Assembly: GCA_963969395.1 (NCBI GenBank)
Contig: OZ017805.1
Span: 3,658,001-3,722,000, forward strand
Reading direction: 5' to 3'
DNA: 64,000 bases
Source of the DNA: Pseudoscleropodium purum
Lineage: Eukaryota > Streptophyta > Bryopsida > Hypnales > Brachytheciaceae
Shown in pieces: positions 1 through 64,000 of the stretch; positions within the stretch are counted from its first letter, which is position 1, and the number at the start of each line of letters is the position of its first letter. The notes beneath the pieces were generated by a model, which was not told where the DNA came from, did no database searches, and saw only the letters and a list, made by a program, of their open reading frames with translations. Made by a program: the position numbers and the translations under genes.

Positions 1-136
1 GAGTTTAGGATAGTCTAAGAGCCCTATACAATTTATACAGGACTTTGATGACTATACAACCCAATAATATTTTATATATTTGAATACTCGATAGCCTATC
101 GAACACCAAGTCATAAACTACAAGCTCAAATTGATG

Positions 137-1312
137 TCATCCTTTTAGCAACAAGAAGGACCAGAAAGCAAATACAAATTTGTTTTTATTGTCCCCTATG
201 GCATTGTCCATTTGAACATTCAAAACCAATGGAAGATAAATCGTTGGTATTGTAACTTCAAGTGTTGGACAAAGTGATGACTTGCAAATGTATGCTCCTT
301 GCAATACAGCTAAAAATAAAAGAGCAAAACCAGATGTAGCAAACAAATCCCGGAAAGAAAACTTTGGAGGTAGATCAAGGTCTCGTAAAAGCTTCGCTAG
401 AAAGCCCACCATGTAATTAGAATCATGAAGAAAGATGTCAAGGCCATAATGTGCATAATGCACATCACCACGTCCGTGGGCAATTATATCCATTATTGAA
501 ACTAGCAGCTTTGTGAGTCCATCAAGTTGCTTACTCTTGTGTGAGAAGACAAGAGAAGCTATCTTTGCATGGTCCATTTTGTCATGCATAATTGTCAAGC
601 ACTTATGAGAATATGCGCTTGACCTATAACGATTTGCATAGTATTGATCTCGATGTGCCCTAGCTCTTGCTAAATGTTTCTCCAAGAGATGGGTCCATTT
701 CTATTGTAAGCCAACACATGCATGTCTCCTCAGAATTTGGAGCCTATCACATTTAGCACAACGAGAAAATTGATCTCTAGGCTTCTTGGCACTATATTGA
801 GGGAAGTTCAACTTCATAATCTTACTGATATTAGAAGTTGAGACTTCCTTCAAACCAAACACCGTGTTTGCAGCATTCACCTCAGGAAGAGTCTCCTTCC
901 ATTTGAAAGTGGCTAGTAAGACCATGGACACTACCTTCTCTCTAGAAGGAAGAATGTACAAACGATGAGGCATATAGTCTGTTGACTTCTCAAGCATACA
1001 CTTCAATGTTGTAGTGGCTTGAGAAGTATGCTTTTAAGGCTTCAACAAACCCAAATTACCATGTTGTTGAGCTTGTTGTCTTCTCTTAGCAAATCCTTGA
1101 AATTGATGGAAGGTAGACTCAAAGACACCTTCAATATGCCTCCATGTTGACAAGCAAACATCAATCCCTTCCATTATGACCATGCGTTTGCCTTCAGTAT
1201 TATGATGGATTTGTTGATGCACATCCAACTTCATGTGGTACCGGAATTCAAAAGATGAGCTCTGATACATGTGTTCACAAAAAAACCAATTCTTATCCAC
1301 ATGGTTGGACAC
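137..1312 (-). pseudogene. DUF7869-like, transposase-like gene remnant (PAL-1 element)
   Basis: One frame of about 390 codons is interrupted only by TAA at 1034-1036 and TAG at 701-703, with no frameshift between. In order it shows a VCLSTW-like block followed by QHGNLGLLKP, a segment with MPHRLYILPS, FGLKEVS and CxxC (RCAKCDRL), a DKMDHAK block, HGRGDVHYAHYGLDIF, and the end block QMDNAIGDNKNKFVFAFW. From memory this order matches the conserved half of eukaryotic DUF7869 proteins, whose LDN..NKN and later HTHEDID motifs suggest an RNase H-like transposase fold. The expected HTHEDID part is missing after codon KG at 137, so the 3' end is lost. It lies toward the left end of the outer element, as the related gene does in the PAL-2 element. 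Confidence 0.6.
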
Positions 1313-2309
1313 ACTTTTTCGAGCAACATACTTTGCTCAATATAGAATTGATGGATTCTTGAGTGAACAAGTCTTTGGCCTTCACACATGTTTTTAGAGT
1401 AGGATTTCTAACCAAGCTTGTGTAAAGTTGCGTTCAAAAAGACAAAGGCTTTGAAGGATGGAATTGCTGGATGTTGTACTCATAATGAGCCTCATGATCA
1501 TAGAAGCTTACTCCATTTAGAAATACTAGCTCAATAGGCCATGCACGTAGAGAGTACCTCTAGTCATCCAAAACTTGTGACATGACCAATGACTTTGAGA
1601 TTTGAACCACTACATGAGAATCTTCCAAAGGCTGAATACCACCCACAACCAGATCAGAGTTGATATTGTAACAGATTCCCTTTGCCATTGGCAACCTAGT
1701 CGCATTCTACAAGGTCACCAACTTCATAGTCCAGAGATGCCGCAAAATACCTTTACAATCAATGATGACAGAAGTTTCTTCAAACACATTTTGAACCTCC
1801 CCTCATCAAAAGAATACTCTTGTGAGGTGGATGTAGAGGTTCCATAACGACTACACATACAACCCAAGGTATTATGTTTTTGTTTGTACAATCTGAACCA
1901 ACTATTTGTGGACATTACTTGGGATCAAACTACATATATATTTTTACTTAAATCATAAGTATATGACATATTTATGAATGACTTCAACTTTTTGGCGTCA
2001 TTATAAGTGACATCCCATATATAGACTATATTAGTAATTGCATAAAATAGAATATGCATTCAATGAAAACAATTCTGCTAGCTTTATACATAATCCTTAC
2101 TATCATGCAAGCTGAATTGACATAAACAATCTCATCTAAAATACAACTCAAAGAAAATAATTAATCTCCTAAATCTCAATATTTAATTACTTTCCCTTGC
2201 GTGAATGATTGTCATTTGTTAGACACCCATCTTTGAATTGTAAATACAAGTTCTTTGTTCTCAAAATTGAAGAAAATATTCCAAGCAAAATTTCTTCACA
2301 GCTCAGACA
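1313..2309. other. Non-coding AT-rich DNA
   Basis: No convincing gene. The short open frames at 1602-1847 (+) and 1724-1915 (-) overlap each other on opposite strands and match nothing I recognise. Confidence 0.4.
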
Positions 2310-3269
2310 TTCAAGTCAAATCAACTTGAACTTACTATTCTACTTTTTCTATATGAAAGAAAGAGATTATCATAATGAATCATCTACCCTTCTATTTAAT
2401 CATGTGAAAAATCAATGATGACATTCATTCCACAAACATCACCAAAAGAAACTTTTATTTGAAAAGTGCAAATCACCAAGATGCATTGATTCAAGTCAAA
2501 TTTTTCAACTAATCAGTGGAAAACATTTCAATAAGAACCATGCTTCATTTCTCTCAAGCAATGCTTTGTTTTCAAATCTAAAAATTCATAGTATGTCACA
2601 CCATTTCATTTGGCTATTTTTATTTGTGAACTTCCATTTCATACATAAAATATCAACTCATTGAAGTTACAAGAATTTTCTTTTTCCAGAGAATTATCTA
2701 ACAATATATGTAGAAGTTCAAGTAGAATCAACTTGAACTTGCTATTCAATGGTATTGCAAATTTGCTTGATGAAAAACTTTGCTATCACTTTAAGTCAAA
2801 TCGATTTGAACTAAAAGATTTTTCGTACAAGAGAATAGTTTGAACATGAACATCCCTTACATACATGAACTATAAACTCGAGTCAAATAAACATGAATTA
2901 ATTTGAATTTTCTTAGAAAATTATCTAACAACATATTCAAAAGATCAAGTCAAATCGACTTGAACTTGTTATTCAATAGTATTGCAAATTTTCCAAACAA
3001 AAAATCTCTGACGTCAATTTAAGTCAAATTGACTTGAACTTAATGATTTGTAGTATTGGAAAATAGTCTGAGACAACCATCGTCGATGATTTATTTAAGT
3101 CAAATCAACCTGAACTTAAAGCATTGTACTATTGTAGAATTATGTCAAGCAACCATATGTGCCATCAATTCAAGTCGTATCGACTCGAATTTTAATGTGT
3201 CTTTATTTTACTGTTTTGAGGTTAAAAATGTGCTATAACATATTCACATTTAAGTCAACTCGACTTGAA
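2310..3269. repeat. PAL-1 palindrome cluster, about 75-bp spacing
   Basis: Copies of the 21-bp imperfect palindrome start at 2310, 2490 (degenerate), 2717, 2790, 2879 (degenerate), 2944, 3018, 3094, 3169 and 3249. The arms are TTCAAGTC and GACTTGAA around a five-base centre, usually AAATC. From 2717 onward the start-to-start distances are about 73, 89, 65, 74, 76, 75 and 80 bases. The sequence between copies is not repeated. No coding frame spans the cluster. Confidence 0.8.
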
Positions 3270-6200
3270 TACATGATTTGAAAGTAATGCAGGATTGTCA
3301 ATTCTATCATTTGGAGAGGTGTGTTCTGTAAATCACAACGCTTTGATTGAGATGATAGCATTCCCATTGTAGTGACAAATTCCCACAAGGACACAACAAC
3401 AACGATGGAATTGAGGAATCATATCAATGCAATTGATATTGCAGATCTTAAGTTTTGTCGCGCAATGCACAAATAGTAAAGCAAAAAACATTTTAAGAGC
3501 ACTAAACAACATTCAACAACCTTGCATACATTGATAGACGTGAAGTCGGCATTCAAATGTAGGAAACCAATAAACTGAATTTGAGGACAAATATACCAAG
3601 AAACGATACACTTCGAAAGTCCTCTCCCATCAGAAGGTTATAAAACTTCTATAATTCAAGCGTAATGTGTTCCAAGTGTGCAGCAAGGGGATCGCCTACG
3701 AAACATTCAAGCAACAAAGTCAACGCAATTGAAGACAAAAGAGCTAATTATTGTGAGCACAAGAGAGAAGCGAATGAAATGAAAATGAGAAATGCTCCTA
3801 TTGAGACAAAAGAGATGAATGCTTTAAAGCGGGAAAGTAATGGCAAGAAGTAGGTAAAGGCATCTTCTGGCTTCCAGCGGCAAAGACTTCATAATTTTAA
3901 TCGGGTCTCATTAACAGGTTTGTTACAACTCACAGAGCTTATTTTAAATAATTCTAAAATAAATTTTGTTCATTTTCCTTTTTCTAACACAAATAAATTT
4001 TAAGAGAAGTCTTTAGGCTACATACAAAAGTTGCTCCAAAACTTCTTTCTACACTTTTACTACAACTACAAGTAGAAGACCAAATCTGTGAAGAGAGTTT
4101 TTTTTCTAGAAAGTGGCATTTCTGGTCTCCATTGGCATTAAAATTAGAGTACATTCTTTCTGTAGGAACTTGAAGTAGGTGAGAGAAGAATTTTCCAAGC
4201 ACGTTGCAAAGTCTCATTTAGTATAAGTCACATCTTTCCATTCTAGGTACCGGCATTGAATTAGGCTCTACTCTACATACCTTTCCCACCCTTCTCTAAG
4301 AAAATAGTTATTGTTTCCAGTTTTCATGTTTTCCAATTGAAGGAGTTTGGATTGTAGGGTTTGGATTTAGAATTTAGGGTTTGAGGGTTAGGATTTGGGA
4401 TTTAGGATTTAGAATGTTTGCATTAGCTTACAATACGTATAATTGATAAATTAAGTTTTGTTTTTTTAGAATTAGAAAAATGCATTTCTTTTTAAAAAAT
4501 CTGAAATGTGTAGATTTTTGCCATTTCCAAAGACTACTTGAAGTTGGTTGTTGGTATTCTATTTCTAAATAATGAAATCGTAAATTGTTTTCCATATTTC
4601 TAAAGATGTATAGAATGCAATGTAAAACAGTACTACCATGAAAACTTCAGAACTAATCTTGTAAAATATGGAACATAAATAATACTTTAGCAATTTAGAT
4701 AGACTAGGGTAGTATAGAATATTTTTCAATATGATTTTGACCAAAAAATTTATATTCTATTTAATAAATGATTTTCATATAAAATATTTATAATTTGTAG
4801 GTCTTTTCCAAATTATAAACATTTTAATCTTTAAATATTGTAACTTTTAAGACAATCACTTGTTGTTGTTGATGATGTATTTACGTATTGTTTTGAATGG
4901 GAACAATTCATTTTAGAACTAGAATACATCAATATTGTTTGGTTCAAAAATATTTAGAATATAAGACCTTCGAAACCTATTGTATACAAAGGTTAGCAAA
5001 GAAGCTTAAGAGTTTAGCTAAAAAAGAATCACACTTTTGTGCACTTAGGATAGGTTTGCATTTATACATTTTTTAGTGTTTGAATGTCAAATCCTTAATT
5101 ACTAAACTATATTTTTTTTTCAAGGTCCATGGGCAATCATGAATGTTATTTTAAAAATGTCCTAGTATTTCATCAATAAAATGAAATGAGGCTTGGTGAC
5201 TTTTCATCTTTGTATGGATTGACTATACATTTAGATTGTATAATTTTTTATTAATTGTATTTTCCTTTCATGATAAATTCATAATTCATTGTATTGTCAT
5301 TAATAAAATCTCTTACCTACCTTCAACTAAAATAAATCATAGTAAATTCATTTCTTGTCAAAATTTTTGTCAAAATCAAATTAGATTGAAAACACGTTGG
5401 TCATGAAATCAAATATTTTCAAAAATCAATATTAAAATCATGTATTAGCAATAATTTACATTGATAGATATATTGAATTTAAGGGTTATTATCAAAAGAG
5501 TTCTGGAATTTTGAGTGGATAACATAGCAATAATGCATGAAGATAAATTTACAGTAATTCTAATACTAGTTATTTTTGAAATAATTGCTAAGTGATTTAA
5601 TTTATTTTACTCTGCATATTTTTTTCATTTTTACATGTAGGTTGAGAATTATAATACAAAATTTTGGTACATAGAACCTTTAAAATCTTATGGTGCTAGA
5701 CAATTCATAGTATTGTGTAATAATAATAAGAGATTCTTATTTCAAACTGATTTATTATTTTTAATTTGGCCAAACATGATGTTTCATTAAATTTTACTCA
5801 GATATGATTTCATGTTTTTTGTTAACAATTGATGCTTGGGAGAGTGAGAAGAAGCCACATGAAACTAAAATGGATTGAAGTTTGGCAATAAAATCAATCG
5901 CAAAGATTGGGAATTATATTTACTTTAGAATTGGTTTCAATTTATATTTTTGTTTAAAATAGAAAGACTATCTTATTTCAATATAGTATTAAAAATATTC
6001 TTCAAATTAAGTTTTGTTATGGTTAGAAAATAACCATAGCACTCTTATTCATTTTACTTTACATTTAATGTAAGGTATACTTGTATTCAATGAATCTAAT
6101 TTTGAACACTCTTACTATGACTTACTATTCATTTTTTAATTTTGTAACTAAATTTAAAGTCTAATAATGTAGTACAAAATAGACTTAATACCCATTAATT

Positions 6201-8209
6201 GGCCTTTATGCCATTTCTTCTTCGTGCGTACGTAGAGTACATTGTAGAAGGAAAAAGATGTGCACCATTGATATGAGTAGATGGAAATAATAGGGTATCA
6301 GGGTAGAAATAGGTGCATGTAACTTAATAAGTTGAAAAAAAGACAAGTTGAACACTTACATGAAAACTTGTTTATTGATAACACCTACAAAAAATAAATC
6401 TCTTCTAATTCATGGCATTTTCTACAAAAATTTGAAATACTTATAATAATACTCCAATTTTTTTTTAACCATGGCATTTTGAAGTGTAGGAAAAAACCTT
6501 TGATTGGGCATCACTACTAGTAGAGAGAGCAATAAAGACTTTATTTGATCATTTATTACCGGTAGAAAAAATTTCAAAATATGTAATAATGTTTAATATG
6601 AATTGTATAGAATTAAAGTAAGCTTCTATATCATTTTTTGGGATTATAGTAAACTACTATCTTGAACCACAAAGCTTACAAAAAATACCTTTTTCAGTAA
6701 TTGATACTATGATTACCAATTTTGGTGAATAAAAGCTTTGCCCCTACCTTTGCATGTAATTATAAGAACACATAGTAAAGATTGATGATTTGCAAATTAT
6801 AAACTATAAAATTTCAAGCTTTTGGAATTTTAATTATAAAGATTCCAAGAGCCTTTCACTTATTTAATTATTGTTTATCTTAAAACTTTTCATTTCAATT
6901 TGTAGTATATATTATATAAAATAGTCTTTATAGTTACTTTTCTTTTAATATTACTAAATCTACCATTTACAAGAATTATCCATTCACTTGTCTATATATG
7001 ATTAAGAAACATTCAAAATAGTAATTTTAGTACATTTGGATTTGTTCATAAATAATTAACATTTCTTACACAAATAATGTAAATTGAATATGTACATAAG
7101 AAATATTTTGATATTCATATGGAAATAGTGGTCAAGTAAGGCCATTAGGTTGAAGGCTATACTTTTAAGGAAATTTTTTATAATATGTTTTGGGTATAGA
7201 GTCCTATTGTCCCTCTAGGAAAGGATTTTAGGGTTTAGGCAATCTATTATGACTTAAATATTGATCATGATTTATGGGAAGTTTAAGTGAAGATTTTAAA
7301 CAAAGTAGTCTTCAAAAAATATATATTTATTTCAATTGGTGTCCAAGATCAAAAGCTTTGGCATTGTAAATCCCTTTTTTAGAATGTTGAAGGTACACAT
7401 AAAATCCTAAACCAAAAAAAATAAAAAATAAAAAATAATATTAATTTCTTATAAATTGTTGTTTCCTACCATAAAGAGGTTTGATTTATTCCATAAAGAT
7501 TTGTTGTTTATAATCTCAATTCAAGAGCAATCAAAGATTATTTTTGAAAAAACAACTAATTGGATGTAATGCTAAACGCAATTTTCAAAATGTTTCAAGT
7601 CTTCTTCATAAGAATAATGTTGTTTGCTAAAACAATCTAACCATTGAATGGAATAAAAGTGTATTAAGTCCATCTTAAAGTTGTTGACATTCATTTTCCT
7701 TTCAATCTTGGTTCTACTTCTATTTATTCAACAATTTCTTAGGTTTAGAAAGTAACAGATTATTTTATTTGAAAATGTGTTCAGCAACTTTCAAATTGAT
7801 TCTTCATTACAGGGTCCAAAGTTTTTAAATGGAATGGGCATTTGTAATCAATCCTATAAATAGCTTTTAAAATGACTTGTGATATTTCTAAAATTAATCT
7901 CTACCAACATTGGAAGTGCCTATCACTTTGTTTGCCTTCCCCATCTTCTTGCCTTGAATTGTTCATAAAAGAGTGGGGACCTAGTGTTCTAAACTAGGTG
8001 CTACAACCCAAATTTGAAAATTTATGATTAAATCGGAAAGTACTTAAAAGTAGCGGGCATTTGCCAATCTTTCTTTAGAATTGCAAGTCAACAATTTAAA
8101 GAAGGATTTAGAATCATAAAAAGGGACCTATGATTGGAGTCATTTAAAAATTCATAAATATTTTGAAAATGCTCCTAAAAACATGAAAGTACTTGTGTTA
8201 CATTCTTCA
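3270..8209. other. Gene-free AT-rich stretch
   Basis: I see no supported gene in about 5 kb. Short open frames at 3665-3853 (+) and 3984-4217 (-) have no recognisable motif. Around 4,350-4,410 the words TTTAGGG and TTTAGGAT recur, as in degenerate interstitial plant telomere repeats. No PAL copies were seen here although they flank it on both sides, so an old insertion cannot be excluded. Confidence 0.4.
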
Positions 8210-8825
8210 TGTGATTTTCTTCTTTTAGAAGCTGAGCTTAAAATATTTTCATTCTAAGAAAGAAATATAGAAGGAAGATCAACTTTTGAATGCTCCACTT
8301 TACAACCTCATGCTTTAATTCAATAATGTTTGGAAGATAATAACTCCATAATATTTTATTCTATTTCAACTAAATTTCTCACCAAATTTTTATTGTTGTA
8401 AAGGTGTGCAAAAAGAATTTCAATTTAAAATAAAGGCAATGCAACCCTTGGCCTAGAGTTCAGGCTTAGGTTTTGTCACTCTCATCTTAATGTAAAACCC
8501 ACATTATTATCGTTAGAGGTTCTTCTTTTGGAAACTGAGCTAAAAATATTTTCATCCTCGGAAAGAAATATAGAAGTTTAATAAACCTTTAAATGCTTCA
8601 CTTTACAACCTCATACTTTAACTCAATAATGTTTGGAAGATAATAACTCCATAATATTTTATTCTATTTCAGCTAAATTTCTAAACAATATTTTATTGTT
8701 GTAATTATAAAGGTGAGCAAAAAAATTTCAATTTAAAAAAAGAAGGTAATGCAACCCTTGGCTTTAGAGTTTAGGCTTAGGTTTAGTCCCTCACACCTTA
8801 GTATAAAAACCACATTGTAATCATT
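8210..8825. repeat. Tandem direct duplication, unit about 300 bp
   Basis: Two adjacent similar copies, about 8,210-8,517 and 8,518-8,825. Shared landmarks in the same order are TTTAGAAGCTGAGC/TTTGGAAACTGAGC, CACTTTACAACCTCAT, AATGTTTGGAAGATAATAAC, TATTGTTGTAA and GCAATGCAACCCTTGGC. They differ by scattered substitutions and small indels. Neither copy has a coding frame. Confidence 0.8.
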
Positions 8826-9504
8826 ACAAGTTCCATTTGGGCATCAATCCCTGTTAGGTATCAACCTTTAGTGAGTACCAATCTCACCGGATATCAACTC
8901 ATCCACTTGTTGGTTGGGGTTGTCACCTCCTCATACTGCAACCTAGGATTTAGGTGGCTACTTTTGTTTTACGGTGGCACTTGTTTTCAATATTTTTTGT
9001 TTTTCCTTTGTACAATTTTGCTACAATTTTGGAAGTAATTTGGAATGCTTTCTTCACTATTTCTTAGGAGTTATTGAGGGCTACTTTCCTCAAGAGCATT
9101 CTCTTTGGTACTGCAGTGCAAGTGTTGCGTATTTGGAAGAAAGAGGTTGCAACAAAGGAGGTTGGCGTTTCTTGAAGATTGCGGTTAGGGTTAGTTTGCA
9201 TCATTCTTACTTGTAGATAAATAAATATCCAACCTAAACTACCCAAACTCCTTAAACTACCAATTCTAAAATCAAAATACCCTCCGCATAAGAAAACACT
9301 ATAGAACATAGAACTTCACGTCCATCTTCAACTTGTATCGACATAAAACAAGTTTAAAGGTAGTTGCTAAATGAAAATAGAATAAGGTAGAATAAACAAC
9401 TGTCAATAAAAAAAAGGTATAAATTAGAAAATTGACTATGGAATTAGCCACCAGTGTAATGTTGAATTACTAGGAGATGAAAAAATGACGTATGTCTAGA
9501 ATAA

Positions 9505-9525
9505 AATCAACTCGATTCGACATGA
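9505..9525. repeat. PAL-1 copy upstream of a 3' splice site
   Basis: A degenerate PAL-1 (ATCAACTCGATTCGACATG core) ends 29 bases before the acceptor CTTCCTTGCAG that opens the 9,555 exon. Confidence 0.55.
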
Positions 9526-9554
9526 ATGCTAATTGCAACTATCCTTCCTTGCAG

Positions 9555-11012
9555 CAATGGAGGCATAGAAAAAAAAAATCTACAAGTATACTTCGATTGA
9601 TTCACAATCCGGAGGATAAATCCAAAGACTTTGGGGACGAGCTTGTACTTGAAAAATGTTGGACTTGAAAGGATCCTAAGCAGGTGGAATTTTGGAGTAT
9701 TGTTCTCACACCAATGAGCGGGCATTTGAGCTTCATGAGAAAGTATAAGAACTGCTCTACCACTTTGCTAGTCACTCTACACAAGTTTGTAGTTCAAGTA
9801 ACGATTGGACTGCGGGACTTAGTAATTGTGTCTTGCAAAATGAACAACCACAAAGAAGATGGAGAATACCCATTTTCCTATCTCTTACCAGGTCGAAGTT
9901 CCACCTTTTTGATTGCCACCACTTGTCATAGTTTGGAGGATACAAATTTCGGCAAATTGTAGGAAAATTTATCAATACACATCAAAAAGAAGCACTAGAT
10001 ATCCAAAGATGATGGGCCCCTTCCTCCAAAAACCTTAGGGTCTTGAATAAATGTAGTGCTCAAAGTGTTTGACAAATTGGTGGTTAAAAACAAGGCCAAA
10101 GCGAAGAGCATGACTATGATATCAATTTCCAAAGAATACAGTGGAGCTGGTGGGAGTCATGGTTCTTCAACTGTCAATATTGCTAAATCAAAGAAGAGCA
10201 AAACAAAGAGGAAGTTGATGACTAAAAATACTAGAGGAGAATTCCAAGATAGTTAGGCTAAGGGGCCAAAGACTCGAGGGAAGGCCTTAGCCTCGGCTAC
10301 GTCGAAGGTAGTAGATGAAAATAGCATTGCTTTAATTTTGACCACCCTCCCAAAAGACATTGAGGGAAGTGTGGAGGAATTTAACTATGAAGAGTTGAGG
10401 AAGGTGTATGAAGAGTACTAGTCAATGTGTACCAAATCCTATATTTTTGGGCAAGGGGTCAAATATAGCATTCCAATTGAAAATCTTGAGACCCCTCTGG
10501 AAACTTTTAACGTCCATGAGTTTGAAGAAAAAGGAGTCATGAAATGCCTGCATTACTTTTTGGAGATGCCCGACCTAGGAAAAAAGATGACTCTCTATGC
10601 TATATCCCAGAATATCATAGAAAAGCCTTAATATTTTAACGACATAAAAGATGGTAAATTTTGGATGGTCAATGGGTAGCACAATGTGGAAATTAGCCAA
10701 CAGATGAAGGTCCTTACTGGCGTCGAGAAGAAGTTCAAGGACTTTAAGGAATGGGAGTGCTTCATTGTCTAGAATCCAAACACAACTATTATTTGGAAAA
10801 TTTCAGCATACTACAATAGGGTCAACCATTTCCAAAGCTACATGGTGACATGGACAACCAACATATTGAGTGTGTGAAATATTTGGCTCTCTCTAAGGAG
10901 GCCACCACCACTGAAGGAGCCAACTAAGCTCAATAAACAAGTCACACCTAAAAATAAGATGGTCAAGGACATCGTTGTTCAGGCCAAATGGAAGGAAGGT
11001 TTTCATATTGAT
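9555..11012 (+). pseudogene. ParB/DGQHR-like gene, exon 1 region (PAL-1 element)
   Basis: One frame runs from the acceptor CCTTCCTTGCAG|CAATGG to about 11.0 kb with in-frame stops but no frameshift. It contains a Lys-rich stretch (about 10,150-10,220), YEELRKVYEEY, and the block WMVNG-stop-HNVEISQQM near 10,665-10,715. That block aligns with YIIEGQYMVEAHKIL in the PAL-2 copy and YIIGGQHTVTACREL in the PAL-3 copy, so the stop (TAG) replaces the Gln of the GQH motif. The motif resembles the core of ParB/sulfiredoxin-fold or DGQHR (DndB-type) domains; that assignment is inference. Most stops are TAG, TAA or TGA at codons one C-to-T (or G-to-A) step from Gln, Arg or Trp. The gene resumes at 41,582, beyond the inserted PAL-2 element. 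Exact 3' end of the exon unclear. Confidence 0.55.
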
Positions 11013-11028
11013 GTTGATTCGACTTGAA
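11013..11028. repeat. PAL-1 half copy at exon/intron border
   Basis: GTTGATTCGACTTGAA is the right half of PAL-1. It lies about 50 bases left of the PAL-2 element's terminus. Confidence 0.5.
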
Positions 11029-11079
11029 TACTCATCCAAATTTGATTGCTTTTCTAGTTATGCTTGTGTCTAATTTTAA

Positions 11080-11107
11080 ATGCCATATTTAACTACTTTT
11101 GGACTCT
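11080..11107 (+). repeat. Left terminal inverted repeat of PAL-2 element
   Basis: It begins ATGCCATATTTAACTACTT directly after TTAA (11,076-11,079). It pairs with 41,490-41,517 on the other strand at 25 of 28 positions. The inner part ATATTTAACTA-n-TT-n-TGGAC recurs at 58,249-58,268 at the PAL-3 terminus. Confidence 0.88.
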
Positions 11108-11489
11108 TGAAAATCCAAAAGTAATATTTGAACACAAAACATTTCACAATGTTTGGAGTTAGGGAATGGATCGAGAGATTTCATGATATAATGTAGAATT
11201 CACGCTTTTGTAAGTAGTACATGGAGTTCAATTTCAAAGCTTACAAAATTGTTTGGCTATTAAAAGTATGAAGATATCCCACAATATAAGTGAAACCTTT
11301 ATCTCAAGGATAAAACTATAGGCGGATAGTTTTAATTTAGTGTTCAAAGAAGTCCCTCAAATGAATCCATCTATAATGCTCATTCAATTAAGTTTGACAT
11401 CTTATATACAATAGCTTTGACAACCACCTATAATATTTAAATTAAAAATGTATACATCAAAAGATATCATGGTGAACTCAATGTTTTAA

Positions 11490-11621
11490 GAGATCTCACA
11501 AAAACGTATATTATATCTATAAATCTCACGATGACCTAAACGTCACAAGAAATCTCACGATGACATAAACATAATGAGAAATCTTACAATGAAATAAATG
11601 TAACGAGAAAACTCACGATGA
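11490..11621. repeat. Subterminal PAL-2 half-site array (left end)
   Basis: At least five copies of the half-motif ATCTCACGATGA, or variants, in the same orientation within 130 bases (about 11,490, 11,521, 11,550, 11,577, 11,607). They lie 400-540 bases inside the left terminus. The right end has a comparable array at 41,237-41,460. Confidence 0.65.
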
Positions 11622-12252
11622 AATAAATGTATCCAAAGATATATTTACCGTATATATACATCAATGTTCTATTTAATTAGGGGTTCGCTTCATTAGACCT
11701 ATTCAAATTTGCCAAGGCAACTTCTCTACTTTTCTTTGGAACAGTTTGTAATTTTGGATCTACTATCTTGGACCAATTTGCATACACTATGCAAGTTGTG
11801 TCCACCCAAGTGGGCGGAGTGCTTTCAACAACCCATTTTCCATACCAGCAATTTTGATACCTCAACTCCATTGTACTTTCACAATTATCCAGTTTCCAAT
11901 ATTGAAGCAAGAATTTTTTGTTGTTCACATCCCCTGCCAATTGGCATACAATGGACAATGCTCTTCCTTGCCAAACCGCACAAAGTTCAGGGTCTTGAGG
12001 TGGAAGAAGAACTCACGAGCTAGGGTGAATGTCAAGCCAAGGATTAAAGCTTTCTTGTGGAGCTTCATTTGCGGGGCCACAGTAAGGTTCCTAGTCCACT
12101 TCCTTCGAAATGATGTCTACTGGATTCACCCTTGAGTGTGAGCCCGATACTTCATCACGTAGCACCTTCCAATCATGTTGTGGCTAGAAGCCTTCCAATA
12201 ATTCTACACCAGAATTGGGAAGTGGTTCTTTCAACTCCGACAACACACGTAT

Positions 12253-14340
12253 CTAATAATCTACGTATGGAGCAAAAGTAGTTGCAAATCCCTCACACTT
12301 AGTCATTCCGTTCTGCCAATATTGAATGTACTTCTCTAGTCCTAACATCATGAAACCCTTGTTTAGAGTAGCTTTTGGGGTCAATTCAAGAGCCTTTTCT
12401 TGATTTCCAATGGCTTCGGGAACTTCGCTACCCCACATAGGCTTGAATGGAAAGGGTTTCGGACAACTAGTAAGGAGCATTGTCCTCCCGTTTTAGTCTC
12501 TCTTCCAAGACTTAGAAAAGATTTATTAGAAGGCAACCATTGTGAATCAACAATTGACTTTTTGAAGTTCATAATAGGGATCCCATCACCGTCCATGTAA
12601 AACCTGAAAAGGTACATCTCCCCCAATCCAATTAATCTTGTTGAATCATTGCACTCGTAACCCTTCACAAATGACTTGAAATCTTCCACCTCTTGTATGA
12701 ACTCTGGCATAAAGGATAATTCTTGGGACTCCATAAAATCTTTCATGAGGTCAACGACAACAAAAGTATTTTTGGTCTTTAAGGCCTTAGACAAGTGGCT
12801 GAAATGTGCATCAATGTCCTCATGAGTGTGTCCAACTAATAGAAGACCCACTTGAATTTCTTTGAATACACTTCTTGTAGTGAGCAAGGACAAGAATGTC
12901 ATAAGGTATTTGGTCTTGTTATCTTTTGCTGAGTTGTCCAACCAAAGATACAATTTTTTTGGAAGTGGAAGAGATCCAATTTAAGCTTTTGGTTCTGTCA
13001 GCTTCAAGATGTCCATACACCTAGACTTTTTTCAAAAAAGAGCTTCAAATATTGGATTAGCTGGTGGATAGGTGAAGAGGTTGCTAGTCTCTCAAATCGT
13101 TGGACCTTCCAATTGGCAAAACAATCTTGCCAATGATGAAATGGTAAAGTTAGAGTCTCTCACCCAACACAACAGAGAGAAATGGGCTTACGCACCATCA
13201 CAATGACCATGAGCTACCATTCCACTGATGCTCATAGGGAGCTATCTCAAACCCGCCATGGCCTTTGCTGTCATCTACATTCTTGGAAGAGTCGTTTTAG
13301 ATGTATCCATCTTGTCATGAATAATACACAATATCTTCTTTGGATTCCTCTTGGATTCCTCCCGTCAGAAGGCATACAAACAACAGTAGGATGCTTGATG
13401 ATTAAGATGTTGAATTCGTTGATTCATGAACTCAATATACTGAAGGCTTCCTTTTGGTGACTTCAAGAGAAATTGCAGGAGTTAGTTGCACAAGCTACAT
13501 TTTCCAAAGCAACTCCCCACAAGCTTAATAGAGACATTGTTGAAGTGCTCCTTTTTAATTCTACTAATAATTGATTGACTAACGGTTGGAAGGCCATAGT
13601 CCATATTCAACTACAAAGACAATTGGAGGATACTTGAGAAATGAAGACAACAACAATATAGCAATTCATGAAGCAATATAACTAGTGAGGATACTTCTAC
13701 TATACAAGAATCACATAAGAGGGATTCATAGTAAAAATCACAATGACATAGACTTGTAAGAAGTTGACCAAGAAACAAATGCGAAAAGTAGGGTTTATTA
13801 AAGTACATCATTGGTGTGAAGTCGAACGCCTTTCCAATTATTTCCAGCTGACAAAAATTTAAGAGTATCTATTCAACCATTTTCTACTCCACGCATTTAG
13901 TGGGGTATTTGGTTAGTAATGTCGTTAATGATTTTGCTATGATTCCAATGGCTTGAATGGTTCCAATCCTAGGTCACTTAATCCCCTTGATTTCGTGTGC
14001 ACCAAATACCATGCTTTCATGATATCTTTCAATGTAATTGTGGTACGTGGACTTTGGAATTCCATAAATAATGTACCAAGTCATGCCGCAAACTTCAACC
14101 CTTTCTAGTGTAATATATTTGTACTTATGAATCCCATCTATGGTATGCAGTTGTCTGTCGATAACTATACCATATTCGTGGTAGTCTTCGAAGGACTTCA
14201 AGTAGAACTTTTGCCTCACCAAAAGCATTTTATTCCGAGGAAAAAATTGGCAGTAGCGCCTCTTGCAACAAGTTCCGGAACTAACCTTCCAAATTTCTTC
14301 AACCTCTGTTTTGTGGACATATTAAGAATCCTTCTCTTGA
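12253..14340 (-). pseudogene. DUF7869-like, transposase-like gene remnant (PAL-2 element)
   Basis: Reading on the minus strand, an N-terminal block at about 14,340-13,880 has GTCCKRRYCQFF, a KYITLERVEVCGMTWYII block and GIPKSTYHNYI. These are the Cys pair and 'VC..W..hG.sKSTy' signatures I associate with DUF7869 proteins. The C-terminal block at 12,953-12,381 has YLWLDNSAKDNKTKY followed by LLVGHTHEDIDAHFSHLSK, the family hallmark. Between them (about 13,000-13,850) the frame is unreadable. Stops in the N-terminal block include TAG after EIKGIK. The fold is probably RNase H-like, which would make this the candidate transposase; that function is inference. It reads toward the left terminus, like the gene at 137-1312 in the outer element. 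Confidence 0.65.
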
Positions 14341-15254
14341 AGACTAGGCATACAAACAAGAAAGTGATAAGGTGCCTTCAATCTCCTACCGAGATAAGCA
14401 AGGGGATCCTCGACATCAAGAAGGGCTGCAAAATAGTCCAATGTTTCTTTCAACAAACAACCACTTAGGAACCAACACTTAGAAACAAGCCATCGAGCAT
14501 GAGTCATTATTTCATCTTCGTTTCTCACAAATTCATCTAGGACTGTGACACTAACATTCTTGTCACCGAGTGTGTTGTCTTGGAAATAATTGTCCGCCTT
14601 CCAGTAGTTTATTCGGCTTGATGAAAGCACATAAAGAGAATCCATTTGATGCACCTCAAGCTCGAGCCATATGTCCAAACGAATGTAAGAACATGTATCC
14701 ATCAAAACATCATCTCCAAGGGACCTAACAATATCGTCAACTCTCCACAGTAATGTCCGATCCAGCACATTAGCTAATGTTCTGAAATCCTTTTGGCGGG
14801 TATTCAATTGGAAATCATGAGATGTCACACTTAATGAATGAGGTTGTAGCAAAACAAATACCCAAAGCTCCAATGGAATGGACATGCTCAACCATTGTCG
14901 AAAACGAACCTCTACAATAGAACCCACTCCAACTTCACCTAGTCTCGAAACAAACAATTTCACAAGATCATTGTTGTTGAATGGTAAAGATTGAGCAGAA
15001 GACTCTTGTGAATCATTCTCTGTTGGTGCTTCTCCATATGGGATAATGCTAGAATCAAAGGATTTGATATTTGAATCCATAAAGTCTAAACAAGTACCTC
15101 CAAAATCACTACTGTGAGATCTCATGATGATAGAAACTTCAACAAATAACAACAAATAGAAGAGACATTTGGTAATTTGTAAAACACTAGCCTCGCCTTG
15201 AAATCCAATTCTCAAAAAATCATTGGTACATATAGAAGATACTAATACGTACAA
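14322..15254 (-). CDS. Unrecognised 310-codon open frame upstream of the DUF7869-like remnant
   Basis: This is the longest open frame in this part of the PAL-2 element. I do not recognise the product. The first third contains a hydrophobic patch and, at 15,112-15,129, a PAL-2 palindrome, so the true exon may begin only after that point. The middle has an acidic, Leu-rich section (RVDDIVRSLGDDVLMDT) and the end is PYHFLVCMPSLQEKDS. It overlaps the start of the DUF7869-like frame by a few bases in another frame. It may be an upstream exon of that gene. No start was preferred; the start used here is a non-ATG-independent open-frame limit. Confidence 0.35.
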   Translation of the reverse strand: MYVLVSSICTNDFLRIGFQGEASVLQITKCLFYLLLFVEVSIIMRSHSSDFGGTCLDFMDSNIKSFDSSIIPYGEAPTENDSQESSAQSLPFNNNDLVKLFVSRLGEVGVGSIVEVRFRQWLSMSIPLELWVFVLLQPHSLSVTSHDFQLNTRQKDFRTLANVLDRTLLWRVDDIVRSLGDDVLMDTCSYIRLDIWLELEVHQMDSLYVLSSSRINYWKADNYFQDNTLGDKNVSVTVLDEFVRNEDEIMTHARWLVSKCWFLSGCLLKETLDYFAALLDVEDPLAYLGRRLKAPYHFLVCMPSLQEKDS

Positions 15255-15960
15255 CTAAAAAGAAGTCCAATGTTACATTAGTACTTAATAAAGAAATTCC
15301 AATCTGAAATGAAGATATAGAAAGTAATTACTTAAAGGAATAACAAATATGGCAACCTATACACAGACATATTCTCTGACTATGGTAGAATTTGAATAAG
15401 CAACCCCAAGTAATTAATCCAAACTTGGAGTTAAATTACTTTTGTCTCATACCTTTTAATAGAATCTCTACTAACTTATAAAACAAAAAGACATTGTGCA
15501 TACACCATCGATTCAGGCACACCCATACTAAAAAAGCTGAGCTACCATGATCTAATTGGATAACATCCACGCAAAAATGTTCACTAATATAAAAATATCG
15601 GCATCTTGAGATCTCGCGATCCATCTATGAAATGATCTCCGAAAGGAAATTTTCTAGGAGATCTAACAATCTGTAAACACTTTGATCATATATATATTCA
15701 AGCCACTGATAGAACTCGTCAACATGAGATCTCAAGATGACCAAAGGAACAAAGATTGCTATATAACTATCGACCAATTCAGAAGCATAGTAATCATGAG
15801 ATCTTACAATGATTAGTTCAAAAGACTTCACGAATTGACAACTTCCCAATTGAAAAAGTCAAACAACCATTATGATATTTGACGATTATCACATGAGGAC
15901 ACAATCAAATATATCCAGCGACCAATTGATAGAGACAATCATTATGAGATCTCATGATCC
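15112..15960. repeat. PAL-2 palindrome group
   Basis: Variants of CATCGTGAGATCTCACGATG lie at about 15,112-15,129, 15,602-15,621, 15,720-15,740, 15,791-15,812 and 15,939-15,958. All keep the GAGATCT(C/T) centre. They lie in or between short minus-strand frames (15,436-15,849) that I cannot assign. Confidence 0.75.
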
Positions 15961-17048
15961 TTGTATACAATTCACACATGTGGCTATAGAGCCACTGTCT
16001 TCACTATGTATGATCTACCTATATGTAGACTAGACTACTATATATTACTATACTTTTATACTATACATCCTGCTCTCTGATAGTCCCTACAAATTTCTTA
16101 TGGAATTCGCTAGCTTTAGTGGTACTTCATTCAGAAGTGTAGAAGCCATTGATATGAACTCAATAAGAATGAGTGCATGCACTTCACAATATATAAGTAT
16201 GAGAGTATCATCAAGAATTATGGACTATGCTTCCTACTTCTCAAGATGGATCACATGTGTGACAACACAATTATAGTAAACAAGGAGGGGATCTAGGAAC
16301 TTATGAGGGTTTGCAAATATTAGGCATACATCATCATGACAGATCCTAGAAGACAAAGAGCACCTGGGCTACACCAAAACTAATCATGCAAATTTCAAGG
16401 CCAACATGCAATGTAGCCAAAACAATGAATTGAACCTCAAAATATTCAATTGACAAGCATTAGAAAGTGTTGGTAGCATACCTTGTACCAATTGATTAAC
16501 GCAAAGCTTTGTAACACTGAACTTCAAAGTGTCGGCATCATCGACAAGCATAGGCTCAAAACTATCAAGCTTGACAATGTCTTCACTTGTGTGAAAGAGT
16601 GAGCTCTTCTTAGATTGGAAGTTATGGCCAAAGTTTGTTGGGATCCACGAGCTCTCATTTCCCACTCAAAATTTGGGAAGTATGTGTAGTTTTGGTTTTT
16701 GAATTTTCAGAGAGTATTTTTGGAAGTTGCGCCTCTTTGTCCAAAGAATGGATCAAAAGATGTGGTCTTTCAATTGCTATATTGAATGTAGTATTAAGGA
16801 TCACGTCACACTAACCGCAAGTTAATTGTGCTCGTGATCATTCATTCATATAGTTGACAATATTCTAGAAATTTGTGTAGCATTGACAATTTGGAGGGGT
16901 GTACATACTTTAATTTCAAATCTTCCTTGGATTTAACGATCTCATTGCTTTGAATGATCTCGTTGCTTTGATTGATTTTGTTGCATTCACTGATGTTACC
17001 AAATTCATTGACCATAGGTAATGGAATAATCCTAAAATTCCCTTTTTG
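15961..17048. other. Mostly unassigned DNA left of insertion D
   Basis: A minus-strand frame at 16,384-16,665 (93 codons) reads toward a good splice-donor-like site, TTGGTACAAG|GTATGC, near 16,490. It may be a decayed 5' exon of the DUF7869-like gene. Otherwise no gene was recognised. Confidence 0.3.
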
Positions 17049-17163
17049 AATAGTGTCGCAGCATAGGGCAGGTCAATTCCCCATTATACTCACAAAAATC
17101 GCCCTAGAGTATAACTAAGTGACTCTAAAGATCGAACCCACGAGATCCTGTGAAGTATCTAGC

Positions 17164-17169
17164 TTTATT
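17164..17169 (-). terminator. Candidate poly(A) signal of element D
   Basis: AATAAA on the minus strand (CTTAATAAAGC), about 110 bases before the element's 3' terminus. Its role is inferred from position only. Confidence 0.4.
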
Positions 17170-18237
17170 AAGCAGTTAAGCTCAGTCAGTATCCCAATCT
17201 TACTTTCCGGTCCTAGATCTAGAACCAGAAATACCACCACACCGGATAACTATAGACCGGATTTCTCCGTGCTTCCGGTCCTACTAACGATCCGGTCCGT
17301 CCAAATACCGAAATCCCAGGATCTCACAACTTCCGATCCTAGAAATCCGTCCTGACCAATCCGGTTCGGATGGTCATCCTGTACCTGTAATCCTATCCGG
17401 TTTAGTTTTGCCTCTGTTTCACCATCAGAGGGGTCGCCGCTTAATTTTGAGAGTGGTAGGCCCACCACTCCTTCCGTGACTTATAGTGGCTGAAGACCCA
17501 CTGTCCTACTTCCTAAACTCCTAAGCTACTCCGGATCTGGTTTGGTCCTTCACAACAACCCAGATAGCAATCCGGATTGTAGGTCACACAAAGACCCCAC
17601 ACTCGACCCTCTCATACTACAACGACCTTGATGCTACTTCCGATCCGTGCGAAGACAGGTGATTACAAGTGCACCCGTCCGTTCCAACATCAACTAAAGT
17701 TCTTCTGTTACCCATACGGGTGGTGAGACCTCACAGGAGATCGGACACTCCACCGGATTTCCCACCCGGGAGTTCTAGCGCAGCTAGGGAATCCCTCCCT
17801 ACCCGCCTAGCCTAACAACGGCTTTCTCACCCGGAATCTCAAACTCTAGATGTGCTGAGGAACTAAGTTCACTCCCAACTCTTCGGTACCTACTCACATG
17901 CACCTAGGATCGGAAAATAAACACCAAGGGGAGAAATCACTTGCAAACTGGCTCGTACTATCCTAACTCCACATCATACAATCCTGTCGCGCTGGAGAGA
18001 GACACACAATGAGGAGAAAAGAAAGGTACAACAAAATTTGCAAAATGGACAACTCCCAATTCCCATCGCGGGAACCGATTTATATACAAAGGGTAAAAAC
18101 CCTAAAAGCACAAAAAGGAGCGGAAAACCCGTAGGGGTCCGCCGCCACCCTAATCTAACTTCCGGTCTAACCTAATACTGTTGAGCCGGATCCGGATCCG
18201 GATCCGCTCCTACTCCTAACTGAAATTAAAATCCTAT

Positions 18238-19896
18238 CTACCCTACAACTCTAGATCCTATTGTCGGGCTTCCGACCTCCGGGACTAGCTCCTCGAAGAC
18301 TTCGCTCAAATTCCGGACTCGTTCCCCCTCCGCAGGATTCGGTCCGGGTGGAGACTCCAGGTCGATGGTGATATCCGGTCTCGTGCCCGGAGTCCCAGTC
18401 CGTGCAGACTTCTTGGACTCAGGAGTCCAATCCTTCCTATCCTTCTGAATGGTCGCGTCCGGAAAGAGATCCGGTAGCGAGATGTCCGAAAGGTGAATAC
18501 CTTTGTCGCACGTCGCTCCCGTCAGCTTCCGGCTGCTCTCCTCGATCCGGTCCGCAGCCTTCCGCCCCTCCACCATTGCCGTCTCCACCTGCTCAGCGAA
18601 GTCCGCGAGAATCCGGACTATCCGGGAACCGGATAGTTTCTTCTCTTCGTGGATCTTCTCGTCGAAGAGCTTCGCCTTGGCAGCGGCCGTTCCGGTCTCT
18701 CCCAGGACCGCCTTGATCTGCTCGGCTACCTTCCGAGTCTCCTCCACCATCTCCCGAGCGGCCGTCACGTCTTCCTGATAGGCAAAAAGTGTTGCCTTCA
18801 GTTTATCCACCTCCTCCTGCAACCGGCGGATCTCGGCTTCCTGCTTCCGGGTCTCTTCCGGATTCGTGATGCACTCCGCCACTTGTTCCGCCAATTTGCT
18901 GTCCGGTGCAGCACCCACCAACTTGCCGATCGCCGCAAGCGTCCTGTGCTTGACCTCCCAATCCGCCCTGATGTTGCAGAGGACGTTGATCAGACCGTTG
19001 AACGGATCTTGCATATCCGGATCTCCCCCGGAATTGGTCTTCTCGGCTTCCGGTTTCTCCTCCGGGGCCGGTTTGTCTTGACCGGGAGGCGTCCCGCGCT
19101 TGTGTGGAGGCGTCAGCTTCTGTCCCTTGATCGGCGGCATCGGCTCCTCCTCTTCCTCGCTGGACTCCCGGTCTGACCCGGAATCGGATTCCGCCTCGTC
19201 ATCCGTCTCCAACTCCCCATACTTCAGGAGCACTTCCTGCGTCTTCCACACCCTCTCCTCCATGTCGGTGAGGACTTGGTTCTCCCGATAGAGGTGGAAG
19301 AGATAAGGGCACACTAGAGTGGCCCTTTTCTTCCCAACCCTACTAACCAGCTGGGCCACGAGATCGGAAATGATCCGTGCCCAGTCCACTTTCCGGGTAC
19401 CACTGAGGGCACCGAAAATGGTGTTGCCGAGGGTGATCGTCACCCTGGTCGGCTTTTCCGGGTGAAGAACCGGAACCAGGAATTGCAGGAGCCGACGGTG
19501 TCGGTCATCCAAGCAATCCTCGACCGCGTATCCGTCCTTCGGGTTGACGGCTCCCTTGAACTTCCCTCGGACAAACTCATCCTTCCGGCTCGCCATCCCC
19601 AAACCTCCTGCCCGGAAACCGTAAACCGTTCTCCACATCCCCTCGTTCCAACTGACGGGAGTTCTTTTCACGGTGTTGTCAAACTGGTTGGACAACTTTC
19701 CGAGGAGCTCCTTGACCATTCTCTCCTCCCTAAATCCCCAGGGTTTCTCGGCAAACCCTATGCAACCCATGGATTTGAGATCATCCATGAGTTCAGACTT
19801 TTCCGGCTCTGTGGAGGGAATAACCGGAATAACTTTCCGGAGCTTCACCTCACCTCCAGAGGGACTTGCTGGTCTAGACCTACGTAGCGGAGGCAT
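18238..19896 (-). CDS. Gag-like coiled-coil protein of element D, 552 aa
   Basis: The only long intact ORF inside an element in this window. The first ATG is at 19,896 (MPPLRRSRPAS), two codons inside the longest open frame; the stop is TAG. In order it has a basic N-terminus, a conserved core at about residues 80-230 (RTPVSWNEGMW, FVRGKF, FLVPVLHPEKPTRV, NTIFGAL, YLFHLY), an acidic Ser/Glu run at about 232-252, a Pro/Lys-rich linker, and a likely coiled coil at about 347-400. The core is clearly shared with decayed copies A, B and C; for example the block around EKPTRV and NTIFGAL survives in all of them. No zinc knuckle, protease or polymerase motif was seen. By position and composition it may be a structural (gag-like) protein, but I do not recognise a named family. 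Confidence 0.7.
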   Translation of the reverse strand: MPPLRRSRPASPSGGEVKLRKVIPVIPSTEPEKSELMDDLKSMGCIGFAEKPWGFREERMVKELLGKLSNQFDNTVKRTPVSWNEGMWRTVYGFRAGGLGMASRKDEFVRGKFKGAVNPKDGYAVEDCLDDRHRRLLQFLVPVLHPEKPTRVTITLGNTIFGALSGTRKVDWARIISDLVAQLVSRVGKKRATLVCPYLFHLYRENQVLTDMEERVWKTQEVLLKYGELETDDEAESDSGSDRESSEEEEEPMPPIKGQKLTPPHKRGTPPGQDKPAPEEKPEAEKTNSGGDPDMQDPFNGLINVLCNIRADWEVKHRTLAAIGKLVGAAPDSKLAEQVAECITNPEETRKQEAEIRRLQEEVDKLKATLFAYQEDVTAAREMVEETRKVAEQIKAVLGETGTAAAKAKLFDEKIHEEKKLSGSRIVRILADFAEQVETAMVEGRKAADRIEESSRKLTGATCDKGIHLSDISLPDLFPDATIQKDRKDWTPESKKSARTGTPGTRPDITIDLESPPGPNPAEGERVRNLSEVFEELVPEVGSPTIGSRVVG

Positions 19897-20087
19897 TCCC
19901 ACTCGAAACTACCTCACTCTCTCCTAGCCGCACGTCCCGTTCCTCACTTCCTCTCTCCGATCTCAACCGGAAGCAAAACAGACAAAACACAAACGTACAG
20001 ACGCACAAACGCACAAACGACAAAAACTCAACCGCGCGCGCTCAAGGTCGAGTTTCTAAAAGGGGGTGCAACAGTGAAAGCTCCTCC

Positions 20088-20094
20088 TTATATA
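20088..20094 (-). promoter_or_regulatory. TATA box of element D
   Basis: On the minus strand GACTATATAAGGAGG lies about 190 bases upstream of the ATG at 19,896 and about 270 bases inside the element's 5' end. Confidence 0.55.
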
Positions 20095-20372
20095 GTCCCT
20101 GGACCCTTTCCGGTTTGTCATCATGAATCCGGTTTACCATCATAATCCGGTTCATCATCATCATCCGGTCCTAGACCTAATCCGTGTTGCATTCCGTTTC
20201 CGTTGTTACTTACTCCTGACCGGATTAGATCCAAGAGGCCCACTACTTCACATTCCGTGCTAATTCTGAGTTTTCCTTCCCCACCTAATCGGATCTGGTT
20301 CCTTAATGACTAGTTTCCGTTCCTATTTTGGTGTATACTAAGAAAATCAAAATTCTAAGCTGCAACAAATAG

Positions 20373-23300
20373 TAATGCTTCCATCGACGATCCATTTCCG
20401 ATATTTTAGAGGACTTCCTAAAATAAAATTTTGTTTCATTTTCTGAAACAAATGAAATGGAATTTCATTGCTGAAGATTTGTTATGTGCACTAGAAATAG
20501 CCATTAGTCCATTTCATTTGTGTCCAAATAACATAATTGCTAGTAGTAGTAATACAAAATGCTTTACATTTCATTGTTAGTGATGATCTGTACATTTCTT
20601 GACACATGAATTCATGAAAAAGAGTGTTCATACAATTCTAGTAATTTCATGCTTACAGTACTTAAATCTTAAGGATCAAGATTTACAACTTATAGCATTG
20701 TCATTAATGGCTTCTAAAATATAAAATGGTTTTCTGTTGACTTGTTTTACAAATCATGGAACTTGGACAATCATATTTATGGTTCACATACAAAGCGTAT
20801 TAGGATGTACAATTCTTGATATTACTATGGTGCTGATTTCAAAAAATTAGTGTGTGGAGTTTACGGTAATATGGTCTTCAATTTAGAGTACTTTGGCCTA
20901 CAAATGATGGTAGTAGGGTACAATCTCCCAAGTATTTTGTCTAGTGAATTCATGATATTAGAGTTTAGGATTTAAGGTTTTAGGATTTAGAGATCAAGAA
21001 ACTATTATTCAAGGTTTAGGATATAAAATTTTTCTAGATTCTGCATTCAGATTTTTTAGGGTTTTGGATATTTACTCGTTTAGGATACATATTCTTTCCA
21101 ATTTTTGCATTTTGACAAATTAAGGTTCAGGATTTAAGGTACATGATTGTTCCAAGTTCAGCATTTACAATTATTAGGATATTGACTCCAAGTTGAAGGA
21201 AGGAACCAAAATTAAAAAATAGAAAATGAACATATAAGCACATTGATTTACAAGGTTTAGTGTTGCTAATAAAAATTTGTATTTATAAAATAAAATGTAC
21301 AAACCCTGAATACTAAAATATCAACAATGTACATCATAAAGGAAATCAAATAAATTATACCCCTTAACAGATCAATACTTGAATGCATCCACAATGTAAA
21401 AAAAATAAAAGGTATTTACCATTTCTATATAAAACATAAAGGCACATACATTGACACCATTGTCTTTAACAAACCAAAAAATGTATAATTAAATGAACAA
21501 AAAAATTTAGAATGGAAAAAAACCTGAAAAGGGAGTGGAACTGGATAGGTATGAATTTTTTGACACTCCAAATTTTTTTTTGACGTTCTCCTTCTTTTTC
21601 TTTAGGTCCATTTCCTTTCCTTAAGGATTTAGAATTTATAAGGTTTAGGGTTTAGGGTTTAGGAGATTCAAAGCTTTTAGCATCCAAGTTGAAGGTTTAG
21701 CATTGCAAATAAGAACCTAACAAATGAAACTAGTATCTGAATTGATTATTGTACTAATCATTTATGAATATGTTAAAATGAATTCATGACACTAAATATC
21801 ATGAATATTTCAAAAAGAATATATTTTATGGTAGAGGTTATCTTGTGCAAAGTACACTTACAGGGTCATTCATTTGTATTTAAACAAGTTTTGTAGTTTT
21901 TAAACCAAATTTTTTTAATAGACCAACCTTTTTGTCCCCAAATTATGGTATTTATCTATGAAATTAGTGACAAGGGGTTTGATAATTTTTGGATAATATT
22001 TTTTGTAAACTAAGGAATAAAATGGGCTAATTTAATTTACTCTATTCATTAAATTTTAAATATTTTTCTTAGGAAAATATTAAGAGACCCTCCTACACTT
22101 ATATTTTAAAGTAAAATAATCAAGTACATGATATTAGTATGCTTAGGTTTTGAAGGTTTATTGCTCAATGTATGAAGGTTTGTGATCACACAGATAGGGT
22201 TGGAATTTATAGATTTGATGAAGAAGTCTTGATTGAATACTTTTATATATAGTGATTTTTGCTAAGTTACATGCATCCAATATGTAGTAAAGTATAAAGT
22301 TATCCTATGTTGATCTAATATTAAGGACTATTTGTTCAATTGGAAACAATTAGAATTTAGGATTTAAGGTAGTTTGGCAATGAAAAAGACATCTATAAAT
22401 CAAGGTATAATGGACATGAGGTGGTTTTTAAATTGACCTTCAATAGTCATTGAAGGAAGGAAGAAAAACTTTATCAATTGTAAATTTGAGCTAATTACTC
22501 TCCTTGATTATCCTTTCTTTAGAAGTTAAAAAGAAACAATTTATAAAAGATCTAAGGACATGAATATGTACTTGTGGTAGAAGACACATGGAAACCCATC
22601 AACAAGTATACAATATTGAACTATTTCCAGACTATTCAATGAATTTTGGATAAAAGATCGTGGGATTTCTTGATCTCTTGATGTTTATGTAGATTTGTGA
22701 ATGTTTTGTTTTGATTTTTAGATGTCATTAGGAAAAAATTGAACCATGCGGAAGGTTGTTAAGGATTCATTTTTTGGCCCCTCGTGGTGCAAGTATAGAA
22801 ATTTTAAGAAAAAATATATTAAAATAAATAAATAAATAATAAACCTTGACGTGGCACTGATATAGCACTTGTAGTGCCACTTTAAATGCTTTTATTAAAA
22901 ATAATAGAAAATAAAAAATAGTTTTATTTCCTGAATTTGTATGAGTTTTACAAAAAAGATCTTAGTAAATATTGTGAAGTGAATGTGAAATACTATCATG
23001 AATTAATATACATCATAAATAATATATATATTTGATGTACTACATCTTCATGAGTGGACCATAATTATGATAGTATATGAATAATGTAGAATCAATTACA
23101 ATCATGCAATGATTTGATTTGGAAAATGGACCTTCCAAATAATTTTCAATTAGAATAGTCTAATTACATTAGAAGATTTTTGGGGCCTTTGGATGCCTGC
23201 GAGTTATCATAGCTTGCGAATACAGGAAATAGGTTCGGCGTAGCGATCTAATGTGGCTGAGACCCTGCCACGTCATTGACCAAAATTTTATTTTTTTTAA

Positions 23301-26300
23301 TTAAATTTTTTTTTTGCATTTGGAAACTAAGAATTTTTTTTTTTATGAAAAAGAAAATTCTGACAGTGGGCCATTCTCCTTGCTGCAAGAAACAGCTGCA
23401 AGGGAACAGGCCCAAAATAGGCTTCTGGACCCCCTAAAATTCTTCTAATGGTATGTCCAAATTTGAATTAAAAAAATCCTAAGTGCGAGTTAAGTGTACC
23501 CTTTTTAGTATGTTTTCAAGCCTTTAAGTGTGAAGGACTTATATATGAATTGATACTTTTTAGAAATTTTAATTTTGCTTAGTTGAGGCATTCAAAGTTA
23601 TTTTCCCTATAAATGTTCACTTCATTTTACATACTTTTTTTATTGCTACTACTTTGCAACTATCTACTAAAAAGAGGCGGACAATTTGGTTTCCAATTGA
23701 TTACCATCCTTCCTTTTCCACAAAAATCCTATGCCATTGATTTAAAAAAAATAAAATAGCACCCTCTTCATCACCATTGATCTAATTTAATACAAAATAC
23801 AATTATAGAATACAAATATGAATACAAATAGGATAAAAATTAACATACAATAATGTATATTAATATAAATATATAATATGGTATATACAAAGATATGGTT
23901 ATGAGATATATACCCTTTATCAATTGTAAGCCCCCCTTCCACCTGCAAATTACAAAGTGGTGGGGGTGGGAGTAGAGGTGGGAGAAATTTTTTTATTTTT
24001 AAATTGATGATTTATTTGGATTTCTGATGCATAGTGATTGCAAAGTGGTTCACATTCATTGAGCTTTTAATTAGTTAGTTAATGTGAAGATTTGGGAAGT
24101 CACATTAGAGGTACATGTTAAGTACCACAATAAAATAATATTATTATGAGCACTTAATTATTTTTTTTCCTACTTTTTTTTCTTTTCATATTAATTTTTC
24201 ATTCAAATTAACATTCTTAATTATCGCATAGGCTTTACATTTATTTTGTCTTATTTATGTTTTTTTATTTTTTAAATTAATTTTCAGTTTTTCAGTTTTT
24301 TTAAGTTCATGCCAAAAGCAAATGACCAATGTGATTACTGAAATAAAATTAAGAGAATTTTTTACAACCAAGTTGCTATTGTAGATAGTATTTCCCAAAA
24401 AAACCTACAAATTTAAATCTAGAAGTCAGGGTTCAGGTAATCATCACCCCATACCCCTAGACTTCTCATTAAATAAACCCACTTACAAGCGTAGTGATGA
24501 CAATGTTGAGCGGCACACATTGAGTGCCCACCTCTTCTACTTGGCAACTCTAAGCCCATGGGGCGTCTCTTGATGGTTTTAGCTATCTTCACTTGTGCTC
24601 TTCTTCGGTTGCGACTAACGGAGTGTGAGTTGGGTTCTTCTTCAGAGATTGCCGTGTGATTCCAAGTGTAGCCACACTAATTTCAAAAGTTTGATTGTAG
24701 CTCTTGCTTTGTAGTAGTTTTGACGTAGGGCAATTCAGGGAGGCTATGAGAATGTGAAGTTTGTCATTGAGAGGGAGGGTGGTTAGCCGAGGCTTCAACA
24801 AAGTGAGTTTTAATTTGCATACTGGAGGTTTGAGTGTCTTGCATGTCTGGCAATGAGTACATGAAAGAGTTGTATCAAGGGAGTTGTTCGTGAAAGTTGA
24901 AGAACAAAAGCGCGACACTCTCTTCAATTAGTGATCTTGTAAGTGTTTTTAGTGTTCGAGGTGGAGGCAATAGCATCACATTTAGAGTGTGCTAATGAGT
25001 GTGGAAGAGCATCACGTTTTTAAGTGAGAGTAGGAGAGTAGGAACGTACTTTGTCTTCAACTTACTCCAAAAGGCACAAACATTTTACTAAGTAAAGGAG
25101 GAGGAGGCAGTTGCATCTTGTTTGTGCGTGCGCGACTGCTTTTAGTGTACTATTTGACTGGGAGAGTGACATGTTCATGGGAAGGACCAAACGCATATGA
25201 GAAAGCATTCCGAGTATTGGAGATAGAAGTGTGACACTGGAGCTGAACAACTCTAAGCCTATCTGTGTTTCTTCTTTGTTGTGGTAAGTTAGATTGTACG
25301 GATTTACTATTTCTTGCTTTCAATTTGTGATTATTGTGAGTTTTTATTTGCTTAATTTCATTATTGCAACAGAGTTGGGGTTTAGGATCTTGAGATCATC
25401 ATTGAATGTTTACGATGTCACATAGTTTAGTTCAACTTCATCAATTCCACATACTAGACAATGCTGCATTATTGTTACAAGCTAGCCCATGCATTCTTAG
25501 AAGTGTAAATGATTAGGCAAGATTGTATCAGAGTTCATATTAGTCTCGCATTATTTTGATTCTATGCTTTGATCAAATGTACAAAGGTGGCCAAACAATG
25601 AGTTCAGCTTGCCATGGGCCATGAGTTCAGCTTGTCGTGTCATTTTCAGTGGTGGTTAAAATCAAATTGTAGAAATATACTTACATTTGTTGCTTCTTCC
25701 CAATACAGCCATAAAGAGAGAGTCTAACATTATTTTGTAGTCATATAGTATTAGAAAATACCTCTGTCTTGTATTGTTGAAGGGTGGGCCTGCCATGTCT
25801 AAACTACTTACTTTTCTATGTGTATTATTCAATAGCATTCAATGTGCATTGTAAACCAAATTATTTTGATTCTTTTCAACAACACCAATGTTGAAGTGTA
25901 TTGTATTAAGTGAGACACTTATTATACAATGAAATGTAGATATCAATCTGAGGTTTGAAGTATGTAGCTTTGAACTAGATTGAGGACAATCGCCACATCT
26001 TCAGAAGAAGCTGGAATCTAATGACTGTGGAATAACCCGTAAGTTTCAATTACATTATTTGTACTTGTCATTCCCAATTTTTTGTATTTTATTATGCTTG
26101 TAAATCAATATTGTAATAGCAATTTAGTTCTTTCATTTACAAGCAATAGTAGAAGGACCCCTAGAAAGTGAATCCCATATAAGCAGCATGTTTGTTTTGC
26201 CTGTTTGGTGATGTATATACTTGGAACACTCCGGATGGCTTACAAATGCATTTGGATAGTTTTGTAGAAACTAAAAAGCTTAGTCTGTTGTTTCTATATC

Positions 26301-26599
26301 GAGATGGTGTACTCGCAAACATGTCTGGGGACTTTAATTTGATCGAAGGCGATAGAACTTGTCATTCACATGTCTCAATGCCTAGTTCTACTGCGTCCAT
26401 CGTAGCAATGTTTTGGTGGCCTATGACCAAGTGCATTCGGGGATTCTCATTAAAATTCCAAAACATGACATGTGACCATTGCGGAAATCCCCGGACGACC
26501 TATTAGCATGCACATCAAAGGATTTTCGATAAATGAATTTTCCTTACGCTTGAACTCAAAAACATCACTATCCACCTTGGTATACAATAGCTATCTCCT
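20373..26599. other. AT-rich stretch without a supported gene
   Basis: About 6 kb within the PAL-2 element without PAL-2 copies. TTTAGGG-like words recur at 20,960-21,080 and 21,630-21,656 (degenerate interstitial telomere-type repeats). A possible MITE lies at 23,167-23,450. A hairpin with arms GTGGCACT and AGTGCCAC lies near 22,855-22,880. Open frames at 24,589-24,927 (-), 25,062-25,250 (-) and 26,192-26,506 (+, 104 codons) are unassigned. The last could be an upstream exon of the ParB-like gene, but nothing I can see proves this. Confidence 0.4.
23167..23450. mobile_element. Possible MITE with about 20-bp TIRs
   Basis: The left end reads CATTAGAAGATTTTTGGGG and the right end, on the other strand, CATTAGAAGAATTTTAGGGG. 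They match over about 20 bases with one gap or two mismatches. It is 284 bases long with no coding capacity. No clear target duplication was seen. Confidence 0.5.
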
Positions 26600-26655
26600 A
26601 TCATTGTGACATCCTACAATGCCATCAATTACCATCATCATGAGATCTCATTGTG
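26600..26655. repeat. PAL-2 copies, one split by element A
   Basis: A degenerate copy is at about 26,600-26,619. A second begins at 26,636 (CATCATGAGATCTCAT) and is cut by the start of element A at 26,652. Its remainder, CTCATGATA, lies beyond A at 30,152-30,160. Removing A and one CTCAT restores a full PAL-2 copy. Confidence 0.8.
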
Positions 26656-29600
26656 GGAGTATGAAAATTCAAACCGGGTAGGATTTGAAAGACTTACAAT
26701 TTTTTATTTTTTTGATAATCCATAGTGATTTTGGCTACCTTAAGACTATTGTAGAAATAGTTAGTTTTTGGATTGCTAGAATTGTCACTAGCATTACGGA
26801 AACGGATCCAATACCAATCCAAAATCCAGAAAAGTTCTGGATATTAGAAATCTACAATCTAGGGTTCTAGTCTAGGAAACTAGGGTACCGTTAGGGGAAC
26901 AATCTTCTACCTATTCTCCACTAGGAACTATTGGCTATGCACCAGGTACTTAAACCCATTGCTACTTCAGTCTTTTTCTTTTCTAATTGTTGAATCTCGT
27001 GGATGCATAGTTGAGAGAGAGAGTGGTGAGTTAGCAATCATGATAAGGAGAGAACGGAAAGGTTGATGCCGTTTGCACTGGATTAGGTTTTCGGGTGTTG
27101 GTAATTTATGGTGGCGGCTAGTGATTCAGCTGCACGAAAGTCTGTAGTCGTAGTTTGGATGGTCTGTCCAATCATTCCTTTCGATTCGACCCAATGAATG
27201 CAGCTAGAAGAGGACCTCATGTGTATTGGATGCATTGGATTGTTAGATAGGCCGTGGAATATCAAGAACGAGGAGATGATCTAGAAACTCATTTACAGAA
27301 TTCCAAACCAATATGAGTTGATAGTAAGGGGTTGACCCGGAGCTTCGATAGAAGATATTTGGACAAATATCTATTCATTAAAAGAGAGTGGAGTCGGATT
27401 AGCCGGAAAGGCTGATAAGTATGTAACCGGAAAGTTCAGAAATTAGGCTCACACAAAAGAAGGTTTTGCCATTAGTGATTGCAAGAACGAGAGGCATAGA
27501 TGGATACTGAAATTCCTCATTCCAATCCTACATCCGAAAAAGCCTACTCGAGTTATGGTCACAGTGGCTAATACCATCTTCAAGGCCTTAGAGGATTGGA
27601 TTGTACATTAGGGAAGAGTGATTCAAGGCATAGTGGACAAACTAGCTGATCATGTAGCCAAGGTAAAACACAACCCTATCACCTTATATTTGTTCCACCT
27701 CTATCATTACAAGGAGGTCTTGAGTGCCGAGGAAATGATTCAGTACAACACCAAAGTCAAAATTCTGAAGTACGGCTTGACGAATGAACTACATAAGGAA
27801 GAAAAGGAATCCAAAGAAAAAGGACAACCGGAAGCAGAAGTTGTTGACCTTAAATGAAGGAAGTTCACGGATCCGGCTGCACGAGGAAAGGTGCCAACGT
27901 TGGATAGAAGGGAGCCAAAGTCGAATCTGGAACATCATGAAGACTTGAATTTCTTTGAAGCCGGAATCAAGTGGATGCAGTAGGCCAAATAGATGTATGG
28001 CAACCTAGAAGACCATGTACTCCTCATATCAGGTGAACTTAAGGTGAAATAGGACCAGATTTTAGAAGAGATCCAAAAACGACTAAATCCGGAAGAGTTC
28101 TAACAAAAGGAGGAACAAATTCGGAAGTTGCAAGAGGAAAGGGATAGCTTCAATATACGGAAGGGGAGCTGAATGTGGTGAAACAGAAGGAGATAAAGGC
28201 TCTTCGACTTATCCACAACCTCAAGGAACTTGTAATGGTTCTGGAACATATAGTGATCAGAATTGACCTCTACACCGCCTGGTTGGAGAAGGAAGGTCAT
28301 ATGATTGGATTGAGGATGGTTAAGATCTTGATTGATTTTGAAGCCTAGATGGGAGTTGTTTTAAAGAACATGCACAAGTTGCTGGGGTCCGGAAAGGGCC
28401 ATTGACTTAGAAGGTTTTCTAGAAGTCCCAAGAAGTATATTTCAAGATATTCTAGTTCGAAAGACTCTGGTCTAGTAGACTTCTAGTAGTCCGATTCAAC
28501 CACAATCGGAAGGACTGAAGTCTATACTTACTCTAGCTACTGGTCCATGGATCAATCAAGCACGGACTCCAGTAGAACAAGTGGTACCTGAGCTATAGAA
28601 GGAACCGAGTGGGAAGTCTCTTCCAATAGAGCGATGAATTTCTATCCCAATTCTTCCACTACCTAGAAGAATCACGACCGGAAAGTTTAAGACACCCAAT
28701 TTGAACATTTGCAGCAACCTCAACGCACAGATTGGAGTAATGACGAATCTAACCCAATCTCATCTAGAAGACTTCTCGCGCATGCAACATTGGATGCTAA
28801 AGCGAGATCACGTGGAGATTGAATTGAATGATTCACTACAAGCCAAAGATCCAGAGGTTTAGAAGATCAAGGAGTTGAAAGAGGACGTGTTGAAGTCCGG
28901 GTCCGAGGAAGAGATAGAATCTGAAAACTCACCTTCAGAAATTCAACGGAAACCTCAGACTCAATCATTAGCGAAAAATACACCTATAAAGGCTTTAGTA
29001 AAGACTTTGGGCAATCAATGCGGAAGCAATATGAAGAAGGCATGGCAGGGTAGATAGTTAACTAGAAGTTAGTTAGGATTTTCATTCCGAAACAGGTTTC
29101 CTAAGCGTGGGCTCAAGATCTGGATTTTTGCGGATAGTTGGACTATGAACTTTCTGGATATCCCAAGTTGTTCATTGTATGATTACCTTGATTTTCGAGG
29201 TTCTTTTTTGATTTTTTAGGTGTTGACTTTGGGTTTTGGTTTTAGTTTTTAAGGGTGGGCAAGTTTATTGCCCTTTCATTCCATCATAGTGATTATTCTA
29301 TTGTATTTCATTCCTTTCTTTAATTTGAGCCACTAGTGGGACATTCTAGCTCCAACATCTATGTACAAATTGTGTTGGTTTATTTGTTAGAGGGTTGAGA
29401 TCTGAGAAGGACATGGGAGGAGGAATCCGGATTTTCGGGTAACTAGATCGGATTGAGGGAGTACTATTGTAATGGTGTTAGATTTGTGACTAAGGAGTTG
29501 CACGTGGTGTCTTTGAACTACCGGAATGGTAATCCAATTGTACTGAAAAGTGGTGTGAGTGCAGATTTGGAATTGGAAATGATTTTGTGCGGAGATTAGC

Positions 29601-30151
29601 AATCGTTAGCAAAAACTTTCACTCATTGAAAAGTTTGCCAACCTTGAAATCCGTCTTACATCTAGAAAGACTACCCCCTTGGTAGTTCTTGATGCTTCAA
29701 ATTTGTCATTGTAGTAAAGAGGAGTGAACGTAATTTTAAGTGACCTACATTCTGGAATGTTTTGAGGACTGGATCTTCTTTCCGTACTGCAACACTTTGA
29801 TTATTTTGGTGTTTGTTTGTTTTTGTCAGTTTAGTAAATAGAGAGACCAGAGTGGTGAAGTCCCTACCCCTCGAAAGATCAACAACGGCCCCTCTCATGG
29901 TAAAACAAAGGAATTGAAAACTAGAATATTGAAAGACATAATCGAAAACCAGGTGATATTGGATCCAGATTGGAATCTGGATAGTAATTGTAACCGGAAA
30001 AGAGAAGAAGAGAGTAATTAGAAGAAGAGAATGAGATCATCCAAATATTGAAGTTTGGAAGAACATTTGGAATTCCCTGCGACGATAATCTGTGTCATCT
30101 TACCACATTTTTGTGTATAAAGATACTTATGCCTAAATTGCGCATACGACA
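26652..30151 (+). mobile_element. Element A: decayed gag-like element, 3.5 kb
   Basis: It begins TGTGGGAGTATG, ends GCGCATACGACA, and is flanked by the 5-bp duplication CTCAT at 26,647-26,651 and 30,152-30,156. It is colinear with element B (30,593-34,126) over its length and shares the protein core of D. It was inserted in a PAL-2 palindrome. Confidence 0.85.
27110..29060 (+). pseudogene. Decayed gag-like ORF of element A
   Basis: The frame begins near ATGGTGGCGGCTAGTG and follows the D protein: GCIGLLDRPWNI, EDIW, YVTGKF, KEGFAISDCKNE, FLIPILHPKKPTRV, NTIF, YLFHLYHYKEVLS. It has many in-frame stops. Several replace residues that sister copies keep: TAG for Trp after IVH (TGG in B and C), TAG for Gln in FRN-stop-AH (CAA in B), and TAG twice in a WMQ..AK..MYG block where B has CAA. 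The longest surviving open piece is 27,618-27,857. The C-terminal Pro/Ser part is recognisable to about 29.05 kb. Not functional. Confidence 0.75.
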
Positions 30152-30214
30152 CTCATGATAATGGAATTGTTGTATTATCCCCTATGAAATTTTGTAGCTT
30201 AATGAAGAAGTAGC

Positions 30215-30534
30215 TATCATGAGATTTCACAATGATTGAAGTCTTTTTATGCATTGTGAGCCTTGTGGATGTACAGCATTAGCTTGTAGCGGTCATTATG
30301 AAATCTCATGATGACCTTTTCTTTTGAACTTCTTAAAAATTATGAAGATCCTGTGCATGAAAACCATTGTGACATCTCACGATGCCTTCAAATGGTGCAT
30401 TATCATAGTGAATCCATATTTAGATTTTATATAAGAAGTCATCATGAGATCTCACAATGATAAGATTGTTGAACTATCCCTTCAACATTTTTAGCCTCTT
30501 TAGAGTAAGGTTGCCATCGTGAGATCTCACGATG
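30215..30534. repeat. PAL-2 array between elements A and B
   Basis: Five copies in 320 bases: 30,215-30,234, 30,294-30,313, 30,365-30,384, 30,440-30,459 and 30,515-30,534. The last is a perfect match to CATCGTGAGATCTCACGATG and extends to a perfect 24-bp palindrome (30,513-30,536). Spacing is 65-80 bases. Confidence 0.9.
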
Positions 30535-30592
30535 GCAAAAGTCCTTGTATTTGTCGTCTACATTGTGGTTGAGCCACAAACGTGTGGAGCTT

Positions 30593-33500
30593 TGTGGGAG
30601 TATGGAAACTCAAATCAAATAGGATTAGTCTAGAATAGGGTTAGATAGACTTACAATTTTTTATTTTTTTGGTAATCCATAGGGACTCCTACTTCCTTAA
30701 GACTATTATGGAAATAGTCAATTTTCAGATTACTAGAATTATTACTAGCATTATGGAACCGGATTCAAGATGGATCCAGAATCTAGAAAATTTTTAGATA
30801 TTGGTAACCTATGTTTTAGTGTTCTGGTCTAGGGAACTAGGGTACCGTTAGGGGAACGGTCTTTTACATGTTCTCCACTAAGAATTGTTAGTCACGTGAC
30901 AAGTATTTAAATCCACCGCCACTTTACTTTTCTGCCTTTCTAGTTGTTGAACCTTGTGGACGTATAGTTGAAAGAAAGAGTGGTGAATTAGCGACCATGA
31001 TAAAGAAAGAATGGAAAGGTCGGTGTTGTTTGCATTGGATTAGGTTGTTGGGTGTCGATGATTCATGGCAATAGTTGATGATCCATTTGCTGAAAAGTTT
31101 ATAGTGGCAGTTCGTATGGTTTGTTCGGTCATTTCTTGTGATCCGGCTAACTGAGCGTAGTTAGAAGAAGACTTCATGTGTATCGAATGTGTCGGATTGT
31201 TAGATAGGTCATGTAGTATGATGAATGAGGAAATGATCTAGGAACTCATTTACGGAGTTCCAAACTAGTACGAGTTGACGATGAGGAGTCGACTCGTAGC
31301 TTGGACGGAAGACATCTAGGCGGATGTGCATACGTTCAAAAAGAGTAGACTCGGATTAGTTGAAAGGTCAAATAAGTACGTGACCGGAAAGTTCCTTAGT
31401 CAAGCTCACATGAAAGAAGGTTTTGCCATTAGTGATTGTAAGAACGAGACGCATGGATGGATACTAGAATTCCTCATTCCCATCCTATATTCGGAAAAGC
31501 CTACTCGAGTTAAGGTCATGGTGGCTAACACCATCTTTGGAGCCTTAGAAGATCAGATTGTGCACTGGAAAAAAGTGATTCAGGGCATAGTAGGCAAACT
31601 AGCTGATCACGTGACCAAAGCAAAACATAGCCCTATGATCCCATATCTATTCTACTTCTACCATCACAAGGAGGTCTTGAGTGGTCAGGAAATGATTCAA
31701 TACAACACTAGAGTTGAGATCTTGAAGTAAGGTTTGATGGATGAATCGCAGAAGAAAACAAATCCGACGGAGGATAATTGAAAGAAGAAGAAGAAGTTGC
31801 CAACCAAAAATGAAGGAAGTCCACGGATCCAGTTGCACGATGGAAGGCGTTTATACTGGATAGAGGAAAGCTGGGTTCGGAACTGGAATAGCATGAAGAC
31901 CTAGATTTCTTTGAAGCTAGAATCTAGTAGATACAACAAGCCAAACAAATGTATGGCAACATGGAAGATCACCTATTCTTGATTTCAAGAAAACTCAAGG
32001 TGGGATTGGACAAGATTTTGGACGAGATCTAGAAAGGGCCACATTCGAAAGAATTCCTTCAAAAGAAGGAGCAGATTTGGAAATTGGAAGAAGAAACGGA
32101 TAGCCTCAAATTCCAATTAGAATGGACAAAAGGGGCGCTGAATGCAACAAGATAGAAAGAGACAAATGCTTTTCAACTCGTCCACAACCTAAAGTACTAG
32201 TAATGTTTCCAAAATATACGATGATTAGAGCTGAACTCTACATCGCCTGGTTGGAAAAGGAAGGTCATATGACTGAATCAAGGATGGTAAAGATCCTGGT
32301 CGATTTCGAAGCCCGAATGGGAGTTGTCTTGATGGACATGCGCAAATTACTAGGGTACTTAGATCTAGATAAGGCCATTGATTTAAGACGGTTTCCGGAA
32401 GTCCCCGATAATTGGTCCCTAGATACTTTGATTAGACAGACTTCGATCTAGTAGACTTCTAGAGTTCTAATTTAGCCACAACTAGAAGGTTTGAAGGGTA
32501 TTCTGACTCCAACTGCAGATCCTCTAGTTAGTCAAGCGCGGACTTTAGTGGAGCAAATAGTACCAATGCAAGGGAAGGAGCTAAGTGGACAGACTATTCT
32601 GACAGAGTAAGAAAAACCCGCCCAAATTTTTCCACCCTCTAGACAGTTATAGCCGAAAAATTCAAGACACCTGAATTGAATGTTCATGACAACCTCGACG
32701 AATGGATTGGAGTGATGACGAATCCGACCCGGTCTCATCTAGAATACTTTTTGTACATGTAGCATTTGTCACTAAAGTAAGATTGCATGGAGATCAAACT
32801 AAGTGATTCATTGCAAGCCAAGGGATCTGGAGATTGATGAAATTGAAGAGTCAAAAGAAGAAGAGATGGAGTTCAAGATAGAGACGGAAGAAGAAGATTC
32901 ACCATCAAAAATCCAATGCAAGCCTCAAACTTGAGCGGTAGTAAGGAACACTCCGGTGAAGGCTTCAGCAAAGACCCTAAGTAGTCAAAGCGAGAACAGT
33001 ACGAAGAAGGCATGTAGGGGTAGATAGTTAGTAGATTGCCTTTAGTTAGTTAGGATTTCTATTTTTAGATTTCAAAACTAGTTTTCCGTATATGGGTCTA
33101 GATTCCAGCTTTTACAAGACAACTAGCTATGAACTTTCAACTATCTCGGGGTATTCATTGGGTGGTTGCCTTGGATTTTGGGTGACTTTTTGACTTTATG
33201 GGTGTTGACTTTGGTTTTGGTTTTGGTTTTAAAAGGCGACCAGGTTTGTTGCCCTTTCATTCGATTCTAGAGCATTTTTAATTGTATTTCATTCCTTTCT
33301 TTAATCTGAGCCACTAGTGGACATTCTGGCTCTGACATCTATGTACAAATTTTGTTTGTTTGTTGGAGTGTGGAGATGTGAGAAAGACAGGTGAGGAGGA
33401 ATCTGAATTGCTTGTAGCTGGGTCAAATGGAGGGAGTATTGTTGTGATAGTGTTGGACTTGTGACTATAGAACTGTGCATGGTGCCTTTGAACTATCGGA

Positions 33501-34126
33501 ATGATAATGCGGTTTAGTTGAAGAGTGGTGTGACTGCAAGTTTGGAATCTAATACAATTTTGCATAGGGATTAGCATCCACCAATGGAAACTCCTACTTA
33601 TTGGAAGGTCTACCAACCTTAGAATTTGTCTAATATCTAGAAAGACTACTCCATTATCAGTTCGAAGTGCCTATAATCTGTCGTTGTAGTTGAGAAGATC
33701 GGAAGTTATTCTAAGTGACTTGCTTCTCGAATCATCCATCCAAAAAGTTGTGAGAATACAAATTTGTCTTCCCTTTTGCAATATATTGAGTTTCTTGGGT
33801 GTTTGTGTGTTTTTGAGATTAGAAAATATAAAAGAGGCCAAAGTGGTGAAGTTCCTACTCCTCAAAAGATCAATAGTGGACCTTCTAATGGTAAAACAAA
33901 GGAATCGAAAACTAGTTTATTTAAGGAACGTAATTGGAAACCGGGTGAAATCCAGATAGTAGTTGAATCTGAAAAAGAGAGGAAGAGAGTAGTCAGAAGA
34001 GGAGAAAGATATCATCTGGATACTAAAGTTTGAGAGAACATCTGGAATTTCCTAGGACAATATTCCATGTCATCTTACCACAATTTTGTGTGTAAAAATA
34101 CTTATGCTTAGATTGCGCATACGACA
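30593..34126 (+). mobile_element. Element B: decayed gag-like element, 3.5 kb
   Basis: It starts TGTGGGAGTATGG, ends GCGCATACGACA, and is flanked by the duplication AGCTT at 30,588-30,592 and 34,127-34,131. Same structure as element A, including a 5' leader with GGGAACTAGGGTACCGTTAGG-type sequence (shared with A and C) and a 3' part with GCCACTAGTGGACATTCTGG. Confidence 0.85.
31064..33030 (+). pseudogene. Decayed gag-like ORF of element B
   Basis: The frame begins near ATGGCAATAGTTGATGATCC. The best-preserved piece, 31,326-31,730, carries YVTGKF, HMKEGFAISDCKNE, FLIPILYSEKPTRVKV, NTIFGALEDQIVHWKK and YLFYFYHHKEVLS, colinear with residues about 110-228 of the D protein. A second piece at 32,122-32,451 matches the D region after the coiled coil (RMVKILVDFEARM against RIVRILADFAEQV). 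Upstream stops include TAG for Trp (EDI-stop-ADV; TGG in A and C) and TAG for Gln (PN-stop-YEL; CAA or CAG in A and C). Not functional. Confidence 0.75.
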
Positions 34127-34130
34127 AGCT

Positions 34131-34324
34131 TATCATGAAATCTCACGATGACATGTTCTTAGTGTAACCTCTCACTTTGGTTGAACTATAAAACATTGTG
34201 AACACATCTGTACATGTCATTTTCTATTATCATTGTGAAATCTCACGATGATGAAATCGATGCAGTATTCACCGTGGCTCATCGTTGTTTCATACATAGG
34301 TGACCATCGTGAAATCTCACAATG
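34131..34324. repeat. PAL-2 array right of element B
   Basis: Copies at 34,131-34,150, 34,231-34,250 and 34,305-34,324, each keeping GAAATCTCAC, plus a half copy near 34,385. They lie upstream of the PAL-2 ParB-like gene. Confidence 0.85.
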
Positions 34325-35901
34325 AGTAAATTGGAATATAATCACAACATTTAGGCATACTAGGTTCTGTTAGAAAAACAAACGAGAGATCTAACGATCT
34401 GCCATTTAGATGACCGCAAAACCTGGTCTGCCATCTTAATCAAAGCAAAGAATTCATCTCTCATGTCTCTAGCGGAATACAATACTTGATTGAAAGTCTT
34501 CTACTTTCAATATAACTATTGTGTGTTATATGGTGTAGTGACAACTTGTTAACTAAATGGCCGGCCACTTATTTGCCCAAGAAAAGATTTTCCTTCATCG
34601 ATAGCTGGGTGCATGCATTTAGATATTCTGGACACTAGCACCCAGTGGTTGTATTCCGGTGCGACTGCAAAGTTTCAGCTTGGGGGATTGAATGGAACGA
34701 AGGACGAATGGAATTGTCTAGATCATTCCAAAACTGAAGTATATGGACATGCTCAGCCTAATGGTAAGATTGAACATGCTAAAGATGCAAGGCGTTGGTA
34801 ATTCTACAGTGCTTCTTGTGGTTTAGGAGAAAATTCTCAAGTTAGATGAGTCCCCAACTTACAGATTGATCCTTGATTATGGTACACTCAATGTAGAGAT
34901 GTGCAAGACAATTATTAAAAATAGAATGCTAAATTCTAAAGGTGAATCCCTCTTCTTTATTCCTAAAGAGCTAAAGAGATAATGGGACATTATTAACAAA
35001 GAACGTCTAGAATCCATTCCTGCCAATCTCATAGCCATATCACCGTCTGAAAGGAACAAAGGACAAAAACAAAAATCGATCACTAGTGCACTGAGGGATG
35101 AATTGGGCAAGGAGCCCCCCCAAAAGGTAAAGAAGACGAGAGTAGTTGTGTTTAGTATTCATAGATGCGTAAATATGATAAATGTAGAAATTAAAAAGCT
35201 GAAGCCAACTGAGATGAAGGCTATGAATGCTTTATACAAGTAGGTCTTCTCTCTAATGTACGCATAGAGGAAGAAGGCACTTACTAATGAATCGAAAAAA
35301 AGAATTTGTGTGCACTACAAATACTTGCATCAAGTGCCACCTAGAAGAATGGTTTATAAATCAATTCACAAGGGTCAACTATAGGGGATTTTAAACAAAG
35401 TGCATATTAGTGCAGACTATCACTTAGAATACAAATTAATTACTATTCTTCCACTGAAGTACAGTCCATATTGTCCAGGCAAAATAATTAGGTATTTCAA
35501 CACTTGCCCGACTAAAGAGCAACTTACAAGCACTACAAACTACTACATCATCGAAGGACAATATATGGTGGAAGCCCACAAGATCCTCGTAGAGAGAGGC
35601 AAAATTCTAGAATGTGATAGAGACAATGCTAATACCTTTAACATTATACCAATTTGGGTACATCATGAGTTGCTGGACATTATACACCTCTCAAAGGCAC
35701 TAAACCAGAACGTTGCCAGTAAACAAAAAGAATAGACCTTTCTTACGCACCTTGTACATGCTCAATTGAAGTGGAGGGATATAGGTAGCTCTCAGCCATC
35801 TTCAATGGGAAGAGTGCACTCAAAGGAATACTTGGTATATACAAAATCCACATATTTTTTTCATGTTTCAAGTTTTGTTTCACTTATGCGCTTTCAAAGG
35901 A

Positions 35902-35921
35902 CATCATGAGATCTCACAATG
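35902..35921. repeat. PAL-2 copy in intron of the ParB-like gene
   Basis: CATCATGAGATCTCACAATG in the intron 35,842-36,002. The equivalent intron of the PAL-3 gene carries PAL-3 at 63,379-63,397. Confidence 0.85.
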
Positions 35922-37723
35922 CTCAAATGACTAGGCAATCTTTTCCCAACTCTCACATTGGAGAATTCTATCATCTATTTTTTTGAGTAGGCTTTCTATC
36001 TAGTGATGTCGATGATCTTTACTAGCGTTAGGGGCAATGACTCTCCTAAGCTAAGGATTCCGCTAGTCTTTCTAGAAAATTACACAGATGTAGATCGATG
36101 GATTGAGATTGAAGACAAGTACCTGAAATACCTACTTCTTGATGGGGCACTACTTGACTCAAAAGAAAAACAGAAACTTTTTTCGCATCACAATTTCAAG
36201 ACCCTATATGGCCTTTGTGCAGAGAACATCAACTATTTGGCAGACCTTGTTGAGGCAAAGAAGATTTGGATGAAGAGTTCATAGCGGATGAAGTTGAACT
36301 TATGTGGGGCAACGTAGTTGCCAACCTTCTTTGTCGTAAAGGTGAGAGAGAGGTTGGTGCAAGCCATGAAATCTAAGCTCATATGCCATTACCGTCAACA
36401 TTTGCTTCCGAGCCAGTCGCTAGAGTACATTTCTTACACTGCAACTGAATGGAAGTCATTTGCATTGGAGAAGAAGATAACTCATAAGCAACTGGAGTTC
36501 TAGGTAGACAAGAGGTTGACGATTGTTAGGGGAAGGAGTGGATACTAGCATAGACCAAACCCCTGAACAAGACCTTTGACCAAAACGATTGTCCACCATC
36601 GGTGAAGGCAATGTAAAAAACCTATATAAGAGCACATGAAGAACCAACTATTGAAGAGTCCTTAGCCAATCAATTTGGAAAGAATGACTTCTACAAGATT
36701 ATGGACTAGAAAATTTAGAATATGAGCGGCATTTTCACAGACCCCACCATCAAATCATGGAGGGGTGGAGAGTAGACACATATGTACATTTGGTTTCTAT
36801 TTAAGGTTACTTCTTCCAGGCCTCGTGCCAAATTGCTAGAAATCATAAGCTCAACAGACTCTTTGATGCCTTGGGATGTAGGGATCCAAGTAGAAATCTT
36901 CTAAGCGCTCGATCTCCAATAGTTCTCAATACTAATAATATTGGATTTCATGACATTCTTTGTCCCTTGGAAAAGTGTAGGGATGAGGCAAAAGTTTGAG
37001 TTTGGAATTGGCAAGTTATAATCTACAGTCCGGATCCAGAAGACGGCTTTTCCATCTCTACTATCAAAGTTTTGTGCTTAGTCTTCCTCGTCTTCTTATT
37101 TGGATACAACAATGGCTAGGATGCATAAAGCTCCTTCAAGAACTTTTTTACTAGGAAAGAGAAACCAATTAAATTAGTCTATGTTGTAGAGGAAATGGAT
37201 GAAATTGATACTTACTTCAGGTGTCCACAAATGCCTTAGCTGAAGATTTCCACTACGTTGATGATTTTGGCTGATCACTTGATTAATGATATGGTCATTG
37301 TGAATGTGATGGGGTTTAGAATTCATATACCTTGGTCTGGTAAGTTCTTGATTCACAATTCATGTCATTAGTCTCAAGGAAAACTAAATGTAGTGAAATT
37401 GCCTCTTTCTGACTTGTTTATGTGTTTTTTTTATCAATGGGGCAATGCAAAGGTACTGGACATTGTAGATTCAAAGGAAGCTAAAACAATCGGTCAAGTA
37501 GTTGCTAAACAGATTTGGAATTAGTTTCATCCATTTCATATAGCCAATTGTGATATAGATGAAGACAACATAGACGTGGAAGCAAAAAATGAGAATGCAG
37601 ACATCAAAAACCATAGTACTTTGTCTGGGTTGATAGAGAAGGAGTACACTGAACAATGCTTGTCACATTCCAAAGAAGTTGTAACCCTTCTTGTAATTAG
37701 AAAGGTTGGTTAATTTGGATGGT

Positions 37724-37743
37724 CATCATGAGATCTCATGATG
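37724..37743. repeat. PAL-2 copy, perfect palindrome
   Basis: CATCATGAGATCTCATGATG, in the presumed intron before the 38,131 exon. Confidence 0.9.
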
Positions 37744-38619
37744 CAAGATTATATTTGTTTCTCTTGTAAATGATAAGGTGGAACCGCCCTTCACGAAGTA
37801 GAGATCAATGGCCAGCATGTAGGTGGCATTACTTGAATGTTGGAACTATAGATTTGTAATGTGTCTAGTTCTATTTTTGAAGGTTGAAAGCAAGAAGAGT
37901 AGGATAAATGTTTTGTAGAACTCTAAATGTTACCAAATTATAGAATGTTGAAAGGTAGTTCTTGAATGGGGATACAGATTACTCGTGAATAGTTTTGCTA
38001 TAGTAGCATATCTGATCCTGTTGCATGGAAGAATTTGCTAGACACTTTTCATTGTGTTCTATTGTATTTCTAGTGGTCAAGGTCCTTCACTTCTATTAGG
38101 TGATTGACATTTATGATGTACTGTAGGAGAAATCACCCAAGTTGATAAAGCAGCCTAAGAAGTTGAAGAATCCTACCACACAATGCCATCTAAATACTCT
38201 TGTATTAGTGAACCAAGTTATGAAAGAAAAGATGGCTAATACCTCTAAGAAAAGGGGTTCCACATTAATAGAGAATTGTAGGAATTCAAATGAAGAACAT
38301 GAGATGAGGATAGAGCCAATAGTAGATATCTTGAAAGATTTTCTTGATGGTCCTAAGAGTCCTCTTGATTTTGTGGCTATGCATACAAATGAATAGGGCC
38401 AATATATGAACTATACAAATCTTTTACTCATTGTTGGGAGTGCATCAAAGAACCTTGAAGCAAGAGAAGCATATGCCATCTTAGTCTTCTATGCTACTTT
38501 GAGTGTAAGGAACATGTTTATTTCTAAATCCCAAGATAAGCGAGTTCTCCTTCAACAAGAGCATGCCGCACATGCAATAGAAGAAGACACGAGATGAGAC
38601 TGTTTTTTGTAGTCAAGGA

Positions 38620-38862
38620 ATGGATTCAATACATCCGGAAGCGGCCGTCTTTGCATCGTGTGATCTCATGATGTTGGGTATTCCTCATTGTGTTTCTATT
38701 GATGCCATGAAGGAGAACATTGTAGACGATACTTTGATAGATCTCAATCGGATGAGTCTGGAGGCAAACTACAAGAAAGTGAGATTGTACTATGGTATTG
38801 TTGATGAAGATAGGATCTACATTACGGTTAGGTTTAAGGCTCTTACTCAATTACTAAAGTAA
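38620..38862 (+). other. Unassigned 80-codon open frame containing a PAL-2 copy
   Basis: The frame ends with TAA and includes a PAL-2 copy at 38,654-38,673 (CATCGTGTGATCTCATGATG). I do not recognise the product. It lies between the ParB-like and FCP1-like remnants and may be an exon of either. A further frame at 39,004-39,225 is also unassigned. Confidence 0.3.
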
Positions 38863-39231
38863 ACTAAAGGAATAGACCGCAACCTAACTTGTGAATCTTT
38901 CAAATACCTTCAGTCTGTAGTAGTTGCGCAAATTTTTTTGTATAAAAGCATTATTGAAATTGTAGTTGAATAAGGTGGGCAAGCAAAACTAGTTGAGGAG
39001 GTTGTGGGATCAAGGGTCCAAGATCACGAGTTCCATGGTAAAGGAGTTAATGAAGACAAGGAAGGTGAAGGAAAAGGGATCCAAGAAGACAATGTCACTA
39101 GTGCTTTAGATGACATTCTACATGTCTTAAGCGATGGGATAAATTGCCTACTATTTTCAATTGATTGGTCTCTAATAAGGTCATCATCTCATCAATTGCA
39201 AATGGTGAGTGGACTCTTGCGTTGAAACCAA

Positions 39232-39866
39232 TGACACCAAAAGAAGTATTTCATCAAATCTATACCATCATTCTTGACTTACATGGACTTCTTCTTCATT
39301 GAATTTATATCCATAGTAAACTCCATGTACAATATCATTTGAGTGTCATGGCCTTTTTGAATTAGCTGTGTCTCAAGGTAGACATTGTATTCTGGATTAG
39401 TATTACGGCCAACAACATGGACAATTTGTTAGACATTTTACTTGCAGATACTTCGTTCAGTCCTCAAGATGTCACATGTCTTATTCAAGCAGCGTGCACA
39501 AAGTCAAGTTACAGAGTTCTGAGTGCGCTAGCTAAACCAATATTTTTGAAGGATCTTCAGACATTCGCAAGCATGGCTACTTTATCATCTACAAAAGACA
39601 TTCTTCTAATTGATGACAGTCCAGTTAAAAACCTGAACAATGATCCATATAGCACTATCTTCCCAAGATCTTGGTGCAGTGATACATGTGACACTTTCTT
39701 AGACTTGCATCTTTGACCTTGGCTTCAAAGGCTTTTTAAATCATATGAAGCTATGCTTGTGTTTGTGAAGAATAATCTATTGTTCAGTGGTCAAAGTCTG
39801 ATGGATGCTTTGTCCAGTGAGGTCTTTAATATCTTGAAGGGGACCATGAATTCACAACTGTAATAG
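39232..39866 (+). pseudogene. FCP1/NIF-phosphatase-like gene remnant a (PAL-2 element)
   Basis: One frame carries the three landmarks of the FCP1 homology (HAD) domain in order. Motif I is IILDLHGLLL, where the second Asp of DxDGT is His. Motif II-like is VDIVFWISITANNMDNLLDIL. Motif III is DILLIDDSPVKNLNNDP, followed by PWLQRLFKS. Interruptions are TGA twice and TAG once, each one C-to-T step from Arg or Gln, without frameshift; the open piece is 39,417-39,716. The family dephosphorylates Ser/Thr in proteins such as the RNA polymerase II tail; this copy is dead and its motif I is altered. It follows the ParB-like gene as in the PAL-3 element. A PAL-2 copy lies just after it (39,878-39,897). 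Confidence 0.65.
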
Positions 39867-40509
39867 ACCTGAGCCTTCATCATGAGATCTCATGATATTG
39901 GTCTTGGCGTATTTACAGAATTTTTGGAGGAACCATGTACATGCCCGTAACACCAAATTGTGAATATCAGTGTAAATGTTGTTGGAAATGCAGATGAAGT
40001 ATACTTAAAAATATTCCAATTTTTTTTTTTTGAAACTGTACTTTTTGAGATTTTGAATCAGTATTGAATATTTAGCTTTAGTACTATTGTACATTCACAT
40101 GAATGATTGTAAATGCACATTTTGTATATATTGTGTAGTTGAAATTTTGAACCTTGAATTGACACCCACTCAAGAATTGGATGTGAATTCTAGTCTGCCT
40201 CTTGGTATTCTTCCTTAGTTTCCATCTAAGGATCTCACGGCACTTTATTTTACAAGTTAATTATATTTTGTTCTTGGCGCTTAATTGCATATTTGGAGTA
40301 GTACTAGTCATCATTCAAGTGCGTCACAATCCATTTTTGTACTTGGAGATAATAACCATAAGTTATTTTCATTTTCTCCACCTATAATGGAATTGCTAAG
40401 GTATTTTTTGGTGGTACTGTATATGGTGTGGGTTCACAATCATTGTGGGAACTCTAGATGATTAGAGGTTATGTTCTCTTAAAGTAATTAATTTGTGTGC
40501 TAATCTTGG

Positions 40510-41010
40510 TTCACGCAGAAGGCGTTGCTCATTGTACTAATTGGTGCTCTAAATGTGGAGGGTGGTCTTGAGGATCTCCCTAAAAATATAAACATATCAG
40601 TTGACTTTCATAGGCTTTTCCAACAATTTGTCAAACACACTCATTGTGGCTTGTGGTCATCAATGCACACTTCGACTTTGGCAAAGCTTTTTGACGTCTT
40701 ATTCTATGGAAGATTGTAGAAGGGTTTCTTCTTATTGCTAGTGTTGACAAACCTAATAAGAACAAGCCCTATCCAAACCATGGTGACATATTGAAGCATA
40801 TCTTAAATAGTCCTCAATAATGCAAGGTTTTGTGGAATCAAACTATTGTGGTACTCGAATTAGATCCTTTGAAGTGGCCATATGCATGGGTATTAGAACC
40901 CTCAATATATGTGAAGGATGATGCACATTCTCTTGAATTGCAATGTCCCTTTTATGTATGAACAGTGGTAGATGTTAGAGGGGAACCCTTTATAAAAAAA
41001 AAAAAAATTT
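40510..41010 (+). pseudogene. FCP1/NIF-phosphatase-like gene remnant b (PAL-2 element)
   Basis: The first part (40,525-40,719) has IVLIGALNVEGG at the motif I place and HCGLWSSMHTSTLAKLFDVLF, the WSS motif II block. A frame change near 40,720 leads to DKPNKNKPYPNHGD, HILNSP-stop-CKVLW and TIVVLELDPLKWPYAW at the motif III place. Motif I lacks both Asp. It aligns with the gene at 58,881-59,699, which likewise is the second FCP1-like gene and the last before the terminus. The match is weaker than for remnant a. Confidence 0.5.
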
Positions 41011-41236
41011 GGATGCTATAGTCAGTGCTTGTGTTTTATTTGGAAGGCTCTTTTTTTGTTATATTTGATATGAATATTAGTAAAATCTAATGAAAACTAG
41101 CTAAGATGGTAATTTCAATTCTAAATTTTGTACGAAATGCACGTAAGTTCATTGCATTTGCCTTGCCATTTTTCCTAAAAGTTTTTCTTTTCTTCTTTCA
41201 AGGGTATGGTGGTGTTCAAAATTCTAGCATGCATCC

Positions 41237-41460
41237 AAGGATCTCATGATGAATTCTTGAAGGAGAAAGTTCAACTTCTTCCCTCAAAGGTTTTCTTTCC
41301 TATTTCTAAGGGCATAGTGGTGTCTCAAATTCTAACATCCAAAGATCTCATGATGAACTCTACCACCAAGAAGTTGCAAATCTTCCTTCAAAGGTTTACC
41401 TTTCTACTTTCAACGATCTCACAATAGTAGAAATCCTAACAACCATGGATCTCACGATGA
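41237..41460. repeat. Subterminal PAL-2 half-site array (right end)
   Basis: Half-sites GGATCTCATGATGAATTC at about 41,237, AGATCTCATGATGAACTC at 41,343, CGATCTCACAATAG at 41,414 and GGATCTCACGATGAATTC at 41,448, all in the same orientation. The first two are embedded in a degenerate direct repeat of about 105 bases (AAGGTTTTCTTTCCTATTTC). They lie 60-280 bases inside the right terminus. Confidence 0.7.
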
Positions 41461-41489
41461 ATTCTATCATAAAGTCCAAATTTCACCTC

Positions 41490-41517
41490 AAAGTCTAGAA
41501 GTAGTTAAATATGGCAT
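41490..41517 (-). repeat. Right terminal inverted repeat of PAL-2 element
   Basis: Ends AAGTAGTTAAATATGGCAT directly before TTAA (41,518-41,521). Inverted match to 11,080-11,107 at 25 of 28 positions. Confidence 0.88.
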
Positions 41518-41538
41518 TTAAGTCGATGCAACTTGAAT
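41518..41538. repeat. PAL-1 copy at the insertion point
   Basis: TTTAAGTC, five bases, AACTTGAA. Its left bases form the TTAA flanking the PAL-2 element. It ends 43 bases before the exon start at 41,582. Confidence 0.75.
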
Positions 41539-41581
41539 TATACAACTTTGTTTCTTAACTTTCCCTGTGTATTCTCTGTAG

Positions 41582-43590
41582 GAATTTCACATTGCCATAA
41601 AGCTTCATTTTTCCATGATCAATGTCAAAAAGTCCTAGGGCGCATTGAACAAGAGTAAGACCGCAGATATGAACATCCACAACGAAATCAAGATTATTAC
41701 TGCAACCAATGATGTCTACAATCTGTGGCAAGAAGTAATATTGTGCCAATTGCAAGGGCTATTGATTGACTTTGAGTTCATAAATTCCATGAAAGATGTG
41801 AAGTCATGGGATCGTGAGAGGGATGGAACCATCAATAGGGAGTTCTTCAAATGGCTTGGAAATACACCAAAATGTGACCTCAAGAAGCTTGCACTGCACA
41901 TTCTCAACAAGATGTCGAAGCATATGCATCTCCACTCGAAAGTCACTATGGAGAAGATAATTGATGTCCTTGCAGATTGGTACAACACTAAAGAATGGCT
42001 AGAGCAGAATAAGAGAAAACAAGCTATAAGGAAATATATTTACTTGGAGAGGCAATATTTGGGATTTTATGACAATGAAGGCAATTAATGGAGGGAGAAG
42101 TCGAAAGCCTTCAAGTCAAAATTCAAAATAATGAAGGCCACCAAGAATATGTTGTACACAAATCTCTAGCAAAACTTCTTTTCACTAGTGAAGAGGCCGT
42201 CCTTGAAAAACAAAACCACTCTACAACTTTCTCCCTATGCGGCAGAGTTTTTCAAGGTCTTTCTTTGTAGCAAAGGTGAATACAAGAAGCTTGAGGCATC
42301 GACATATTTGAGGCTGTATGACTGTAAGGAGGATGAATTGGCCTCATGGGAAACAATGTGTGGGACCTTGAGGCGGTTGACATCAAGCTCGCTTTGATGG
42401 ACTTCCAGAACATTCCAGGAGTCATTAATAAAGAGATAGCCACAAAAGATTCACCATACTTCAATGAATTCTTAGACGAAGTGATGATGTTGACCAATCC
42501 TTCTCCCATCGACCTAAAGGTGTGGCTTTGGATTTGTGGAGTTGAAGACATAGAAGATGACCTTTGGATGCATATTAGGTTTGGTGTATTTGGAGCAACA
42601 TACATGATGCGAATTGTAGAGTACATTCTTGCTCCAATAGAGCAGCTGGAAGATCTAGCCGCTAGTTCCACTTGTGCAAAGGCTTTGGTGCATCTCATAT
42701 TTCTCATCAAGAAGGGGACAAAGATTAAAACTACGAAGATACTTCAAAGATTTGAGGCACTGATGCTCCCCAAGTGGTAGAAGCTGGGACTTTACAGCGA
42801 GTTGGAATATGAAGTGTATGATATGAAACTTCAAATGGAGTTTTACATATGCATATTGGATCTATTCTATCACTTGAAAGTGGATGTGTTTTCAATCTTC
42901 ACGAGGGGGAAAATGGTTTGTACAGCTTAGGTAAGTGAAATGCCAAAATGCTTTAGTGTTTAAATCAATCCGAGTTGAACTTGCCTATTTTTTATGGTCA
43001 TCTAACATTCAAGTGATTCTTATTAAGGATGCTAACTTCCTTAGCCTTTATTCAAATCAGCTCAAGTTGAACGTTTCCTTGGTGAATAATTAAAAGTGCC
43101 TTAGGGCAGATGACAGAAATGGATCATGATGCCATTGCTAATCGCAAGCACCGCAACAAATTCCAAGACCTTGCGGTATAGTTTGAGTACCTAGGTAAAG
43201 TCAACTCTTTCAACACCACCTACTTCGTGGACCAAAAAAAGCATCTAGTGAAGAAGGCGTTGATATTGAGGAAGGCTGGGTCAAGCTTGTAGAGGGGCAA
43301 GGAGAAAGAGTCGAATCAAGGTGAGGATTTGGGTGAAGAGTCAAAGAAGACAAACATTGTTGACTAGTTGGGGATGATGTTGGCTACAATGATCGTTGGG
43401 AGGGCCCAAGCTTAGATGTTGCTGAAGTTGGTCCTGACGTTAGGGAGGCTGTCAAAGCCAACGAATTTCATGGGTCGTCAACATTGGCCAGAGAGCAGGT
43501 GAACGTTTTTCCAAGTTCAGCTTGTAGAGATCTAAGGAAGCAATTGTGGGAAGAATCTCCTAAGAAGAAGATGAAAACTTAGGTGCTGAT
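41582..43590 (+). pseudogene. ParB/DGQHR-like gene, later exons (PAL-1 element)
   Basis: Exon 41,582-42,930 opens after CCCTGTGTATTCTCTGTAG and closes at a consensus-like donor, CTTAG|GTAAGTG. Its start (EFHIAIKLHF, then IKIITATNDVYNLWQEV) aligns with the second exon of the PAL-3 copy (DAKLKVMAHF, LPLIFIKETTWVLWTEV) and the PAL-2 copy (RIPLVFLENYT). Stops TAG, TAA, TAG are Gln-compatible and there is one frameshift near 42,345. The next exon begins at 43,110 after CCTTAGGGCAG (MTEMDHDAIANRK), has further TAG stops and a frame change near 43,370, and ends with a basic SPKKKMKT. The intron 42,931-43,109 holds two PAL-1 copies. This is the 3' part of the gene at 9,555, separated by the PAL-2 insertion. 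Confidence 0.55.
42959..43071. repeat. Two PAL-1 copies in the intron 42,931-43,109
   Basis: Degenerate copies at about 42,959-42,979 (TTTAAATC..GAGTTGAA) and 43,051-43,071 (TTCAAATC..AAGTTGAA). The second ends 38 bases before the exon at 43,110. Confidence 0.6.
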
Positions 43591-43661
43591 GAGAATATTC
43601 CTCCAAGATAGAGAAGACAACAAAACACTATAAGGGAAAATATATCCTACATGACAAAAAG

Positions 43662-43820
43662 TTGACATAATTTTGTCAATTGTCTTGTCAATTAGGACTA
43701 TCTAATTCAAACACTTAATTGATAAACTTTTGTCAACTAAGATATTTAATTGGCAAAGTTTTGACACTACGTTGACAAACTTATGTCAATTAGGACACCC
43801 AACTGATAGAGTTTATCAAC
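43662..43820. repeat. Fourth palindrome cluster (TTGACA..TGTCAA)
   Basis: Five 18-bp palindrome-like units: 43,662-43,679 (TTGACATAATTTTGTCAA), 43,719-43,736, 43,750-43,767, 43,772-43,789 and 43,803-43,820, plus half-sites TTGTCAATTAGGAC. They lie just right of the last PAL-1 gene remnant. They could be subterminal repeats of the outer element or a separate small element. Confidence 0.6.
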
Positions 43821-43839
43821 ACATTTGTCATCTAGGACA

Positions 43840-46800
43840 CCAATATCAACAAAGGAAATTTTTACTAACATTTCTCAATGACTCACCATCATTACATTGC
43901 ATTAGAAATCCTAATTTCTAAAGGATACTCAAAACTACTTTGTCATTTGTAAATTCCAGAATCTCTATTCAAAACCAAAAGTATGTAACTTGTTGGTTAT
44001 GATGCTCCTATCTTTGTACTTCTGCACATGCTACATCTATATCTAAAAACTATTGGGATATACAAACTAAGCATCCCAATTAATAAACTACATGTTTATC
44101 ATTTTGAATTTAATATTCCAATGCTCAACTCTTTGCTACCTCAAGTTACAACATAGCTAAAAATGTTGTTCTATAACAAACTAATATCTGTAGTCATGCC
44201 ATCAAGTGTAAAGTTTCTTGAAGGAATCCCATTGTTGAGAGACCAACAAAAAAATGTATTTGAACACTCCTTTCAGCAACACCACATTGACATTAAACCA
44301 TTAGGCTAGTGCTTTCACGTCCACAGACTTCTGTTCTTACCCTTCACCTATGCCCTCATATAGACACAATGCATCCTGAATCCCAATTATGTTCAAAGTG
44401 TCGACTTTTGTTGAAAACTAGGGGCATCACTATCTACTATTGGATAGAATGCCACATTTACAACATGCTTATAACCATGCATGGTGATCTTGGGAGATTG
44501 CAACCGATCATATCAACTTTTCATCAACTGAAGTAATTAAACGTAAGAAACAACAAAGGGAGACCATAGCACTAACCTTAGACAATTCACCCTCACGTCT
44601 AATCAAGGATGTCTACCAATCCATCATATCTAATGCTAGTGTCAAGAGAAACTTCTTTTATAATATCACAATACACACTAGATTCTTTACTTGCAAAATC
44701 TTATGGGCTTCCAAAACTTATAAAAATTGAAGAAAAATGGAGCACTAGAGTCATTTTTGATCACTTGTGGATTTCATCTTTGTCCTTGGCAATGTTAATC
44801 GTTTCTATATCATTTTAATTTTATTAGAAAAATGATTAAAGTCCATTCAATACTCTATACTATCATCGAGGAAGTCTTCACACCACCATGGTTTATCTTG
44901 TTAGCTCTTCGTCTTTTGTTTTTATTAGTGATATTCATAAGATTCAATTCAATCTCAGATTGACAACATGAAAGGTATATATCAAGAATGAGGCGTGAAG
45001 ATCAAAAGAAGAAATGAGAATGGAAAGTGGTTTGTAGAACTATAGATACAATCATAGCTAACGTTTATGTACATTGCCCTTGACTTAAAAGTTCACAGGG
45101 TAGATTTGTGAATTGAACAACAATTACACAAAATTAGACTTTGTAAGATATAATTTCAAACCCATTAACCTATTTCATAGAAGGCATGTACATAAGTGTA
45201 CTTATGAATGAAGCTTTCTGGTGAGAGTTTATAACATTCTATTGTAGTACTAATCCTCCAAGTTTTGTCATGATTGGTAGTGACTATACCTGTCTACAAA
45301 ACTTGGTTTAGTACCAATCCTTTCATTTCTTGCACTCCAAATGTACAAGGATATGTATCAAAGAAAGAAATGCCAAAACATAATGGATATTCCAAATCTC
45401 CTTGAATTAGTAGATGAACTCGAGATGTTAACAATTCCTTTCAAGGATGTTATGTTTAATGGAAGAATGCCATGGAACAGAAACTATTAATCAAACTTAG
45501 AAAGAGAACGTACATGAAAAGACCTTTTGGACAATCTGAGACCATGCGAAAGAGCAGAGGAGGGTCATTGGGCCTCTCGTTAGTCAGAAAAAGTTGCTTT
45601 CTTGTCCGCCCTATACAATAAGGTGCAATTTGAGCAGCAATTTTTTCCAATACTAGCACTTCTAGCAAGAATGGCAATTGAAATATAGAATTACATTGTT
45701 AGACTCAATCTTAGACTTCATTGACAACAACAAATAATTGTATAACAAAAACATGACACTATCTTCAGATGGAGCCAAAAAAAATACATGCACAATCAAA
45801 CCTCTTCAATATGACCTCTAAAATGACATTCTTGAATATCCTATACACTTGCCACACTATTATTGCCTATATCATCCTTCTGGACATTCAAACTTGGTCT
45901 TAGTCACTAGTTCAGTACCAAAAACAAATAGATTAAAGAAATCAGGGTGCATTATTACACAGCAAGGTTCTTTGTAAAGTTAAGTTGTTTTAAGGACATA
46001 TAGACAAAATCTTGAAAAATATCTCTCTAAAAATTCATGACAAGGTCTCTTTACGGTCACAATGAACTTATGGATGTCTCCATTGTTATAATTCTAAATT
46101 GCTTACAGTCAATGAAAATAACTTGGTTCTTTCAACAGACTCCCAAATGAGGATTGATTAGAGTGATGAAATTCATGGCTTCTAAACCAACAATCCTGGG
46201 TTATTAGTGACGACAAAACATAGGGAGATCTTCAACTCTACTCTCTAGGTCTTCTAATATCCCAATATCTTCAAGTAAATCATCTTTGGTCGAGTATAGC
46301 AATGCTAAAGCGTACCATACAAGTAGACAGCCTAAAGAATGAGCTACAAAGGAAATTCACTCCAAAGATGACACTTTCTCCACAATTTGGTCAAATCTAA
46401 TTACAATGTCACTCATTGAAGAATTAATACCCCATTCTCCTTGAAAGTTCTTGGAACTATTTACTTTTTTTGAGTACCCTGATCATTTTATTGTATTTCA
46501 TACAAAAGTCTCCTTATGATCATTGTGATCGTAGGAAGGTCTTTCTATAAACCGAAGGGAATCTCCATATAATCAATGTAGAGATGTTCCTATGATTCCT
46601 ATGATTCTTATGAATAATAGAAAAGATTCTCTAGTGGTGTTGTTTAAAAATGCCTAAAACATATTCATATTACTAAAACCTTGTTAATGATAAGGTAGAT
46701 AAATGATAACAAGAATTAATGATAAGTTGAATTTTACCTCTAAAGCAAGATAATGACTAGCCTAGTCAATGCCATCAAGGGGGTTTAGAAACGAATTTAC

Positions 46801-48639
46801 CACACTTGTTGTGGAAACCACATGAATTGCACATAGACCATGGAATAATGTGAACTAATGATAAATCCAGAAACAAAAGTTCATCATTTATTACTTCATG
46901 GTAGGAGCTTACAATGGAATCTTAATGGTAGATGAAGAGCAAGGTACACTCTTGAACAAAAAATCGTATACAAATTACTATGCTAAATTCCATTAAATGA
47001 TCAGTAGGTAGACATGCTTAGAATACCTCAAAACATATGCAACAAGGCCAGCTAAAAAACAACATTCTATATGCTGACTAAAGCAAATTCAAGCATATTG
47101 AGAATAGAAATATATCATGTATCCTAAACCATACACCATAGACAAAGATAAATTTAATTTATATGCAAAAACCAATGTAATTACCTTGAATTAAAAATTT
47201 ACTACCAAGTTAGCTCTTGAGCTCATTTTCCACATATTTCCAATCATTGGGACTACAACTCAAAATTTAAATTGTGTCATAAACTAAAGTTTTCAAAGCT
47301 AATGAAAGAAGTAAACACAAGATGGAGAATGGATATATAACTATAGGAGTTAAAATAAATCTTTTAGAGAGTCAACATCAAGGAGAGTAACAAATACATC
47401 ATTAGAAAGAAGAAGTCATATATTATATTCTTTATAAATATTCTAAAAGTTACTATGATAAACTATTAACCTCCAAATCAAACTTTCTATTTTTAGATTG
47501 GGCACTTGTGAAATGAATTTGTTAAGGGAAGAGATCAAACAAACTTGGCAAGCATCCCATCGACAAGTATCAAAAGATGGTCAGACTAGACATTGAGCAT
47601 TTGCGCCTTCTCATTGTATGGCTTATTGATAGACACTACCTTGACCCCACTAATGGAACATGGGCCTTTCAAATTTTCCTCTAGCCCCTCGCTTTGCATT
47701 TCGCCATAACCTTTTGCAAAGCCAAAACAGATTAATACATTATTAGTAAATTCAACAATGAGCAGGCCTAATTAATGAATAGTCATAGTGTCCTTATCAA
47801 TACTATGCCTATGTAGAATGCTTTTGAAATCCTCTTTTATTTACCAATATTCAAAAATTTGCCTAGTCTAAAAATAGGAACTATGATCCGCAGCTAAAAA
47901 AGCACCAATTTTTGGTGTCTCTACCTTTAATCAAAACTACTAAAGAACGGAGCAAGAAAATCAAAGAAAGACAATTGGGGCAAGTATAGTTGTGGAGCTT
48001 TCAAGTTGCTTGTAGAAGCAACACAAATCTTGAGAAACATAATATTTACTATTGAGCTACTTATAAAGATGCGGATCGTGCACTAAAACATTCAAAATTG
48101 AATCCAATTTGAATAGATATCGCACAAGAACAAAGATTCAAGAAGAGTGTAGAAAGCAACATATGTAGCTTCTGCACTTCCTTTGTGAGTAATTGTACAA
48201 TAACCAAGATTTAGCCTTAACTAAATTGTCAATGTAATGAAATAGCTCAAATTAGCATTGTAAGGAAAAAGTTTGTAAAATCATCACAAGTTGTCAAAAT
48301 AACCAATTGAAGTTGAAAGTTCTTTGAAGCAACCCCTAGAAGTTCAAGCATTTTGTACTTGAAGGATGCTCACAGAAAGAAAATTTAGTAGCAACATCAA
48401 GTTTCCATTTCAACTTTAAAAATCCATGAAATTTCATACGAGTATCAGGATAGTTCTAAGCAACTCACATTGTGATTCACTTCCATTTGCTAATCCTATG
48501 ACCTAAAGTTTCAACCCTTCTCCTCGGTCAAACAATGCAATTGATCAACAAATTTATTGTTGTCTATAAAAATAAGGTAACCTTGCCTTCCACAGAACCC
48601 TGAAGTGCCCGAGCAAACATCAGATCCTAGAAATGCCAA
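43840..48639. other. AT-rich stretch without a supported gene
   Basis: Short open frames (43,730-43,921, 44,309-44,536 and 44,609-44,818 on plus; 45,456-45,677 on minus) show no motif I recognise. No PAL-1, PAL-2 or PAL-3 copies were seen. Confidence 0.4.
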
Positions 48640-51600
48640 ACTCCAAGAATTAGACTAGAATAGGGTTAGATAGACTTGAAATTTCTATTTTTGAACAACC
48701 CATAGGGATTCCGGTTCCATTAGGACTATTCTTAGAATAGTTAGTTTCTGGATTGCTAAAACTATTAAGGATGTCATGTTACTAGATTCAAGACAAATCT
48801 AGAATTCGAAGAAGTTCCGGATTTAGAGAACCTATGGTCTAAGTATCCGATCTAGGGAACTAGGGCACCATTATGGGAACAATCTCCTATTCGTTCTCTG
48901 TTGGGAACTGTCGATCGCTCGTCGAGTACTTAAACCCACAGCCACCCCATTCTTCTCCCTCTCTGATTGTTGAATTCCATGTGCATTTAGTTGAGTGAAA
49001 GAGTAGTAAGTTAGTGATTGTGCTAGGGAGAGAAAGAAAGGTCAGTGCTATTTGCACCAAATTAGATTTTCTGATGTCAGTGCTTCATGGTGGAGGTCGG
49101 TGATCCACCTCCCCATAAACCAGTAGTTACGGTCTGAATGGTCTGTTTTGTCATTCTTTCCAATCCGGAATTCCGGAAGCAATTGGAGGAGGATCTGATG
49201 TGTATCGAGTGTGTCGGGCTTTTGTAAAAGCCATGGAACATAAAAAATGAGGAGATGATTTACGACCTTGTCTATTGGGTTTCGAATCAGTACAAGTTGA
49301 CGGTGAGAGGTCGACTTGTAGCTTAGACAGAGGATGTTTGGGCGGATGTGTACTTGCTTAAGAAAAACAGATCCAGATTAGCTTCCCGATCGGAGAAATA
49401 CGTGAGTGGAAAGTTCCGGAGTCCGACTAATGCAAAGGAGGGTTAGGCCATTAGTGAGTGTAGGAACAAGAGGCATAAACAAGTGTTGGAGTTTTAAATC
49501 CGATCTTGTATCTGGAAAAGCCTACTTGAGTTTAGGTTACGGTCACGATGGCTAACACCTTCTTTGGAGCATTGGAAGATCGGATTGTGCATTGGGAGAG
49601 AGTGATTCAAGACGTGGTGGCCAAATTAGTTGATCTTATGCCAAGGGGGAAATAAAGCCCTATCAGCCAGTATTTGTTCCACCTCTACCACCACAAGGAG
49701 GTCTTGAGTAGTTAGAAGACAATATAGTACAACACTAGAGTCAAGATTCTAGAACATAGCCTTATGGATGAAGTAGAGGAGGATTAGTTAGAATCCGAGA
49801 AGGGAGAACAACTGGAAGAAGAAGTTGCCAAGTGCAAGTGAAGAAAGTCCATAGATGTGGCTGCATGAAGAAAGTTGCCAACTTCTAAAAGAAGAGAGCG
49901 TAGCTAGATTTCTGACCCACACAGAGAACCGGATTTCTTTGAAACTGAACTCCAGTGGATGCAATAGGCTCAGCAGATGCATGGTAATATGACAGAGCTC
50001 CTACTCAACATTTCAGATAAATTGAAGGTGGATCCGGACAAGATTTCGGACGACATCCAACAACGGCTGGATCTGGAAGAATTATATGGGAAGGAAGAGC
50101 AGATCCGAAACTTGGAGAAGGAAAGAGATGACCCCAATCCTAGTTAGATTAGATGGAAGGAGAACTGAACACGATAAGGCAATAAGAGATGGATGCTCTC
50201 CAACTCGTCCATAGCCTAAAGGTAGAGGCACCGAAGCATATCATGATCAGATCTAACATTTACAACGCCTAGTTGAAGAAGGAAGGCCATATAACCGGAT
50301 TGAAGGTAGTGATGATCCTAATTGACTTTGAAGCTTGGATGAACATTATTTTGAAGGAGATGCGTAGATTGCAGGGACACTTGAATTCGGCTAGGGCCAT
50401 AGACTTACCAAGGTTTCCAGAAGTCCCTAATAATCTTTTCCAGAATACTTCGGTTAAGCAAACTCCTATTTGTGAGAATCCTAGTGTTATGATTCAACCA
50501 CAACCAAAAGGACTAAAGTCTATTTTGACTCTATCTGCAGGTCCTTCAATAAGTCAAGCGTGGACCCTACCAATAGAGCAGGCAATACCCAAGCCTAAGA
50601 AGGAGCCAAGTGGAAAGTTCGTCCTGATAGAGCAAGAAGTCCCCATTCCAACTCTTCCGCTACCTGGGCAAGTTATGGCCGGAAAGTTCAAGACACCCGG
50701 ATTGAACGTTTGCAGCAACCTCAATAACCAAATTGGTGCCTTAATGAATCTAGCCTAGTCCCACCCAGAAGAATTCTTGCATATGCAACATTTGTCATCC
50801 AAACGGAACCGCGTGGAGATAGAGTTGAGTGACTTGTTGTAAGCGAAGAAGCCGGAGATTGAGGAAATCAAGGATTCCTATAAGGAAGAGCTGAAGATCG
50901 GAACCGAGACGGAAACTGAGGAAGAAGAGTTGCCTCCACCCATCTAGTGCAAGATCAGACTTGGACAGCATCCAACACTACTCTGGTGCAAGCTTTTGCG
51001 AAGACACCAAAGAGTAAAAGCGGGAGTAGCTCAAAAAAGGCACATAAAATCAAGTAGCTAGTAGGTTACCTTTAGTTAGTTAGAATTCTTATTTTTAGAT
51101 TTCGGAACGGATTTTCCATGCGTTGGTTTGAGTTTCAGATTTCTTGGGTTAATTGGCCTTTGCCTTTCCGGATTTCCTAATGGCGGGTAGTTGTGGGGTT
51201 GCCCTGGATATTGGAGCACCCTTTTGACTTTTGGGTGTTGACTTTGATTTTGGTTTTGGTTTTAAAGGCGGGCAAGTCTATTGCCCTCTTCATTCCATCC
51301 TAGTGCTTATTCAATTGTATTTCATTCCTTTCTAAAATCTAAGCCACTAGGTGGACATTTTAGCTTTGATTTTGTACAAAGATGTTGTTGATTTGTTCAT
51401 TTGAGTGCTGAGGTGTAAGAAAGACGGGTGAGGAGGAATCTAGATCTTTTGTCACATAGTTAGATTGAAAGAGTGTATTTGTGATAGGATTGAACTTGCA
51501 AATGAAGACTTGTACGTGGTGCCTTTGAACTACCAGAACGGTAATCCAATTAAACCAAGAAGTGGTGTGAAAGTAGGTCCGGAATCCAATGTGATTCTAT

Positions 51601-52186
51601 GCGGAGATTAGCAACCGCCATTGGAAATCCACACTCATTGGAAGGTCTACCAACTTTAGAATCCATCTAACAGCTAGGAAAACTACCCCCTGTCAGTTCC
51701 AAGGGGCTTTGATCTATCGTTGTAGTAGAAGGAACTGGAAGTAATTCTGAGTGACCTGCTTGCCGAATTAGCCATCTGGAAAGTTGTGAGGATGTTAACT
51801 ATATTTCTCTACTACAACCTAATCAGTTGCTTGGGTGTTTGTTTGTTTCAGTAAGATTTGAGAGAGAGAGAGAAAGAGAGACTTGAGTGGTAAAGTCCCT
51901 ATCCCTCTAAAGATCAATAATGGACCCTCTGATGGTAAAACAACGGAATAGAAAACCAATGAATTAAAGATACGAAACTAGAAATCGAGTGAGGATGAAT
52001 CTAGATTGGATTTCGAAAAGTAACCAAAATAGGAAGAAGAGAAAAGAAGTAGACAGATTGGAAATAGAGGAAATCCGGATATTGTATTTTGCAACAACAT
52101 CCTAGAATCCCTTGGGACAATAGTTTGTGTCATTTTACCACATTTTGGCGTGTAAAGATACTTATGCCTAGATTGCACATATAACA
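48640..52186 (+). mobile_element. Element C: decayed gag-like element, about 3.5 kb
   Basis: Colinear with A and B: the leader (GACTAGAATAGGGTTAGATA; GGGAACTAGGG), the gag-like core, the 3' part (GCCACTAGGTGGACATTTTAGC; ACCCTCTGATGGTAAAACAA) and the end (TTGCACATATAACA). The 5' tip is degraded and no matching target duplication was found, so the start is approximate. It lies outside the PAL elements. Confidence 0.65.
49087..51060 (+). pseudogene. Decayed gag-like ORF of element C
   Basis: Recognisable blocks in order: NEEMIYDLVYWVSNQYKLTV, RGRLVA-stop-TEDVWADV (TAG for the Trp kept in B), YVSGKF, NTFFGALEDRIVHWER, YLFHLYHHKEVLS and WMQ-stop-AQQMHG. The longest open piece, 50,273-50,758 (161 codons), covers GLKVVMILIDFEAWM, matching RIVRILADFAEQV of D, and a Pro-rich tail. 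Many stops and some frameshifts. It is more decayed in the middle than A and B, but keeps Gln and Trp codons lost in those copies. Confidence 0.7.
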
Positions 52187-52358
52187 TGTACCTAGGAAGA
52201 TAGCATCAGAGGAAGGAGTCTTAAAATTATACAGCTAAGAGAAAAATCAGAGAATAGATGTTGCTTTATCATCTTCATCAATTGATAGAAGAACAAGATG
52301 ATTTAAGGAAGTAGTCCGTAAAGCTAAGAGAAAGGAGCATAAAAAAGGAGGGAAAAAA

Positions 52359-53064
52359 TTGATCTACCTTATTATAAATAGTGAGGGAAAACCTTATGGA
52401 CCATGTAAACCAATACAAACAACAAAAGGAAATAAGTTAGCCTTAAGATTAGAACCATCTTGCATGCATATTAGGAAGCAAAACCATGAAGTTATGTGTA
52501 CATTGAAGGACCACCTGGATGACCACTTCAAGTTTTTAGGGAAGTTCAATCAAGACCATTTGAGAGCTTTACTTAATAAGGCTGTCACAAGAAGAAAGAT
52601 TGAACATATAGCAATAATCAGAAAGAACATTGATTGACCAATAATTGTAGATAGTGAAAGTTTAGTTGAGATTGGAGAAGTTGGCAAGTAGTAGGCAAAG
52701 GGCAAATGGAATTAAACTTGGACGGTATGTAAATGCATGCCACTGAACGTTGGGAAGGACCGGTACAATAGGTGAAGACGGTGTCCGAGAACGTCTGGTG
52801 AGAAGGTATGGAAGGTCTCTGGATCCTAAAGAAGTGGCCAAGAAAATGAAACATGAGAAAGGCTATGGCAAAGAAAACATAGAAGGGGGTAGAATTTTAA
52901 GGAGGCACATAGAGGCATTTGAAGTCTACATTCTTGAAGAACAGATAAAGCGTCAACAATCTATGTTAATTCCAATGGTAGAAGATGTTGACAACATGGT
53001 GGAGAGAGTGTTAAATAAACTTCCCTTGGAGGTATGCGTTCGAGGCATATTTTACTTTGTTTGA
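52359..53064 (+). pseudogene. Possible plant transposase (Ptta/En-Spm, Transposase_24-like) remnant
   Basis: Two open pieces. The first (52,359-52,637) has SEGKPYGPCKPIQ, LKDHLDDHFKFLGKFNQDHL and a Lys/Arg-rich RRKIEHIAIIRK. The second (52,750-53,064) has GRTGTIGEDGVRERL followed by RYGRSLDPKEVAKKM and KGYGKENI. From memory these resemble the order 'GePyGp..., LK..L..hF.f.g...., GRTGt.GE.GVRerL..r.GRSPDPeEV' seen in plant transposase-related proteins. The two pieces are in different frames. No catalytic core is present. The assignment is tentative. Confidence 0.4.
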
Positions 53065-56000
53065 AATGAATGTCATAATCATTTTTGCTAAGTCTGAAAA
53101 TCATAAATGACTACTTTATTGTAATGTAAACATGACAAAAGCATTACTTTTCATGCAAGAAAACATGACAAATTAGGATCTTGGAGGCAATGGCATAGAC
53201 ATAGGAAAAGGAGCAAGAGTTGCATCAAAGAGTATGTCAACTCAAGAATATATTTTTCTTCTCAAAGCTAAAGTTCAAAGCTTGAGAAGTGGAAAGGGTT
53301 CTTCAAATCATCCAATTTTGCATTCTCTGTCTCCCATGGTGTGAATCCTAATTTCGCCACCCGAGACTTAGGATTTTCTTTTTCTTTTTTATATGTTTTA
53401 GAGTGTAGTTTTAGGTGTTAAAAGACCTAAAAAGAGTGTTCGACCAAAACCTATGCTACACATGCTAATATGCCTCTTGGTCACTTTATACCTAGTTTTA
53501 CTATAATACAATCCAAACCTATATATAAATAAGATAGAAACCCACCTTTTATACATAGTAAGCATGTTAGTGGAAAATGCCTGATTATCTATACCTATTC
53601 TTGCAATGAGATACAAATTGGCTCAAAATGGTCCAAGGGAATTTTATGAGAATCCTAAGGTAGAGTTCCTATGATAGGTTTTAGTTTCCCAATTCCAATA
53701 AAGAAATAGTAGAAACTTGAATTTGTAGCTTGTAGGTGCGAAAACTCAAACTAAAGCAACAAAGGGCATCTATGATATAAGTACGGTGATTTGGAAAGGG
53801 AGTCATGCCAGGAGTCCACCGGTGCAATCGCTTGGCCAAAATTTCCCTTTTTGTGGAAGTTTCCCTATTCACCGGAAGGTAAGTGAGATAGCGAGATTTG
53901 TACACATTTTCTATATGTGCAAGGTAAGAATGTAAACTTGCACATCTTTTGAAGAACTCTATGAGAAGTTTGTCAAAAAGTCTTGGTTTTTTTTATCATC
54001 CTAGATCTTTTTTCGAGTAGTCAACCGCCAAAATCCGGTATGATAAATTCGTAGAAATTATCATGGGTACGGTAAAATCTTACTAAAAATCAAAATAGCT
54101 TCTTTTATATTCATAAAGAGCTCTGATAAGTTTCGTGACATTTCGATAGCAGGAGGTGCCAAAATTAGCAACATCCTTCAAAATTGGCAAAATTAAAAAT
54201 CAAATGTGAAGTTGACTGGCATATTAGGAGCACACAATGTTGGAATTTAACAAAATTAGGTTCTTTTCTTACTCCCTTGAACCTACCTAGAAGCCTAAGC
54301 TAGTTACTTTTGACTAATAAAGTAAACTCTAAAACTTGGATTTTTACCCCGTTTTGAGTTTCTAGTCACCACTAGGATTTTTTGGTTTTTTAAGGTTGGA
54401 AAAAGGAAAAAGGGGTATTTGAAATAGAAAATGGCCTTTTGAAGCCATTGATACAATCCATTTGTGATTTGAAGCATTTCTCTAAAAGTTAGAAATTGAG
54501 ACCAATGTAAAAAATCAAAAATCTTAGAATTAAGATAAAAATCTTAGATGATAAAATTACCTCATAGGAATTGGGGGAGGATGAGGCCTTGAAAAAGTAT
54601 TTAAGAGCTCTCATTTCTCTACCAATCACCCCTTAGGTTCATTTATGGCAAATTCCATTAAAACGGTTGTATTCCATTAAATTGGTAGTTTTAGTAATTC
54701 AAACCATGTAGTCTGAAGTGTTCTTTCTATACTAGAATCTATACTAGTACTAGATTTTTTAAAATCTACATTCTTCCTAGATATGTGAAATCTATATCAA
54801 TTCTAGATTTTTCAAACTACTTCATCTAATATCTATATTAGTCCTAGATTTCTGAAATCTAAAATTGACTAGATGTTAGCAATGTATACTTGTCCTAGAT
54901 GTCAAGATGTAAAAATGGCATTTGGAATACTGCCATTTTAACGAAATTCGCTATATTTGTAAACCACTTGTTTCCATTTGGGTTCATTTAGTTGGATTTT
55001 AGCCTCTTAAAGCCATGTTGCCAAATTCTATCGTTTGGGGGCCTTTTAAGCCCTTTTGTTACTATTTTTCAAGCTCTCTTGAATGACATTGGGGTCCCTT
55101 CAAGGTTGTATTGAATTCAAGTCATTTTTAAGTCATTATGTTGGTTGTTTAAGTTTTTTTAGTCTTTTATACTAATCCTAGAGATTTTCCCCTCTATACC
55201 TTGGCGATGCTGCTTAGGGGGACCTTAATGAATGAAATCGTGTTTAAGCTTTTGTTCATGGAACAAAGTTGATTTGCCTTAACATTGTATAAATTAGTAG
55301 TTTATTTTTTTATTTAAAACAACAAAGCTTGGACTTTGAATTCTAGGAATTGGTAGGAATTTCCAAAGTTTCCTTTCTCGCGGCTTTAACTTTAGCTTTG
55401 AGTTCTAGAACTCTGTAGAAAGATACACAATTTTCTTTCTCAAAGTGCAAATTTGACTTTGAATGGTAGAATTAGTAAAGAATTACAAACTTTCTCCTTC
55501 CCACAACAAACCCTTGGCTTTGAATTCATTACAAGTTATTAAGGGTGGTTAGATAGTGTCTACATTAGGAAGTAAAAAGGGAAACCCAAATCCCCTTTTA
55601 TTTTTTAGGATTGGAATCTTAAAACATCCAAAATATTGGATTCACAAGGGCCAACAACCCCAAGGGAAGTCAATCCCCGAAGGGTCTACTTAGAGGGGTA
55701 CCAAAGAAGGTTGTAATACTAGGTACTAAGGGGCTATAATACAGAGGTCCACCCCCCTAGGGATTTTACCATTGCAAGCAGACATCACTACCTCGCAAAC
55801 AATTGACTAGGGGTTCCAACCACTTGTGGGCTACTACGTCACTACCTTGTGAGCAAGCCTAACTGGAGGTCCCAACCAATTGTAGGCTACCATGTGGTGG
55901 TGACCAAATAAGGATTGAGCCCCGGATGAGGTATTGGGGCCTGTAATACTAGAGTACCCAAGGGCTATAATATAGAGGTTGAAACCCCCAAGGGTTCTAC

Positions 56001-58240
56001 CATCGCAGTTGCCATCATTGCTTCACAAGCAAGTTGACTAGAGTCCTAGCTAATCACAAGCTGTCACGTCCCTACTTTGCAAGCAAGCCGATCGGAGGTC
56101 CCAACCAATTGCAGATTGCTACATTGTGATGACTAAACGGGGATTTAGCCCCAGCTGAGGTACAAAGGGCTGTAATATTGGGGTACCATGGGGCTCTAAT
56201 ATTAAAGTAGTAGGGATTGTTATTAGGGTGCCAGAGGGCTATAATATTAAGGTACTATGGGGCTATCTATTAGAGTATTGAGGGTTGTCTATTGGAATAT
56301 TTTAGGCTGCAATTGAAGGTTTAAGTGGCAAATTGGGGTGTCTAGGGTACAAACTTAGGAGGTCTAGAGCTACCATCCTACTCTACAAGAAAACTAAGTT
56401 GGCTTTGGAAATAAAGGCTGAAAAACAATAGAAAAAAATGGACACATAAAATAAAATAGACATACAATCAATGTCATAAGAAGATACAATGGATGTGTAG
56501 GGGTCTAAGAAATACAATGGAAAGAAAGGTAGCAATCTAGGAGTAGAAGAACCAAGCAATAAGGGAAGAAGAGACTAACAATTGGGATGGGAGTTGGAAA
56601 TGGAGCCTAAATTAGGATTTAAATACATCTTGGAGATTTAGAGAGATTGGGAGGAAATTGTTGGAATTCAATTAGAACAGCTAAACTTTTGAGGTGATAG
56701 AATAGGGGTTGGATTGAAAAATAAAAGTCAAGGGTGAATTATTGTATAAACATTATTGTATCAAAATTCCAAGTCAAATTTTGGAATACAATAATGGAGG
56801 TGAATAGTGTGTAAAGAGAAAGAAAGAGAAACAAAGGGAATGAAGAAGTATCACTTTGAAGCCTTGAATATTGTAATTTTTACCCTATTTCAAGCCATGG
56901 GCAAAATTATCAAAAAATCAAGAACAATGGCGAACAATAGAGAATATAATGGTGTGTACAATAACCTCAACAATGACCCCAATCTTGAGGTAAGCAACTA
57001 ATTTTCCCTTTCCTTTTGAATTTTCAAAGGTAAGAAATGTTTCTACATAGTCGAACTTCAAACTCAAGTTAGGGTCTTAAGATTAGTTTTTTTTATCAAA
57101 ATTCAGATAAATCATAGTGTAGTTCTTGCTTAGAGGTTTCCAAAACTATAGTATACTGAAAAATCCAAGTTAAATTGATGAAGATATTAGCGAATGAAGT
57201 TTTGAATCATATTGGATGAAAACTAGTTCATTTCACCCAATAGGAACAAGAATGGATACACAAATAGGATAAATCATTTAGAAGTCAAAGGTGAAAAAGA
57301 AAGTCAATTTTGAATTGTAGGTTGCTAGGAAATCATGGATGAAATTTGAAGTACTGATTAGTGATCAAACTTCATCCCTTCCCTTTTGCTAGGGAAGTCC
57401 AAAGTTAGAGCTTTTTTACTAATATGAATAATGTAAATTAGAATCTACAAGAAACCAAATTCAATCGTCTAAAATTAGGAAATTGTCTAAAAGAAGATTA
57501 GAACCTTAGAAGCAAAAAAAAATTCAATTAGAAACTCTAAGATAAAACACTTAGACACCTGTAGTAAGAGGTTAGGAAGTAGAGAATTTTCTAAAAACAT
57601 AGGAGTAGGAATTCTAAAAAGATTCATTGCTTAAAAGGCACAATGAACTAACTTTAGAACATCCATAGGATAGAAAACAAAACTAAGAACTTGGTTGTAT
57701 TTACTTATTTATGAAGGGTAGGTAAATAAGTGCTCACACGTAGTTGTACATGAAAATTATGATGGATGTTTGGTAAAGAATCTTAAACTTGTCTCACTCG
57801 AGTTTTCTTTTGTAGTACAATAAAATTTGCACAATATGTCATACGGTCTATGTATTCATGTACATTGGCGTTAAGTGTTTTTATTTAAGAGTTGTCTTAT
57901 TTTTTGCACGTAGTTGAAATACAAAGAGGGAACATTTGGTGAAAGGAATTCCAAGCAAGGGAAAAAACAAGATCATATCATAGAAAGGGAATTTGAATTT
58001 GAATATGGTGAAGGTCGATGGAGCAATAATTTTATGTAGAAGATTTTGAAGAACAAATGTAGTGGACAAAAGATACGGGTTCTTTTACAAAGAACTCATG
58101 GAGTGATTAATTTGCAAATTATGATTATGAGCATGCATATATGCATTACAAGCATGTATAAAACACAAATTGTTGTTCCATGCCTTGATTTACCATCATA
58201 CAAAGTATTCTCTGTATATTGTTTTTTACAAGTTTTCTCT
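53065..58240. other. AT-rich DNA with tandem repeats, no supported gene
   Basis: At 54,720-54,900 the words CTAGATTT and AAATCTA recur in a degenerate short tandem array. At 55,700-56,320 lies a larger duplication (listed separately). Open frames such as 53,398-53,616 (-), 53,681-53,905 (-), 56,807-57,001 (+) and 57,881-58,069 (-) are short and unassigned. Confidence 0.4.
55700..56320. repeat. Tandem duplication, unit about 235 bp, with a GGGCTATAATAT tail
   Basis: The units at about 55,700-55,935 and 55,936-56,175 share, in order, GGGCTATAAT(A)AGAGGT, TACCAT(C/T)GCA, a 'GACTAG..CC' block, GGAGGTCCCAACCAATTG and GCCCC..TGAGGTA. They are followed by several short repeats of GGGCTATAATATTAAGGTAC. 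No coding frame. Confidence 0.75.
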
Positions 58241-58244
58241 TTAA

Positions 58245-58268
58245 ACTGATATTTAACTAATTATGGAC
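58245..58268 (+). repeat. Terminal repeat of PAL-3 element
   Basis: It follows TTAA and shares ATATTTAACTA-n-TT-n-TGGAC with the PAL-2 termini. The partner end is outside the window. Confidence 0.65.
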
Positions 58269-58287
58269 AAATCCATAGTCCAGAAAT

Positions 58288-58866
58288 AAATCGGCCGTCA
58301 ACTGATATAGTCGAATGCATAGATTTGTGTGTCATAAGCAATGAACAGAAATGGACGCAACCACTAAACAAACCAAAGTACCACAACACACGGCCAATGA
58401 TAGAGTTCAGAGCCTACAACTAGTAGTTAAATCAATAATTTCATAAGCTCCTATGTTGTGTCCAAATTTGGAACAAAGCATCGGCTGGCGCCTGATACTG
58501 CCAACCAATTCCTAACATCATTCTCTAAAGCACCTAGATCTATGAAAGTGTTTGCACTACGTAAACTATGAAAATCGACTATGGCAGCCATCTGTAAGAT
58601 GAAGAGCAACGAATGCTCCTCTTTGAACCCTAAACCCTGAGTCCATCCGATCCAATGAACTGAATTGCTCGTATCAGCTAGCAGCCGATATCCCCCCCAG
58701 AAAACTCCAGAGAACAGGTCTTGAAGTGAAGAGGCAGTCGATTCGATAAGACTGGCGTTGACAATAAAGTAGTTCAAATTTGTGAATAAGGTAAAGGGGA
58801 CGAGATTGGAAGGTATTCAAGCCCCCCCCGATTCCACTCTGCAAGGGTATCAGCTGGCGGTCGACA
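58288..58866. repeat. PAL-3 copies near the terminus
   Basis: Copies at 58,288-58,306 (degenerate), 58,479-58,497, 58,672-58,690 and 58,848-58,866, relative to TATCGGCTGSCAGCCGATA. The last lies just after the stop of the gene at 58,881. Confidence 0.8.
58451..58777 (-). other. Open frame next to the PAL-3 terminus, product not recognised
   Basis: A 108-codon frame contains two PAL-3 copies (58,479 and 58,672) read as protein, which argues that at least part is intron or untranslated. A good acceptor, CATCTTACAG|ATGGCTGCC, lies at 58,592. The remaining exon (MAAIVDFHSLRSANTF) would be short. It may be the last exon of the FCP1-like gene upstream or an independent small gene. Confidence 0.3.
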
Positions 58867-58880
58867 CCATGTAGGGCAAA

Positions 58881-59699
58881 TCACCAGAATATCCCATTCC
58901 AGTTTGGCTTCTTGTACTTGATTGACTGTGCAACCTCATAGTGTAATTGTCCCGGTCTGATTGCGCCTTTCATGTATTCTAAGACTGACTCATGCTCGTG
59001 CATGGGATAAATGAATGGAATAATATCCATTGAAATGTTCGGAATAACTCTACTAATATTCGGGAAATTGAGATCCCCCGTAAATGGTAGCGAAATATAG
59101 CACGCCAGATCCGACGTCCTCCTGAGCAAAAGCGGGCACACATCGACCATAAGCACTTGGTCCGTGAAGCATGTCATCCTGGATGGTCTCTTAGTGTGAA
59201 GTATTGAGAGCATTTTGTAGCACCACAGGAAATTCTGGCTATCTACACAGTACTCTCTGCCATAAACGAACGCTAGGTTGTCTCTGACATGTTTTGGAAG
59301 CAAGTGCGCAAGCAGAGGCCTAAGATCAACTATTGGCATCCTGGACCAAATTCCTACGTGGAACTTTTCAAACAGTGTCATGAACATTGCAACTAGCCCG
59401 GGCCTTTTAATGACATTTCTGTGCGGGTCCGACTTATCCACCTTGATATTCGGGTCGAGATAACAAAGTAGTCCCGTGATGCATAGAACCACACATTTCT
59501 TGAACGACTGTGGATGGCCCACGTTGGACTTCTGAACAGAACATGAGTTAGTAGCTACAAGATTATACAACATCAACATCCACTGAAAGAAGACAAGCCA
59601 GTTGATATCGGCTGGCAGCCGATACTGCAACCTGACACCCGACAGCAGCCAATAATTCATATTGAGAAACAAACAAAAGGTGCCAGATAGATTGTGCAC
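58881..59699 (-). CDS. FCP1/NIF-phosphatase-like protein b (PAL-3 element), probably inactive
   Basis: Open frame of 272 codons ending TGA. The FCP1 homology layout is visible: motif I place CVVLCITGLL (residues 69-78) lacks both Asp of DxDGT; KRPGL at 98-102; VGIWSRMP (115-122) is the motif II block; FVYGREYC (144-151) is typical of the family; VLMVDVCPLL (182-191) is the motif III place with only one Asp. Predicted to keep the fold but not the phosphatase chemistry. A PAL-3 copy (59,606-59,624) lies 23 bases before the acceptor CTTGTCTTCTTTCAG at 59,583, so the exon probably starts at 59,582 and residues before about 40 may be intron. The equivalent gene in the PAL-2 element is at 40,510-41,010. 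Confidence 0.6.
   Translation of the reverse strand: MHNLSGTFCLFLNMNYWLLSGVRLQYRLPADINWLVFFQWMLMLYNLVATNSCSVQKSNVGHPQSFKKCVVLCITGLLCYLDPNIKVDKSDPHRNVIKRPGLVAMFMTLFEKFHVGIWSRMPIVDLRPLLAHLLPKHVRDNLAFVYGREYCVDSQNFLWCYKMLSILHTKRPSRMTCFTDQVLMVDVCPLLLRRTSDLACYISLPFTGDLNFPNISRVIPNISMDIIPFIYPMHEHESVLEYMKGAIRPGQLHYEVAQSIKYKKPNWNGIFW
59606..59624. repeat. PAL-3 copy, perfect, before a 3' splice site
   Basis: TATCGGCTGGCAGCCGATA, an odd-length perfect palindrome with S at the centre, 23 bases upstream of exon start 59,582 on the minus strand. Confidence 0.9.
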
Positions 59700-59961
59700 A
59701 AATGAGTGAATGCCTGCACCTACATTATTGCGATCACTTGATTAGAATGACCAAGACCTAATGCTGAAACTCTCAAAGGAAACATTTGAATGCTTTGAGA
59801 GTGAGTGTCCCATGCGCAAGCTTTAGGAAAAATCGAACTGAAATGCCTTCATTACAAAAAAATTGTTTAATCAATACAAAAGAAAATAATTTACACAAAA
59901 GATGTAGTCTCTAGACGTCCTCCTTTATCTACAGAGAATATATACAATCTACAAAAATATG

Positions 59962-59980
59962 TGTCGGCTGGCAGCCGATA
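59962..59980. repeat. PAL-3 copy just after a stop codon
   Basis: It begins two bases after the TAG of the gene at 59,983, so it would lie in the 3' untranslated region. Confidence 0.85.
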
Positions 59981-59982
59981 CA

Positions 59983-61002
59983 CTACGCCTCCTCCATTAG
60001 GTCCCGTGGGCTAGGAATTCCCATGGCCTGCAGCTCCTCCAATGAATATGGCACCTCGAATCCCTTTTGATATGGCGGTGTCACATTCACAAACTGATTA
60101 TGAAGAGGAGAGCCCGGCATACAACGTGCAATCCCAACTGAAGAGTTCTTTTGACAGAACTCTGGGACCGTGAGTCCCGAAGACAAAAACCGTTCAATGA
60201 ACGGGATGAGCATCGCTTGGAGATAAGGCAGTTTTCCACCCTTCAGCGAACTCTCCGAATACATAGTAACCGGGGGTGGATGAATCGCACTATATGGCAG
60301 ATTCAAAACGTTCCAACAGGGCTCGTGATCCACGATCAATGAGTTGTTGATCGTGGCCCCATTATTGTACAAGGAGGATGACTCGAGAATCCTTGCGAGA
60401 CGCTTTAGAAAAATTGGTCGTGTGGGATTCTGAGGGTCTCGATAAGCACTCTCGTCACAGTACTCCTGTCCAAAAGCTAGGTAATCGTCTCCGATATCCG
60501 GCGCCATCCATTTCAAGTTATGAAGACGCTGCTCAAGAGTCTGCTTAGGTAAATGCGACCAATAAACAATCTGAATGTCTTGACCCTTACAAAACCTGAT
60601 GAACTCCTGAAGACCTGGTCGAGGTCTTACTTGCGACCTCTGATGCATACTTTTCCCTTTCAAAATGAGGGGCTCATAGAAGAGCAGAGTTCCCTGAACC
60701 TCAAGAAAAAGAAACAACTTCGGAGTCGCTACCTGAGACGGGCCAGCACTAGACGTGTTCCCTACCCTTTCTTCTAGAGCTGGTTTGTCACACTCCTGCC
60801 CACCTTCAGACGCGGTGGCGGGGAATTTCTCAGAAGTTTTGGAGTCATCATCTGCATTGCAAAACGAAATACATAGAGCATGAGATGCAATGAACTTAGG
60901 TACATGACAAAACATTCGTGCACTGTATCGGCTGGCAGCCGACACAGTCCATAAGTACTCTAGTCTGCCGAGATGAAGGCTCCTACTGACAAGTCTACGC
61001 AC
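59983..61002 (-). CDS. FCP1/NIF-phosphatase-like protein a (PAL-3 element), probably inactive
   Basis: Open frame of 339 codons ending TAG. The likely exon starts at 60,851 after TTTCGTTTTGCAATGCAG, and a PAL-3 copy (60,926-60,944) lies in the presumed intron upstream. Domain layout: KLFLFLEVQGTLLFYEP (residues 95-111), where the catalytic DxDGT is ExQGT; RPRPGLQEFIRFC (126-138); IQIVYWSH (143-150); YLAFGQEYC (174-182); and NNSLIVDHEPCWN (219-231), where the DD of motif III is DH. Both catalytic Asp are replaced, so phosphatase activity is unlikely; a binding or scaffold role is possible. It lies directly downstream of the ParB-like gene on the same strand. Its PAL-2 counterpart is at 39,232. 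Confidence 0.7.
   Translation of the reverse strand: MRRLVSRSLHLGRLEYLWTVSAASRYSARMFCHVPKFIASHALCISFCNADDDSKTSEKFPATASEGGQECDKPALEERVGNTSSAGPSQVATPKLFLFLEVQGTLLFYEPLILKGKSMHQRSQVRPRPGLQEFIRFCKGQDIQIVYWSHLPKQTLEQRLHNLKWMAPDIGDDYLAFGQEYCDESAYRDPQNPTRPIFLKRLARILESSSLYNNGATINNSLIVDHEPCWNVLNLPYSAIHPPPVTMYSESSLKGGKLPYLQAMLIPFIERFLSSGLTVPEFCQKNSSVGIARCMPGSPLHNQFVNVTPPYQKGFEVPYSLEELQAMGIPSPRDLMEEA
60926..60944. repeat. PAL-3 copy upstream of the FCP1-like exon
   Basis: TATCGGCTGGCAGCCGACA; one arm base changed. About 72 bases before the acceptor at 60,852. Confidence 0.85.
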
Positions 61003-61307
61003 AAGTCTGAGCCAGGCAGTGCTACGTATACATGAGCTATTTTAGATACTCCACAAACATCGCGGAGCATGTCTATTGCCTATGAACCTCCAGTCTGAGC
61101 CCACCTCTGAGATCGAGCGGGAGACATCGCTTCATTTGGGAAGTCCTGTTCCCGCGCCGCCGCGCCACCATCTTCCTCGTCATTGGGTCGTTTCCGCTTT
61201 TGCTGAACCCGAGTTGACCTCCGCGAGTCCGCCGACTCCGACTCCTTTTCGAGCGTCGCCCCCTTGCTTCTTCCCCGTCGTGGTTAAGGCGGGGAAATCA
61301 CCATGGG

Positions 61308-61326
61308 TGTCGGCTGGCAGCTGATA
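61308..61326. repeat. PAL-3 copy within the last ParB-like exon
   Basis: TGTCGGCTGGCAGCTGATA; here the motif is read as protein (ISISCQPTPM), 22 bases before the in-frame TAA at 61,284. Confidence 0.8.
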
Positions 61327-61949
61327 CTAATGTCAGCTGCAGTAGCCGGGCGGCCAATTGCAGTGACTTCCACTTGAGGCTCTGTCGCAGGACTGACCAC
61401 TGGAGCCTGTGGAATCCTGCAAATCTCCTCTGACGGTGGCTGAACGTGCAAGTCCACGACCATTGCGACCGATGAATTTTCCGGTTGGAGCATCCCGTGC
61501 GGCTCCAAATTTGGAGCCGGGAGGAGATTGAGAGAACGCCGCAGAGATGAAGGACTTCGTTGCCGCTGCCTTCGAATGAGTGCCTCTTCCGGGGGGCCAT
61601 CACTGTCTGAGTCAATTTGAAACGTCTGAAGTGCTGGTCGCTCCTGAGACTGACCCTGCGGCCGTCTCCGCGCCGCCACGCCACCGGGAGTCTCCGTCAG
61701 ATTGAGGGTCGAGATTGGCCGCGGTTGCTGATGTGATGCCGCAGGCGACACTTGCCCTGATCCACTTGCGCCCCCCCGGTTTGTCAGCGCAGGCGTCCCC
61801 GAAGAAGGTCCCAAGGAAGCCGAGGAGACGAGGTTCATTCCCCTCACACGTTCCGTAGCCTTCTGCAATCCGTCCTCCTCCCGAACGAACTCCATGACGG
61901 CCCGCCCATTCCTCTGCGAACCCATGGAGTACAAGTGAGTAACATATTG

Positions 61950-61968
61950 TATCGGCTGCCAGCCGACA
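61950..61968. repeat. PAL-3 copy in intron 61,914-62,022
   Basis: TATCGGCTGCCAGCCGACA, 36 bases upstream of the exon start at 61,913 (minus strand). Confidence 0.88.
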
Positions 61969-63378
61969 GGATTTCACTTCCTCTGAACAATGCAAATGTG
62001 AGGAAGGGATAAGAAAACTTACCAGAGCGATCTCCGTGATGTTCCCGCCCCCCTAGATGTTGATGACGGTGGCATCCTTGGATTTTAGGGTCGGCATCAT
62101 CAGTTTCTCTAGAAGTCCATGACCAACCCCGCACATCCCGCCATTCCAGTCGACCTCGCCCTCAATGTCGACATTGAACCAGTCGGGTGCCTTGTTGATC
62201 CTAGTGAAGCGCTTGAAGACCAGGAAAATACTGGACTTGTCCTTGGGCTTCGGGAAGGTCAAGGACAGAGTCACCAAAGGCATGGATTCAATCTCCGCCT
62301 TCTGAAAGCCTCCACGGGGAGATGGCTGATAGTACATCGAATGGTAGTACCAGGAGGACGAGGACAAGTACGAGGCTGTCGCGACAGAATCTCGGAAACA
62401 CGAGTTCCCGATGAGGAGCATTGGCAGGGGGATGTATGCTTCGGTCTCTTCGATAATCGGACCGTCCACCTCAAGGATTTCAGCGGCCAGTGCTAGATCG
62501 AGCAGATTGTTCTTGTTCACTAGAACCGGTTCCCCCATATCTGTATACCCAAAGAGGACAATGAATTTTTTGTCCTCGGGTTCCAGCGCCATATTCCCCT
62601 TCGATTGACGGACGAAGTCGACCACCTCAGGAATACTCTCTCTGACATAGCATTCGTATTTTAGTTCGGCAGACTTCCCAAGCGTCGGAGGGATTTCAAC
62701 TTTTGCGTAGTTCGCCAACGTCGTGAAGAAGACCCCCGGCGCCTTGCCATCCGTCGACTTGTCCGTCATTGGATTCATAGGGTTCACTCGCCCCTTCAAC
62801 CAGTTGTTGGCGTCCGTGAACTTCATCATGTCCTTCTAGACGTTTCGGACTACGGCCGCTGAGTACCCCTCCTTTTCAGCAAGCTCCATCCAATCCTCGT
62901 CAGTATATGGTGTCCAGCCCTGGTCCTTGCAAGGAAGGGGATGCTTCTTCCTGGTCCACATGATCTCGTTCATGACGATTCTGTCCAACTTTTTGTCCTT
63001 GCACCAGTCGAAGAGAGTGATCTTCCCCGAGGACTTCGCCTTCGCGGTGTTCTTAATGCTCACGCGAAGTGCAACGATCTCCCGCCCTAGCTCGCACAGA
63101 TCCGAATCCCGAAGCCCCAACGTTGGCGTGAGATCCGTTTTGGTGATGTGAGTGAGCGGCTTCCGATTGACAAGGAGATTCGACACAGTCCCATCATCTC
63201 CAATAAGCTCCCCGTTCTCCCACGCATCGAACACCTCCGTCCATAGCACCCAGGTGGTCTCCTTGATGAAGATGAGGGGCAACTTGGAGGACACCTTCTC
63301 ATCCACGAAGTGCGCCATCACCTTCAGCTTCGCATCCTGGAGGAGTTCCACCGCAATGTTTAGAACATGTGAGAATGG

Positions 63379-63397
63379 TATCGGCTGCCAGCCGATA
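63379..63397. repeat. PAL-3 copy in intron 63,337-63,448
   Basis: TATCGGCTGCCAGCCGATA, perfect palindrome, 42 bases upstream of the exon start at 63,336. A branch-point-like TTCTAAAC lies between it and the acceptor. Confidence 0.9.
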
Positions 63398-63970
63398 CAT
63401 AATATATTAATCAAAAGGGAGAAAAAAATAAAGGTGCGTGGGAATTACCTCAAATGCAGCTGACGGCTTTCCACCTCCAAGATGCAGCTCTGGGCACCCC
63501 GCCTTCACCCACGCCGCTCTTCCCATCTCTACGTAGGATCTGAAGGTCTCCTTTGCCACTTTCTCCGCGATGTTGAGATTGAGGGCATTGGAGACTCTGA
63601 TGAGTGTGTCCGGGTCTCTACTGAATACCGGAATGACCTCGAACTCCAGGAGGTCGGTTTTGGCTTCAGAGCCGTCCGGATATTGCTCGGCCAATTCTCG
63701 ACAGGCCGTCACTGTGTGTTGCCCACCAATGATATACTAGTGGACATTTGGCGCCTTCCACCACGGCATTGAGATGCCGTCGACAACAACAGTCTGTTCC
63801 TTACCGGGACACTCGTCCATCACGGCGTCTAGCCCTTTGTCCGTTGGCAGTGGAGCCCGCTTCAGAGGAATCCCATGGATTTCCGGCTTCTTCCTGATGG
63901 ACCCGTATCCCTTGTACATGGTCTTCACCTGAATTGAGAGAAGGCCAAAATATTAAAGACCAGCTATAGA

Positions 63971-63989
63971 TGTCGGCTGCCAGCCGATA
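63971..63989. repeat. PAL-3 copy in intron before the 63,928 exon
   Basis: TGTCGGCTGCCAGCCGATA, 42 bases upstream of exon start 63,928. Confidence 0.88.
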
Positions 63990-64000
63990 CATTATATGGG

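Follow-up and report, generated by a model that had tools for sequence, protein, structure and literature searches.

What are three short palindromes doing in one stretch of moss DNA, each repeated many times and each found within its own giant transposable element? The stretch, a 64-kb window of contig OZ017805.1 from Pseudoscleropodium purum (genome total 313 Mb), was scanned after an earlier note had reported element-specific palindromes there (PAL-1, PAL-2 and PAL-3) and had proposed that each motif evolves together with an element-encoded protein. The confinement reported from the window is confirmed and extends genome-wide. Taken as a whole, the best explanation, to which we give somewhat better than even chances, is that the dyads are operators of the element's own ParB-like protein, with an action resembling that of VANC on VANDAL transposons.

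Palindrome territories

Exact consensus strings are few in the window (none for PAL-1, one for PAL-2, two for PAL-3). Sites with at most four mismatches number 20, 19 and 10, respectively. A matrix search, with a cut-off corresponding to approximately one false match per 64 kb, yields 16, 33 and 14 matches, and the resulting territories (2106-11008 and 41517-43051 for PAL-1, 11169-41440 for PAL-2, 58289-63971 for PAL-3) keep each motif to its own element. Strays are few: two PAL-3 matrix matches of about 14 bits (13580 and 35562) and three PAL-1 matches with 3-4 mismatches (23523, 47238 and 48343). A de novo search for palindrome clusters recovers all three motifs (PAL-2 at L=16, 18 and 20, PAL-3 at L=17, 19 and 21, PAL-1 at L=21), and the block-shuffled window, with one shuffle per setting, contains no cluster of four or more. 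Two AT-rich clusters also appear in the de novo window search, at L=16 and 17.

Genome-wide counts cover four motifs (PAL-1 excepted): PAL-2, PAL-3 and the palindromes of two families located outside the window, X and Y, each with a sequence of its own. There are 2472 PAL-3 sites (at most two mismatches, 313 Mb), 351 X sites, 193 Y sites and 117 PAL-2 sites; the reversed-pattern control gives 0 in every case. None of the four is spread evenly over the genome. Among the exact matches listed, 60 of the 62 PAL-3 sites of one chromosome have a ParB-like gene copy no more than 13.2 kb away (0.7 expected); 48 of 50 X sites (0.29 expected) and 41 of 50 Y sites (approximately 0.1 expected) are near copies of their own genes. 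Three of the listed PAL-2 places with two mismatches read CATCGGGAGATCTCCCGATG and may be unrelated. In all, one genome holds five clear palindrome families, some of them high-copy with uninterrupted reading frames.

Elements and encoded proteins

The genes of these elements encode a DUF7869 protein, found by Pfam in each of the PAL-1, PAL-2 and PAL-3 elements, a ParB/DGQHR-like (ParB-like) protein, of which A0A2K1IHY2 and A0A2K1ISM0 are homologues in Physcomitrium patens, and NIF-like proteins. The PAL-1 element is represented in the window by the following features.

137..700, minus strand: DUF7869 (candidate transposase) exon, Pfam PF25273, E 2.5e-13
2310..3269: PAL-1 site at 2310 and array at 2717-3249 (steps 73, 87, 67, 74, 76, 75 and 80 bp), immediately upstream of the minus-strand DUF7869 gene
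9327..11028: PAL-1 sites 9327, 9506 and 11008, to the left of where the PAL-2 element is nested
41517..41537: PAL-1 palindrome preceding exon C and containing the PAL-2 element insertion point; present in the uninserted relatives L045 and L046
41639..42780, plus strand: exon C of the ParB-like protein, frame broken between 42088 and 42337
42959..43071: PAL-1 sites 3' of exon C

The PAL-2 element spans 11076-41521, ends in a 23-bp perfect inverted repeat and sits inside a PAL-1 palindrome; joining its flanks restores the sequence found in PAL-1 relatives that lack the insertion. Its exon C was recognised by eye only.

11076..11098, plus strand: left terminal inverted repeat (TIR), a 23-bp perfect inverted match to 41499-41521; target duplication TTAA
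11455..11656, plus strand: subterminal 29-bp tandem repeat with PAL-2 half-sites
12381..13337, minus strand: DUF7869 exons, Pfam PF25273, E 2.2e-31, 32% identity to 140-700
15110..15959: PAL-2 sites 15110, 15602, 15720, 15792, 15868 and 15940, on the upstream side of the minus-strand DUF7869 gene; the majority are also represented in E2b, a second copy
30215..30534: PAL-2 array, five sites approximately 75 bp apart (12 consecutive sites in E2b)
34131..34399: PAL-2 array, four sites (34131, 34231, 34305, 34380)
35385..35861, plus strand: ParB/DGQHR-like exon B with the motif YIIEGQYMVEA; the exon B alignment profile matches family X (96.4% probability)
35902..35921: PAL-2 site immediately following exon B, within the presumed intron that leads to exon C
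39309..39776, plus strand: NIF-like gene remnant, 24% identity to PAL-3 NIF1, E 1.9e-7
41499..41521, minus strand: right TIR, inverted match to the left TIR

The PAL-3 element extends past the window as far as 71284; over its whole length it has 21 sites with at most four mismatches.

58244..64000, minus strand: window part of the 13-kb PAL-3 element, which as a whole spans 58244-71284 (window numbering) and has the target duplication TTTA and the TIR AACTGATATTTAACTAATTATGGAC...
58289..63989: PAL-3 sites 58289, 58479, 58672, 58848, 59606, 59962, 60926, 61308, 61950, 63379 and 63971
58884..59534, minus strand: NIF-like probable pseudo-phosphatase 2; PAL-3 in its presumed upstream intron, another approximately 15 bp after the stop codon
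59986..60858, minus strand: NIF-like probable pseudo-phosphatase 1; PAL-3 in its presumed preceding intron, another directly after the stop codon
61284..61913, minus strand: last exon (D) of the ParB-like protein, open, with PAL-3 site 61308 inside it
62023..63366, minus strand: exon C of the ParB-like protein, two in-frame stops in the window copy
63449..63928, minus strand: ParB/DGQHR-like exon B, interrupted in the window copy by a single in-frame stop

The elements of PAL-2 and PAL-3 are both TIR transposons, flanked by target site duplications (TSDs) of 4 bp, and their TIRs are alike (ATATTTAACTA...GGAC) while their palindromes are unrelated. The TSDs seen in the analysis as a whole are TTAA, TTTA and CTTA. 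The ParB-like proteins are homologous between families (hhalign 95% and 96.4%), and most aligned rows keep the motif YII(N/G)GQH(S/T)V.A, of which YIINGQHS is one form. Searches of Pfam, NCBIfam and PDB do not confirm the ParB assignment or a DNA-binding domain, and neither Pfam nor NCBIfam detects a ParB helix-turn-helix (HTH) in these proteins.

The NIF-like genes are, to judge from their motifs, probable pseudo-phosphatases, since the catalytic DxDx(T/V) is replaced. In family X the gene has a PF03031 match (E 6.1e-19), yet the catalytic position reads DLNGV; PAL-3 NIF1 reads EVQGT, and L031, L032, L033 and L035 read DINRM, DINGT, DINGM and DINRT, respectively.

Dyad architecture

The palindromes are 20-21 letters long and consist of two 10-bp half-sites separated by 0-1 bp, with near-perfect two-fold symmetry in five families and self-complementary centres (GANTC, GATC or TGSCA). 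Each element family carries approximately 10-30 copies. PAL-1 and PAL-2 also occur in tandem arrays with a period of about 75 bp; PAL-3, X and Y sites are mostly dispersed. The centre of PAL-1, previously read as a free N5, is mostly RANTY instead, that is, GANTC with decay. The statement that the sequences differ completely between families is too strong, as a GANTC centre and a frame of 10-bp half-sites are common to PAL-1, X and Y. RNA hairpins were considered and ruled out, because the loops would be only 0-1 nt and the conserved centre is unable to pair; the short spacing and self-complementary centre are better suited to a dimer binding duplex DNA.

Conserved placement and agreement with protein clades

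Across families, palindromes occur in 5' regions, close to stop codons and in the inferred introns that flank a single exon: the positions are kept and the sequence is replaced. PAL-1, PAL-3, X and Y each have a palindrome before exon C and another after it, and PAL-2 has one just after exon B. PAL-1-type sites are detected by matrix in 12 of 12 PAL-1-clade loci and de novo above shuffles in seven; the other five (L048, L051, L052, L053 and the window's own L044), in which no de novo cluster exceeds shuffles, enter the count of 12 by matrix search only.

When palindrome type is compared with the tree of ParB-like proteins (23 rows, built without PAL-2, L034 and L036), seven types, two of them tentative, require six changes, which is the minimum. 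Motif type thus follows the gene phylogeny. The tentative types are Z (L059; four sites) and Y' (L060; three sites), for each of which certain motif lengths give a shuffle that does as well; type W (L061) has 2-3 sites, a number not above shuffles. A closer link, between half-site distance and the protein tree, was sought and not found: the sisters X and Z differ at five of 10 half-site positions, and the non-sisters W and Y' at two of 10.

Within the PAL-3 clade, the dyad is retained in relatives with protein identities of 34-45%. Palindrome differences in L032, L033 and L035, mostly C-to-T or G-to-A, may represent decay rather than new specificity. No de novo PAL-3 cluster is found in L034 or L036; the former, a relict beside a GC-rich gag-like gene, has one weak generic match and the latter has four with 1-3 mismatches. 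A further motif, TAGATTTC-N-GAAATCTA, surfaced in the de novo scan of L031 and also at 54.75-54.87 kb of the window, and was set aside because it is one block repeated 2.8 kb apart, without a tie to a gene.

The young PAL-3 copies do not exhibit extra conservation at their palindromes. In 27 aligned copies of the 30 loci fetched (L012, L019 and L025, length variants, were dropped), the major-base frequency is 0.960 in palindromes versus 0.966-0.992 in flanking non-coding DNA, and non-CpG G/C positions of the palindromes are slightly more variable (0.938 versus 0.961). Current PAL-3 copies therefore look silenced and decaying. The proposal of a co-evolving motif and protein is accordingly supported in part: types track clades, and selection-like conservation of the sites in young copies is not seen.

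Possible readers and functions

Each dyad would act as operator for a dimeric DNA-binding protein that the element itself encodes. That the palindromes serve some element-encoded protein in this way is very probable; that the reader is the ParB-like protein is reasonably likely, and a DUF7869 or NIF-like protein could take this role instead, as every gene of an element is linked to the palindrome of that element. Since sites are found along the promoters, introns and gene ends of the element that encodes it, the protein would mark only its own family, end to end. Once bound, it may keep the element's genes transcribable or counter host silencing, as VANC does for VANDALs; by this analogy an anti-silencing outcome is plausible, at rather less than an even chance.

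It may be, alternatively, that the palindromes are transposition sites bound by the DUF7869 protein as transposase or accessory factor, in the manner of the subterminal repeats known from CACTA (TNPA) and Ac elements. The half-site arrays at both ends of the PAL-2 element (11455-11656 and 41232-41459) would suit such a role, and the linkage of DUF7869 genes to palindromes, in all three elements, is as tight as that of the ParB-like gene. Most sites are internal, however, distributed over 13 kb in presumed introns, in 5' regions and next to stop codons, and the likeness of the PAL-2 and PAL-3 TIRs, despite unrelated palindromes, means that end recognition need not use the palindrome. We consider this explanation unlikely.

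Less likely again is that these are functionless short repeats that tandem duplication and gene conversion have multiplied within each element. The 75-bp-period arrays, with five units in the window and 12 in E2b, have the appearance of such by-products, and young copies lack excess palindrome conservation. Passive repeats would not be expected to occupy identical gene-relative places across families with unrelated palindromes, to persist as PAL-3-type dyads in the distant relatives noted above or to keep near-perfect symmetry in five families.

Two further models are very improbable, and about equally so. The parS site is a 16-bp palindrome from which ParB spreads, and the ParB/DGQHR-like motif (YIINGQHS) in the element protein might suggest a clamp that loads at parS-like sites, spreads, and bridges or partitions the element, perhaps in an extrachromosomal stage, rather than controlling silencing; against this, no ParA-like Pfam match occurs among 20 frames scanned, the ParB HTH is lacking in Pfam and NCBIfam results, and sites are distributed at genes instead of in one cluster. 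In the other, a prokaryotic-type adenine methyltransferase would have been captured and its target site would have given rise to the palindromes, and a ParB/DGQHR-like protein with a degenerate or altered methyltransferase domain would read, or still methylate, GANTC/GATC dyads (GANTC is the CcrM site and GATC the Dam site), so that each family would write and read its own epigenetic identity on its DNA; the best PDB profile match is an adenine DNA methyltransferase (weak, E 0.079), to the eye a C-terminal stretch resembles SAM motif I (VINIWGGGNVTEIAL; VLGIFSGMKLMMAS), and PRMT7 motif I is the top match for the exon C profile (weak, E 0.8), with no DPPY motif seen and no Pfam methyltransferase match.

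Comparison with known systems

Among the papers listed in literature searches on DUF7869, on moss and Physcomitrium DNA transposons and on transposon motifs, none describes these elements in its title or abstract opening. CACTA/En-Spm elements are DNA transposons with TIRs and many subterminal element-specific repeats bound by TNPA. The moss elements share the TIRs and the abundance of short element-specific repeats; unlike the TNPA repeats, their sites run through genes and are dyads, and the TSD is 4 bp. To our knowledge, the DUF7869 protein is not known as a CACTA transposase. As in ParB-parS, an element protein with a (D/N)GQH-type motif accompanies palindromic sites, but the moss protein lacks a ParB profile match and a visible ParA, its gene is eukaryotic and exon-split, and its sites are dispersed and family-specific.

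Fungal DNA transposons encoding TET/JBP dioxygenases are likewise a transposon lineage with a possible epigenetic factor of its own; the enzyme differs, and family-specific palindromes are not mentioned in the opening of the abstract (PMC12730594).

The closest parallel is VANDAL/VANC, in the parts of the literature surveyed the only transposon-encoded, family-specific motif-and-protein system. The relevant portions of two reports describe short family-specific motifs of 8-9 bp (YAGTATTAY, AGTTGTCC/AC) in non-coding regions and introns, often in tandem and mainly in their own family, with a related protein in each family and with motif and protein changing together (PMC5735166, PMC10398659). 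The moss motifs are also family-specific, mostly non-coding (at least one PAL-3 site, 61308, lies in an open exon) and, in PAL-1 and PAL-2, arrayed in tandem at approximately 75 bp. They differ in being 20-21-bp dyads, and 'palindrom' is absent from the main text of the 2017 VANC paper. VANC contains DUF1985/DUF287, neither of which appears in Pfam scans of the ParB-like exons of PAL-3, X and Y and of 38 and 59 aligned relatives (in one of these scans, among the 25 of 27 families listed). VANDALs use a MULE transposase (VANA) and have TSDs of 8-9 bp, whereas the moss elements carry DUF7869, are at least 13 kb long and have a 4-bp TSD. How a selfish element can exchange its address label and the matching reader at once is a question posed by VANC/VANDAL, and in a plant lineage far removed from Arabidopsis the same arrangement would here recur with an unrelated protein, five times over in a single moss genome. 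The half-sites and the protein alignments open the specificity code to direct testing, and the modules could be used as orthogonal long-site DNA binders.

Palindromes and elements in the window

The elements carry genes for DUF7869 (PF25273), a ParB/DGQHR-like protein (exons A-D) and NIF-like proteins, with exon/intron structure inferred from reading frames. Each of the three giant elements in the window was described in the earlier note as having its own palindrome, and the three motifs do keep their own territories: each has 10-33 sites, scored with mismatches or matrices and nearly all within its own territory, and the same three were recovered by an unbiased palindrome-cluster search of the window. 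Exact consensus copies are scarce there (none of PAL-1, one of PAL-2, two of PAL-3). In PAL-1 and PAL-2, whose sequences are unrelated, tandem arrays advance in steps of ~75 bp. The features are listed in window numbering, except where E2b, the second copy of the PAL-2 element, is named.

11076-41521: PAL-2 element, with TIR ATGCCATATTTAACTAC and target duplication TTAA
58244-71284: PAL-3 element
2717-3269, 15720-15959, 30215-30534 and E2b 19958-20655: palindrome arrays with a period of ~75 bp (two families)

A second copy of the PAL-3 element, on contig C1 (L042 and L043), has 26 sites and aligns to the window copy at 95-96% in three pieces. The PAL-3 element has TIRs AAC..ATATTTAACTAATTATGGAC, and the two copies have 4-bp target duplications, TTTA and CTTA. 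The PAL-2 TIR is similar to that of PAL-3, whereas the two palindromes are unlike. The PAL-2 element is inserted within a PAL-1 palindrome; its flanks, once joined, match uninserted PAL-1 relatives and have two palindromes 5' of exon C spaced 67 bp, the same as in locus L046.

Several other features were seen. Gag-like gene units of ~3.3-3.5 kb lie at 17050-20373, 26650-30152, 30600-34127 and 48659-52186; with E2b as reference, three interrupt the PAL-2 element, two of them within its palindrome array. The GC-rich one of these units (18238-19908) has 94-95% amino-acid identity to copies in loci L034 and L036, and is close to CCGGATCCGG repeats in the window and L034. E2b (L037/L038) has a 9.7-kb insertion with a long open frame (E2b 8886-10433, minus strand) that is hAT-like by eye. 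Palindromes of the form TAGATTTC-N-GAAATCTA occur in blocks at two otherwise unrelated places, window 54750-54871 and L031:6409-9365, which share a 67-bp spacing.

Palindrome type and gene phylogeny

A relation between motif type and gene phylogeny, also foreseen in the earlier note, is consistent with a maximum-likelihood exon C tree of 23 rows (leaving out PAL-2, L034 and L036), where seven labels, two of them tentative (W and Z), need six changes, the minimum. PAL-1 (support 100/99) and PAL-3 (100/100) are single clades on this tree. Since its rows were collected by protein similarity, the tree speaks for consistency and is not an independent sample.

The PAL-3 motif is present in all 30 fetched PAL-3 loci (3-5 sites each, up to three mismatches). 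In loci whose protein has diverged to 34-45% identity with that of PAL-3, variants of this dyad were found de novo, with 9, 8 and 11 sites in L032, L033 and L035. Locus L031 has weaker generic PAL-3 matches only, and the de novo search there gave another motif. Among 12 PAL-1-type loci (the window copy and relatives 48-72% identical), PAL-1 was recovered de novo above shuffles in seven and by matrix in all 12. In families X and Y, from outside the window, the X palindrome has nine sites similar in sequence to TTCAGCGCGAGTCGCGCTGAA within 7 kb, and the Y palindrome ten similar to TTATCCTCGACTCGAGGATAA within 6 kb, with none in five shuffles for either. L058 carries four sites of the Y palindrome, L060 three of a Y-like dyad.

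Genome-wide distribution

PAL-2, PAL-3, X and Y were counted in the 313-Mb genome (52 contigs), with the reversed pattern as control. With up to two mismatches there are 117 PAL-2 and 2472 PAL-3 sites, and with up to one mismatch 351 X and 193 Y sites; each reversed control gave 0. Among the first places listed, rather than all sites, 60 of 62 exact PAL-3 sites on C1 have a ParB-like copy no more than 13.2 kb away (0.7 expected; the maximum in 2000 random draws was 4). With a radius of 18 kb, chosen after inspecting the site listings, 48 of 50 exact X sites have an exon C match of the 35-41% identity group in reach (0.29 expected), and 41 of 50 Y sites their own gene (~0.1 expected, with the length of contig C44 guessed). 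The nine remaining Y sites are 19-35 kb (five) or megabases (four) from a gene copy. For PAL-2 with at most one mismatch, 33 of 38 listed places have a further one less than 25 kb off.

Contig C49, which contains the window at 3658001-3722000, makes up 12.7 of the 313 Mb and holds 85 of 150 scored PAL-1-type exon C matches (264 candidates) and all of the best 32. PAL-3-type exon C matches show no enrichment there (6 of 145). Perhaps C49 is a sex chromosome, or an accessory one, that serves as a graveyard.

Half-sites and placement

The motif frame is two facing 10-bp half-sites with 1 bp between them (0 bp in PAL-2). PAL-1 (TTCAAGTCGA), X (TTCAGCGCGA) and Y (TTATCCTCGA) have in common the centre GA-N-TC and an outer-end TT (weak in Y), a frame that the tentative W also fits; other centres are GGWCC in Z, TGSCA in PAL-3 and GATC in PAL-2. 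The X search placed no constraint on the centre, and 35 of 50 listed X sites had GANTC, these sites being copies of one another and therefore not independent. Half-sites of sisters differ at one (Y/Y'), three (PAL-1/W) or five (X/Z) positions, those of the non-sisters W and Y' at two, and that of PAL-2 from other families at 6-9 of 10; a close fit of half-site differences to the protein tree was not found.

The places of the palindromes are kept across families while the letters are replaced. One palindrome lies directly 5' of exon C and one or two directly 3' of it in PAL-1, PAL-3, X and Y, and the 5' part has five each in X and Y. In PAL-2, where exon C was recognised by eye only, a palindrome is directly 3' of exon B. 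Further copies of PAL-3 come after the stop codon of each of the two NIF genes. Palindromes had been reported outside and sometimes inside open frames; most are indeed non-coding, and PAL-3 at 61308 is within an open exon.

Encoded proteins

Scoring 147 of 149 candidates gave 145 matches to PAL-3 exon C, ~100 near full length. The frames are uninterrupted in some copies, and the window copy has stops. By profile comparison, exon B (PAL-2 and PAL-3 rows; 96.4%, E 1.4e-9) and exon C (PAL-3 rows; 95%, E 3.9e-8) are homologous to the X type. Among the matches listed, the only relatives of the element proteins that carry an organism name belong to Physcomitrium patens (A0A2K1IHY2, A0A2K1ISM0 and PHYPA_025887), a sign that the genome is probably that of a moss. 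The family X NIF gene (L056:6300-6998) matches PF03031 (6.1e-19). In X and the PAL-3-clade copies read (window 58884-60858), the NIF/FCP1-like catalytic DxD is changed to DxN or ExQ, and these genes probably encode pseudo-phosphatases.

Library searches found no ParB or DNA-binding family recurring across ParB-like members, only scattered weak matches: Spectrin_2 (4 of 38 members, E 0.0054 at best), Tugs (3 of 59, E 0.00036 at best) and, among single-member matches, a DDE transposase model (E 0.054). The C-terminal part, judged by eye and by a weak match to PRMT7 motif I (E 0.8), may conceivably be a degenerate methyltransferase.

A putative palindrome reader

Dyads as long as these, their halves 0-1 bp apart, are the kind of site that a dimeric DNA-binding protein recognises in double-stranded DNA. 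Such a reader would be encoded by the element and inherited with it. The ParB-like protein would be the first candidate, its putative binding being suggested by a conserved INGQHS-type motif and by a run of basic residues in exon C that hardly varies (K145 and K147 invariant, R143 and R146 nearly so). Linkage within the element does not discriminate among its proteins as the reader. On the other side, the 27 aligned young PAL-3 copies show no extra conservation of the palindromes, whose G/C positions are slightly more variable than the flanks.

By analogy, the effect of palindrome reading would most likely resemble that of VANC, the anti-silencing protein of the Arabidopsis transposon VANDAL. 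Compared with VANC/VANDAL (PMC10398659), the elements here differ in protein domains, transposase and TSD, and their system would work in a like manner.
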